Source of the DNA: Kappaphycus alvarezii
Taxonomy: Eukaryota > Rhodophyta > Florideophyceae > Gigartinales > Solieriaceae
NCBI GenBank assembly: GCA_002205965.3
Contig: NADL03000570.1
Span: 62,001-126,000 of the forward strand
Length of the DNA stretch: 64,000 nucleotides
Reading direction: 5' to 3'
Shown: positions 1-64,000 of the stretch, in pieces
Position numbering within the stretch: position 1 is the first letter of the stretch
Layout of the letters: every line of letters begins with the position of its first letter
Notes under the pieces: generated by a model
Database searches by the model: none
What the model was told of the DNA's origin: nothing
The model's input: the letters and a program-made list of their open reading frames with translations, nothing else
Translations under genes and position numbers: made by a program

Positions 1-863
1 GCCGTTTTCGAATCTTCCATCTTGCGGATCAACTTTTAGATCGTGTCGACAATACCGGGGACTCCTCTAAGTTGAGCAGATTTAGTGGACCGAAACCATT
101 AGCTGAGAGGGCCATTTACCATTGTATTGGACTACATTGTGACTTCTTTTCAGGGGGGTGGTGGGGGTTTCGGTAAACAATGATTTTTATGATTTTTATT
201 AATGACTCCGGGTTCGCTGCCAGCCCGCAGGCCTTTGATGTCTCTGTCATCAGTCCGCACTCATCCGGGTTTCGTTCTTGTCCTCCACATGGCCCTATCT
301 CCAAGAAAGAATCAGAGAAACTCCACCATTACCGTACTTTATGCGAATACTACGGACTGGAACTTCAGCCCATGGTTGCTGATGTCTATGGTTGCATCGG
401 ACCCGGGTTTGATCAAGCTGTGCAACAAGTCGCCCACTTTCTCGCCAGCAAGTGTGGTACCTCTGTTGCCGTCGAGAAACATTCGCTCCTGGCTAGATTC
501 GTATGCCTGATTGTCCAATACGTTGCTACGCCCGTTAATCGGCGGCGTCTTGACCAGACCACCGATTTGGCCCCTGCTGTGTAGTCCCAGGCCCTGCGCT
601 GTATGCCGCTAGCGGTCTCCTGAGTATTGATCATTAAGGGTGATGCTTTCGTAAACAAAGGCACAATACGAAGAATCAGTAAACTGCTTTTACTCCTTCA
701 GGGAACAGCTGACCATATTTTTCATGCATTAAAAACACCCCAAATTCCCCCCTTTTACTGGCTTGTTTCAAAAAAATGATTGGCCATATTAATTTATACC
801 TTTGAATGGAATCAGCCCTGTAGTGCCTGCTCCGTGGGGGATCTTCACGGCACGGATGGAGTT
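1..863. repeat. Left copy of the LPMO-upstream flank (segments U and V)
   Basis: Positions 1-369 (U) recur nearly identically at 13231, 23743, 34266, 44759 and 58055, always upstream of an LPMO copy. Positions 370-863 (V) recur only at 58428-59373. In the four internal copies V is replaced by a retrotransposon LTR starting within the motif ggaacttcaccc. This segment is the left remnant of the locus before the array formed. Relative to the right copy it lacks about 475 bp near position 786. Confidence 0.85.
180..584 (+). pseudogene. Non-LTR retrotransposon C-terminal relic
   Basis: An open stretch of 134 codons. It contains PQAFDVSVISP followed by HYRTLCEYYGLEL, ADVYGCIGPGFD and a basic end PVNRRRL. 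The order 'AFDV.V.SP, basic/Tyr block, P..(A/V)(D/E)..G..G' resembles the C-terminal restriction-like endonuclease region of some non-LTR retrotransposon proteins. No reverse transcriptase core is visible upstream, so this is a 3' fragment. The first ATG is not a credible gene start. The family is assigned from motif resemblance only. The copy at 58233-58637 has the same length, and four internal copies are cut by an LTR at the GLEL motif. Confidence 0.5.
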
Positions 864-1093
864 TTACAACGCGGCAATTGAATTATCCTCTTATTTGCGC
901 CGTTCGATATGCTAACGACGTTTGCAGTCTAACCTTCTGCATAAAGAATCAGTCTCGGGGATTTTGTGGAAACATTGAAAGGTGCTCCTGGAAGAAGGGG
1001 ATATTTCTTGAAGCAATCTATATCATAACAGAAATTAGATAGATAGCATTGCAGATCTGGGCTTTTGAATACTTATATGTCATTGAAAAAATT
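585..1093. other. Flank without recognised gene
   Basis: Positions 585-863 match the right flank copy (58638-59373) apart from the 475-bp gap. Positions 864-1093 occur only once in the window. No gene, RNA or repeat structure was recognised here. Confidence 0.6.
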
Positions 1094-1149
1094 ACAGCGA
1101 CGTCAATAAACGTATTTTCGCATTTTGAAGTGTCGCGACTTCTTCTGTC

Positions 1150-1171
1150 TCGTAAAATTCGTATTTTACGA
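1150..1171. repeat. Perfect hairpin
   Basis: tcgtaaaat and attttacga pair perfectly (9 bp) around a tcgt loop. In the right copy (53459-53484) the stem extends to 11 bp. No T-run follows that would suggest a terminator; the role is unknown. Confidence 0.7.
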
Positions 1172-2013
1172 AATTCTTCATCTTTAAAATACTCAAGTCA
1201 CTTTCAATGTCCTTAAAGCCTCATTGTAGCCCGAAGAACCGAAGATTCTGTTGCGGATTAAAAAGGAAGTGTCCAGGTATTTCAGCTGAAAATATTATTG
1301 AATGTTAAAATTGCAACGGGAATGGATCTGAATGGAAACGATACACTTGTTGTTCACATGAAGGTATGCGCAGGTGAGATTCCTCGCCTTGTTCACTCTC
1401 AAATTGAATATGGTATACGATGCGGAGCTTGGTTGAGTGATATCATCTTTATCGAAGATAAGCAAAAATTAGGATTCAAGTAATGGGATTTTGTCCATTG
1501 CAAATCGTACGCGAATAATGTTCACATTCAATACGATTGTGTTGATGTAAAGTACCGCATTAAAATGTTTCAGGGTTATCAATATCGACAGATCACCAGT
1601 AATATCAACAGTTACAATTGCATGGATGAAATCTGCGGGCATTGCGAATGTTGATAAGTAAACATGGGGAGACTAGAACACATTTTAGAGTAAGATACAA
1701 TAATTTGGTTAAAGTTTTAGCTCATTCGCATCTTGCATGCTCGTGAGGACGTACTTACGCCCACAAGATTAATTGATACATATAACCTTACCTATTTGCC
1801 TCCCACCCTATGATATATCAATGCAGTTATTGTAGTTCAGTAGAGAATAAATCGGGTTTAATACGAACTATAGCCCCATAAAAAACTCCAACAGAACCGG
1901 GATTGCTTCTCGTTATACCTCATCCTGTCAACGATACAACAAAATATCTGGACTCTTTCTTTTAATCCGTACCAGAATCTTCGTTCAAAAAAAGTCCATA
2001 CTTGCTCATAAAA

Positions 2014-3520
2014 TGTAGTGTAGTTCTATCAGGCGAGAAACTGATGGAATTCTCTTTTCGCGCATAAAATTCCCTCCCCATACGCTTCTCCAGTCAATTT
2101 CCTTCCTTTCTTTCTCCTTCCAATTTGTTTCTCCTTGAAGCGACAATGTACTTTATTTATGGTCCTTTTTCCCTTTGTTTCTCTTTTATATGTGTGATTG
2201 CCTTCTTCTTCGACATTAATCCGGTTAAGATTCTCCGCTTACTGGATTTTCCTCAACCCGCAATACATTTTTTCCATAATTAAGATTTCTATTTGTGATA
2301 TTCCCATAAATTACCTTTTTCAAAGGCGATTTTCACTAATCCCTACTATAAGACCAATTTGCGCCTACATTTTCGATTCAGCAGGCCTGCCAATTTGAAC
2401 AATTTGACGCTATTTAAACTCATCGGGCGCTGCCTAAAATTCATCCCCGACCCGTTAACATCAAAACGCGAAAACGTACACCTCCACCCTGACAGCCATC
2501 ATGCACTGACTACCCTCTTCCCGCCTCTTTGGCAAATTCCGTCATTTCCGCATCATGTTCGACTCCCCTTTCTTCCCATTGGACCCAGGCAAAGTATACG
2601 ACCAACTCAGTCGCTAAACAAGGAAGCGCCTGACGGAGCGCGTTACCAGTCGCTCGGTGGAGATCGAAGTACAGGAAGGGGTAGGAGGTACTCGGAAGAG
2701 GGGGATTGTAGGGCAAAGGAGTGCTTCAAGGAAGGACTGGTACTGGAACTGGTCTACGAGACGGAAAAAGAGGAGGGCGAGGGCAAGTCCAGGGTAGAAG
2801 AAGAGAGGGGCGAGGAAGAGCCCCGGGAAGAAGAAAAGCAGGCCGAGGAAGGGTCCAGGGGAATGAGAAGAAGCCGAGGAGTCCGCCAATATAGAAGGGG
2901 AAGTCGAACCGTATCATATAGAAGGGGAAGGGACGAATTGGCTCGAACATGTAGTCCTGGCCATGGAACCCGTTAGAGGGGTGCCAGGTGAGCTGTATTC
3001 ATTGCAGGAAAGGGGTAAGCAACCATGGGCAATTTTCGTTCATTCACGGGTATATATGGGGACTGCAAGGGTGGTTATGAGTCTCACGGAAGTGTTACGT
3101 TCTGATTTAGAGGACAAAGATTGTGAGGATTACTTTTTTAGTGTTTTCCAATCATCTTCTGCCAAATTAGCTGAGTCCACGCGAAGTCGCTTCCTGCGAT
3201 TTTTGGTGATTTTAATGTCTTCCGAGATGTAAGTTTGGAAGATAGCATATATAGGCTGGATGAATTGCTTCCTTTAGGAGAAGCAAGGCAAGTTGGGAGT
3301 CAACTTCAAACTAAAATCTTCGTTTAGCTCTAGCCTCTAAGCGAGGTGGAATATTTTGCTCCTTTGAAATTTGTTACTAGAACAGTTACTGACCTTTCGC
3401 GCCCACTCCTCAGCGTTTCTGTTAACGTCTACTGTAGCACTTTAGTAGCTCGCAACGACTCTCTCACTTCGGGTAGGTAGCGGTTCCGTTTTCCGTTGAC
3501 GCTATTTTTACCCTACGACA
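2014..3520 (+). repeat. Diverged solo LTR, type X, left copy
   Basis: The layout follows the long LTRs of E2-E5: TATA box (gctatttaaactc, about 2409-2421), an acidic-protein frame, a block with aagttgggagtcaactt, then an end ccctacgaca comparable to cccctatca. The right boundary at 3520 is fairly clear. The left boundary at 2014 (tgtagtg) is inferred from the usual TATA-to-end distance of about 375 bp. No target duplication was found and no internal element sequence is attached. Confidence 0.55.
2555..3232 (+). pseudogene. LTR-encoded acidic protein, type X, broken
   Basis: A decayed, strongly diverged relative of the acidic protein in the long LTRs. From the ATG at 2555 the frame passes VYDQLSR, a stop, then TRKRLTERVTSRSVEIEV, which lines up with DDYIRRQTKKQIIEFVRRLF of the E2 copy. 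Other frames give LELVYETEKEEGEG (compare APELVYEAQEDEEDE) and later GDCKGG with SDLEGK-type residues (compare GDCLDSMDILEEL). Stops and frame changes show it is not functional here. The homology is read by eye and is weakest at the N-terminus. Confidence 0.5.
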
Positions 3521-3863
3521 ATACCTAAACTTCACCTCTTTGGAGGGATAGCGGATGGACCAGGAGCAGTGGTGGATGACAGCTCCTTTCTTTTGCATAG
3601 AGATTCTTGTTTAAGGTAGTCAGCTCGGGAATAGCCCGCGTTTATTTCGCAATAAGCAGCCCCCATTTTCGCTCTTTTCCTACTGTAAATAAAGATATGT
3701 TCACTACGTTGTATTAAAGAGGGAAATCAACCGTTCAAACAGAGAGTTACTGCCGCCATAACTGTATATTTCAAAAAATAACTTCAACGGGCACCTTTGT
3801 GGCTCCATATCGACATCTCCTCACATCGTAAATTATGTGCAACGTCCCCACAACCGGCCCATC

Positions 3864-3868
3864 ATTAC
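3864..3868. other. Target-site duplication ATTAC, left of E1
   Basis: ATTAC lies directly before the E1 LTR and again at 11379-11383 directly after it. The unoccupied version with a single ATTAC is at 56178-56182. Confidence 0.95.
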
Positions 3869-4589
3869 TGATAGGGGTAAATCGGCCGGGGAAGAGATCC
3901 TCAGAACCAATTACCCTGAGAAGGAGGTGTTGCGAGCGACAAAAGTGCTGCCGTGGTATTGTTGAACGAACAAAAGGGAGTGTATATAGAAGAGAGTTGA
4001 GGAAGCTACAAGCAAGTATAAAAGGGGCAGGGTCTACCACCGACGCTCTGCGACTAGCGTAGGAAAAAGTTTTCTTGGGTCTGAAGTTGACTCTCAACTT
4101 CCTACTACTCGGGACTTGGCTTGAAGTTGTCTGCCAACTTGCTCCACCTCCACTAAAGGAAGCAGTTTACTCGGCTTATATAGACTTTTGGCTACCCCAA
4201 AAGTCTCAAACAAACATACTAATAACCATAAAATGTATTCACGGTAATCGTGTGAACCAGAGAGACTATTAGAAGATATTTCCTCAAGGTAAATATCTAG
4301 GTGCCATACCCATGCCAGCCACCCATCGGCCAGGGGTGGGAATTGATGTGGCCATTATATAGACCTTTCAGAGCTACTTGTAGTATCACCCACAACCTGG
4401 AACTGTACTGACATCTACTATGACAGCGTGTCCTAAAATGAAAAAATCAGCCGACGAATTTGCCACACTCACCCAAATTAAAAATATCTTGCAAATTCAA
4501 AAACTGTAAAAATATCTTCCCAATTCCGATACTGTATACAATCATGGTCCTCATCTAGATTTTTTTCGTGCGCGAATTTGCGCACATCA
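3869..4589 (-). repeat. E1 3' LTR, short type
   Basis: 721 bp, reading TGATGTGCGC...CCCCTATCA on the minus strand. It contains a TATA box (TCTATATAAG, about 4175-4184), a hairpin gaagttgactctcaacttc at 4083-4101 and the near-palindromic end gtgcgcgaatttgcgcac. It carries the variant gccagccacccatcgg, shared only with the right LTR of E5. Confidence 0.95.
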
Positions 4590-4604
4590 CGCCCTCTCGC
4601 TCAA
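4590..4604 (-). other. Polypurine-tract candidate of E1
   Basis: Minus-strand reading TTGAGCGAGAGGGCG directly before the 3' LTR. E2-E5 have the more regular GAGAAAGGGGGCG at the same place. This is the expected primer position for plus-strand DNA synthesis. Confidence 0.65.
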
Positions 4605-4622
4605 GACGAACGTCCCGACTCG

Positions 4623-7600
4623 TCACTGCTCTTCTTCTGCTTCCGTTAGTGTTCGCTGTCTTATTGATAAAATGTATGGTCTCTCAAACGGGTACGGATG
4701 CAACTGATTACCAATATGATGCTCTAAAAAGTAGGTTCGCATTACTGGTACCTCACTTTGTAGCATAGCCTCATATATTGGTTTGATCACATCGAGGTGG
4801 GGTTGAATACATTCTTCTTCCGTGACTCTTCCGAATCTTCCAAGAGTGAAAAAATATATGTGATATGCAAACTCTTCTGGAAGATGCCGGAGGAATGGAT
4901 GTCGATAAGAAAAGAAGACGCGCATCATCAAGAACGAATCTTCGTAAGATAAGTGCGGTCCATGTAGCGCCCTAAAACATAAACAGATGCTTATCATGAA
5001 ATAAGAAATGACCTGCGCATCGTTCGCATCCTCGGAGATATTGCGCAGCCAAAAAGATAATCTTCTTCTTCCGACTGTATGCTGTGCATGGTTGTGAAGA
5101 AAGAGCTAGAGATGAAGTTGTGGTGGACGGTCCCGATGAATGGCCGCGACCAGCTCCTGACGTACTGGGACCTGCACGAGGTCCTCTCGGGGGACGACCG
5201 GAACCTCTTCTGGGCGGGTTGTTGTCTCCTGAAGGTCCTCCTCTGGTCATCATCACTGCTTCAGGAGGATCCTCGCCGCCTCCAACGTTCCCAATTTGTG
5301 GCGGAGAAACGTAAGGTTCCCATAGAGGATACGGGACCAGCCTGTATTCCATATCCGGGGGTAAGGCGTAACCTCTCAGTCGCACGTCTTGGTTGTTCTT
5401 GAGAAATACGTAAATTGGACGGATAATATTCAGATACGTTTGCGACAAGTCTCCAGCAGCTACCATTCCATATCTTCCTATAGAGTAATGATATATTACC
5501 TCCACAAACTCTGGACCTGCTTCCGTGAACCTTCCGTTTTGGAATGAAAATAGAACTCTTATTAATAGTCGGAAATCTTCTTCAGGTAGCAATGGTCCGT
5601 TCAACGTACGAAAACATAGGCATATATTAATGTAGAAATGGATGATTACGTGGAGTTCGTAGTAGTCCCGCGTAACCGAGATGATCCATTCCCAGGCCCT
5701 TTTTCCTCCCATAGGAATCATTCTATAGTTAAAGATGAGTATGCCCCGTGGTTGCGCATAGTCCTGTGTGAGAAGGAATTCTTCAGGCCTCTGATGGTAA
5801 GGGACCAGACGACGTGCATGGATGGCCCTCCTTGATCTCTTCCCTGAGCTTGAACAGAGCTGATAGTGCGGGTGTCTTTCCTCCGTGACGATGCAAGGGT
5901 TCGAGTACTTGGTTTGGAAGGCCGGCCACTTCACAGCCTGCTGCATTGCTTTTCCATGTACTACAAGTACTTTAGAGCCAACTGAAAAGGTTCTGACTGC
6001 AGGTTCTGCATCCTTATTTCTTGTCTGTGTTAGCGCGCGGTGTGATCTCCAGCCTTCGGTGGCCAGTAGTTCAACTTCCCTACTCTCTTCATCGATAATA
6101 TTTGTTTCCATGTCTCTCTGTAACATTCTAGGAGCCCTTCCGTACATTAGCTCGAATGGTGAGCGTCCATTTCTTCCTCTTCTTCGACGGTAGCCGTATA
6201 ACACTTTTGGTAAGGCATCTTCCCACTGGATTTCATTCTCCAACATAGTTTTCGATATTGCTCGTTTGATGGTTCCAACCATCCTCTCCGCTTTCCCGTT
6301 GGACATAGGAGCGTATGCGAGAACGGTCTTCAGCTGAATCCTTTCTCTTCCAAAAAACGAAGCAGTGAAGTTGCAGTAAAACAAAGGGCGTTATCCGAGA
6401 TGATCCTTTTTGGAAGACCAAACGGTTCAATTATTTCTTTTTCGATGAATCTCAGTACCACCTCAGCATTTGCCTCCTCAACTGCAACTGCTATTGGCCA
6501 TCCAGTAAGATGTTCCACCCCTATAAGGAGATATTTGTTTCCGGAAGAAGTTTCCTTGAACGGGCCCGCGAAGTCAATTGAGAAGGTTTCAAAGAGACCG
6601 GAAACTGGAAAACTTAGAGTTGTCTTATACTTCCGTATTGGAGTGAATTTTTGGCAGTTGTCGCAGCTTTTCACGAATTATAGACGTCCTTATGGATACC
6701 GGGCCACCAGAATCTCTCAGTTACGAATTTTTTGGTTGTTTCGAGATCCCAATGCCCTAGCTCATCATGGAAAGTCCTCAAGATCTTCATTCTTTCTTTC
6801 AAAGGGGCCACTAGTCGGGGACCGGCTTTAGTGTGCCGGAAAGTTTCCCATTCCACAATGTAAAAGCCTTTTGATTCCTGCGTACCCAATTTCGGTGTTC
6901 AAGATCAACCTTTCTCATTTCTAGTCCATCGAGGAATTTGATCAGTCCGTGAATATTAGCTTCGTACTCGTTATCGTTCGGCAACTGCAACTCGGCGACT
7001 CCGACGATGTCCTCCGAAGCTTTTTCATTTGGAATCAGTGCGTCCCTCAAGCGGGATAGGTATTCGGCAGGCTGATTATTGCGTCCGGGTCTATACAATT
7101 TCAAACCGATATTCTGCGAAAATGTCGAGCCATCGGGCCAAGCGGTGATGTACATCCTTCTTTTGGAATGCTGTTTTAAGTGCCTGGTGATCAGTTATCA
7201 AGACAAATTTCTCGAGTGATAAAAGGTATACGCGAAACTTTTTCAGCGCGAAGACGACAGCTAGCGCTTCTTTCTCGCAGACTGAGTATCTCTTTTCCGC
7301 GTCATTCAGAGTTCGGCTTGCGAATTGAACAGGGTGTAGTCTTCCGTTTTCATCTTTTTGGGACAAAACGGCACCCAAAGACCGTTCTGAGGCATCTGTC
7401 TCCACAACGAATGGTCTCTTGAAATCTGGGTACATGAGAACTGGGGGGACACATAGCTTATCTTTAAGCTCCTGAAATGCAGTTTCCATTTCCTTGTTCC
7501 AGTAAAATTTTCCGTTCTTCGTAGTGCTGGCATGTAACGGTGCTGCAGTCTTGGCGAAATCTTTGATAAATCTTCTGTAATATGAGGCCAGTCCTAAGAA

Positions 7601-10579
7601 GCTTCGGACCTCCGTCTTTGAAGCGGGCCTTGGTGCCAACTTTATTTTTTTCGTTTTCTCTGGATCCACTCTAATTCCCTCTTGGTCGACGATATGACCG
7701 AGTAATTGGATAGAAGTTTTCGCAAAGAAGCATTTGCTCAACTTAATTTTCAAGCTATACTCCGATATCCTCTCCACAACTGTCTTGACGTGCGAGATGT
7801 GCTGATCCAATGTTTCTGAGAATATGACGACATCATCGATATAGACTCTTGCGAATGGAAGTCCTTTCAAAACCTCGTTCATCATTCTTTGGAATGTAGC
7901 TGGTGCATTCATGAGACCAAAAGGCATCACTTCGAACCTGAACGTACCGGCTTTGCTGGTAAAGGTTGTTTTTTCCTTACATTTTTCATCCAATGGAATC
8001 TGCCAATAGCCAGTGTAAAGGTCAATTGAGGTGAAATATCTCCCGTCCTTCAGGTCCTCGAGGATCTCCTCCATGTTCGGAATCGGAAATCGATCGGGTA
8101 TCATTCTCTGGTTCAGTTGTCGGTAATCGACGCAAAAACGCAGCTTTCCATCCTTCTTTGGTGCGACCACAACTGGAAACGACCATGGGGATGAAACTGG
8201 TCGAATAATATCATTTTTCAGCATACTTGTAACATTTTCTGAGATAAATTGGTCATATTTTGGCGGTTGACGTCTAGGCTTGTGGTAAATCGGTTGAGTG
8301 TCGGTAAGTTCGAACGAGTGAGTAACCGGTACACTTGCTTGTCTTAAATCTGAAACGCTCCATGCAATTACTTCGGAAGATGTTAACATGTCGGATATTT
8401 TCAGTGAGGCGGGGCGGGAAGGTGCTGCACTTTTCCTTGGATTTCTGCCATTTGGCGCCCTTTTTCTTCTTGATCCTCAACCTCAATATTTTGAAGGACC
8501 TCTTCCGTCGTGCTCACATCTTCATATATGGAATTCGACGTATTCTTATTTTCTTTGCAAAGGTAATCTTCTTTCATGCTCCGAATTCTGTCCTTTGATT
8601 CGATATCATCGCAAAAAGAAACACATTCGGGTTTCAAACTTATCCTAGAATCCAGTCGTCATCTGTTTCAAACCCGGAATCATAATCGTCCCATGCCATG
8701 TTCATTAACCCCCGAGGGTACCCTTTTCCACTTCCGAAAGTGTTAGTTGGTTCCGAATCTTCGCTGTCATAGCTAGAAGTGAAATCTTCACTGTCCGTTT
8801 CTTTTAAATCTTCAGGATGCGTGCTTTTGTCGAAATCCAGGGGCATCTTCACGGTTCTGCCGTCAATATTAACTGAAACCATTTGGTTGCCCAAGTCAAT
8901 GCATTCCTAGTCTTTCCATTGTGGGGCAGCCAATGATTGCATCGAAAGGGAGATCCGGCATGACAAGAAAGTCTACATCAACTTTAGAGTCCCCAAAGAA
9001 CACGGAAACCTTGTCAACAGTGCCCATGCATTTTGAGACGGTTCCATCCGCTACAGTTATTTTTCGAGTCGTTGGAGTAATTTCGAGACCTAGATCTGTC
9101 ACCAAAGTTTCTGAAATGAGGTTTGGAACAGCACCCGAATCGAAGAGAGCTTGGGTTTTCATACCCAATACTTTGACTGGTACCAGCTTAAGACGTCTTG
9201 GTGCTGTCGAGGCCGATTGAAGAAACAGTTTCTTACCCTTAGCGGACTTATTAGACCTGATAATTTTTTTGAGTTCTTTTCTCGCATCCTCTGCGTCGCC
9301 CCTCAAAAGTTGACCAAACGTTATCCCAGTTGGGGCCGATGCAAGCTCAGCCACCAAATTGTACCTCTTCACATACTCTAGTACGTCCTTAGAGATACTC
9401 TTAACTTTCTTACTCTTTTTCGTCTTCTTGGCCGGAGTGACTCCCACTCCTGGAACAACTTGATCAGACCTCTTGGTTCGAGGAGGTACAGGTGCTGGGA
9501 TATGCTCCAGCATTCCATACTCTAGCCTAGGTTTCTTCGATAAAATGTTCCCTTCCCCATCCCTTTTTGTCACATTGACTTGACTAATCTCTTCAGCGAT
9601 GGATACGTTACCGGCATCCGTCAACCTTTGATCCCTTCTATTTTGTAAGATTTTCACCTCTGGTCCTGACTCACTCCTTGCTTCCGATAAATTTGCTTCT
9701 GTTGTCTTTAGACCAGCAGTTACTTTCATGATGCCCATATCGACCGCACTTTGCACAACGAGTGTTTCTATGTGGATTATCAGGACACCTGTTTGCAAAG
9801 TGTCCAGGCTTGTGACAGTAAGAACAGACTTCTGCGGCCTTAGGGGCCCCAGACTGGTTCTTCTTAATGGTAAGAGTAAGGCTTTCCAACTGCGAGGTTA
9901 TCATGTCAAGTCGATTATCGAATCGGGTTTCCAACCTTTCTTCCAAGTTTTTGACATCGCTCCTGACAGATTCTAATGCCGCTGCACTAGTAGCCGGCCT
10001 TTGATAATTCTTTTCAGGATGTACGATAGACATCGATGTGCGGGTTTCCCTCGGTACCTCACTCAGTGACTGAAACGTCTCCGAATTTTTGACAAATTCT
10101 ACTATGGTACCCTTCAGTTCATCAAAAGTGTGAGGGCCCTTGATGAGGAGGAAATCGGAGAGCCGCTTATCCCCCATAGCCGCCTTACGCAGCATTCCGT
10201 ACTTGGCTTGGGCGTTGAACCCAGCCTTTTCATAAAGATCACACAAGTACACCAATGAGCTTAACAAATCGTCGAAGTTGAGCCGGGCCTCTATGGCGGT
10301 ACGAATCATCTCATCTGGTTCTACCTCCTTAGCATACTCTTTCACAAGCCACTCACATACCTCACCGAAGTTACGCCCATTCCCGTTAAGAGACCACCCG
10401 TCGATAAACTTGGACTTATATTTGTGCTTTGCGTCACCATGAAGATAGGCGAAGATACTTGCGGCCTTCTCTTCATCGCCCTTCTCTCGCATCACAACGT
10501 TGACATATGTGTAAAGAAACTCCTCAACGTCTTCAGTCTTGCCCCCTGTGAACGTTATACGAGCAGCGTTGAGATCCAT
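4623..10579 (-). pseudogene. E1 gag-pol polyprotein, multiply frameshifted
   Basis: Starts at the ATG at 10579 (MDLNAARITF). Order: Gag; two zinc knuckles (CSYCHKPGHFANRC, CAKCGRYGHHESNC; about 9770-9840); aspartic protease with DSGA (about 9140); reverse transcriptase with YIDD (about 7835); RNase H; integrase with an HHCC-type finger and D, D, E in IDFAGP, IISDN and GKAERM; then two homologous C-terminal domains. The frame changes near 9700 (knuckle end), 8900, 8640, 8400, 7100, 6850, 6675, 6340 and 5090, mostly one- or two-base indels against the other copies. The piece 7091-8389 still holds an uninterrupted RT and RNase H (432 codons). Type A Gag. Confidence 0.9.
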
Positions 10580-10648
10580 GATTACGAAAAGAAATCCCCC
10601 CGAAGTGTTCCTTACTACTGCTCAACTCGAATACCTCGGGTGCAACCC

Positions 10649-10665
10649 CCTCCACAAGAGTACCA
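10649..10665 (-). other. Primer-binding-site candidate of E1
   Basis: Two bases inside the 5' LTR the minus strand reads TGGTACTCTTGTGGAGG. It begins with the TGG expected to pair with a tRNA 3' CCA end. The cognate tRNA cannot be named from the window. The same sequence sits beside the right LTR of E2-E5. Confidence 0.5.
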
Positions 10666-10667
10666 AA

Positions 10668-11378
10668 TGATAGGGGTAAATCGGCGGGGGAAGAGATCCT
10701 CAGAACCAATTACCCTGAGAAGGAGGTGTTGCGAGCGACAAAAGTGCTGCCGTGGTATTGTTGAACGAACAAAAGGGAGTGTATATAGAAGGAGTTGAGG
10801 AGCTACAAGCAAGTATAAAAGGGGCAGGTCTACCACCGACGCTCTGCGACTAGCGTAAGAAAAAGTTTTCTGGTCTGAAGTTGACTCTCAACTTCCTACT
10901 ACTCGGGACTTGGCTTGAAGTTGTCTGCCAACTTGCTTCACCTCCACTAAAGAAGCAGTTTACTCGGCTTATATAGACTTTTGGCTACCCCAAAAGTCTC
11001 AAACAAACATACTAATAACCATAAATGTATTCCGGTAATCGTGTGAACCAGAGAGACTATTAGAAGATATTTCCTCAAGGTAAATATCTAGGTGCCATAC
11101 CCATGGCAGTCACCATTCGGCCAGGGGTGGGAATTGTGTGGCCATTATATAGACCTTTCAGAGCTACTTGTTGTATCACCCACAACCTGGAACTGTACTG
11201 AATCTACTATACAGCGTGTCCTAAAATGAAAAAATCAGCCGACGAATTTGCCACACTCACCCAAATTAAAAATATCTTGCAAATTCAAAAACTGTAAAAA
11301 TATCTTCCCAATTCCGATACTGTATACAATCATGGTCCTCATCTAGATTTTTTTTCGTGCGCGAATTTGCGCACATCA
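10668..11378 (-). repeat. E1 5' LTR, short type
   Basis: 711 bp. It carries ggcagtcaccattcgg where the left LTR has gccagccacccatcgg, so the two LTRs of E1 are no longer identical. The right LTRs of E2-E4 share the ggcagtcaccattcgg form and are followed by the same attacccc flank. Confidence 0.95.
10967..10977 (-). promoter_or_regulatory. TATA box in the E1 5' LTR
   Basis: Minus-strand TCTATATAAGC. The same box is present in every short and long LTR, in the part the two LTR types share, so it is the likely promoter of the genomic retrotransposon RNA. Confidence 0.6.
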
Positions 11379-11394
11379 ATTACCCCAGCTTGCC

Positions 11395-12812
11395 TCACCG
11401 CACCAGCTTGATCTCCACTTCCATTGTGTCACCCCTTCTTCCGCCATTACCATAAGAGTGAACCATCGCCCCACAATTGGCTCATCCCAGTAATTTGGCA
11501 CCTTCCCCAAGTTTCCAAATAGGAAGAACGGTCTCTCAAGTTCCGTCCACACCCTAGCCCATCCAAATAAAACGCCACCCGCGACACTTCAATTCTTGTC
11601 ACTGCTCAACTGCTACCTGCTCATATCTCGAGATATTCACCTCGTTCCCATTTCTCAGCGTCTCCACCACCTCACCATCTGCCACCAATACCAAATTCTC
11701 AAACACGTTCTGCATCTGACCCTCACCCCTCCTGAAGTGACCATGGACGCCTGGTGTGTCCCACTCGCCTCCACATCCGGCCTACTCGTAGCCGCCCCTG
11801 TGTGCGCTTTTCCGCCCTTAACACCCACCGGTCCAGCCCTGGGTGCTACACTCGGCGAGGGCGTCACTGTTGGACCTGGCTCATTCGCTGCCCCCCCACT
11901 CTCTCTACCCCGGCCCACAATCTTAATATCCGCACATGGAAGTACTCCTCCGGGAACCGATCGCTTCCACAATCTCTCTGCTCCGCAGTATATCCCCCCT
12001 AGCACCCCTTGTCCGAAACAATCGCCCACGTCTTCGGGTCAAACTCTCCTTCATAAAAGGCAACTACTCCGGGGGATTGCACGTATTCGCCGAGCTCCAA
12101 AACCAGTGCAGAACGCAATGCTCACATGCCATTCCTCGGCAATTGATATATCATCTTACTTCCGCCATAGTACTCCTGAGTATTCTCGGGTAGCGTGGCA
12201 CACGGAAGGTACACCGGCCAGGGTACTGCGGGTCGATCGGAGCGCACCGAAAGTCCATTCCCGAGTCACGCTGCGTTTGGTGCACGTTGTAGTTGACAGC
12301 AATGGCCCTGGCGGAAACAAGTTTCAGAAATTTCTCCGCCGCACTTGTCCACGTCGCACAAATGGAGCTCAACAAAACCATTGTGATTAGCCACAATGTT
12401 CATCCACAGTTCGATGACTGCACCTTGAGTGTAAGTAGCGGTGATCATTCCATCGCCATAGTAGCGGCCGCCCCGTCGGTGGTCCTCGATGGGGCCTTGA
12501 GGTCGCCGCAGACCCCGGCGCGCCAGCGGAAGTCAGGTCTAGAGGGAGAAGGGTGACTAGCCCTCTGGTTGGGCAGCACGTACTTGCGATCGGCCGGCGG
12601 ATCCAGGGATAGGCTTTGTCGCCGGCGGGAAATGAGGCTTGTTGTCGATGGGGGTGGAGGGAAAGGTGGCGTTCAGGTTGAAACGGTTGAGGGGGTTGAG
12701 GGCGCCGCGTTGAGGGGGGTAGGATAGGAGACCGTGGGAATGGCATGGGAGAGGATGGAGGCGAAGAGAAGGGGGAGTAGGGGGCAAGGAATCGGAGGGT
12801 GTGAGTAGGCAT
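11395..12812 (-). pseudogene. LPMO copy 1, frameshifted
   Basis: Same gene as the intact copy at 32406-33848, with the stop at 11395-11397 and the ATG at 12812. The signal peptide, the HGLLSYPPQRGAL start of the mature protein, the ANHNGF copper motif and the C-terminal domain can all be recognised, but in different frames. Single-base losses occur at several sites, for example caccctt for caccctcatctt near 11431 and gaccctcacccc for gaccctccacccc near 11720. These could be true decay or consensus errors. Element E1 ends 17 bp beyond its stop codon. Confidence 0.85.
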
Positions 12813-13409
12813 TGTTGAAAAAAATTGATGAATAGTGATGATGATTGGGATGTAGGGTGATGCAGTAATGAGTATGAGGTTGAAAAGTTGGGAGTAGGAG
12901 GGCAAATGATTGTGAGTAGGAGGTAGAAGAGCGCTGGCAGTGACGGTTGCGTATCGATTTATATCAGGGAGAGGGAGGAAAATGATGTAAGCGGGAATGA
13001 CGGAGAGAGGAGGTTGTCGGGACGGTCGGATGTATAGACTAGAAGTAGTTTTGGCATGTGTGTGAGGTATTGAAGCGCTGTTTTGGAATGATGCGCATCA
13101 CTCCCGGGGTGAACTTGTGGAGTAGATTGTTACAGCATATCTTTCAGACAGATACCGGCAAAATGTAGGCCTGAACGAGGCAGGTAATGGGAAGACGGGT
13201 GACCGCGATGTTGGAGGGAAAGCCAATCCAGCCGTTTTCGAATCTTCCATCTTGCGGATCAACTTTTAGATCGTGTCGACAATACCGGGGACTCCTCTAA
13301 GTTGAGCAGATTTAGTGGACCGAAACCATTAGCTGAGAGGGCCATTTACCATTGTATTGGACTACATTGTGACTTCTTTTCAGGGGGGTGGTGGGGGTTT
13401 CGGTAAACA
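12813..13409. other. LPMO upstream region and segment U
   Basis: 12813-13230 is the 5' flank of the LPMO gene, including a TATA-like gatttatatc near 12955. From 13231 it is segment U. No other gene was seen. The same stretch follows each LPMO copy (23326, 33849, 44344, 57637). Confidence 0.6.
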
Positions 13410-13596
13410 ATGATTTTTATGATTTTTATTAATGACTCCGGGTTCGCTGCCAGCCCGCAGGCCTTTGATGTCTCTCTGTCCGCACTCATTCCGGGTTTCG
13501 TTCTTGTCCTCCACATGGCCCTATCTCCAAGAAAGAATCAGAGAAACTCCACCATTACCGTACTTTATGCGAATACTACGGACTGGAACTTCACCC
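13410..13596 (+). pseudogene. Non-LTR relic cut by the E2 LTR
   Basis: The front part of the relic at 180-584, ending abruptly at ggaacttcaccc where the long LTR starts. This copy also differs just after the FDVS motif, where tctctgtccgcactcattcc replaces tctgtcatcagtccgcactcatcc. Confidence 0.55.
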
Positions 13597-14036
13597 TGAT
13601 AGGGGTAAATCGGCGGGGAGGAGATCCTCAGAACCAATTACCCTGAGAAGGAGGTGTTGCGAGCGACAAAAGTGCTGCCGTGGTATTGTTGAACGAACAA
13701 AAGGGAGTGTATATAGAAGAGAGTTGAGAAGCTACAAGCAAGTATAAAAGGGGCAGGGTCTACCACCGACGCTCTGCGACTAGCGTAAGAAAAAGTTTTC
13801 TTGGGTCTGAAGTTGACTCTCAACTTCCTACTACTCGGGACTTGGCTTGAAGTTGTCTGCCAACTTGCTTGACCTCTCCATGAGGAAGCAGTTTACTCAG
13901 CTTATATAGACTTTTGGCTACCCCTAAAGTCCGAACAAAACTACAGAAGATACCAAGAAATGCATAAAAATACTTTGTGTGGACAATATACTCTAAGCAA
14001 AAGATACTTAAGAAACTAACAATTAATTTGGTCCTC

Positions 14037-14584
14037 TTATTTCCCATTCTCTAAATCAGATCCAAACAACTCCTCTAAAATATCCATGCTGTCCAAGCAG
14101 TCCCCACAAATATCTGCGAATGGCTCACAACTCTCTATTTCCCCCTGGGAGATATCTAGACTACTAAAGATATCTCCATCCGGTTCCATCGTGGGCACAA
14201 CTTGATCCATACTCTCTATTCCAGGCCCCACCAGTCCAACACTTTCCATGCCCCCTGTTCCCCTCTCCTTCTCCTCATCCTCTTCTCCTCCTCATCCTCC
14301 TCATCCTCCTCATCTTCCTGAGCCTCGTACACTAGCTCAGGGGCTAACCATTCCTCGAAGGACTCCCCGCTCTCCTCCTCGACCTTCTCAGCCTCTCCCG
14401 GACTTACCTCCCTCGCTTCTTCTTCTATGAAGAGGCGGCGCACGAACTCGATGATTTGCTTCTTTGTTTGCCGCCGGATGTAGTCGTCGGCATCGGTTGG
14501 CCCGTAGGCGGCGAGACGAAGGCCATTGATGGAACGGGAAGGGCGGTTTTTGGAAATAGGGACAGAGGGGCGAAGGTTGCTCAT
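14037..14584 (-). pseudogene. LTR-encoded acidic protein, E2 copy (one frameshift)
   Basis: ATG at 14584 in the context CACAATGAGC, 107 bp below a TATA box (14691-14700, CTATTTAAAC). The N-terminal 100 residues are in frame: a Pro/Ser/Arg-rich start, INGLRLAAYGPTDAD, a charged helix-like stretch RRQTKKQIIEFVRRLFIEEE, and a Glu-rich tail. The frame is lost in the GA-rich low-complexity run near 14250-14310. The C-terminal part with CGDCLDSMDILEELFG is intact in another frame and stops at 14037. The full protein would be about 185 residues. No known domain is recognised; no signal peptide or membrane segment is seen. Confidence 0.7.
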
Positions 14585-14952
14585 TGTGATAGAGTTGGGG
14601 AACAGGAGGCAATGTAGGGTGTTTTGGGTGTGTGGGGGAGAGGGGTGATGAGTAAAATGATCGGGGGCATTTGGAACTTAGAATAAAGGGGTTTAAATAG
14701 GCTCCCGGGGCAGGTTCTATAGATTAGGAATAGGTAAAATAAATCTGCAAGGGATTTTGCAATAGTGCATTTGCGCCCTTCTTCTCAAAAAAAGGCGAAT
14801 TTGGAGGAGGAGGTAAGCTAAAAGGGAAAAGGGACTTGATTCGGGGTCGATTCAGAGGGTTAAATACAGTATAAAAATATCTAGATAAAATGGAAGTAAA
14901 TTTGGAAATGACGGTTGGAGAAGTTAGGGGCGGGATCGTTGTAGGTTGCTGG

Positions 14953-15070
14953 ATTACACGAGGGGAGGACCATTTCCTGTCTTACGTGAAGGGAGGACCA
15001 TTTCCTGTATTACGTGAAGGGAGGACCATTTCCTGTATTAAATGAGGGGAGGACCATTTTTTGTATTACA
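14953..15070. repeat. Four 28-bp tandem repeats at the start of the E2 long LTR
   Basis: Units centred on gggaggaccatttcctgtat with spacing of about 28 bp; the outermost has ttttttgtat. They occupy the first ~118 bp of the LTR in its own orientation, upstream of the acidic-gene TATA box, where enhancer repeats are often found in LTRs. Confidence 0.85.
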
Positions 15071-15141
15071 CGCCCCCTTTCTCAAGGCGAACGTCCCGGG
15101 TCGTCACTGCTCTTCTTCTGCTTCCGTTAGTGTTCGCTGTC

Positions 15142-18100
15142 TTATTGATAAATGTATGGTCTCTCAAACGGGTACGGATGCAACTGATTACCAATATGAT
15201 GCTCTAAAAAGTAGGTTCGCATTACTGGTACCTCACTTTGTAGCATAGCCTCATATATTGGTTTGATCACATCGAGGTGGGGTTGAATACATTCTTCTTC
15301 CGTGACTCTTCCGAATCTTCCAAGAGTGAAAAAATATATGTGATATGCAAACTCTTCTGGAAGATGCCGGAGGAATGGATGTCGATAAGAAAAGAAGACG
15401 CGCATCATCAAGAACGAATCTTCGTAAGATAAGTGCGGTCCATGTAGCGCCCTAAAACATAAACAGATGCTTATCATGAAATAAGAAATGACCTGCGCAT
15501 CGTTCGCATCCTCGGAGATATTGCGCAGCCAAAAAGATAATCTTCTTCTTCCGACTGTATGCTGTGCATGGTTGTGAAGAGAGCTAGAGATGAAGTTGTG
15601 GTGGACGGTCCCGATGAATGGCCGCGACCAGCTCCTGACGTACTGGGACCTGCACGAGGTCCTCTCGGGGGACGACCGGAACCTCTTCTGGGCGGGTTGT
15701 TGTCTCCTGAAGGTCCTCCTCTGGTCATCATCACTGCTTCAGGAGGATCCTCCGCCTCCAACGTTCCCAATTTGTGGCGGAGAAACGTAAGGTTCCCATA
15801 GAGGATACGGGACCAGCCTGTATTCCATATCCGGGGGTAAGGCGTAACCTCTCAGTCGCACGTCTTGGTTGTTCTTGAGAAATACGTAAATTGGACGGAT
15901 AATATTCAGATACGTTTGCGACAAGTCTCCAGCAGCTACCATTCCATATCTTCCTATAGAGTAATGATATATTACCTCCACAAACTCTGGACCTGCTTCC
16001 GTGAACCTTCCGTTTTGGAATGAAAATAGAACTCTTATTAATAGTCGGAAATCTTCTTCAGGTAGCAATGGTCCGTTCAACGTACGAAAACATAGGCATA
16101 TATTAATGTAGAAATGGATGATTACGTGGAGTTCGTAGTAGTCCCGCGTAACCGAGATGATCCATTCCCAGGCCCTTTTTCCTCCCATAGGAATCATTCT
16201 ATAGTTAAAGATGAGTATGCCCCGTGGTTGCGCATAGTCCTGTGTGAGAAGGAATTCTTCAGGCCTCTGATGGTAAGGGACCAGACGACGTGCATGGATG
16301 GCCCTCCTTGATCTCTTCCCTGAGCTTGAACAGAGCTGATAGTGCGGGTGTCTTTCCTCCGTGACGATGCAAGGGTTCGAGTACTTGGTTTGGAAGGCCG
16401 GCCACTTCACAGCCTGCTGCATTGCTTTTCCATGTACTACAAGTACTTTAGAGCCAACTGAAAAGGTTCTGACTGCAGGTTCTGCATCCTTATTTCTTGT
16501 CTGTGTTAGCGCGCGGTGTGATCTCCAGCCTTCGGTGGCCAGTAGTTCAACTTCCCTACTCTCTTCATCGATAATATTTGTTTCCATGTCTCTCTGTAAC
16601 ATTCTAGGAGCCCTTCCGTACATTAGCTCGAATGGTGAGCGTCCATTTCTTCCTCTTCTTCGACGGTAGCCGTATAACACTTTTGGTAAGGCATCTTCCC
16701 ACTGGATTTCATTCTCCAACATAGTTTTCGATATTGCTCGTTTGATGGTTCCAACCATCCTCTCCGCTTTCCCGTTGGACATAGGAGCGTATGCGAGAAC
16801 GGTCTTCAGCTGAATCCTTTCTCTTCCAAAAAACGAAGCAGTGAAGTTGCAGTAAAACAAAGGGCGTTATCCGAGATGATCCTTTTTGGAAGACCAAACG
16901 GTTCAATTATTTCTTTTTCGATGAATCTCAGTACCACCTCAGCATTTGCCTCCTCGACTGCAACTGCTATTGGCCATCCAGTAAGATGTTCCACCCCTAT
17001 AAGGAGATATTTGTTTCCGGAAGAAGTTTCCTTGAACGGGCCCGCGAAGTCAATTGAGAAGGTTTCAAAGAGACCGGAAACTGGAAAACTTAGAGTTGTC
17101 TTATACTTCCGTATTGGAGTGAATTTTTGGCAGTTGTCGCAGCTTTTCACGAAGTTATAGACGTCCTTATGGATACCGGGCCACCAGAATCTCTCAGTTA
17201 CGAATTTTTTGGTTGTTTCGAGATCCCAATGCCCTAGCTCATCATGGAAAGTCCTCAAGATCTTCATTCTTTCTTTCAAAGGGGCCACTAGTCGGGGACC
17301 GGCTTTAGTGTGCCGGAAAGTTTCCCATTCCACAATGTAAAAGCCTTTTGATTCCTGCGTACCCAATTTCGGTGTTCAAGATCAACCTTTCTCATTTCTA
17401 GTCCATCGAGGAATTTGATCAGTCCGTGAATATTAGCTTCGTACTCGTTATCGTTCGGCAACTGCAACTCGGCGACTCCGACGATGTCCTCCGAAGCTTT
17501 TTCATTTGGAATCAGTGCGTCCCTCAAGCGGGATAGGTAATCGGCAGGCTGATTATTGCGTCCGGGTCTATACACAATTTCAAACCGATATTCTGCGAAA
17601 ATGTCGAGCCATCGGGCCAAGCGGTGATGTACATCCTTCTTTTGGAATGCTGTTTTAAGTGCCTGGTGATCAGTTATCAAGACAAATTTCTCGAGTGATA
17701 AAAGGTATACGCGAAACTTTTTCAGCGCGAAGACGACAGCTAGCGCTTCTTTCTCGCAGACTGAGTATCTCTTTTCCGCGTCATTCAGAGTTCGGCTTGC
17801 GAATTGAACAGGGTGTAGTCTTCCGTTTTCATCTTTTTGGGACAAAACGGCACCCAAAGACCGTTCTGAGGCATCTGTCTCCACAACGAATGGTCTCTTG
17901 AAATCTGGGTACATGAGAACTGGGGGGACACATAGCTTATCTTTAAGCTCCTGAAATGCAGTTTCCATTTCCTTGTTCCAGTAAAATTTTCCGTTCTTCG
18001 TAGTGCTGGCATGTAACGGTGCTGCAGTCTTGGCGAAATCTTTGATAAATCTTCTGTAATATGAGGCCAGTCCTAAGAAGCTTCGGACCTCCGTCTTTGA

Positions 18101-21053
18101 AGCGGGCCTTGGTGCCAACTTTATTTTTTTCGTTTTCTCTGGATCCACTCTAATTCCCTCTTGGTCGACGATATGACCGTAATTGGATAGAAGTTTTCGC
18201 AAAGAAGCATTTGCTCAACTTAATTTTCAAGCTATACTCCGATATCCTCTCCACAACTGTCTTGACGTGCGAGATGTGCTGATCCAATGTTTCTGAGAAT
18301 ATGACGACATCATCGATATAGACTCTTGCGAATGGAAGTCCTTTCAAAACCTCGTTCATCATTCTTTGGAATGTAGCTGGTGCATTCATGAGACCAAAAG
18401 GCATCACTTCGAACCTGAACGTACCGGCTTTGCTGGTAAAGGTTGTTTTTTCCTTACATTTTTCATCCAATGGAATCTGCCAATAGCCAGTGTAAAGGTC
18501 AATTGAGGTGAAATATCTCCCGTCCTTCAGGTCCTCGAGGATCTCCTCCATGTTCGGAATCGGAAATCGATCGGGTATCATTCTCTGGTTCAGTTGTCGG
18601 TAATCGACGCAAAAACGCAGCTTTCCATCCTTCTTTGGTGCGACCACAACTGGAAACGACCATGGGGATGAAACTGGTCGAATAATATCATTTTTCAGCA
18701 TACTTGTAACATTTTCTGAGATAAATTGGTCATATTTTGGCGGTTGACGTCTAGGCTTGTGGTAAATCGGTTGAGTGTCGGTAAGTTCGAACGAGTGAGT
18801 AACCGGTACACTTGCTTGTCTTAAATCTGAAACGCTCCATGCAATTACTTCGGAAGATGTTAACATGTCGGATATTTTCAGTGAGGCGGGGGCGGGAAGG
18901 TGCTGCACTTTTCCTTGGATTTCTGCCATTTGGCGCCCTTTTTCTTCTTGATCCTCAACCTCAATATTTTGAAGGACCTCTTCCGTCGTGCTCACATCTT
19001 CATATATGGAATTCGACGTATTCTTATTTTCTTTGCAAAGGTAATCTTCTTTCATGCTCCGAATTCTGTCCTTTGATTCGATATCATCGCAAAAAGAAAC
19101 ACATTCGGGTTTCAAACTTATCCTAGAATCCCAGTCGTCATCTGTTTCAAACCCGGAATCATAATCGTCCCATGCCATGTTCATTAACCCCCGAGGGTAC
19201 CCTTTTCCACTTCGAAAGTGTTAGTTGGTTCCGAATCTTCGCTGTCATAGCTAGAAGTGAAATCTTCACTGTCCGTTTCTTTTAAATCTTCAGGATGCGT
19301 GCTTTTGTCGAAATCCAGGGGCATCTTCACGGTTCTGCCGTCAATATTAACTGAAACCATTTGGTTGCCCAAGTCAATGCATGTCCTAGTCTTTCCATTG
19401 TGGGGCAGCCAATGATTGCATCGAAAGGGAGATCCGGCATGACAAGAAAGTCTACATCAACTTTAGAGTCCCCAAAGAACACGGAAACCTTGTCAACAGT
19501 GCCCATGCATTTTGAGACGGTTCCATCCGCTACAGTTATTTTTCGAGTCGTTGGAGTAATTTCGAGACCTAGATCTGTCACCAAAGTTTCTGAAATGAGG
19601 TTTGGAACAGCACCCGAATCGAAGAGAGCTTGGGTTTTCATACCCAATACTTTGACTGGTACCAGCTTAAGACGTCTTGGTGCTGTCGAGGCCGATTGAA
19701 GAAACAGTTTCTTACCCTTAGCGGACTTATTAGACCTGATAATTTTTTTGAGTTCTTTTCTCGCATCCTCTGCGTCGCCCCTCAAAAGTTGACCAAACGT
19801 TATCCCAGTTGGGGCCGATGCAAGCTCAGCCACCAAATTGTACCTCTTCACATACTCTAGTACGTCCTTAGAGATACTCTTAACTTTCTTACTCTTTTTC
19901 GTCTTCTTGGCCGGAGTGACTCCCACTCCTGGAACAACTTGATCAGACCTCTTGGTTCGAGGAGGTACAGGTGCTGGGATATGCTCCAGCATTCCATACT
20001 CTAGCCTAGGTTTCTTCGATAAAATGTTCCCTTCCCCATCCCTTTTTGTCACATTGACTTGACTAATCTCTTCAGCGATGGATACGTTACCGGCATCCGT
20101 CAACCTTTGATCCCTTCTATTTTGTAAGATTTTCACCTCTGGTCCTGACTCACTCCTTGCTTCCGATAAATTTGCTCTTCTGTCTTTAGACCAGCAGTTA
20201 CTTTCATGATGCCCATATCGACCGCACTTTGCACAACGAGTGTTTCTATGTGGATTATCAGGACACCTGTTTGCAAAGTGTCCAGGCTTGTGACAGTAAG
20301 AACAGACTTCTGCGGCCTTAGGTGCCCCAGACTGGTTCTTCTTAATGGTAAGAGTAAGGCTTTCCAACTGCGAGGTTATCGTGTCAAGTCGATTATCGAA
20401 TCGGGTTTCCAACCTTTCTTCCAAGTTTTTGACATCGCTCCTGACAGATTCTAATGCCGCTGCACTAGTAGCCGGCCTTTGATTCTTTTCAGGATGTACG
20501 ATAGACATCGATGTGCGGGTTTCCCTCGGTACCTCACTCAGTGACTGAAACGTCTCCGAATTTTTGACAAATTCTACTATGGTACCCTTCAGTTCATCAA
20601 AAGTGTGAGGGCCCTTGATGAGGAGGAAATCGGAGAGCCGCTTATCCCCATAGCCGCCTTACGCAGCATTCCGTACTTGGCTTGGGCGTTGAACCCAGCC
20701 TTTTCATAAAGATCACACAAGTACACCAATGAGCTTAACAAATCGTCGAAGTTCAGCCGGGCCTCTATGGCGGTACGAATCATCTCATCTGGTTCTACCT
20801 CCTTAGCATACTCTTTCACAAGCCTCTCACATACCTCACCGAAGTTAAGCCCATTCCCGTTAAGAGACCACCCGTCGATAAACTTGGACTTATATTTGTG
20901 CTTTGCGTCACCATGAAGATAGGCGAAGATACTTGCGACCTTCTCTTCATCGCCCTTCTCTCGCATCACAACGTTGACATATGTGTAAAGAAACTCCTCA
21001 ACGTCTTCAGTCTTGGCCCCTGTGAACGTTATACGAGCAGCGTTGAGATCCAT
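15142..21053 (-). pseudogene. E2 gag-pol polyprotein, frameshifted
   Basis: ATG at 21053. Type B Gag (residues Val, Leu, Arg, Thr at the sites that separate types A and B). Open pieces: 20589-21053 (Gag), 19327-20508 (zinc knuckles and protease), 18150-19184 (linker and reverse transcriptase), 17288-18202 (RNase H region), 16806-17366 (integrase finger and core start), 15739-16860 (integrase core and C-terminal domain 1) and 15142-15477 (domain 2). The break near 17320 (ggaaagtttccc) and the one near 16825 are shared with E1, so they were inherited rather than newly made. Confidence 0.9.
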
Positions 21054-21141
21054 GATTACCGAAAAGAAATCCCCCCGAAGTGTTCCTTACTACTGCTCAA
21101 CTCGAATACCTCGGGTGCAACCCCTCCACAAGAGTACCAAA

Positions 21142-21866
21142 TGATAGGGGTAAATCGGCGGGGGAGAAGATCCTCAGAACCAATTACCCTGAGAAGGAGG
21201 TGTTGCGAGCGACAAAAGTGCTGCCGTGGTATTGTTGAACGAACAAAAGGGAGTGTATATAGAAGAGAGTTGAGGAAGCTACAAGCAAGTATAAAAGGGG
21301 CAGGGTCTACCACCGACGCTCTGCGACTAGCGTAAGAAAAAGTTTTCTTGGGTCTGAAGTTGACTCTCAACTTCCTACTACTCGGGACTTGGCTTGAAGT
21401 TGTCTGCCAACTTGCTTCACCTCCACTAAAAGAAGCAGTTTACTCGGCTTATATAGACTTTTGGCTACCCCAAAAGTCTCAAACAAACATACTAATAACC
21501 ATAAAATGTATTCACGGTAATCGTGTGAACCAGAGAGACTATTAGAAGATATTTCCTCAAGGTAAATATCTAGGTGCCATACCCATGGCAGTCACCATTC
21601 GGCCAGGGGTGGGAATTGATGTGGCCATTATATAGACCTTTCAGAGCTACTTGTTGTATCACCCACAACCTGGAACTGTACTGACATCTACTATGATAGC
21701 ACGCGTGTCCTAAAATGAAAAAATCAGCCGACGAATTTGCCACACTCACCCAAATTAAAAATATCTTGCAAATTCAAAAACTGTAAAAATATCTTCCCAA
21801 TTCCGATACTGTATACAATCATGGTCCTCATCTAGATTTTTTTCGTGCGCGAATTTGCGCACATCA
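21142..21866 (-). repeat. E2 5' LTR, short type
   Basis: 725 bp. Ends in the near-palindrome gtgcgcgaatttgcgcac and is followed by attacccc, the E1 target sequence, 16 bp from the stop of LPMO copy 2. It has a private change gatagcacgcgtgtcc for gacagcgtgtcc. Confidence 0.95.
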
Positions 21867-21882
21867 ATTACCCCAGCTTGCC

Positions 21883-23325
21883 TCACCGCACCAGCTTGAT
21901 CTCCACTTCCATTGTGTCACCCTCATCTTCCGCCATTACCATAAGAGTGAACCATCGCCCCACAATTGGCTCATCCCAGTAATTTGGCACCTTCCCCAAG
22001 TTTCCAAATAGGAAGAACGGTCTCTCAAGTTCCGTCCACACCCTAGCCCCATCCAAATAAAACGCCACCCGCGACACTTCAATTCTTGTCACTGCCTCAA
22101 CTGCTACCTGCTCATATCTCGAGATATTCACCTCGTTCCCATTTCTCAGCGTCTCCACCACCTCACCATCTGCCACCAATACCAAATTCTCAAACACGTT
22201 CTGCATCTGACCCTCCACCCCTCCTGAAGTGACCATGGACGCCTGGTGTGTCCCACTCGCCTCCACATCCGGCCTACTCGTAGCCGCCCCTGTGTGCGCT
22301 TTTCCGCCCTTAACACCCACCGGTCCAGCCCTGGGTGCTACACTCGGCGAGGGCGTCACTGTTGGACCTGGCTCATTCGCTGCCCCCCACTCTCTCTACC
22401 ATGGCCCACAATCTTAATATCCGCACATTGGAAGTACTCCTCCGGGAACCGATCGCTTCCACAATCTCTCTGCTCCGCAGTATATCCCCCCCTAGCACCC
22501 CCTTGTCCGAAACAATCGCCCCACGTCTTCGGGTCAAACTCTCCTTCATAAAAGGCAACTACTCCCGGGGGATTGCACGTATTCGCCGAGCTCCAAAACC
22601 AGTGCAGAACGCAATGCTCACATGCCATTCCCTCCGGCAATTGATATATCATCTTACTTCCGCCATAGTACTCCTGAGTATTCTCGGGTAGCGTGGCACA
22701 CGGAAGGTACCACCGGCCAGGGTACTGCGGGTCGATCGGAGCGCACCGAAAGTCCATTCCCGAGTCACACGCTGCGTTTGGTGCACGTTGTAGTTGACAG
22801 CAATGGCCCTGGCGGAAACAAGTTTCAGAAATTTCTCCGCCGCACTTGTCCACGTCGCACAAATGGAGCTCAACAAAACCATTGTGATTAGCCACAATGT
22901 TCATCCACAGTTCGATGACTGCACCTTGAGTGTAAGTAGCGGTGATCATTCCATCGCCATAGTAGCGGCCGCCCCGTCGGTGGTCCTCGATGGGGCCTTT
23001 GAGGTCGCCGCAGACCCCGGCGCGCCAGCGGAAGTCAGGGTCTAGAGGGAGAAAGGGTGACTAGCCCTCTGGTTGGGCAGCACGTACTTGCGATCGGCCG
23101 GCGGATCCAGGGATAGAGGCTTTGTCGCCGGCGGGGAAAATGAGGCTTGTTGTCGATGGGGGTGGAGGGAAAGGTGGCGTTCAGGTTGAAACGGTTGAGG
23201 GGGTTGAGGGCGCCGCGTTGAGGGGGGTAGGATAGGAGACCGTGGGAATGGCATGGGAGAGGATGGAGGCGAAGGAGAAGGAGGGGGAGTAGGAGGGCAA
23301 GGAATCGGAGGGTGTGAGTAGGCAT
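21883..23325 (-). pseudogene. LPMO copy 2, one-base frameshift in the linker
   Basis: Reads like the intact copies over exon 1, the intron and the whole catalytic domain. The frame is lost at a C-run (six C instead of seven, about 22383) in the linker, so the C-terminal Ig-like domain is out of frame. Copy 4 has the same six-C run. A second private change (accatggccc for accccggccc, about 22399) lies nearby. If the C-run is a consensus error the gene may be intact; if real it would give a one-domain LPMO. Confidence 0.85.
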
Positions 23326-23921
23326 TGTTGAAAAAATTGATGAAAATTGATGATGATTGGGATGTAGGGTGATGCAGTAATGAGTATGAGGTTGAAAAGT
23401 TGGGAGTAGGAGGGCAAATGATTGTGAGTAGGAGGTAGAAGAGCGCTGGCAGTGACGGTTGCGTATCGATTTATATCAGGGAGAGGGAGGAAAATGATGT
23501 AAGCGGGAATGACGGAGAGAGGAGGTTGTCGGGACGGTCGGATGTATAGACTAGAAGTAGTTTTGGCATGTGTGTGAGGTATTGAAGCGCTGTTTTGGAA
23601 TGATGCGCATCACTCCCGGGGTGAACTTGTGGAGTAGATTGTTACAGCATATCTTTCAGACAGATACCGGCAAAATGTAGGCCTGAACGAGGCAGGTAAT
23701 GGGAAGACGGGTGACCGCGATGTTGGAGGGAAAGCCAATCCAGCCGTTTTCGAATCTTCCATCTTGCGGATCAACTTTTAGATCGTGTCGACAATACCGG
23801 GGACTCCTCTAAGTTGAGCAGATTTAGTGGACCGAAACCATTAGCTGAGAGGGCCATTTACCATTGTATTGGACTACATTGTGACTTCTTTTCAGGGGGG
23901 TGGTGGGGGTTTCGGTAAACA

Positions 23922-24111
23922 ATGATTTTTATGATTTTTATTAATGACTCCGGGTTCGCTGCCAGCCCGCAGGCCTTTGATGTCTCTGTCATCAGTCCGC
24001 ACTCATCCGGGTTTCGTTCTTGTCCTCCACATGGCCCTATCTCCAAGAAAGAATCAGAGAAACTCCACCATTACCGTACTTTATGCGAATACTACGACTG
24101 GAACTTCACCC
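23922..24111 (+). pseudogene. Non-LTR relic cut by the E3 LTR
   Basis: Front part of the relic seen whole at 180-584 and 58233-58637, ended by the E3 long LTR. Confidence 0.5.
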
Positions 24112-25592
24112 TGATAGGGGTAAATCGGCGGGGGAGAGATCCTCAGAACCAATTACCCTGAGAAGGAGGTGTTGCGAGCGACAAAAGTGCTGCCGTGGTA
24201 TTGTTGAACGAACAAAAGGGAGTGTATATAGAAGAGAGTTGAGGAAGCTACAAGCAAGTATAAAAGGGGCAGGGTCTACCACCGACGCTCTGCGACTAGC
24301 GTAAGAAAAAGTTTTCTTGGGTCTGAAGTTGACTCTCAACTTCCTACTACTCGGGACTTGGCTTGAAGTTGTCTGCCAACTTGCTTGACCTCTCCATGAG
24401 GAAGCAGTTTACTCAGCTTATATAGACTTTTGGCTACCCCTAAAGTCCGAACAAAACTACAGAAGATACCAAGAAATGCATAAAAATACTTTGTGTGGAC
24501 AATATACTCTAAGCAAAAGATACTTAAGAAACTAACAATTAATTTGGTCCTCTTATTTCCCATTCTCTAAATCAGATCCAAACAACTCCTCTAAAATATC
24601 CATGCTGTCCAAGCAGTCCCCACAAATATCTGCGAATGGCTCACAACTCTCTATTTCCCCTGGGAGATATCTAGACTACTAAAGATATCTCCATCCGGTT
24701 CCATCGTGGGCACAACTTGATCCATACTCTCTATTCCAGGCCCCACCAGTCCAACACTTTCCATGCCCCCTGTTCCCCTCCTCCTCCTCCTCCTCTCCTC
24801 CTCTCCTCCTCCTCATCCCCCTCCTCATCCTCCTCATCTTCCTGAGCCTCGTACACTAGCTCAGGGGCTAACCATTCCTCGAAGGACTCCCCGCTCTCCT
24901 CCTCGACCTTCTCAGCCTCTCCCGGACTTACCTCCCTCGCTTCTTCTTCTATGAAGAGGCGGCACGAACTCGATGATTTGCTTCTTTGTTTGCCGCCGGA
25001 TGTAGTCGTCGGCATCGGTTGGCCCGTAGGCGGCGAGACGAAGGCCATTGATGGAACGGGAAGGGCGGTTTTTGGAAATAGGGACAGAGGGGCGAAGGTT
25101 GCTCATTGTGATAGAGTTGGGGAACAGGAGGCAATGTAGGGTGTTTTGGGTGTGTGGGGGGAGAGGGGTGATGAGTAAAATGATCGGGGCATTTGGAACT
25201 TAGAATAAAGGGGTTTAAATAGGCTCCCGGGGCAGGTTCTATAGATTAGGAATAGGTAAAATAAATCTGCAAGGGATTTTGCAATAGTGCATTTGCGCCC
25301 TTCTTCTCAAAAAAAGGCGAATTTGGAGGAGGAGGTAAGCTAAAAGGGAAAAGGGACTTGATTCGGGGTCGATTCAGAGGGTTAAATACAGTATAAAAAT
25401 ATCTAGATAAAATGGAAGTAAATTTGGAAATGACGGTTGGAGAAGTTAGGGGCGGGATCGTTGTAGGTTGCTGGATTACACGAGGGGAGGACCATTTCCT
25501 GTCTTACGTGAAGGGAGGACCATTTCCTGTATTACGTGAAGGGAGGACCATTTCCTGTATTAAATGAGGGGAGGACCATTTTTTGTATTACA
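24112..25592 (-). repeat. E3 3' LTR, long type (with 28-bp repeats at 25475-25592)
   Basis: 1481 bp. Same layout as the E2 long LTR. It shares gttgaacgaac and accaattaccctgag with E2, against gttgaaggaac and accaattgccctgag in E4 and E5. Confidence 0.9.
24553..25106 (-). pseudogene. LTR-encoded acidic protein, E3 copy (broken)
   Basis: ATG at 25106. The frame breaks at ggcggcacgaac (about 24963), where the E2 copy has ggcggcgcacgaac, so the product leaves the family sequence after IIEFV. It returns to a Glu-rich frame, then shifts again in an expanded CTC/TCC run near 24780-24830. The region of the conserved C-terminal motif also has one C fewer (ttcccctggg). Confidence 0.65.
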
Positions 25593-25625
25593 CGCCCCCT
25601 TTCTCAAGGCGAACGTCCCGGGTCG

Positions 25626-28600
25626 TCACTGCTCTTCTTCTGCTTCCGTTAGTGTTCGCTGTCTTATTGATAAAATGTATGGTCTCTCAAACGGGTACGG
25701 ATGCAACTGATTACCAATATGATGCTCTAAAAAGTAGGTTCGCATTACTGGTACCTCACTTTGTAGCATAGCCTCATATATTGGTTTGATCACATCGAGG
25801 TGGGGTTGAATACATTCTTCTTCCGTGACTCTTCCGAATCTTCCAAGAGTGAAAAAATATATGTGATATGCAAACTCTTCTGGAAGATGCCGGAGGAATG
25901 GATGTCGATAAGAAAAGAAGACGCGCATCATCAAGAACGAATCTTCGTAAGATAAGTGCGGTCCATGTAGCGCCCTAAAACATAAACAGATGCTTATCAT
26001 GAAATAAGAAATGACCTGCGCATCGTTCGCATCCTCGGAGATATTGCGCAGCCAAAAAGATAATCTTCTTCTTCCGACTGTATGCTGTGCATGGTTGTGA
26101 AGAGAGCTAGAGATGAAGTTGTGGTGGACGGTCCCGATGAATGGCCGCGACCAGCTCCTGACGTACTGGGACCTGCACGAGGTCCTCTCGGGGGACGACC
26201 GGAACCTCTTCTGGGCGGGTTGTTGTCTCCTGAAGGTCCTCCTCTGGTCATCATCACTGCTTCAGGAGGATCCTCGCCGCCTCCAACGTTCCCAATTTGT
26301 GGCGGAGAAACGTAAGGTTCCCATAGAGGATACGGGACCAGCCTGTATTCCATATCCGGGGGTAAGGCGTAACCTCTCAGTCGCACGTCTTGGTTGTTCT
26401 TGAGAAATACGTAAATTGGACGGATAATATTCAGATACGTTTGCGACAAGTCTCCAGCAGCTACCATTCCATATCTTCCTATAGAGTAATGATATATTAC
26501 CTCCACAAACTCTGGACCTGCTTCCGTGAACCTTCCGTTTTGGAATGAAAATAGAACTCTTATTAATAGTCGGAAATCTTCTTCAGGTAGCAATGGTCCG
26601 TTCAACGTACGAAAACATAGGCATATATTAATGTAGAAATGGATGATTACGTGGAGTTCGTAGTAGTCCCGCGTAACCGAGATGATCCATTCCCAGGCCC
26701 TTTTTCCTCCCATAGGAATCATTCTATAGTTAAAGATGAGTATGCCCCGTGGTTGCGCATAGTCCTGTGTGAGAAGGAATTCTTCAGGCCTCTGATGGTA
26801 AGGGACCAGACGACGTGCATGGATGGCCCTCCTTGATCTCTTCCCTGAGCTTGAACAGAGCTGATAGTGCGGGTGTCTTTCCTCCGTGACGATGCAAGGG
26901 TTCGAGTACTTGGTTTGGAAGGCCGGCCACTTCACAGCCTGCTGCATTGCTTTTCCATGTACTACAAGTACTTTAGAGCCAACTGAAAAGGTTCTGACTG
27001 CAGGTTCTGCATCCTTATTTCTTGTCTGTGTTAGCGCGCGGTGTGATCTCCAGCCTTCGGTGGCCAGTAGTTCAACTTCCCTACTCTCTTCATCGATAAT
27101 ATTTGTTTCCATGTCTCTCTGTAACATTCTAGGAGCCCTTCCGTACATTAGCTCGAATGGTGAGCGTCCATTTCTTCCTCTTCTTCGACGGTAGCCGTAT
27201 AACACTTTTGGTAAGGCATCTTCCCACTGGATTTCATTCTCCAACATAGTTTTCGATATTGCTCGTTTGATGGTTCCAACCATCCTCTCCGCTTTCCCGT
27301 TGGACATAGGAGCGTATGCGAGAACGGTCTTCAGCTGAATCCCTTTCTCTTCCAAAAAACGAAGCAGTGAAGTTGCAGTAAAACAAAGGGCGTTATCCGA
27401 GATGATCCTTTTTGGAAGACCAAACGGTTCAATTATTTCTTTTTCGATGAATCTCAGTACCACCTCAGCATTTGCCTCCTCGACTGCAACTGCTATTGGC
27501 CATCCAGTAAGATGTTCCACCCCTATAAGGAGATATTTGTTTCCGGAAGAAGTTTCCTTGAACGGGCCGCGAAGTCAATTGAGAAGGTTTCAAAGAGACC
27601 GGAAACTGGAAAACTTAGAGTTGTCTTATACTTCCGTATTGGAGTGAATTTTTGGCAGTTGTCGCAGCTTTTCACGAAGTTATAGACGTCCTTATGGATA
27701 CCGGGCCACCAGAATCTCTCAGTTACGAATTTTTGGTTGTTTCGAGATCCCAATGCCCTAGCTCATCATGGAAAGTCCTCAAGATCTTCATTCTTTCTTT
27801 CAAAGGGGCCACTAGTCGGGGACCGGCTTTAGTGTGCCGGAAAAGTTTCCCATTCCACAATGTAAAAGCCTTTTGATTCCTGCGTACCCAATTTCGGTGT
27901 TCAAGATCAACCTTTCTCATTTCTAGTCCATCGAGGAATTTGATCAGTCCGTGAATATTAGCTTCGTACTCGTTATCGTTCGGCAACTGCAACTCGGCGA
28001 CTCCGACGATGTCCTCCGAAGCTTTTTCATTTGGAATCAGTGCGTCCCTCAAGCGGGATAGGTAATCGGCAGGCTGATTATTGCGTCCGGGTCTATACAC
28101 AATTTCAAACCGATATTCTGCGAAAATGTCGAGCCATCGGGCCAAGCGGTGATGTACATCCTTCTTTTGGAATGCTGTTTTAAGTGCCTGGTGATCAGTT
28201 ATCAAGACAAATTTCTCGAGTGATAAAAGGTATACGCGAAACTTTTTCAGCGCGAAGACGACAGCTAGCGCTTCTTTCTCGCAGACTGAGTATCTCTTTT
28301 CCGCGTCATTCAGAGTTCGGCTTGCGAATTGAACAGGGTGTAGTCTTCCGTTTTCATCTTTTTGGGACAAAACGGCACCCAAAGACCGTTCTGAGGCATC
28401 TGTCTCCACAACGAATGGTCTCTTGAAATCTGGGTACATGAGAACTGGGGGGACACATAGCTTATCTTTAAGCTCCTGAAATGCAGTTTCCATTTCCTTG
28501 TTCCAGTAAAATTTTCCGTTCTTCGTAGTGCTGGCATGTAACGGTGCTGCAGTCTTGGCGAAATCTTTGATAAATCTTCTGTAATATGAGGCCAGTCCTA

Positions 28601-31584
28601 AGAAGCTTCGGACCTCCGTCTTTGAAGCGGGCCGGTGCCAACTTTATTTTTTTCGTTTTCTCTGGATCCACTCTAATTCCCTCTTGGTCGACGATATGAC
28701 CGAGTAATTGGATAGAAGTTTTCGCAAAGAAGCATTTGCTCAACTTAATTTTCAAGCTATACTCCGATATCCTCTCCACAACTGTCTTGACGTGCGAGAT
28801 GTGCTGATCCAATGTTTCTGAGAATATGACGACATCATCGATATAGACTCTTGCGAATGGAAGTCCTTTCAAAACCTCGTTCATCATTCTTTGGAATGTA
28901 GCTGGTGCATTCATGAGACCAAAAGGCATCACTTCGAACCTGAACGTACCGGCTTTGCTGGTAAAGGTTGTTTTTTCCTTACATTTTTCATCCAATGGAA
29001 TCTGCCAATAGCCAGTGTAAAGGTCAATTGAGGTGAAATATCTCCCGTCCTTCAGGTCCTCGAGGATCTCCTCCATGTTCGGAATCGGAAATCGATCGGG
29101 TATCATTCTCTGGTTCAGTTGTCGGTAATCGACGCAAAAACGCAGCTTTCCATCCTTCTTTGGTGCGACCACAACTGGAAACGACCATGGGGATGAAACT
29201 GGTCGAATAATATCATTTTTCAGCATACTTGTAACATTTTCTGAGATAAATTGGTCATATTTTGGCGGTTGACGTCTAGGCTTGTGGTAAATCGGTTGAG
29301 TGTCGGTAAGTTCGAACGAGTGAGTAACCGGTACACTTGCTTGTCTTAAATCTGAAACGCTCCATGCAATTACTTCGGAAGATGTTAACATGTCGGATAT
29401 TTTCAGTGAGGCGGGGCGGGAAGGTGCTGCACTTTTCCTTGGATTTCTGCCATTTGGCGCCCTTTTTCTTCTTGATCCTCAACCTCAATATTTTGAAGGA
29501 CCTCTTCCGTCGTGCTCACATCTTCATATATGGAATTCGACGTATTCTTATTTTCTTTGCAAAGGTAATCTTCTTTCATGCTCCGAATTCTGTCCTTTGA
29601 TTCGATATCATCGCAAAAAGAAACACATTCGGGTTTCAAACTTATCCTAGAATCCCAGTCGTCATCTGTTTCAAACCCGGAATCATAATCGTCCCATGCC
29701 ATGTTCATTAACCCCGAGGGTACCCTTTTCCACTTCCGAAAGTGTTAGTTGGTTCCGAATCTTCGCTGTCATAGCTAGAAGTGAAATCTTCACTGTCCGT
29801 TTCTTTTAAATCTTCAGGATGCGTGCTTTTGTCGAAATCCAGGGGCATCTTCACGGTTCTGCCGTCAATATTAACTGAAACCATTTGGTTGCCCAAGTCA
29901 ATGCATGTCCCTAGTCTTTCCATTGTGGGGCAGCCAATGATTGCATCGAAAGGGAGATCCGGCATGACAAGAAAGTCTACATCAACTTTAGAGTCCCCAA
30001 AGAACACGGAAACCTTGTCAACAGTGCCCATGCATTTTGAGACGGTTCCATCCGCTACAGTTATTTTTCGAGTCGTTGGAGTAATTTCGAGACCTAGATC
30101 TGTCACCAAAGTTTCTGAAATGAGGTTTGGAACAGCACCCGAATCGAAGAGAGCTTGGGTTTTCATACCCAATACTTTGACTGGTACCAGCTTAAGACGT
30201 CTTGGTGCTGTCGAGGCCGATTGAAGAAACAGTTTCTTACCCTTAGCGGACTTATTAGACCTGATAATTTTTTTGAGTTCTTTTCTCGCATCCTCTGCGT
30301 CGCCCCTCAAAAGTTGACCAAACGTTATCCCAGTTGGGGCCGATGCAAGCTCAGCCACCAAATTGTACCTCTTCACATACTCTAGTACGTCCTTAGAGAT
30401 ACTCTTAACTTTCTTACTCTTTTTCGTCTTCTTGGCCGGAGTGACTCCCACTCCTGGAACAACTTGATCAGACCTCTTGGTTCGAGGAGGTACAGGTGCT
30501 GGGATATGCTCCAGCATTCCATACTCTAGCCTAGGTTTCTTCGATAAAATGTTCCCTTCCCCATCCCTTTTTGTCACATTGACTTGACTAATCTCTTCAG
30601 CGATGGATACGTTACCGGCATCCGTCAACCTTTGATCCCTTCTATTTTGTAAGATTTTCACCTCTGGTCCTGACTCACTCCTTGCTTCCGATAAATTTGC
30701 TCTTCTGTTGTCTTTAGACCAGCAGTTACTTTCATGATGCCCATATCGACCGCACTTTGCACAACGAGTGTTTCTATGTGGATTATCAGGACACCTGTTT
30801 GCAAAGTGTCCAGGCTTGTGACAGTAAGAACAGACTTCTGCGGCCTTAGGGGCCCCAGACTGGTTCTTCTTAATGGTAAGAGTAAGGCTTTCCAACTGCG
30901 AGGTTATCATGTCAAGTCGATTATCGAATCGGGTTTCCAACCTTTCTTCCAAGTTTTTGACATCGCTCCTGACAGATTCTAATGCCGCTGCACTAGTAGC
31001 CGGCCTTTGATAATTCTTTTCAGGATGTACGATAGACATCGATGTGCGGGTTTCCCTCGGTACCTCACTCAGTGACTGAAACGTCTCCGAATTTTTGACA
31101 AATTCTACTATGGTACCCTTCAGTTCATCAAAAGTGTGAGGGCCCTTGATGAGGAGGAAATCGGAGAGCCGCTTATCCCCCATAGCCGCCTTACGCAGCA
31201 TTCCGTACTTGGCTTGGGCGTTGAACCCAGCCTTTTCATAAAGATCACACAAGTACACCAATGAGCTTAACAAATCGTCGAAGTTGAGCCGGGCCTCTAT
31301 GGCGGTACGAATCATCTCATCTGGTTCTACCTCCTTAGCATACTCTTTCACAAGCCACTCACATACCTCACCGAAGTTACGCCCATTCCCGTTAAGAGAC
31401 CACCCGTCGATAAACTTGGACTTATATTTGTGCTTTGCGTCACCATGAAGATAGGCGAAGATACTTGCGGCCTTCTCTTCATCGCCCTTCTCTCGCATCA
31501 CAACGTTGACATATGTGTAAAGAAACTCCTCAACGTCTTCAGTCTTGCCCCTGTGAACGTTATACGAGCAGCGTTGAGATCCAT
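25626..31584 (-). pseudogene. E3 gag-pol polyprotein, frameshifted
   Basis: ATG at 31584. A one-base loss near 31550 puts the first codons out of phase. From there an uninterrupted frame to 29708 covers Gag, both zinc knuckles and the protease. Further open pieces: 29403-29708 (acidic linker), 28468-29391 (reverse transcriptase with YIDD), 27723-28493 (RNase H to integrase finger), 25997-27520 (integrase core, domain 1 and Gly/Pro/Ser linker) and 25626-26000 (domain 2). The finger break (gaatttttgg, about 27727) is shared with E4; a two-base loss near 28633 is private. Confidence 0.9.
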
Positions 31585-31672
31585 GATTACCGAAAAGAAA
31601 TCCCCCGAAGTGTTCCTTACTACTGCTCAACTCGAATACCTCGGGTGCAACCCCCTCCACAAGAGTACCAAA

Positions 31673-32389
31673 TGATAGGGGTAAATCGGCGGGGGAGAGA
31701 TCCTCAGAACCAATTACCCTGAGAAGGAGGTGTTGCGAGCGACAAAAGTGCTGCCGTGGTATTGTTGAACGAACAAAAGGGAGTGTATATAGAAGAGAGT
31801 TGAGGAAGCTACAAGCAAGTATAAAAGGGGCAGGGTCTACCACCGACGCTCTGCGACTAGCGTAAGAAAAAGTTTTCTTGGGTCTGAAGTTGACTCTCAA
31901 CTTCCTACTACTCGGGACTTGGCTTGAAGTTGTCTGCCAACTTGCTTCACCTCCACTAAAGAAGCAGTTTACTCGGCTTATATAGACTTTTGGCTACCCA
32001 AAAGTCTCAAACAAACATACTAATAACCATAAATGTATTCACGGTAATCGTGTGAACCAGAGAGACTATTAGAAGATATTTCCTCAAGGTAAATATCTAG
32101 GTGCCATACCCATGGCAGTCACCATTCGGCCAGGGGTGGGAATTGATGTGGCCATTATATAGACCTTTCAGAGCTACTTGTTGTATCACCCACAACCTGG
32201 AACTGTACTGACATCTACTATGACAGCGTGTCCTAAAATGAAAAAATCAGCCGACGAATTTGCCACACTCACCCAAATTAAAAATATCTTGCAAATTCAA
32301 AAACTGTAAAAATATCTTCCCAATTCCGATACTGTATACAATCATGGTCCTCATCTAGATTTTTTTCGTGCGCGAATTTGCGCACATCA
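31673..32389 (-). repeat. E3 5' LTR, short type
   Basis: 717 bp, followed by attacccc and, 17 bp on, the stop codon of LPMO copy 3. Confidence 0.95.
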
Positions 32390-32405
32390 ATTACCCCAGC
32401 TTGCC

Positions 32406-33848
32406 TCACCGCACCAGCTTGATCTCCACTTCCATTGTGTCACCCTCATCTTCCGCCATTACCATAAGAGTGAACCATCGCCCCACAATTGGCTCATCCC
32501 AGTAATTTGGCACCTTCCCCAAGTTTCCAAATAGGAAGAACGGTCTCTCAAGTTCCGTCCACACCCTAGCCCCATCCAAATAAAACGCCACCCGCGACAC
32601 TTCAATTCTTGTCACTGCCTCAACTGCTACCTGCTCATATCTCGAGATATTCACCTCGTTCCCATTTCTCAGCGTCTCCACCACCTCACCATCTGCCACC
32701 AATACCAAATTCTCAAACACGTTCTGCATCTGACCCTCCACCCCTCCTGAAGTGACCATGGACGCCTGGTGTGTCCCACTCGCCTCCACATCCGGCCTAC
32801 TCGTAGCCGCCCCTGTGTGCGCTTTTCCGCCCTTAACACCCACCGGTCCAGCCCTGGGTGCTACACTCGGCGAGGGCGTCACTGTTGGACCTGGCTCATT
32901 CGCTGCCCCCCCACTCTCTCTACCCCGGCCCACAATCTTAATATCCGCACATTGGAAGTACTCCTCCGGGAACCGATCGCTTCCACAATCTCTCTGCTCC
33001 GCAGTATATCCCCCCCTAGCACCCCCTTGTCCGAAACAATCGCCCCACGTCTTCGGGTCAAACTCTCCTTCATAAAAGGCAACTACTCCCGGGGGATTGC
33101 ACGTATTCGCCGAGCTCCAAAACCAGTGCAGAACGCAATGCTCACATGCCATTCCCTCCGGCAATTGATATATCATCTTACTTCCGCCATAGTACTCCTG
33201 AGTATTCTCGGGTAGCGTGGCACACGGAAGGTACCACCGGCCAGGGTACTGCGGGTCGATCGGAGCGCACCGAAAGTCCATTCCCGAGTCACACGCTGCG
33301 TTTGGTGCACGTTGTAGTTGACAGCAATGGCCCTGGCGGAAACAAGTTTCAGAAATTTCTCCGCCGCACTTGTCCACGTCGCACAAATGGAGCTCAACAA
33401 AACCATTGTGATTAGCCACAATGTTCATCCACAGTTCGATGACTGCACCTTGAGTGTAAGTAGCGGTGATCATTCCATCGCCATAGTAGCGGCCGCCCCG
33501 TCGGTGGTCCTCGATGGGGCCTTTGAGGTCGCCGCAGACCCCGGCGCGCCAGCGGAAGTCAGGGTCTAGAGGGAGAAAGGGTGACTAGCCCTCTGGTTGG
33601 GCAGCACGTACTTGCGATCGGCCGGCGGATCCAGGGATAGAGGCTTTGTCGCCGGCGGGAAAATGAGGCTTGTTGTCGATGGGGGTGGAGGGAAAGGTGG
33701 CGTTCAGGTTGAAACGGTTGAGGGGGTTGAGGGCGCCGCGTTGAGGGGGGTAGGATAGGAGACCGTGGGAATGGCATGGGAGAGGATGGAGGCGAAGGAG
33801 AAGGAGGGGGAGTAGGAGGGCAAGGAATCGGAGGGTGTGAGTAGGCAT
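32406..33848 (-). CDS. Secreted LPMO (chitin-binding type-4 fold) with C-terminal Ig-like domain, copy 3, intact
   Basis: Predicted join of 33608-33848 and 32406-33565 around a 42-bp intron (GTGCTG...CCCTCTAG), giving 466 residues. Residues 1-27 are a signal peptide (LALLLPLLLLRL core). Cleavage before His28 gives HGLLSYPPQRGAL, the N-terminal copper-binding His typical of LPMOs. The second copper His is His133 in ANHNGF. Family landmarks follow: CAPIDPQYPGRWY, CEHCVLHWFW, CNPPG and EEYFQCADIKI (about 281-291), the last probably holding the axial aromatic. A Gly/Pro/Thr/Ser linker (about 294-361) leads to a beta-rich domain (363-465; VAFYLDG, PFFLFGNLG, VGRWFTLMVMAED) like bacterial-type Ig domains of secreted enzymes. 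It probably cleaves chitin or another polysaccharide oxidatively outside the cell. A GTACGT donor 4 bp upstream would break the frame. Confidence 0.88.
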
Positions 33849-33990
33849 TGTTGAAAAAATTGATGAATAGTGATGATGATTGGGATGTAGGGTGATGCAG
33901 TAATGAGTATGAGGTTGAAAAGTTGGGAGTAGGAGGGCAAATGATTGTGAGTAGGAGGTAGAAGAGCGCTGGAAGTGACGGTTGCGTATC

Positions 33991-34000
33991 GATTTATATC
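33991..34000 (-). promoter_or_regulatory. TATA-like element of LPMO copy 3
   Basis: Minus-strand GATATAAATC, 143 bp above the ATG at 33848. The same element lies 143 bp above the ATG of copy 5 (57779-57788) and is present upstream of every copy. Confidence 0.45.
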
Positions 34001-34444
34001 AGGGAGAGGGAGGAAAATGATGTAAGCGGGAATGACGGAGAGAGGAGGTTGTCGGGACGGTCGGATGTATAGACTAGAAGTAGTTTTGGCATGTGTGTGA
34101 GGTATTGAAGCGCTGTTTTGGAATGATGCGCATCACTCCCGGGGTGAACTTGTGGAGTAGATTGTTACAGCATATCTTTCAGACAGATACCGGCAAAATG
34201 TAGGCCTGAACGAGGCAGGTAATGGGAAGACGGGTGACCGCGATGTTGGAGGGAAAGCCAATCCAGCCGTTTTCGAATCTTCCATCTTGCGGATCAACTT
34301 TTAGATCGTGTCGACAATACCGGGGACTCCTCTAAGTTGAGCAGATTTAGTGGACCGAAACCATTAGCTGAGAGGGCCATTTACCATTGTATTGGACTAC
34401 ATTGTGACTTCTTTTCAGGGGGGTGGTGGGGGTTTCGGTAAACA

Positions 34445-34635
34445 ATGATTTTTATGATTTTTATTAATGACTCCGGGTTCGCTGCCAGCCCGCAGGCCTT
34501 TGATGTCTCTGTCATCAGTCCGCACTCATCCGGGTTTCGTTCTTGTCCTCCACATGGCCCTATCTCCAAGAAAGAATCAGAGAAACTCCACCATTACCGT
34601 ACTTTATGCGAATACTACGGACTGGAACTTCACCC
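34445..34635 (+). pseudogene. Non-LTR relic cut by the E4 LTR
   Basis: Front part of the relic of 180-584, ended at ggaacttcaccc by the E4 long LTR. Confidence 0.5.
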
Positions 34636-36118
34636 TGATAGGGGTAAATCGGCGGGGGAGGAGATCCTCAGAACCAATTGCCCTGAGAAGGAGGTGTTGC
34701 GAGCGACAAAAGTGCTGCCGTGGTATTGTTGAAGGAACAAAAGGGAGTGTATATAGAAGAGAGTTGAGGAAGCTACAAGCAAGTATAAAAGGGGCAGGGT
34801 CTACCACCGACGCTCTGCGACTAGCGTAAGAAAAAGTTTTCTTGGGTCTGAAGTTGACTCCCAACTTCCTACTACTCGGGACTTGGCTTGAAGTTGTCTG
34901 CCAACTTGCTTGACCTCTCCATGAGGAAGCAGTTTACTCAGCTTATATAGACTTTTGGCTACCCCTAAAGTCCGAACAAAACTACAGAAGATACCAATAA
35001 ATGCATAAAAATACTTTGTGTGGACAATATACTCTAAGCAAAAGATACTTAAGAAACTAACAATTAATTTGGTCCTCTTATTTCCCATTCTCTAAATCAG
35101 ATCCAAACAACTCCTCTAAAATATCCATGCTGTCCAAGCAGTCCCCACAAATATCTGCGAATGGCTCACAACTCTCTATTTCCCCCTGGGAGATATCTAG
35201 ACTACTAAAGATATCTCCATCCGGTTCCATCGTGGGCACAACTTGATCCATACTCTCTATTCCAGGCCCCACCAGTCCAACACTTTCCATGCCCCCTGTT
35301 CCCGCATCCTCCTTCTCCTCATCCACCTCTTCCTCCTCCTCATCCTCCTCATCCTCCTCATCTTCCTGAGCCTCGTACACTAGCTCAGGGGCTAACCATT
35401 CCTCGAAGGACTCCCCGCTCTCCTCCTCGACCTTCTCAGCCTCTCCCGGACTTACCTCCCTCGCTTCTTCTTCTATGAAGAGGCGGCGACGAACTCGATG
35501 ATTTGCTTCTTTGTTTGCCGCCGGATGTAGTCGTCGGCATCGGTTGGCCCGTAGGCGGCGAGACGAAGGCCATTGATGGAACGGGAAGGGCGGTTTTTGG
35601 AAATAGGGACAGAGGGGCGAAGGTTGCTCATTGTGATAGACGTTGGGGAACGGAGGCAATGTAGGGTGTTTGGGTGTGTGGGGGGAGAGGGGTGATGAGT
35701 AAAATGATCGGGGGCATTTGGAACTTAGAATAAAGGGGTTTAAATAGGCTCCCGGGGCAGGTTCTATAGATTAGGAATAGGTAAAATAAATCTGCAAGGG
35801 ATTTTGCAATAGTGCATTTGCGCCCTTCTTCTCAAAAAAAAGGCGAATTTGGAGGAGGAGGTAAGCTAAAAGGGAAAAGGGACTTGATTCGGGGTCGATT
35901 CAGAGGGTTAAATACAGTATAAAAATATCTAGATAAAATGGAAGTAAATTTGGAAATGACGGTTGGAGAAGTTAGGGGCGGGATCGTTGTAGGTTGCTGG
36001 ATTACACGAGGGGAGGACCATTTCCTGTCTTACGTGAAGGGAGGACCATTTCCTGTATTACGTGAAGGGAGGACCATTTCCTGTATTAAATGAGGGGAGG
36101 ACCATTTTTTGTATTACA
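34636..36118 (-). repeat. E4 3' LTR, long type (with 28-bp repeats at 36001-36118)
   Basis: 1483 bp. TATA box for the acidic gene at 35738-35747. It shares gttgaaggaac, accaattgccctgag and the longer Glu-coding run with the E5 long LTR. Confidence 0.9.
35078..35631 (-). pseudogene. LTR-encoded acidic protein, E4 copy (N-terminal frameshift only)
   Basis: ATG at 35631; stop at 35078-35080. One missing base at gcggcgacgaac (about 35488) shifts the N-terminal 50 codons. Everything after it is one open frame: RRLFIEEEAREVSPGE, APELVYEAQ, a Glu/Asp run, then the conserved tail CGDCLDSMDILEELFG and SDLENGK. This copy shows that the Glu run continues in frame into the tail. The protein is very acidic and has no recognised domain. 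A structural or regulatory role in the element is possible but unproven. Confidence 0.7.
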
Positions 36119-36189
36119 CGCCCCCTTTCTCAAGGCGAACGTCCCGGGTCGTCACTGCTCTTCTTCTGCTTCCGTTAGTGTTCGCTGTC

Positions 36190-38280
36190 TTATTGATAAA
36201 TGTATGGTCTCTCAAACGGGTACGGATGCAACTGATTACCAATATGATGCTCTAAAAAGTAGGTTCGCATTACTGGTACCTCACTTTGTAGCATAGCCTC
36301 ATATATTGGTTTGATCACATCGAGGTGGGGTTGAATACATTCTTCTTCCGTGACTCTTCCGAATCTTCCAAGAGTGAAAAAATATATGTGATATGCAAAC
36401 TCTTCTGGAAGATGCCGGAGGAATGGATGTCGATAAGAAAAGAAGACGCGCATCATCAAGAACGAATCTTCGTAAGATAAGTGCGGTCCATGTAGCGCCC
36501 TAAAACATAAACAGATGCTTATCATGAAATAAGAAATGACCTGCGCATCGTTCGCATCCTCGGAGATATTGCGCAGCCAAAAAGATAATCTTCTTCTTCC
36601 GACTGTATGCTGTGCATGGTTGTGAAGGAGAGCTAGAGATGAAGTTGTGGTGGACGGTCCCGATGAATGGCCGCGACCAGCTCCTGACGTACTGGGACCT
36701 GCACGAGGTCCTCTCGGGGGACGACCGGAACCTCTTCTGGGCGGGTTGTTGTCTCCTGAAGGTCCTCCTCTGGTCATCATCACTGCTTCAGGAGGATCCT
36801 CGCCGCCTCCAACGTTCCCAATTTGTGGCGGAGAAACGTAAGGTTCCCATAGAGGATACGGGACCAGCCTGTATTCCATATCCGGGGGTAAGGCGTAACC
36901 TCTCAGTCGCACGTCTTGGTTGTTCTTGAGAAATACGTAAATTGGACGGATAATATTCAGATACGTTTGCGACAAGTCTCCAGCAGCTACCATTCCATAT
37001 CTTCCTATAGAGTAATGATATATTACCTCCACAAACTCTGGACCTGCTTCCGTGAACCTTCCGTTTTGGAATGAAAATAGAACTCTTATTAATAGTCGGA
37101 AATCTTCTTCAGGTAGCAATGGTCCGTTCAACGTACGAAAACATAGGCATATATTAATGTAGAAATGGATGATTACGTGGAGTTCGTAGTAGTCCCGCGT
37201 AACCGAGATGATCCATTCCCAGGCCCTTTTTCCTCCCATAGGAATCATTCTATAGTTAAAGATGAGTATGCCCCGTGGTTGCGCATAGTCCTGTGTGAGA
37301 AGGAATTCTTCAGGCCTCTGATGGTAAGGGACCAGACGACGTGCATGGATGGCCCTCCTTGATCTCTTCCCTGAGCTTGAACAGAGCTGATAGTGCGGGT
37401 GTCTTTCCTCCGTGACGATGCAAGGGTTCGAGTACTTGGTTTGGAAGGCCGGCCACTTCACAGCCTGCTGCATTGCTTTTCCATGTACTACAAGTACTTT
37501 AGAGCCAACTGAAAAGGTTCTGACTGCAGGTTCTGCATCCTTATTTCTTGTCTGTGTTAGCGCGCGGTGTGATCTCCAGCCTTCGGTGGCCAGTAGTTCA
37601 ACTTCCCTACTCTCTTCATCGATAATATTTGTTTCCATGTCTCTCTGTAACATTCTAGGAGCCCTTCCGTACATTAGCTCGAATGGTGAGCGTCCATTTC
37701 TTCCTCTTCTTCGACGGTAGCCGTATAACACTTTTGGTAAGGCATCTTCCCACTGGATTTCATTCTCCAACATAGTTTTCGATATTGCTCGTTTGATGGT
37801 TCCAACCATCCTCTCCGCTTTCCCGTTGGACATAGGAGCGTATGCGAGAACGGTCTTCAGCTGAATCCCTTTCTCTTCCAAAAAACGAAGCAGTGAAGTT
37901 GCAGTAAAACAAAGGGCGTTATCCGAGATGATCCTTTTTGGAAGACCAAACGGTTCAATTATTTCTTTTTCGATGAATCTCAGTACCACCTCAGCATTTG
38001 CCTCCTCGACTGCAACTGCTATTGGCCATCCAGTAAGATGTTCCACCCCTATAAGGAGATATTTGTTTCCGGAAGAAGTTTCCTTGAACGGGCCCGCGAA
38101 GTCAATTGAGAAGGTTTCAAAGAGACCGGAAACTGGAAAACTTAGAGTTGTCTTATACTTCCGTATTGGAGTGAATTTTTGGCAGTTGTCGCAGCTTTTC
38201 ACGAAGTTATAGACGTCCTTATGGATACCGGGCCACCAGAATCTCTCAGTTACGAATTTTTGGTTGTTTCGAGATCCCAA
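36190..38280 (-). CDS. E4 integrase plus duplicated C-terminal domains (uninterrupted part of pol)
   Basis: About 690 codons without a stop. Order: rest of the zinc finger (CDNCQ), catalytic D, D, E in SIDFAGP, IISDN and NGKAERM, a basic stretch YRRRRGRNGRSP, a C-terminal integrase part (VGSKVLVVHGK, IHARRLVPY), domain 1 (about 36828-37170), a Gly/Pro/Arg/Ser-rich linker (about 36590-36827) and domain 2 (about 36193-36530). The two domains share ICLCFR.L.GP, ED..L..RV.FS, PE.F...IY, GR.G.V, I.PIY and L.PYP...PY. The stop is at 36190-36192; copies with one more A in the run at this point end 16 residues later. The start is not a true initiation site, since the protein is part of a polyprotein. 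Confidence 0.8.
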   Translation of the reverse strand: MGSRNNQKFVTERFWWPGIHKDVYNFVKSCDNCQKFTPIRKYKTTLSFPVSGLFETFSIDFAGPFKETSSGNKYLLIGVEHLTGWPIAVAVEEANAEVVLRFIEKEIIEPFGLPKRIISDNALCFTATSLLRFLEEKGIQLKTVLAYAPMSNGKAERMVGTIKRAISKTMLENEIQWEDALPKVLYGYRRRRGRNGRSPFELMYGRAPRMLQRDMETNIIDEESREVELLATEGWRSHRALTQTRNKDAEPAVRTFSVGSKVLVVHGKAMQQAVKWPAFQTKYSNPCIVTEERHPHYQLCSSSGKRSRRAIHARRLVPYHQRPEEFLLTQDYAQPRGILIFNYRMIPMGGKRAWEWIISVTRDYYELHVIIHFYINICLCFRTLNGPLLPEEDFRLLIRVLFSFQNGRFTEAGPEFVEVIYHYSIGRYGMVAAGDLSQTYLNIIRPIYVFLKNNQDVRLRGYALPPDMEYRLVPYPLWEPYVSPPQIGNVGGGEDPPEAVMMTRGGPSGDNNPPRRGSGRPPRGPRAGPSTSGAGRGHSSGPSTTTSSLALLHNHAQHTVGRRRLSFWLRNISEDANDAQVISYFMISICLCFRALHGPHLSYEDSFLMMRVFFSYRHPFLRHLPEEFAYHIYFFTLGRFGRVTEEECIQPHLDVIKPIYEAMLQSEVPVMRTYFLEHHIGNQLHPYPFERPYIYQ
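36193..37170 (-). other. Duplicated C-terminal domain pair after the integrase
   Basis: Two copies of an unrecognised ~112-residue domain, very roughly 40 % identical by eye, separated by about 80 residues of low-complexity linker. Equivalent regions are at about 4660-5655, 15145-16130, 25660-26655 and 46685-47655. The conservation in both domains, not just one, argues against a chance read-through. Confidence 0.75.
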
Positions 38281-41200
38281 TGCCCTAGCTCATCATGGAA
38301 AGTCCTCAAGATCTTCATTCTTTCTTTCAAAGGGGCCACTAGTCGGGGACCGGCTTTAGTGTGCCGGAAAAGTTTCCCATTCCACAATGTAAAAGCCTTT
38401 TGATTCCTGCGTACCCAATTTCGGTGTTCAAGATCAACCTTTCTCATTTCTAGTCCATCGAGGAATTTGATCAGTCCGTGAATATTAGCTTCGTACTCGT
38501 TATCGTTCGGCAACTGCAACTCGGCGACTCCGACGATGTCCTCCGAAGCTTTTTCATTTGGAATCAGTGCGTCCCTCAAGCGGGATAGGTAATCGGCAGG
38601 CTGATTATTGCGTCCGGGTCTATACACAATTTCAAACCGATATTCTGCGAAAATGTCGAGCCATCGGGCCAAGCGGTGATGTACATCCTTCTTTTGGAAT
38701 GCTGTTTTAAGTGCCTGGTGATCAGTTATCAAGACAAATTTCTCGAGTGATAAAAGGTATACGCGAAACTTTTTCAGCGCGAAGACGACAGCTAGCGCTT
38801 CTTTCTCGCAGACTGAGTATCTCTTTTCCGCGTCATTCAGAGTTCGGCTTGCGAATTGAACAGGGTGTAGTCTTCCGTTTTCATCTTTTTGGGACAAAAC
38901 GGCACCCAAAGACCGTTCTGAGGCCTCTGTCTCCACAACGAATGGTCTCTTGAAATTTGGGTACATGAGAACTGGGGGGACACATAGCTTATCTTTAAGC
39001 TCCTGAAATGCAGTTTCCATTTCCTTGTTCCAGTAAAATTTTCCGTTCTTCGTAGTGCTGGCATGTAACGGTGCTGCAGTCTTGGCGAAATCTTTGATAA
39101 ATTCCTGTAATATGAGGCCAGTCCTAAGAAGCTTCGGACCTCCGTCTTTGAAGCGGGCCTTGGTGCCAACTTTATTTTTTTCGTCTTCTCTGGATCCACT
39201 CTAATTCCCTCTTGGTCGACGATATGACCGAGTAATTGGATAGAAGTTTTCGCAAAGAAGCATTTGCTCAACTTAATATTCAAGCTATACTCCGATATCC
39301 TCTCCACAACTGTCTTGACGTGCGAGATGTGCTGATCCAATGTTTCTGAGAATATGACGACATCATCGATATAGACTCTTCCGAATGGAAGTCCTTTCAA
39401 AACCTCGTTCATCATTCTTTGGAATGTAGCTGGTGCATTCATGAGACCAAAAGGCATCACTTCGAACCTGAACGTACCGGCTTTGCTGGTAAAGGTTGTT
39501 TTTTCCTTACATTTTTCATCCAATGGAATCTGCCAATAGCCAGTGTAAAGGTCAATTGAGGTGAAATATCTCCCGTCCTTCAGGTCCTCGAGGATCTCCT
39601 CCATGTTCGGAATCGGAAATCGATCGGGTATCATTCTCTGGTTCAGTTGTCGGTAATCGACGCAAAAACGCAGCTTTCCATCCTTCTTTGGTGCGACCAC
39701 AACTGGAAACGACCATGGGGATGAAACTGGTCGAATAATATCATTTTTCAGCATACTTGTAACATTTTCTGAGATAAATTGGTCATATTTTGGCGGTTGA
39801 CGTCTAGGCTTGTGGTAAATCGGTTGAGTGTCGGTAAGTTCGAACGAGTGAGTAACCGGTACACTTGCTTGTCTTAAATCTGAAACGCTCCATGCAATTA
39901 CTTCGGAAGATGTTAACATGTCGGATATTTTCAGTGAGGCGGGGGCGGGAAGGTGCTGCACTTTTCCTTGGATTTCTGCCATTTGGCGCCCTTTTTCTTC
40001 TTGATCCTCAACCTCAATATTTTGAAGGACCTCTTCCGTCGTGCTCACATCTTCATATATGGAATTCGACGTATTCTTATTTTCTTTGCAAAGGTAATCT
40101 TCTTTCATGCTCCGAATTCTGTCCTTTGATTCGATATCATCGCAAAAAGAAACACATTCGGGTTTCAAACTTATCCTAGAATCCCAGTCGTCATCTGTTT
40201 CAAACCCGGAATCATAATCGTCCCATGCCATGTTCATTAACCCCCGAGGGTACCCTTTTCCACTTCCGAAAGTGTTAGTTGGTTCCGAATCTTCGCTGTC
40301 ATAGCTAGAAGTGAAATCTTCACTGTCCGTTTCTTTTAAATCTTCAGGATGCGTGCTTTTGTCGAAATCCAGGGGCATCTTCACGGTTCTGCCGTCAATA
40401 TTAACTGAAACCATTTGGTTGCCCAAGTCAATGCATGTCCTAGTCTTTCCATTGTGGGCAGCCAATGATTGCATCGAAAGGGAGATCCGGCATGACAAGA
40501 AAGTCTACATCAACTTTAGAGTCCCCAAAGAACACGGAAACCTTGTCAACAGTGCCCATGCATTTTGAGACGGTTCCATCCGCTACAGTTATTTTTCGAG
40601 TCGTTGGAGTAATTTCGAGACCTAGATCTGTCACCAAAGTTTCTGAAATGAGGTTTGGAACAGCACCCGAATCGAAGAGAGCTTGGGTTTCCATACCAAT
40701 ACTTTGACTGGTACCAGCTTAAGACGTCTTGGTGCTGTCGAGGCCGATTGAAGAAACAGTTTCTTACCCTTAGCGGACTTATTAGACCTGATAATTTTTT
40801 TGAGTTCTTTTCTCGCATCCTCTGCGTCGCCCCTCAAAAGTTGACCAAACGTTATCCCAGTTGGGGCCGATGCAAGTTCAGCCACCAAATTGTACCTCTT
40901 CACATACTCTAGTACGTCCTTAGAGATACTCTTAACTTTCTTACTCTTTTTCGTCTTCTTGGCCGGAGTGACTCCCACTCCTGGAACAACTTGATCAGAT
41001 CTCTTGGTTCGAGGAGGTACAGGTGCTGGAATATGCTCCAGCATTCCATACTCTAGCCTAGGTTTCTTCGATAAAATGTTCCCTTCCCCATCCCTTTTTG
41101 TCACATTGACTTGACTAATCTCTTCAGCGATGGATACGTTACCGGCATCCGTCAACCTTTTATCCCTTCTGTTTTGTAAGATTTTCACCTCTGGTCCTGA

Positions 41201-42196
41201 CTCACTCCTTGCTTCCGATAAATTTGCTCTTCTGCCATCTTTAAACCAGCAGTTACTTTCATGATGCCCATATCGACCGCACTTTGCACAACGAGTGTTT
41301 CTATGTGGATTATCAGGACACCTGTTTGCAAAGTGTCCAGGCTTGTGACAGTAAGAACAGACTTCTGCGGCCTTAGGTGCCCCAGACTGGTTCTTCTTAA
41401 TGGTAAGAGTAAGGCTTTCCAACTGCGAGGTTATCGTGTCAAGTCGATTATCGAATCGGGTTTCCAACCTTTCTTCCAAGTTTTTGACATCGCTCCTGAC
41501 AGATTCTAATGCCGCTGCACTAGTAGCCGCCTTTGATAATTCTTTCAGGATGTACGATAGACATCGATGTGCGGGTTTCCCTCGGTACCTCACTCAGTGA
41601 CTGAAACGTCTCCGAATTTTGACAAATTCTACTATGGTACCCTTCAGTTCATCAAAAGTGTGAGGGCCCTTGATGAGGAGGAAATCGGAGAGCCGCTTAT
41701 CCCCCATAGCCGCCTTACGCAGCATTCCGTACTTGGCTTGGGCGTTGAACACCCCTTTTCATAAAGATCACACAAGTACACCAATGAGCTTAACAAATCG
41801 TCGAAGTTCAGCCGGGCCTCTATGGCGGTACGAATCATCTCATCTGGTTCTACCTCCTTAGCATACTCTTTCACAAGCCTCTCACATACCTCACCGAAGT
41901 TAAGCCCATTCCCGTTAAGAGACCACCCGTCGATAAACTTGGACTTATATTTGTGCTTTGCGTCACCATGAAGATAGGCGAAGATACTTGCGACCTTCTC
42001 TTCATCGCCCTTCTCTCGCATCACAACGTTGACATAGTGTAAAGAAACTCCTCAACGTCTTCAGTCTTGGCCCCTGTGAACGTTATACGAGCAGCGTTGA
42101 GATCCATGATTACCGAAAAGAAATCCCCCCGAAGTGTTCCTTACTACTGCTCAACTCGAATACCTCGGGTGCAACCCCCTCCACAAGAGTACCAAA

Positions 42197-42915
42197 TGAT
42201 AGGGGTAAATCGGCGGGGGAGAAGATCCTCAGAACCAATTACCCTGAGAAGGAGGTGTTGCGAGCGACAAAAGTGCTGCCGTGGTATTGTTGAACGAACA
42301 AAAGGGAGTGTATATAGAAGAGAGTTGAGGAAGCTACAAGCAAGTATAAAAGGGGCAGGGTCTACCACCGACGCTCTGCGACTAGCGTAAGAAAAAGTTT
42401 TCTTGGGTCTGAAGTTGACTCTCAACTTCCTACTACTCGGGACTTGGCTTGAAGTTGTCTGCCAACTTGCTTCACCTCCACTAAAAGAAGCAGTTTACTC
42501 GGCTTATATAGACTTTTGGCTACCCCAAAAGTCTCAAACAAACATACTAATAACCATAAATGTATTCACGGTAATCGTGTGAACCAGAGAGACTATTAGA
42601 AGATATTTCCTCAAGGTAAATATCTAGGTGCCATACCCATGGCAGTCACCATTCGGCCAGGGTGGGAATTGATGTGGCCATTATATAGACCTTTCAGAGC
42701 TACTTGTTGTATCACCCACAACCTGGAACTGTACTGACATCTACTATGACAGCGTGTCCTAAAATGAAAAAATCAGCCGACGAATTTGCCACACTCACCC
42801 AAATTAAAAATATCTTGCAAATTCAAAAACTGTAAAAATATCTTCCCAATTCCGATACTGTATACAATCATGGTCCTCATCTAGATTTTTTTCGTGCGCG
42901 AATTTGCGCACATCA
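42197..42915 (-). repeat. E4 5' LTR, short type
   Basis: 719 bp, followed by attacccc and the stop of LPMO copy 4 after 16 bp. Confidence 0.95.
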
Positions 42916-42931
42916 ATTACCCCAGCTTGCC

Positions 42932-44343
42932 TCACCGCACCAGCTTGATCTCCACTTCCATTGTGTCACCCTCATCTTCCGCCATTACCATAAGAGTGAA
43001 CCATCGCCCCACAATTGGCTCATCCCAGTAATTTGGCACCTTCCCCAAGTTTCCAAATAGGAAGAACGGTCTCTCAAGTTCCGTCCACACCCTAGCCCCA
43101 TCCAAATAAAACGCCACCCGCGACACTTCAATTCTTGTCACTGCCTCAACTGCTACCTGCTCATATCTCGAGATATTCACCTCGTTCCCATTTCTCAGCG
43201 TCTCCACCACCTCACCATCTGCCACCAATACCAAATTCTCAAACACGTTCTGCATCTGACCCTCCACCCCTCCTGAAGTGACCATGGACGCCTGGTGTGT
43301 CCCACTCGCCTCCACATCCGGCCTACTCGTAGCCGCCCCTGTGTGCGCTTTTCCGCCCTTAACACCCACCGGTCCAGCCCTGGGTGCTACACTCGGCGAG
43401 GGCGTCACTGTTGGACCTGGCTCATTCGCTGCCCCCCACTCTCTCTACCCCGGCCCACAATCTTAATATCCGCACATTGGAAGTACTTGGGAACCGATCG
43501 CCCACACATCTCTCTGCTCCGCAGTATATCCCCCCTAGCACCCCCTTGTCCGAAACAATCGCCCCACGTCTTCGGGTCAAACTCTCCTTCATAAAAGGCA
43601 ACTACTCCCGGGGATTGCACGTATTCGCCGAGCTCCAAAACCAGTGCAGAACGCAATGCTCACATGCCATTCCCTCCGGCAATTGATATATCATCTTACT
43701 TCCGCCATAGTACTCCTGAGTATTCTCGGGTAGCGTGGCACACGGAAGGTACCACCGGCCAGGGTACTGCGGGTCGATCGGAGCGCACCGAAAGTCCATT
43801 CCCGAGTCACACGCTGCGTTTGGTGCACGTTGTAGTTGACAGCAATGGCCCTGGCGGAAACAAGTTTCAGAAATTTCTCCGCCGCACTTGTCCACGTCGC
43901 ACAAATGGAGCTCAACAAAACCATTGTGATTAGCCACAATGTTCATCCACAGTTCGATGACTGCACCTTGAGTGTAAGTAGCGGTGATCATTCCATCGCC
44001 ATAGTGCGGCCGCCCCGTCGGTGGTCCTCGATGGGGCCTTTGAGGTCGCCGCAGACCCCGGCGCGCCAGCGGAAGTCAGGGTCTAGAGGGAGAAAGGGTG
44101 ACTAGCCCTCTGGTTGGGCAGCACGTACTTGCGATCGGCCGGCGGGATAGAGGCTTTGTCGCCGGCGGGAAAATGAGGCTTGTTGTCGATGGGGGTGGAG
44201 GGAAAGGTGGCGTTCAGGTTGAAACGGTTGAGGGGGTTGAGGGCGCCGCGTTGAGGGGGGTAGGATAGGAGACCGTGGAATGGCATGGGAGAGGATGGAG
44301 GAAGGAGAAGGAGGGCAAGGAATCGGAGGGTGTGAGTAGGCAT
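42932..44343 (-). pseudogene. LPMO copy 4, damaged
   Basis: ATG at 44343, stop at 42932. Exon 1 keeps the HGLLSYPPQRGAL start but has several in-run losses: aggatggaggaaggag lacks codons of the signal peptide, and gccggcgggatagagg loses 7 bases before the intron. Exon 2 is open from the copper His motif to about 43602. It then breaks at actcccgggga (one G lost) and again at gaagtacttgggaaccgatcgcccacac, where about eight bases are missing. The C-run near 43433 has six C, as in copy 2. This is the most decayed catalytic domain of the five. Confidence 0.85.
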
Positions 44344-44934
44344 TGTTGAAAAATTTGATGAAAATTGATGATGATTGGGATGTAGGGTGATGCAGTAATG
44401 AGTATGAGGTTGAAAAGTTGGGAGTAGGGGGCAAATGATTGTGAGTAGGAGGTAGAAGAGCGCTGGCAGTGACGGTTGCGTATCGATTTATATCAGGGAG
44501 AGGGAGGAAAATGATGTAAGCGGGAATGACGGAGAGAGGAGGTTGTCGGGACGGTCGGATGTATAGACTAGAAGTAGTTTTGGCATGTGTGTGAGGTATT
44601 GAAGCGCTGTTTTGGAATGATGCGCATCACTCCCGGGGTGAACTTGTGGAGTAGATTGTTACAGCATATCTTTCAGACAGATACCGGCAAAATGTAGGCC
44701 TGAACGAGGCAGGTAATGGGAAACGGGTGACCGCGATGTTGGAGGGAAAGCCAATCCAGCCGTTTTCGAATCTTCCATCTTGCGGATCACTTTTAGATCG
44801 TGTCGACAATACCGGGGACTCCTCTAAGTTGAGCAGATTTAGTGGACCGAAACATTAGCTGAGAGGGCCATTTACCATTGTATTGGACTACATTGTGACT
44901 TCTTTTCAGGGGGGTGTGGGGGTTTCGGTAAACA

Positions 44935-45125
44935 ATGATTTTTATGATTTTTATTAATGACTCCGGGTTCGCTGCCAGCCCGCAGGCCTTTGATGTCTCT
45001 GTCATCAGTCCGCACTCATCCGGGTTTCGTTCTTGTCCTCCACATGGCCCTATCTCCAAGAAAGAATCAGAGAAACTCCACCATTACCGTACTTTATGCG
45101 AATACTACGGACTGGAACTTCACCC
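44935..45125 (+). pseudogene. Non-LTR relic cut by the E5 LTR
   Basis: Front part of the relic of 180-584, ended at ggaacttcaccc by the E5 long LTR. Confidence 0.5.
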
Positions 45126-46603
45126 TGATAGGGGTAAATCGGCGGGGAGGAGATCCTCAGAACCAATTGCCCTGAGAAGGAGGTGTTGCGAGCGACAAAA
45201 GTGCTGCCGTGGTATTGTTGAAGGAACAAAAGGGAGTGTATATAGAAGAGAGTTGAGGAAGCTACAAGCAAGTATAAAAGGGGCAGGGTCTACCACGACG
45301 CTCTGCGACTAGCGTAAGAAAAAGTTTTCTTGGGTCTGAAGTTGACTCCCAACTTCCTACTACTCGGGACTTGGCTTGAAGTTGTCTGCCAACCTGCTTG
45401 ACCTCTCCATGAGGAAGCAGTTTACTCGGCTTATATAGACTTTTGGCTACCCCTAAAGTCCGAACAAAACTACAGAAGATACTAAATGCATAAAAATACT
45501 TTGTGTGGACAATATACTCTAAGCAAAAGATACTTAAGAAACTAACAATTAATTTGGTCCTCTTATTTCCCATTCTCTAAATCAGATCCAAACAACTCCT
45601 CTAAAATATCCATGCTGTCCAAGCAGTCCCCACAAATATCTGCGAATGGCTCACAACTCTCTATTTCCCCCTGGGAGATATCTAGACTACTAAAGATATC
45701 TCCATCCGGTTCCATCGTGGGCACAACTTGATCCATACTCTCTATTCCAGCCCCACCAGTCCAACACTTTCCATGCCCCCTGTTCCCGCATCCTCCTTCT
45801 CCTCATCCACCTCTTCCTCCTCCTCATCCTCCTCATCCTCCTCATCTTCCTGAGCCTCGTACACTAGCTCAGGGGCTAACCATTCCTCGAAGGACTCCCC
45901 GCTCTCCTCCTCGACCTTCTCAGCCTCTCCCGGACTTACCTCCCTCGCTTCTTCTTCTATGAAGAGGCGGCGAACGAACTCGATATTTGCTTCTTTGTTT
46001 GCCGCCGGGATGTAGTCGTCGCATCGGTTGGCCCGTAGGCGGCGAGGACGAAGGCCATTGATGGAACGGGAAGGGCGGTTTTTGGAATAGGGACAGAGGG
46101 GCGAAGGTTGCTCATTGTGATAGACGTTGGGGAACGGGAGGCAATGTAGGGTGTTTTGGGTGTGTGGGGGGAGAGGGGTGATGAGTAAAATGATCGCGGG
46201 CATTTGGAACTTAGAATAAAGGGGTTTAAATAGGCTCCCGGGGCAGGTTCTATAGATTAGGAATAGGTAAAATAAATCTGCAAGGGATTTTGCAATAGTG
46301 CATTTGCGCCCTTCTTCTCAAAAAAAGGCGAATTTGGAGGAGGAGGTAAGCTAAAAGGGAAAAGGGACTTGATTCGGGGTCGATTCAGAGGGTTAAATAC
46401 AGTATAAAAATATCTAGATAAAATGGAAGTAAATTTGGAAATGACGGTTGGAGAAGTTAGGGGCGGGATCGTTGTAGGTTGCTGGATTACACGAGGGGAG
46501 GACCATTTCCTGTCTTACGTGAAGGGAGGACCATTTCCTGTATTACGTGAAGGGAGGACCATTTCCTGTATTAAATGAGGGGAGGACCATTTTTTGTATT
46601 ACA
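45126..46603 (-). repeat. E5 3' LTR, long type (with 28-bp repeats at 46486-46603)
   Basis: 1478 bp. Groups with the E4 long LTR. It has a private five-base loss (gatactaaatgc for gataccaataaatgc, about 45478). Confidence 0.9.
45563..46115 (-). pseudogene. LTR-encoded acidic protein, E5 copy (broken)
   Basis: ATG at 46115. Several private one-base changes (tttttggaatag, cgaggacgaagg, gtcgcatcgg, cgatatttgc) scramble the N-terminal 50 codons. From FVRRLFIEEE on, the frame is open through the Glu run to about 45750, where one lost C (ttccagcccc) shifts it. The motif CGDCLDSMDILEELFG is present after that. Here the arginine codons read ggcggcgaacgaac, a spacing that keeps IEFVRRLF in phase. Confidence 0.65.
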
Positions 46604-46636
46604 CGCCCCCTTTCTCAAGGCGAACGTCCCGGGTCG

Positions 46637-49600
46637 TCACTGCTCTTCTTCTGCTTCCGTTAGTGTTCGCTGTCTTATTGATAAAATGTATGGTCTCTCA
46701 AACGGGTACGGATGCAACTGATTACCAATATGATGCTCTAAAAAGTAGGTTCGCATTACTGGTACCTCACTTTGTAGCATAGCCTCATATATTGGTTTGA
46801 TCACATCGAGGTGGGGTTGAATACATTCTTCTTCCGTGACTCTTCCGAATCTTCCAAGAGTGAAAAAATATATGTGATATGCAAACTCTTCTGGAAGATG
46901 CCGGAGGAATGGATGTCGATAAGAAAAGAAGACGCGCATCATCAAGAACGAATCTTCGTAAGATAAGTGCGGTCCATGTAGCGCCCTAAAACATAAACAG
47001 ATGCTTATCATGAAATAAGAAATGACCTGCGCATCGTTCGCATCCTCGGAGATATTGCGCAGCCAAAAAGATAATCTTCTTCTTCCGACTGTATGCTGTG
47101 CATGGTTGTGAAGGAGAGCTAGAGATGAAGTTGTGGTGGACGGTCCCGATGAATGGCCGCGACCAGCTCCTGACGTACTGGGACCTGCACGAGGTCCTCT
47201 CGGGGGACGACCGGAACCTCTTCTGGGCGGGTTGTTGTCTCCTGAAGGTCCTCCTCTGGTCATCATCACTGCTTCAGGAGGATCCTCGCCGCCTTCAACG
47301 TTCCCAATTTGTGGCGGAGAAACGTAAGGTTCCCATAGAGGATACGGGACCAGCCTGTATTCCATATCCGGGGGTAAGGCGTAACCTCTCAGTCGCACGT
47401 CTTGGTTGTTCTTGAGAAATACGTAAATTGGACGGATAATATTCAGATACGTTTGCGACAAGTCTCCAGCAGCTACCATTCCATATCTTCCTATAGAGTA
47501 ATGATATATTACCTCCACAAACTCTGGACCTGCTTCCGTGAACCTTCCGTTTTGGAATGAAAATAGAACTCTTATTAATAGTCGGAAATCTTCTTCAGGT
47601 AGCAATGGTCCGTTCAACGTACGAAAACATAGGCATATATTAATGTAGAAATGGATGATTACGTGGAGTTCGTAGTAGTCCCGCGTAACCGAGATGATCC
47701 ATTCCCAGGCCCTTTTTCCTCCCATAGGAATCATTCTATAGTTAAAGATGAGTATGCCCCGTGGTTGCGCATAGTCCTGTGTGAGAAGGAATTCTTCAGG
47801 CCTCTGATGGTAAGGGACCAGACGACGTGCATGGATGGCCCTCCTTGATCTCTTCCCTGAGCTTGAACAGAGCTGATAGTGCGGGTGTCTTTCCTCCGTG
47901 ACGATGCAAGGGTTCGAGTACTTGGTTTGGAAGGCCGGCCACTTCACAGCCTGCTGCATTGCTTTTCCATGTACTACAAGTACTTTAGAGCCAACTGAAA
48001 AGGTTCTGACTGCAGGTTCTGCATCCTTATTTCTTGTCTGTGTTAGCGCGCGGTGTGATCTCCAGCCTTCGGTGGCCAGTAGTTCAACTTCCTTACTCTC
48101 TTCATCGATAATATTTGTTTCCATGTCTCTCTGTAACATTCTAGGAGCCCTTCCGTACATTAGCTCGAATGGTGAGCGTCCATTTCTTCCTCTTCTTCGA
48201 CGGTAGCCGTATAACACTTTTGGTAAGGCATCTTCCCACTGGATTTCATTCTCCAACATAGTTTTCGATATTGCTCGTTTGATGGTTCCAACCATCCTCT
48301 CCGCTTTCCCGTTGGACATAGGAGCGTATGCGAGAACGGTCTTCAGCTGAATCCTTTCTCTTCCAAAAAACGAAGCAGTGAAGTTGCAGTAAACAAAGGG
48401 CGTTATCCGAGATGATCCTTTTTGGAAGACCAAACGGTTCAATTATTTCTTTTTCGATGAATCTCAGTACCTCCTCAGCATTTAACTCCTCAGCTGCAGC
48501 TGCTATTGGCCATCCAGTAAGATGTTCCACCCTATAAGGAGATATTTGTTTCCGGAAGAAGTTTCCTTGAACGGGCCCGCGAAGTCAATTGAGAAGGTTT
48601 CAAAGAGACCGGAAACTGGAAAACTTAGAGTTGTCTTATACTTCCGTATTGGAGTGAATTTTTGGCAGTTGTCGCAGCTTTTCACGAAGTTATAGACGTC
48701 CTTATGGATACCTGGCCACCAGAATCTCTCAGTTACGAATTTTTTGGTTGTTTCGAGATCCCAATGCCCTAGCTCATCATGGAAAGTCCTCAAGATCTTC
48801 ATTCTTTCTTTCAAAGGGGCCACTAGTCGGGGACCGGCTTTAGTGTGCCGGAAGAGTTTCCCATTCCACAATGTAAAAGCCTTTTGATTCCTGCGTACCC
48901 AATTTCGGTGTTCAAGATCAACCTTTCTCATTTCTAGTCCATCGAGGAATTTGATCAGTCCGTGAATATTAGCTTCGTACTCGTTATCGTTCGGCAACTG
49001 CAACTCGGCGACTCCGACGATGTCCTCCGAAGCTTTTTCATTTGGAATCAGTGCGTCCCTCAAGCGGGATAGGTAATCGGCAGGCTGATTATTGCGTCCG
49101 GGTCTATACACAATTTCAAACCGATATTCTGCGAAAATGTCGAGCCATCGGGCCAAGCGGTGATGTACATCCTTCTTTTGGAATGCTGTTTTAAGTGCCT
49201 GGTGATCAGTTATCAAGACAAATTTCTCGAGTGATAAAAGGTATACGCGAAACTTTTTCAGCGCGAAGACGACAGCTAGCGCTTCTTTCTCGCAGACTGA
49301 GTATCTCTTTTCCGCGTCATTCAGAGTTCGGCTTGCGAATTGAACAGGGTGTAGTCTTCCGTTTTCATCTTTTTGGGACAAAACGGCACCCAAAGACCGT
49401 TCTGAGGCATCTGTCTCCACAACGAATGGTCTCTTGAAATCTGGGTACATGAGAACTGGGGGACACATAGCTTATCTTTAAGCTCCTGAAATGCAGTTTC
49501 CATTTCCTTGTTCCAGTAAAATTTTCCGTTCTTCGTAGTGCTGGCATGTAACGGTGCTGCAGTCTTGGCGAAATCTTTGATAAATCTTCTGTAATATGAG

Positions 49601-52594
49601 GCCAGTCCTAAGAAGCTTCGGACCTCCGTCTTTGAAGCGGGCCTTGGTGCCAACTTTATTTTTTTCGTTTTCTCTGGATCCACTCTAATTCCCTCTTGGT
49701 CGACGATATGACCGAGTAATTGGATAGAAGTTTTCGCAAAGAAGCATTTGCTCAACTTAATTTTCAAGCTATACTCCGATATCCTCTCCACAACTGTCTT
49801 GACGTGCGAGATGTGCTGATCCAATGTTTCTGAGAATATGACGACATCATCGATATAGACTCTTGCGAATGGAAGTCCTTTCAAAACCTCGTTCATCATT
49901 CTTTGGAATGTAGCTGGTGCATTCATGAGACCAAAAGGCATCACTTCGAACCTGAACGTACCGGCTTTGCTGGTAAAGGTTGTTTTTCCTTACATTTTTC
50001 ATCCAATGGAATCTGCCAATAGCCAGTGTAAAGGTCAATTGAGGTGAAATATCTCCCGTCCTTCAGGTCCTCGAGGATCTCCTCCATGTTCGGAATCGGA
50101 AATCGATCGGGTATCATTCTCTGGTTCAGTTGTCGGTAATCGACGCAAAAACGCAGCTTTCCATCCTTCTTTGGTGCGACCACAACTGGAAACGACCATG
50201 GGGATGAAACTGGTCGAATAATATCATTTTTCAGCATACTTGTAACATTTTCTGAGATAAATTGGTCATATTTTGGCGGTTGACGTCTAGGCTTGTGGTA
50301 AATCGGTTGAGTGTCGGTAAGTTCGAACGAGTGAGTAACCGGTACACTTGCTTGTCTTAAATCTGAAACGCTCCATGCAATTACTTCGGAAGATGTTAAC
50401 ATGTCGGATATTTTCAGTGAGGCGGGGGCGGGAAGGTGCTGCACTTTTCCTTGGATTTCTGCCATTTGGCGCCCTTTTTCTTCTTGATCCTCAACCTCAA
50501 TATTTTGAAGGACCTCTTCCGTCGTGCTCACATCTTCATATATGGAATTCGACGTATTCTTATTTTCTTTGCAAAGGTAATCTTCTTTCATGCTCCGAAT
50601 TCTGTCCTTTGATTCGATATCATCGCAAAAAGAAACACATTCGGGTTTCAAACTTATCCTAGAATCCCAGTCGTCATCTGTTTCAAACCCGGAATCATAA
50701 TCGTCCCATGCCATGTTCATTAACCCCCGAGGGTACCCTTTTCCACTTCCGAAAGTGTTAGTTGGTTCCGAATCTTCGCTGTCATAGCTAGAAGTGAAAT
50801 CTTCACTGTCCGTTTCTTTTAAATCTTCAGGATGCGTGCTTTTGTCGAAATCCAGGGGCATCTTCACGGTTCTGCCGTCAATATTAACTGAAACCATTTG
50901 GTTGCCCAAGTCAATGCATGTCCCTAGTCTTTCCATTGTGGGGCAGCCAATGATTGCATCGAAAGGGAGATCCGGCATGACAAGAAAGTCTACATCAACT
51001 TTAGAGTCCCCAAAGAACACGGAAACCTTGTCAACAGTGCCCATGCATTTTGAGACGGTTCCATCCGCTACAGTTATTTTTCGAGTCGTTGGAGTAATTT
51101 CGAGACCTAGATCTGTCACCAAAGTTTCTGAAATGAGGTTTGGAACAGCACCCGAATCGAAGAGAGCTTGGGTTTTCATACCCAATACTTTGACTGGTAC
51201 CAGCTTAAGACGTCTTGGTGCTGTCGAGGCCGATTGAAGAAACAGTTTCTTACCCTTAGCGGACTTATTAGACCTGATAATTTTTTTGAGTTCTTTTCTC
51301 GCATCCTCTGCGTCGCCCCTCAAAAGTTGACCAAACGTTATCCCAGTTGGGGCCGATGCAAGCTCAGCCACCAAATTGTACCTCTTCACATACTCTAGTA
51401 CGTCCTTAGAGATACTCTTAACTTTCTTACTCTTTTTCGTCTTCTTGGCCGGAGTGACTCCCACTCCTGGAACAACTTGATCAGACCTCTTGGTTCGAGG
51501 AGGTACAGGTGCTGGGATATGCTCCAGCATTCCATACTCTAGCCTAGGTTTCTTCGATAAAATGTTCCCTTCCCCATCCCTTTTTGTCACATTGACTTGA
51601 CTAATCTCTTCAGCGATGGATACGTTACCGGCATCCGTCAACCTTTGATCCCTTCTATTTTGTAAGATTTTCACCTCTGGTCCTGACTCACTCCTTGCTT
51701 CCGATAAATTTGCTCTTCTGTCTTTAGACCAGCAGTTACTTTCATGATGCCCATATCGACCGCACTTTGCACAACGAGTGTTTCTATGTGGATTATCAGG
51801 ACACCTGTTTGCAAAGTGTCCAGGCTTGTGACAGTAAGAACAGACTTCTGCGGCTTTAGGGGCCCCAGACTGGTTCTTCTTAATGGTAAGAGTAAGGCTT
51901 TCCAACTGCGAGGTTATCATGTCAAGTCGATTATCGAATCGGGTTTCCAACCTTTCTTCCAAGTTTTTGACATCGCTCCTGACAGATTCTAATGCCGCTG
52001 CACTAGTAGCCGGCCTTTGATAATTCTTTTCAGGATGTACGATAGACATCGATGTGCGGGTTTCCCTCGGTACCTCACTCAGTGACTGAAACGTCTCCGA
52101 ATTTTTGACAAATTCTACTATGGTACCCTTCAGTTCATCAAAAGTGTGAGGGCCCTTGATGAGGAGGAAATCGGAGAGCCGCTTATCCCCCATAGCCGCC
52201 TTACGCAGCATTCCGTACTTGGCTTGGGCGTTGAACCCAGCCTTTTCATAAAGATCACACAAGTACACCAATGAGCTTAACAAATCGTCGAAGTTCAGCC
52301 GGGCCTCTATGGCGGTACGAATCATCTCATCTGGTTCTACCTCCTTAGCATACTCTTTCACAAGCCACTCACATACCTCACCGAAGTTACGCCCATTCCC
52401 GTTAAGAGACCACCCGTCGATAAACTTGGACTTATATTTGTGCTTTGCGTCACCATGAAGATAGGCGAAGATACTTGCGGCCTTCTCTTCATCGCCCTTC
52501 TCTCGCATCACAACGTTGACATATGTGTAAAGAAACTCCTCAACGTCTTCAGTCTTGCCCCTGTGAACGTTATACGAGCAGCGTTGAGATCCAT
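46637..52594 (-). pseudogene. E5 gag-pol polyprotein, the least broken copy
   Basis: ATG at 52594, about 1985 codons to the stop at 46637. Uninterrupted pieces: 49941-52511 (Gag to mid reverse transcriptase), 49321-49944 (reverse transcriptase with YIDD), 48503-49468 (RNase H to integrase finger and first catalytic D) and 46637-48442 (rest of integrase and both C-terminal domains). Breaks: near 52555 (one C lost), 49985 (one T lost), 49460 (one G lost), 48530 (one C lost) and the 48350 break shared with E1 and E2. A cluster of changes near 48470-48500 (LNAEEV for ANAEVV) is private. Confidence 0.9.
49941..52511 (-). CDS. E5 Gag, zinc knuckles, protease and reverse transcriptase N-part in one frame
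   Basis: 856 codons without a stop, covering Gag from about residue 30, a coiled-coil-like stretch (VRSDVKNLEERLETRFDNRL), two CCHC knuckles, a Lys/Arg-rich linker (KKTKKSKKVKSISKD), protease ALFDSGA and IIGCPTMERLG, an Asp/Ser/Glu-rich spacer and the reverse transcriptase up to YWQIPLDEK. It shows that Gag and Pol of this family share one frame with no programmed frameshift or stop between them. The frame ends at a T-run one base shorter than in the other four copies. Confidence 0.85.
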   Translation of the reverse strand: MMREKGDEEKAASIFAYLHGDAKHKYKSKFIDGWSLNGNGRNFGEVCEWLVKEYAKEVEPDEMIRTAIEARLNFDDLLSSLVYLCDLYEKAGFNAQAKYGMLRKAAMGDKRLSDFLLIKGPHTFDELKGTIVEFVKNSETFQSLSEVPRETRTSMSIVHPEKNYQRPATSAAALESVRSDVKNLEERLETRFDNRLDMITSQLESLTLTIKKNQSGAPKAAEVCSYCHKPGHFANRCPDNPHRNTRCAKCGRYGHHESNCWSKDRRANLSEARSESGPEVKILQNRRDQRLTDAGNVSIAEEISQVNVTKRDGEGNILSKKPRLEYGMLEHIPAPVPPRTKRSDQVVPGVGVTPAKKTKKSKKVKSISKDVLEYVKRYNLVAELASAPTGITFGQLLRGDAEDARKELKKIIRSNKSAKGKKLFLQSASTAPRRLKLVPVKVLGMKTQALFDSGAVPNLISETLVTDLGLEITPTTRKITVADGTVSKCMGTVDKVSVFFGDSKVDVDFLVMPDLPFDAIIGCPTMERLGTCIDLGNQMVSVNIDGRTVKMPLDFDKSTHPEDLKETDSEDFTSSYDSEDSEPTNTFGSGKGYPRGLMNMAWDDYDSGFETDDDWDSRISLKPECVSFCDDIESKDRIRSMKEDYLCKENKNTSNSIYEDVSTTEEVLQNIEVEDQEEKGRQMAEIQGKVQHLPAPASLKISDMLTSSEVIAWSVSDLRQASVPVTHSFELTDTQPIYHKPRRQPPKYDQFISENVTSMLKNDIIRPVSSPWSFPVVVAPKKDGKLRFCVDYRQLNQRMIPDRFPIPNMEEILEDLKDGRYFTSIDLYTGYWQIPLDEKCKEKQPLPAKPVRSGSK

Positions 52595-52683
52595 GATTAC
52601 CGAAAAGAAATCCCCCGGAAGTGTTCCTTACTACTGCTCAACTCGAATACCTCGGGTGCAACCCCCTCCACAAGAGTACCAAA

Positions 52684-53404
52684 TGATAGGGGTAAATCGG
52701 CGGGGGAGAAGATCCTCAGAACCAATTACCCTGAGAAGGAGGTGTTGCGAGCGACAAAAGTGCTGCCGTGGTATTGTTGAACGAACAAAAGGGAGTGTAT
52801 ATAGAAGAGAGTTGAGGAAGCTACAAGCAAGTATAAAAGGGGCAGGGTCTACCACCGACGCTCTGCGACTAGCGTAAGAAAAAGTTTTCTTGGGTCTGAA
52901 GTTGACTCTCAACTTCCTACTACTCGGGACTTGGCTTGAAGTTGTCTGCCAACTTGCTTCACCTCCACTAAAAGAAGCAGTTTACTCGGCTTATATAGAC
53001 TTTTGGCTACCCTAAAAGTCTCAAACAAACATACTAATAACCATAAAATGTATTCACGGTAATCGTGTGAACCAGAGAGACTATTAGAAGATATTTCCTC
53101 AAGGTAAATATCTAAGTGCCATACCCATGCCAGCCACCCATCGGCCAGGGGTGGGAATTGATGTGGCCATTATATAGATCTTTCAGAGCTACTTGTCGTA
53201 TCACCCACAACCTGGAACTGTACTGACATCTACTATGACAGCGTGTCCTAAAATGAAAAAATCAGCCGACGAATTTGCCACACTCACCCAAATTAAAAAT
53301 ATCTTGCAAATTCAAAAACTGTAAAAATATCTTCCCAATTCCGATACTGTATACAATCATGGTCCTCATCTAGATTTTTTTCGTGCGCGAATTTGCGCAC
53401 ATCA
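52684..53404 (-). repeat. E5 5' LTR, short type
   Basis: 721 bp, ending gtgcgcgaatttgcgcacatca and followed by acagcgacg. Confidence 0.95.
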
Positions 53405-54327
53405 ACAGCGACGTCAATAAACGTATTTTCGCATTTTGAAGTGTCGCGACTTCTTCTGTTTCGTAAAATTCGTATTTTACGAAATTCTTCATCTTTAAAA
53501 TACTCAAGTCACTTTCAATGTCCTATTAAAGCCTCATTGTAGCCCGAAGAACCGAAGATTCTGTTGCGGATTAAAAAGGAAGTGTCCAGGTATTTCAGCT
53601 GGAATAATATTATTGAATGTTAAAATTGCAACGGGAATGGATCTGAATGGAAACGATACACTTGTTGTTCACATGAAGGTATGCGCAGGTGAGATTCCTC
53701 GCCTTGTTCACTCTCAAATTGAATATGGTATACGATGCGGAGCTTGGTTGAGTGATATCATCTTTATCGAAGATAAGCAAAAATTAGGATTCAAGTAATG
53801 GGATTTTGTCCATTGCAAATCGTACGCGAATAATGTTCACATTCAATTCGATTGTTTGATGTAAGTACCGCATTAAAATGTTCAGGGGTTATCAATATCG
53901 ACAGATCACCAGTAATATCAACAGTTACAATTGCATGGATGAAATCTGCGGGCATTGCCAATGTTGATAAGTAAACATGGGGAGACTAGAACACATTTTA
54001 GAGTAAGATACAATAATTTGGTAAAGTTTTAGCTCATTCGCATCTTGCATGCTCGTGAGGACGTACTTACGCCCACAAGATTAATTGATACATATAACCT
54101 TACCTATTTGCCTTTCACCCTATGATATATCAATGCAGTTATTGTAGTTCAGTAGAGAATAAATCGGGTTTAATACGAACTATAGCCCCATAAAAAACTC
54201 CAACAGAACCGGGATTGCTTCTCGTTATACCTCATCCTGTCAACGATACAACAAAATATCTGGACTCTTTCTTTTTAATCCGTACCAGAATCTTCGGTTC
54301 AAAAAAAGTCCATACTTGCTCATAAAA

Positions 54328-55834
54328 TGTAGTGTAGTTCTATCAGGCGAGAAACTGATGGAATTCTCTTTTCGCGCATAAATTCCCTCCCCATACGCTT
54401 CTCCAGTCAATTTCCTTCCTTTCTTTCTCCTTCCAATTTGTTTCTCCTTGAAGCGACGAAATGTACATTTATTTATGGTCCTTTTTCCCTTTGTTTCTCT
54501 TTTTATGTGTGATTGCCTTCTTCTTCGACATTAATCCGGTTAAGATTCTCGGCTTACTGGATTTTCCTCAACCCGCAATACATTTTTCCATATTTAAGAT
54601 TTCTATTTGTGATATTCCCCATAAATTACCTTTTTCAAAGGCAATTTTCACTAATCCCTACTATAAGACCAATTTGCGCCTACATTTTCGATTCAGCAGG
54701 CCTGCCAATTTGAACAATTTGACGCTATTTAAACTCATCGGGCGCTGCCTAAAATTCATCCCCGACCCGTTAACATCAAAACGCGAAAACGTACACCTCC
54801 ACCCTGACAGCCATCATGCACTGACTACCCTCTTCCCGCCTCTTTGGCAAATTCCGTCATTTCCGCATCATGTTCGACTCCCCTTTCTTCCCATTGGACC
54901 CAGGCAAAGTATACGACCAACTCAGTCGCTAAACAAGGAAGCGCCTGACGGAGCGCGTTACCAGTCGCTCGGTGGAGATCGAAGTACAGGAAGGGGTAGG
55001 AGGTACTCGGAAGAGGGGGATTGTAGGGCAAAGGAGTGCTTCAAGGAAGGACTGGTACTGGAACTGGTCTACGAGACGGAAAAAGAGGAGGGCGAGGGCA
55101 AGTCCAGGGTAGAAGAAGAGAGGGGCGAGGAAGAGCCCCGGGAAGAAGAAATGCAGGCCGAGGAAGGGTCCAGGGGAATGAGAAGAAGCCGAGGAGTCCG
55201 CCAATATAGAAGGGAAAGTCGAACCGTATCATATAGAAGGGGAAGGGACGAATTGGCTCGAACATGTAGTCCTGGCCATGGAACCCGTTGGAGGGGTGCC
55301 AGGTGAGCTGTATTCATTGCAGGAAAAGGTAAGCAACCATGGGCAATTTTCGTTCATTGACTGGTATGTATGGGGACTGCAAGGGTGGTTATGATGTCTC
55401 GACGGAAGTGTTACGTTCTGATTTAGAGGGCAAAGATTGTGAGGAGTACATTTTTCGTGTTTTCCAATCATCTTCTGCCAAATTAGCTGAGTCCACGCGA
55501 AGTCGCTTCCTGCGATTTTTGGTGATTTTAATGTCTTCCGAGATGTAAGTTTGGAAGATAGCATATATAGGCTGGATGAATTGCTTCCTTTAGGAGAAGC
55601 AAGGCAAGTTGGGAGTCAACTTCAAACTAAAATCTTCGTTTAGCTCTAGCCTCTAAGCGAGGTGGAATATTTTGCTCCTTTGAAATTTGTTACTAGAACA
55701 GTTACTGACCTTTCGCGCCCACTCCTCAGCGTTTCTGTTAACGTCTACTGTAGCACTTTAGTAGCTCGCAACGACTCTCACTTCGGGTAGGTAGCGGTTC
55801 CGTTTTCCGTTGACGCTATTTTTACCCTACGACA
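54328..55834 (+). repeat. Diverged solo LTR, type X, right copy
   Basis: Copy of the LTR at about 2014-3520, with a TATA box (gctatttaaactc, about 54724-54736) and end ccctacgaca. The left boundary is inferred. Confidence 0.5.
54870..55548 (+). pseudogene. LTR-encoded acidic protein, type X, right copy, broken
   Basis: ATG at 54870, then the same early stop as the left copy (ctcagtcgctaaacaagg). The Glu-rich middle and the tail GDCKGGYDVSTEVLRSDLE are clearer here than at 2555-3232 because the left copy has lost bases at gtctcacgg. Still not one open frame. Confidence 0.5.
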
Positions 55835-56177
55835 ATACCTAAACTTCACCTCTTTGGAGGGATAGCGGATGGACCAGGAGCAGTGGTGGATGACAGCTCC
55901 TTTCTTTTGCATAGAGATTCTTGTTTAAGGTAGTCAGCTCGGGAATAGCCCGCGTTTATTTCGCAATAAGCAGCCCCCATTTTCGCTCTTTTCCTACTGT
56001 AAATAAAGATATGTTCACTACGTTGTATTAAAGAGGGAAATCAACCGTTCAAACAGAGAGTTACTGCCGCCATAACTGTATATTTCAAAAAATAACTTCA
56101 ACGGGCACCTTTGTGGCTCCATATCGACATCTCCTCACATCGTAAATTATGTGCAACGTCCCCACAACCGGCCCATC

Positions 56178-56182
56178 ATTAC
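56178..56182. other. Empty insertion site of the short-LTR element
   Basis: ggcccatcattaccccagc runs through with a single ATTAC. In the left copy E1 sits here between two copies of ATTAC. Confidence 0.95.
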
Positions 56183-56193
56183 CCCAGCTTGCC

Positions 56194-57636
56194 TCACCGC
56201 ACCAGCTTGATCTCCACTTCCATTGTGTCACCCTCATCTTCCGCCATTACCATAAGAGTGAACCATCGCCCCACAATTGGCTCATCCCAGTAATTTGGCA
56301 CCTTCCCCAAGTTTCCAAATAGGAGGAACGGTCTCTCAAGTTCCGTCCACACCCTAGCCCCATCCAAATAAAACGCCACCCGCGACACTTCAATTCTTGT
56401 CACTGCCTCAACTGCTACCTGCTCATATCTCGAGATATTCACCTCGTTCCCATTTCTCAGCGTCTCCACCACCTCACCATCTGCCACCAATACCAAATTC
56501 TCAAACACGTTCTGCATCTGACCCTCCACCCCTCCTGAAGTGACCATGGACGCCTGTGGTGTCCCACTCGCCTCCACATCCGGCCTACTCGTAACCGCCC
56601 CTGTGTGCGCTTTTCCGCCCTTAACACCCACCGGTCCAGCCCTGGGTGCTACACTCGGCGAGGGCGTCACTGTTGGACCTGGCTCATTCGCTGCCCCCCC
56701 ACTCTCTCTACCCCGGCCCACAATCTTAATATCCGCACATTGGAAGTACTCCTCCGGGAACCGATCGCTTCCACAATCTCTCTGCTCCGCAGTATATCCC
56801 CCCCTAGCACCCCCTTGTCCGAAACAATCGCCCCACGTCTTCGGGCCAAACTCTCCTTCATAAAAGGCAACTACTCCCGGGGGATTGCACGTATTCGCCG
56901 AGCTCCAAAACCAGTGCAGAACGCAATGCTCACATGCCATTCCCTCCGGCAATTGATATATCATCTTACTTCCGCCATAGTACTCCTGAGTATTCTCGGG
57001 TAGCGTGGCACACGGAAGGTACCACCGGCCAGGGTACTGCGGGTCGATCGGAGCGCACCGAAAGTCCATTCCCGAGTCACACGCTGCGTTTGGTGCACGT
57101 TGTAGTTGACAGCAATGGCCCTGGCGGAAACAAGTTTCAGAAATTTCTCCGCCGCACTTGTCCACGTCGCACAAATGGAGCTCAACAAAACCATTGTGAT
57201 TAGCCACAATGTTCATCCACAGTTCGATGACTGCACCTTGAGTGTAAGTAGCGGTGATCATTCCATCGCCATAGTAGCGGCCGCCCCGTCGGTGGTCCTC
57301 GATGGGGCCTTTGAGGTCGCCGCAGACCCCGGCGCGCCAGCGGAAGTCAGGGTCTAGAGGGAGAAAGGGTGACTAGCCCTCTGGTTGGGCAGCACGTACT
57401 TGCGATCGGCCGGCGGATCCAGGGATAGAGGCTTTGTCGCCGGCGGGAAAATGAGGCTTGTTGTCGATGGGGGTGGAGGGAAAGGTGGCGTTCAGGTTGA
57501 AACGGTTGAGGGGGTTGAGGGCGCCGCGTTGAGGGGGGTAGGATAGGAGACCGTGGGAATGGCATGGGAGAGGATGGAGGCGAAGGAGAAGGAGGGGGAG
57601 TAGGAGGGCAAGGAATCGGAGGGTGTGAGTAGGCAT
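56194..57636 (-). CDS. Secreted LPMO with C-terminal Ig-like domain, copy 5, intact
   Basis: Predicted join of 57396-57636 and 56194-57353 with the intron at 57354-57395; 466 residues. Same signal peptide, His28 after cleavage, His133 and Ig-like C-terminus as copy 3. Differences from copy 3 are mostly substitutions (ASGTPQAS for ASGTHQAS, a Val for Ala in the linker, Gly for Asp before PKTWGD, Leu for Phe in PFLLFGN), mostly outside the catalytic motifs. It is the only copy whose 3' flank has no retrotransposon, so it best represents the original gene with its own terminator region. Confidence 0.88.
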
Positions 57637-57778
57637 TGTTGAAAAAATTGATGAAAATTGATGATGATTGGGATGTAGGGTGATGCAGTAATGAGTATGA
57701 GGTTGAAAAGTTGGGAGTAGGAGGGCAAATGATTGTGAGTAGGAGGTAGAAGAGCGCTGGCAGTGACGGTTGCGTATC

Positions 57779-57788
57779 GATTTATATC
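57779..57788 (-). promoter_or_regulatory. TATA-like element of LPMO copy 5
   Basis: Minus-strand GATATAAATC, 143 bp above the ATG, the same distance as in copy 3. Confidence 0.45.
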
Positions 57789-58054
57789 AGGGAGAGGGAG
57801 GAAAATGATGTAAGCGGGAATGACGGAGAGAGGAGGTTGTCGGGACGGTCGGATGTATAGACTAGAAGTAGTTTTGGCATGTGTGTGAGGTATTGAAGCG
57901 CTGTTTTGGAATGATGCGCATCACTCCCGGGGGTGAACTTGTGGAGTAGATTGTTACAGCATATCTTTCAGACAGATACCGGCAAAATGTAGGCCTGAAC
58001 GAGGCAGGTAATGGGAAGACGGGTGACCGCGATGTTGGAGGGAAAGCCAATCCA

Positions 58055-59373
58055 GCCGTTTTCGAATCTTCCATCTTGCGGATCAACTTTTAGATCGTGT
58101 CGACAATACCGGGGACTCCTCTAAGTTGAGCAGATTTAGTGGACCGAAACCATTAGCTGAGAGGGCCATTTACCATTGTATTGGACTACATTGTGACTTC
58201 TTTTCAGGGGGGTGGTGGGGTTTCGGTAAACAATGATTTTTATGATTTTTATTAATGACTCCGGGTTCGCTGCCAGCCCGCAGGCCTTTGATGTCTCTGT
58301 CATCAGTCCGCACTCATCCGGGTTTCGTTCTTGTCCTCCACATGGCCCTATCTCCAAGAAAGAATCAGAGAAACTCCACCATTACCGTACTTTATGCGAA
58401 TACTACGGACTGGAACTTCACCCCATGGCTGCTGATGTCTATGGTTGCATCGGACCCGGGTTTGATCAAGCTGTGCAACAAGTCGCCCACTTTCTCGCCA
58501 GCAAGTGTGGTACCTCTGTTGCCGTCGAGAAACATTCGCTCCTGGCTAGATTCGTATGCCTGATTGTCCAATACGTTGCTACGCCCGTTAATCGGCGGCG
58601 TCTTGACCAGACCACCGATTTGGCCCCTGCTGTGTAGTCCCAGGCCCTGCGCTGTATGCCGCTAGCGGTCTCCTGAGTATTGATCATTAAGGGTGATGCT
58701 TTCGTAAACAAAGGCACAATACGAAGAATCAGTAAACTGCTTTCACTCCCTCAGGGAACAGCTGACCATATTTTTCATGCATTAAAAACACCCCAAATTC
58801 CCCCCTTTTACTGGCTTGTTTCAAAAAAAGTGATTGGCCCATTTTCTAATGATAAGTTATGTACGCTCCGGTACAAATTCACGCCGCCACATTTCGCCAA
58901 GTACGGTTACTGTAGGCGCTTCATAAACACTCGCAGAGCGCGAGAGACATTATCATTACGGCACTTGCTGCAACCAAAACAATATCCTCCTCTCCCCCGT
59001 TGGGATTGATATTTATGGCGCCTTTGGCGACGACGGCAAGGGTTTTTTCCGCCGCCTTGCTTCCTTCGCTGCTTCCCGTCGTGGTTCCTCCCCTCAACAG
59101 GAGCTCCGCGACTTTGTTACCCGTTTTGCATTTAGTCTCCAAATAATGCAGGCGACACAGGTTTCTACCTGCCGCCCGCATCCGTAGTTAATTTTTGAGT
59201 GCCCTCCGCACGGCTCTGTGTGACATTGTAGCACCCATAATGATCTACCACCACAAATCTACCGGGTCCCAACCCACATTTCTACCACAGTAAATTAACC
59301 CCCCATTTCCCCATTTTGTAATTTATACCTTTTAATGGAATCAGCTCTGTAGTGCCTACTCCGGGGGGGGGGT
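58055..59373. repeat. Right copy of the LPMO-upstream flank (segments U and V)
   Basis: Matches 1-863 and continues past the LTR insertion point of E2-E5 without an element (cttcaccccatggctg). It includes about 475 bp (58841-59315) absent from the left copy and flanked by the short direct repeat cccatttt. That extra stretch has an 86-codon minus frame (58921-59181) with no recognised similarity. Confidence 0.8.
58233..58637 (+). pseudogene. Non-LTR retrotransposon C-terminal relic, right copy
   Basis: 134 codons, same frame as 180-584 with His for Gln and Ala for Val after GLEL. The kept frame in two separated copies reflects recent duplication rather than function. The motif basis is PQAFDVSVISP followed by a Tyr/basic block and GCIGPGFD. 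Confidence 0.5.
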
Positions 59374-59375
59374 CT

Positions 59376-60891
59376 TCACGGCGGTGGGAACAACCACTTA
59401 GAGGCGCCGAGGAGTAGGATATAAACTAATCGAAAAGAATGTCGAGCGAAAAAGGTCCTCTTCGCATCCTGGAATCCGCCCTTGACCAATCGTCCTACCC
59501 TTTTCTTTCCAAAACAAATTCTAAAAATCTTTTCCCTTTATGAATCCAAATTCACTGTACAACTCCATTTCTATTTAATGTTTGAATATTTGGTCCTCCT
59601 CCTTCAAAGAGATGCCTTTCAATTCGTGGTCACTTCGCCTCCCAAATTCAATTCCGATATTTCATCACGCAGATTTTTGTGATGCCCCCGAATTCATGCA
59701 AATCCAAAGCCGCAGTATCGCCTCGTACTTCTTGACCAATTTCATGTTGATTACCAAAGACATGCACCTATTTAAAGTACTGTAGCATTGTCGCTGAAGC
59801 ATCACTCCTACTACCAACAATTCGATAAGCTGATTTCCCTTTTTGTCAACATTCGCAACCCCGCTCACACTTTTTCCAGAAATCTGACGTCAAATCGCCC
59901 CTTTGTCCCTATCTCCAAAAAACGCCCTTCCCATCCCATCAATGGCCTCCGTCTCGCTGCCTACGGGCCAACCGATGCCGAAGACTACCTCCGGCGGCAA
60001 ACGAAGAAGAAGATCATCGAGTTCGTTCGCCGCCTCTTTATAGAAGAAGAGGCGAGAAAGTTAAGTGAGGCTGAGGCTGAGAAAGTCGAGGAGGAGAGCG
60101 GGGAGTCCTTCGAGAAATGGTTAGCCCCTGAGCTGGTTTACGAGACCCAGGAGAAGGATGAGGAGAACGAGGATAGGATGGAAGATCGGTCCATGGAGGA
60201 GGTGAAAGTGCAGTTCAAGTGCAGTAATTGGACCGCAGCTTCGAGAACTTTAGGGCGGGGCGGGAGCTAGGAATGGAGAATCAGGGGGTACCGGTCGTGT
60301 AAGTGGATAAAGATATATTTAGTGGTCTAGATATTTCAGGGGAGGCCACAGGAAGCCGCGAACCCCTCGAAGGGATATGTGTGGACTGTAAGGGTAGCAT
60401 GGATATTTTGCCGGAGCTGTTCGGTTCTAGCCTTGAGAATGAAGATTGGGAGGAGTAAATGTAGATATTTATTGGAAGTATCTTATTGCTAGTCTCTATC
60501 GTCTGTATGATTTGTTTTAGTGCATTTTATGGTATTTAGTATGCGTTCTTGAGACTTTAGGATTAGCCGAAAAGTCGATATAAGCTGAGAAAATTGCTTC
60601 CTCCTTGAGAGAAAAAGCAAGTTGGCAGACAACTTCAAGCCCGGTCCCAAATAGTTAGGAAGTTGAGAGTCAACTTCAGACCCAAGAAGCATTTATTTTA
60701 CGCTAGTCACTGAGCATAAGTGGTATATCCTGCCCTTTCCATACTTGCTTGTAGCCCTCTAAACTCTCTTCCATGTACACTCCTTTTTGTTCGTTCAACT
60801 ACACCACAGTAGCACTTTTGTCGCTTACAACACCTCCTTCTTGGGATAAGTGGTTCTGAGGATCTCTTCACCCGCCGATTTACCCCTATCA
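59376..60891 (+). repeat. Diverged solo long LTR, plus strand
   Basis: Ends ccgccgatttacccctatca exactly like the element LTRs. Contains the hairpin pair caagttggcagacaactt and gaagttgagagtcaacttc, a TATA box (cctatttaaag, about 59768-59778) and an acidic-protein gene. The start at 59376 (tgggaac) is inferred from where similarity to the left flank ends and from the usual length. No target duplication was found (right flank aagac). Confidence 0.7.
59887..60458 (+). pseudogene. LTR-encoded acidic protein, diverged plus-strand copy
   Basis: Very close to the E2 protein: INGLRLAAYGPTDAEDY, RRQTKKKIIEFVRRLFIEEE, KVEEESGESFEKWLAPELVYE, then an acidic tail and CVDCKGSMDILPELFG before the stop at 60456-60458. 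The expected start codon has become ACG (59887-59889) in the same context, and the frame shifts near 60255 (gggcggggcggg). No other in-frame ATG precedes the conserved part. The flanking LTR sequence is much less alike than the protein. Confidence 0.7.
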
Positions 60892-61101
60892 AAGACACCT
60901 GGAAAGAACCTGACGGGTTGGAATGTCGTGCAGGCTAATGGTGACGCGGGTAAAGAAATCATGAAGATCTTGATTGGGGCGGGTATTACGGAGCCTAGCC
61001 GCGTGGGCGGCATGGCAGCGGAAAAACTGAAAGCCCTCGGGTCCGAGGCCACCGTAGATGTCGACCTCTACTTAAATAAGCAGGATATCGTAGAACGGTA
61101 A
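60892..61101 (+). pseudogene. Orphan coding fragment after the LTR
   Basis: Open from the LTR end to the stop at 61099-61101: about 69 codons including GKEIMKILIGAGITEPS, AAEKLKALGSEATVDVDLY and a C-terminal KQDIVER. Composition looks like a real globular protein end. I do not recognise the family. It has no ATG of its own outside the LTR, so it may be the last exon of a host gene cut by the LTR insertion. Confidence 0.4.
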
Positions 61102-61224
61102 TGGGGAAGATTTGGGTGTTTTACTCTTGGAAGATATATCCGATCTATCCCATGGTTTTCCACACAACCACAATGGACTCAAGAAGGGTATACCGACACA
61201 GTAATGGGGAAAGAACTACGCTCC
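61102..61224. other. Short spacer, nothing recognised
   Basis: No gene or repeat was recognised between the orphan fragment and the non-LTR remnant. Confidence 0.4.
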
Positions 61225-61923
61225 CTAAAATGCTACCTTCAGGCCAGCCATCAAGCAGGCCGCATTGGACATGACGGCTGCTGCAGCGTGCCTTTGCATT
61301 AAAACCCCTCGAACCTTTCCGTACGTCTCAAGTGCCCTCACAGCCACGTTACTTACCACGTCATTTAGCACTGCACATGCATCCGGGTGCCACCCTCCAA
61401 GAGTGGAGATTGGCACAAGCACGAGCCTACCTCTGGTGGAGGTCGCGATAAAGGATTGATATCTTCTCTGCATTGCATTTCGCGCCGCATTTATAGAGGA
61501 CATCGGGTTGAAGGCCCTCACTCTTCTGTTGGAGGGAGCGAGGGGGTTTACGAATGTAACATCAAAAAAGTCGGTCCCTCCGCTGCTTCCCACTGCCTGG
61601 ATGTCTGGTCTTGTGTGGTGGAGACCATGGCGTGGCTCTACAACAGGATGAAGAGCAGTTCTTGTCAGGTCTTTCGCAAGAAGGTTTGCTTGACGACCAT
61701 ATCGGTTGATCCTGTGGGCTCCATGCAAGCAGTGCATGAGATGATCTCCATGTACATCGATTGTGTCTGGGCAATTCCTTCTCGAGCATGGCGTGCCAGG
61801 GTGACAAAGTGGGACTTGACAGTAGTATTGAAGCCATACCGAGAATTCTCGAGGGTCAGTGCTTGTCTGTAGTCCGGGGCATGAGGGACAATACAGCCAT
61901 TCCTTAGCTCCCGGGAGGTCCAT
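61225..61923 (-). pseudogene. Non-LTR retrotransposon 3' end with zinc finger and restriction-like endonuclease domain
   Basis: 232 codons. Begins with CPSCPGL, then CHPGTPCSRRNCPDTIDVHGDHLMHC (a Cys/His cluster), ERRHG-type basic residues, RPDIQA and GGTDFFDVTF. The Cys/His cluster followed by PD...FDVTF is the layout of the C-terminal endonuclease region of non-LTR retrotransposon polyproteins found in many eukaryotes. It ends MQRHAAAAVMSNAACLMAGLKVAF. The reverse transcriptase that should precede it (above 61923) is not visible, so the copy is 5'-truncated. The assignment comes from motif order. Confidence 0.6.
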
Positions 61924-62266
61924 AGACGCGCGAAACGCCTACTTCCTCAAATCCCCAAGAGGAATTCGTTCTTGCACTGCTTCATGGATTGCGTCCGTCA
62001 GCGTCTTTCACGATGGTTTTTTTTTGCGAGCAAAATACACTGAACGGGATAATCTTCCAAAAGTATGTGCTCAAGGACAACCTGATCCATGCCGGCGATT
62101 GAAAACTGTTCCTCCGCCATTTTCCCGCGATTAATTACTGCTTTTCCTCTCTGATAGGGCTGCACATGACTATACCTCCTAACTAGACAGCAAGCCGACC
62201 GTCTTCGTTATTGTAGTCTGCAATGATCCTCCAGTGCCAACAAACAGCCTCTGAACGGCGGATTCG
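61924..62266. other. Region between the two non-LTR remnants
   Basis: The part next to 61923 may be further frameshifted coding sequence of the remnant, since minus-strand frames show short related-looking stretches. No gene can be defined. Confidence 0.35.
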
Positions 62267-62944
62267 TTAAACAAGTATTCTTATAATGGGGGGAAGCAGT
62301 TTTTCAATGGTAATTACCGTTCCCCGATGTACGAATGTTTGGAGCGTTTGGCAAGGGCTGCTGTGCTGGATGAGGGGAAGGGCCGCAGTAACATAGATCG
62401 CGGTACCGGAGACCGTAGGCCCCTGGAATGTAACGTCAGCACGAAGTGTCGAAGGCGAAGAAGCAGAGGTGGAACTAGATGGGAGTGGGTGTTCCAGTAG
62501 AGTAGTAACACCAACTTCCTTGCAGGAGCGGTGCAAAGCATTGCGAAGGAAAATGTGACGGCATGTTTGACCGTGTTCGTACATGCAAGTACGAGCATGC
62601 TTACCATCGGGATCTAGAAGCGAAGCCATCTCATTAGAGCGCCTTGAGCAGACGGGACAGCTTGTGTCGCCAGGAAAGAGAGGGATACTGAGACGAAGGG
62701 AGACAGCAACAATCCACGAATGGGAGGAGAGGTACGTGCCGCAGTGAGGGTGAGAGAGACTGGAGAACACAGAACAAGAAGAGTGTTCGCAAGAAGAGGA
62801 AAAAAGGGCCCTGTCGACGTCAAGTGAAGACTGGAAAAGGAGCTCAAACTTCGAAGAAAGTAGTTTAGACGGTGATAGGGGATTGGAGGGGTTCACCAGG
62901 GAGCGGGGAATTCCAGCGCCCGTGTACCTATTACAGCTGCTCAA
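62267..62944 (-). pseudogene. Second non-LTR retrotransposon 3' end, different family
   Basis: 225 codons. A CPVC ... DPDGKHARTCMYEHGQTCRH cluster is followed by FLRNALHRSCKEVG, EHPLP, RADVTF and AIYVTAALPL. The layout matches the remnant at 61225-61923 but the residues differ, so it is a separate family. The C-terminus carries a plausible stop at 62267. No reverse transcriptase part is visible upstream. Confidence 0.45.
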
Positions 62945-64000
62945 CTTTACATCTCATGGTCGAGGGAAGGGTAACACGTAGTCCATTGCAACTGGAATCT
63001 CAATACACGTGTCAAGGCATGAAATTCGGGAATTCTGGCGTTTTTACACACGCCATCAGAGAGAATTTCCATGACTGAACACATATCAAGAAGGTATGTA
63101 ATGGAGGATAATTTTATGCCAGAAGGACTCCGGTACTAGGTTTCCATGGACAGTAAGCCTGAAAGTTGATGTCAAATCAAGATTGCATGACTCAGTATTA
63201 ATGGCATTGTATTGACTTTTGAGGTTTATTTCTCTGAATATGACAGCAACAGTCGGCAATACGAGTCCAATCTCCCTCATAGGGCTTCTTTGTACTCCAA
63301 CTTACTTTTGGTTTCAGTCAAATCGATGTGTTCGTGCAAACTCTGTACTTACATATGTGTCTCCAACAAATGCAATTTTCGGGTATGGAATAAGGTTTAC
63401 AGATATCCGTAGGAATGCAAACAGACATTATTCCATATTATTTCTGTCAGGGTTGCAACAATTTATGCGGAGAGATCATAAATGTATGGGAAGTCTGAGG
63501 ACGGAAGCCACCCCTCTATTATGGCTGTTCTATGGTCGAGTCGATGCAGAAGATATTTTGTCAATACTTCGGGACAACGATTAAGTCAGTGACTATCGGA
63601 AGATCTCAATGGAGGTCTTCTGGAATTAAATCGGTGTTTTCTGATATATTAATTACAGTTGCAGATATTTTTAGTACAAATTATGTAATTTCTCCCGTGT
63701 TCACAGGCAAAAACGATACAGACAGAATAGTCTTGGCGTAGGGAATAAATACGAAGTCAATGCTTGATCTTTACGAGTGAATACATCTTTGATTTGGGTT
63801 TACATCTTTGGCTCATGGATCCTAAGCAAGAGTTTGGCGGGTGCAAGAAATTTTATGCCTCAAAAAGATTTTATGCAGAACATGCAGGGCAACTAATCGA
63901 AAATTAATTCGATGTTATTGGACCCCGAAAAACTGATATTGATGATCCAGAGCATTTTGCTCCCTCATTGTCCTGTCTCACTGTAATTCACTTTTTCCCC
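62945..64000. other. Right-end stretch without recognised gene
   Basis: AT-rich. Two plus-strand frames of 121 codons (63219-63584) and 69 codons (63532-63741) overlap, but neither resembles a known family. No repeat shared with the rest of the window was seen. Confidence 0.4.

Follow-up and report, generated by a model that had tools for sequence, protein, structure and literature searches.

Among genes that lie inside terminal repeats, the best-known cases come from a few animal retroviruses. The locus described here raises the question of whether the LTRs of a group of Ty3/gypsy elements encode a protein of their own, or whether the open frame that they share reflects chance, misplaced LTR boundaries or a constraint on the DNA itself. 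In the window, by which we mean the whole 64-kb stretch of DNA analysed, seven gene copies were found, all of them broken and distributed over three LTR types. Judged from sequence comparisons within the window and across the genome, the frame is very probably a real, selected LTR-encoded gene; this estimate does not extend to its function.

LTR types and gene copies in the window

The 3′ LTRs of elements E2 to E5 lie on the minus strand and belong to a first, long type (TGTAATAC...TATCA). In E2 this LTR spans 13597–15070 (1474 bp). It carries 4.3 copies of a 28-bp tandem repeat at the 5′ end of its U3 (14949–15069), an inner TATA box, TATTTAAA, at 14692–14699, the gene at 14037–14584 with its ATG at 14584, and, 3′ of the gene stop, the main LTR TATA box TATATAAG at 13901–13908. 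The corresponding LTRs of E3 (24112–25592), E4 (34636–36118) and E5 (45126–46603) hold the gene at 24553–25106, 35078–35631 and 45563–46115 and TATTTAAA at 25214, 35739 and 46225, respectively. The earlier note had assigned the gene to the long LTRs of E2–E5; this holds for one LTR of each element, the 3′ LTR, whereas every 5′ LTR of the array is short and gene-less (21142–21866, 31673–32389, 42197–42915 and 52684–53404, minus strand).

The second type is represented by a plus-strand solo LTR at 59440–60891 (TGTCGAGC...TATCA), whose flanks, AAGAA and AAGAC, differ by one mismatch. Its gene (59884–60458, with TATTTAAA at 59769) has CTG in place of the ATG of its relatives, and the frame is broken further on. 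The left edge had been placed at 59376, which proved to be wrong: most genome relatives align from approximately base 65 of the 59376–60891 query, that is, from 59440. A start at 59763, which would give a 6-bp duplication, was dropped on the same grounds.

LTRs of the third type, with decayed genes, lie on the plus strand at 2014–3520 (protein matches at 2668–3001, TATTTAAA at 2411) and, as a duplicate, at 54328–55834 (protein matches at 54983–55428, TATTTAAA at 54726). Their edges were taken from the earlier note and from diverged relatives and are uncertain by tens of bases; the longest relative matches start at query bases 10–38 and stop near base 1502 of 1507. E2–E5 appear to be repeats of one hybrid insertion and the LTRs at 2.0 and 54.3 kb one duplicated insertion, so that the window would contain three independent insertions rather than seven.

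The E2 frame is open for 122 codons from the ATG and then broken within an acidic tract. The ORF regions of E2, E3, E4 and E5 measure 548, 554, 554 and 553 bp, none of which is divisible by 3, and together with the lost start codon at 59.9 kb and the decay of the third type this bears out the view that all copies in the window are broken. In several comparisons of the tandem copies, indels, mostly of 1 bp, were at least as frequent as substitutions; part of the breakage may therefore be assembly error.

Intact frames and the predicted protein

We read 70 loci of two LTR types, 30 of the first and 40 of the second, in the genome (336 Mb, 884 contigs). Outside the window, frames of 177–186 amino acids were intact in 12 of the 30 first-type loci, and frames of 188 amino acids in 6 of the 40 second-type loci; among these, L014 and L017 are one duplicated locus, and L046 and L048 belong to a single element as its two LTRs. 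The whole frame lies on the sense strand within U3, with the ATG approximately 420–540 bp inside the LTR and the stop preceding the main TATA box. The predicted protein (177–188 aa, pI approximately 4.1) is slightly basic over its N-terminal residues 1–60 and acidic in the middle, where the first type has a long run of variable length and the second a shorter one; its C-terminal part, also acidic, contains the short hydrophobic motifs DIFSxLDIS and SMDILxEL. The 59.9-kb copy retains most residues, as had been proposed, with 76% identity over 102 residues.

A chance frame was rejected, since 18 of the 70 loci have the frame intact and since, between types, it is this reading frame that is conserved. 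Its length was reached by none of 1000 Markov shuffles in each of two LTRs. Length alone would be weaker evidence, because the longest frames in shuffled LTRs, with means of 60 and 66 codons, extended to 169 and 177.

The gene is also present in the third type, and the earlier claim that it is kept in three LTR types stands as far as presence is concerned; every third-type copy read, two in the window and five elsewhere, is decayed. In unfiltered tblastn searches, in which the acidic tract was included, all five diverged LTRs outside the window matched the protein (E 3e-18 to 1e-7). When the query was reduced to the N-terminal 60 residues and default filters were used, matches were obtained in four of the five (4.6e-11, 1.7e-10, 1e-4 and 8e-4); scores of N-terminal-only matches were 25–45 bits, and none of 200 shuffled queries exceeded 21.2 bits. 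The N-terminal part alone gave no match in the fifth diverged LTR or in the two third-type copies of the window.

LTR boundaries and full-length elements

Solo LTRs that contain the gene are flanked by exact 5-bp target duplications at 8 of the 30 first-type loci and at 16 of the 40 second-type loci (14 independent). A misplaced LTR boundary, which the earlier note had named as a possible source of error, was thus rejected for these two types. That note had also suggested a search for full-length elements whose two LTRs both contain the gene. Such an element, on C567, was read at its two ends and has PBS and PPT in place and 5-bp CCCCC duplications; a further element, on C575, carries the gene in both LTRs, with the 3′ LTR cut at its end. 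For L008, no partner LTR was found in C660:13500–17500.

A protein search gave 6716 candidates, and among the 150 best of these, 27 same-strand neighbour pairs were 7.0–7.7 kb apart, the spacing expected of elements with the gene in both LTRs; of these 27, the C567 pair was read. Eight of the 99 unpaired matches, sampled near the top of the list, all had the TGTAAT start motif at the expected distance, and in the two for which the LTR end lay within the fetched stretch, the PBS followed next. This check for gene copies outside LTRs covers 8 of 99 unpaired matches among the best 150 of 6716, and the others may include such copies.

Purifying selection between LTR types

Between the two LTR types with intact frames, dN/dS had a median of 0.33 (range 0.28–0.46; 60 pairs, approximately 180 codons) and was not near 1, the value that the earlier note had taken to speak against a gene. 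Five representative pairs gave ratios of 0.29–0.43, with bootstrap 95% limits ranging from 0.18 to 0.64. For the other two forward frames of the same five pairs the ratio was 0.88–1.44, and changes between types were most frequent at third positions. Against this, in the first window comparison an antisense frame that shares the third positions gave a ratio similar to that of the coding frame (0.29 versus 0.26), though 3 of its 82 codons were stops in one or both sequences. Within types, medians were 0.64 and 0.78, with single pairs up to 1.24, which mostly reflects decay after insertion.

Upstream of the gene, the LTR is strongly diverged between types, in agreement with the earlier description: identity of the U3 upstream of the gene was 0.48 versus 0.41 after shuffling (one pair, one shuffle). 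In a local alignment of this region, the 59.9-kb LTR (taken from 59376) showed no similarity to E2 beyond that of shuffled sequences, 22 of 200 of which scored as well. Codons 1–87, on the other hand, are as conserved as R-U5 (identity 0.86 each, one pair), and their synonymous divergence is low (median dS 0.32). Compared with the C-terminal block, this low dS indicates that part of the conservation may be due to constraint at the DNA level or to exchange between types. One might go further and regard the conserved part as a stretch of LTR DNA or RNA that acts in cis and in which the open frame is incidental, and the R-U5-like conservation and low dS of codons 1–87 would fit. We consider this very improbable, given the excess of third-position changes, the much higher ratios in the other forward frames, and the C-terminal block, where dN was 0.37 and dS had a median of 2.2 where computable and was otherwise saturated (median dN/dS 0.15 in 27 of 60 pairs, the other 33 being saturated). 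Moreover, elements with short LTRs have spread without this region.

Inner TATA box and mode of expression

A TATA box upstream of the frame had been described, and TATTTAAA is indeed located approximately 115 bp 5′ of the ATG. It occurs seven times in the 64 kb, counting both strands, once upstream of each gene copy and nowhere else. In the genome, 29 of 30 first-type and 29 of 40 second-type LTRs have it where expected; the exact motif was absent from the other 11 second-type LTRs and from all five diverged third-type LTRs outside the window. We suppose that a short mRNA would start at this inner TATA box.

Alternatively, the gene could be real but, like nef, be an accessory frame on the 3′ side of the genomic RNA or of a spliced one and be expressed from there, the inner TATA box being irrelevant. 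The U3 of a 3′ LTR lies at the 3′ end of a genomic transcript, which would place the frame suitably, and the LTRs that lack the exact motif also point in this direction. The near-constant presence of the box in the first type and its nearly equal distance in 29 of 40 second-type LTRs argue against it, all the more as the leader between TATA box and ATG has no detectable similarity between types (identity 0.42 versus 0.42 shuffled; one pair, one shuffle). On balance, nef-like expression seems somewhat unlikely to us.

Gene-less relatives and the origin of the gene

Element E1 has short, gene-less LTRs on both sides (3′ LTR 3869–4589, 5′ LTR 10668–11378, minus strand) and 5-bp ATTAC target duplications. 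Its internal region (4590–10667, minus strand) is of the Ty3/gypsy kind. Protease, reverse transcriptase, RNase H and integrase were each recognized by Pfam in at least one copy (RVT_1 9.6e-36, RT_RNaseH 4.4e-39, Asp_protease_2 1.7e-11, Integrase_H2C2 1.5e-10 and rve 3.7e-9, in frames of different copies), and ORF positions give the order PR-RT-RH-IN. TG...CA LTRs with PBS, PPT and a 5-bp target duplication, as expected of such elements, were observed, the duplication at E1 and, together with PBS and PPT, at the C567 element. The internal region of E1 differs from those of E2–E5 by only 13–37 substitutions in approximately 6.1 kb. Gene-less elements with short LTRs occur in large numbers, and among 1485 candidates the best 40 are 99–100% identical, so that an element does not need the gene in cis.

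No relative of the protein was found at E 0.001 among 5.8 billion proteins, cellular ones included, or in the viral, element and family libraries searched. Pfam and PDB gave no match, to a known DNA-binding or activation domain or otherwise, and what an activator reading draws on is the layout of charges along the protein; with four gene copies and Pfam matches up to E 10 listed, nothing came near the cut-off and no homology to Sag was seen. The lack of relatives in the viral, element and family libraries, and the success of gene-less elements, would suit a host gene that was caught in the LTR by chance, a passenger that does nothing for the element. Such an origin is nevertheless hardly to be expected: the frame is under purifying selection between two types and occurs in three, the searches yielded no cellular homologue, and the LTR start motif accompanied all eight sampled unpaired matches.

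Comparison with known systems

Sag of MMTV has a vertebrate immune target. The sag frame lies in the LTR and is hence carried in both LTRs, and the parallel drawn by the earlier note applies to the arrangement: the whole frame is in U3, on the sense strand, and in both LTRs of the C567 and C575 elements. Here, in contrast, the carrier is a Ty3/gypsy element and not a retrovirus, the protein is very acidic without a Pfam relation found, and there is no vertebrate immune target. The bel/tas region of spumaviruses encodes an accessory transactivator with an acidic activation domain, and its coding region reaches toward the LTR. The present gene may resemble it in these respects; no sequence relation was found, and a Tas-like function would be conjecture. 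The nef frame starts upstream of the 3′ LTR. The frame described here does not, and the 5′ LTR and solo LTRs hold the whole gene as well. What the two share is an accessory frame in U3, of which nef of primate lentiviruses occupies a part in the account consulted (PMC2664473).

Among LTR retrotransposons, the plant elements Grande, RIRE2 and Retand have additional ORFs between pol and the 3′ LTR, likewise family-wide, usually without homologues and possibly regulatory; as far as the source covers them, these are present in one copy per element and not in solo LTRs, and the phrases 'in the LTR', 'within the LTR' and 'inside the LTR' are absent from it (PMC7264820). The ORF3s of bdelloid rotifer LTR retrotransposons are also family-specific extra frames and include envelope-like, DEDDy-like and GDSL-like ones, none of which is described as lying inside an LTR in the sections consulted (PMC5408684). 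An LTR retrotransposon with a gene inside its LTR was not found in the portions of the literature searched (including PMC6875170, PMC12786077 and PMC10223558), and promising phrases in PMC1560396, PMC12037069, PMC4016481 and PMC10974842 meant something else in the passages concerned. In the literature covered, as far as it was accessible, frames inside LTRs are described only for retroviruses and endogenous retroviruses.

Proposed role of the LTR gene

We propose that the long LTRs carry a complete accessory gene in sense direction within U3, with an upstream region that may bear enhancers on one side and the TATA box of the element itself on the other. As U3 is copied to both ends in each transposition, every new element receives two gene copies and each solo LTR retains one; the protein would probably act in trans. 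Going by its composition, it could work in the nucleus as an activator of LTR transcription or as a factor against its silencing, a guess to which we give rather less than an even chance, or else serve another step of the cycle.

Solo LTRs are usually regarded as dead promoters. More tentatively, and as a rather unlikely reading, the LTR might be a self-contained gene cassette with its own promoter, a trans regulator of the LTRs of the family and its own 3′ end signals. Solo LTRs might then form a dispersed reservoir of the regulator, and short-LTR elements might live as parasites on relatives that bear the gene and differ little from them in gag-pol. A selected gene that comes in two copies per new element and is kept by every solo LTR would alter what a solo LTR can be. 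The coexistence of gene-bearing and gene-less elements with nearly equal internal sequences offers a natural comparison of how the LTR gene affects spread and copy number.

A gene within three types of LTR

The long LTR of E2, one of the tandem Ty3/gypsy elements E1–E5, contains a frame that starts with the ATG at 14584 and stays open for 122 codons. The same frame in the LTR at 59.9 kb shows 76% identity over 102 residues; in the LTRs at 2.0 and 54.3 kb the gene is present in a decayed form. As proposed in the earlier note, an acidic protein frame is thus present in three LTR types (first, long LTR of E2–E5; second, 59.9 kb; third, 2.0 and 54.3 kb), and all copies in the window are indeed broken. 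The inner TATA box TATTTAAA, situated about 115 bp before the ATG, occurs seven times in 64 kb, every time upstream of a gene copy. The acidic tract (14265–14326, 24777–24843, 35305–35374 and 45789–45858) is encoded by a GAG/GAA-rich simple repeat, whose length varies from copy to copy and which often disrupts the frame.

Searches of the assembly (336 Mb, 884 contigs) yielded 40 loci each for the first and second type. Among the 30 first-type loci read, four of them from the window, 12 have an intact frame of 177–186 codons and eight show exact flanking duplications (L059, cut by a contig end, was left out of this count); a scripted test detected the primer binding site in seven and the polypurine tract in 10. 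The 40 second-type loci, all read and including the window's own, are mostly LTRs of about 1.4–1.45 kb. Exact 5-bp duplications flank 16 of them, 14 being independent (L022/L029 and L036/L037 share flanks) and one, L041, holding an insertion. A primer binding site follows the LTR in three by the scripted test and in L012 by eye. The 188-codon frame is intact in six, two of which (L014 and L017) are duplicates. Internal sequence adjoining 13 first-type LTRs (1.5 kb each) is 96–99.9% identical to the window's elements; for four second-type LTRs (0.4–1.5 kb) the value is 79–83%.

A full-length element with the gene in both LTRs, for which the earlier note had proposed a search, was found at C567:152408–161376. 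It possesses primer binding site, polypurine tract and CCCCC duplications; between its two LTRs there are 10 substitutions in 1446 compared bases and seven gap positions. The 3′ LTR has a fully open gene copy; that of the 5′ LTR is open too, but shifted out of frame and back in the acidic part. A second element, on C575 and cut at its 3′ end, has an intact frame in both LTRs, which show no substitutions and 33 gap positions. In a genome-wide protein search the best 150 of 6716 candidates were scored, and 149 of these 150 lack an internal stop in the matched residues, in a ranking that favours intact copies. The best 150 include 27 same-strand neighbour pairs 7.0–7.7 kb apart, approximately one LTR plus one internal region; these comprise 51 matches, six pairs deriving from three chains of three, and so do not represent 27 independent elements. 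The LTR start motif was at the expected place in all eight unpaired matches read.

Conservation between the LTR types

Comparison of E2 with the 59.9-kb copy over 83 codons gave 13 synonymous changes per 56.7 sites and 13 non-synonymous changes per 192.3 sites (dN/dS 0.26). The antisense frame sharing third positions gave 0.29; stops in one or both sequences affect three of its 82 codons and none in the sense frame. Using naturally intact frames, median dN/dS was 0.64 within the first type (66 pairs) and 0.78 within the second (10 pairs), values to be expected of copies that decay once inserted. Between the first and second type, where the earlier note took a ratio near 1 to speak against a maintained gene, it was 0.33 (0.28–0.46, 60 pairs). 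Five representative pairs gave 0.29–0.43 for the coding frame compared with 0.88–1.44 for the other two forward frames. In the C-terminal block dS could be computed for 27 of 60 pairs, with a median dN/dS of 0.15, and was saturated in the other 33. Codons 1–87 have a dS of 0.32 between types, far below that of the C-terminus, so that exchange between LTR types or constraint at the DNA level must be considered for the conservation of this part.

For one first-type/second-type pair, with one shuffle per segment, identity was 0.48 in the upstream U3 (shuffled 0.41), 0.42 from TATA to ATG (shuffled 0.42), 0.86 in codons 1–87, 0.64 in the acidic middle, 0.58 in the C-terminus, 0.68 from the stop to the main TATA box and 0.86 from there to the LTR end.

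Near-identical third-type copies number two in the window, five on C201 (96–100% identical) and two on C473 (one partial). The C201 copies form a second tandem array (6315–30653, period about 5.7 kb). Nine further loci match over at least 1.1 kb with 65–68% identity; others are partial, with up to 87%. Five of the nine were read, and none has an intact gene or TATTTAAA. All five match the first-type protein in an unfiltered tblastn (E 3e-18, 2e-14, 2e-13, 2e-11 and 1e-7, in a tiny database and with the acidic tract included). With the N-terminal 60 residues alone and default filters, four still match (4.6e-11, 1.7e-10, 1e-4 and 8e-4; 25–45 bits, where none of 200 shuffled queries exceeded 21.2 bits), while L075 and both window copies do not. 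These matches suggest that the gene is probably older than the split of the LTR types.

Hybrid elements and elements lacking the gene

E1–E5 form a minus-strand tandem array that repeats about every 10.5 kb. Both LTRs of E1 are short (about 720 bp) and flanked by 5-bp ATTAC duplications, and an empty counterpart of its insertion site lies at about 56171–56190. In E2–E5 the gene is carried by the long 3′ LTR (about 1.47 kb) and not by the 5′ LTR, which is short. Long and short LTRs have about 346 bp in common at their 3′ ends; the junction of the gene-less U3 (3869–4589 and other short LTRs) lies shortly before the main TATA box. Within 4568–4619, 16 aligned sites separate E1 from all of E2–E5, 10 of them in unlike LTRs; beyond 4619 and up to 10,000 only six sites do so. 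This pattern suggests that E2–E5 are copies of one hybrid, whose simplest origin would be an unequal crossover a little way into the 3′ LTR, followed by tandem amplification.

The hybrid elements (array 3869–53404) lack a matching target duplication. The right LTR of E5 differs by 8–10 substitutions from the four other right LTRs, which differ mutually by 0–3, and thus seems to come from another insertion. When the units at 11379–13596, 21867–24111, 32390–34635, 42916–45125 and 56183–58423 are compared, indels (mostly 1 bp) exceed substitutions where the first or the fourth of them is involved. This suggests residual assembly errors, and broken frames there need care. Unit B, repeated beside each element, contains a minus-strand frame (56194–57261) matching LPMO_10 (E 2.2e-5) and similar to an AA15 protein (5msz, E 1.4e-7). 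A duplicated plus-strand frame of 134 codons (58233–58637 and 180–584) matches no Pfam family at cut-off; the long LTRs of E2–E5 start directly after the base matching 58423, inside the unit of this frame.

The short-LTR U3 gave 1485 genome candidates, the best 40 of which were scored and are all 99–100% identical. Among these 40 are seven pairs about 6.8 kb apart (on C704, C190, C801, C831, C490, C677 and C41), as expected of elements with two short LTRs; the internal region read was that of E1. Judged by this identity, the short-LTR lineage shows recent activity, but need not be younger than the gene-bearing lineage because the ranking favours near-identical copies; the latter likewise has an element with substitution-free LTRs. 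The numerous short-LTR copies, together with E1, complete with target duplications, show that the gene is not needed in cis. Short-LTR elements may borrow it in trans, or may do without.

The protein and its parallels

Predicted pI is 4.05 and 4.15 for one copy each of the first and second type. In the first-type copy, residues 1–60 have a slight basic excess (12 K/R to 8 D/E), and residues 61–182 are strongly acidic (46 D/E to 2 K/R). The charge contrast is milder in the second-type copy (11 K/R to 9 D/E, then 40 D/E to 8 K/R), which has no long acidic run. Seventeen intact copies share 55 invariant alignment columns. The protein matched no family or solved structure, and searches of 5.8 billion proteins, viral contigs and GTDB contigs gave no homologue at E 0.001. 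Its layout, with a basic part ahead of acidic-hydrophobic motifs, resembles that of activators. Our best guess for the putative function, a tentative one, is that the LTR gene acts on transcription of the LTR; nuclear import, chromatin or anti-silencing are alternative roles.

Long LTR frames are described for MMTV (sag), for primate lentiviruses (nef), for several consensus LTRs of HML groups and for bovine foamy virus; that study regards sag, the nef of HIV and SIV, and one HML8 frame as lying clearly beyond the random zone (PMC2664473). Additional frames of plant elements are placed by a review (PMC7264820) between pol and the 3′ LTR, whereas the gene reported here lies inside the LTR. A literature search, with most subscription papers outside its coverage, turned up no gene lying entirely within the LTR of an LTR retrotransposon; where the phrasing of a paper had looked promising, it proved to refer to other things. 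The arrangement is like that known from MMTV sag, but the protein is unrelated and the elements are Ty3/gypsy; we therefore call it a new variety of the sag arrangement.
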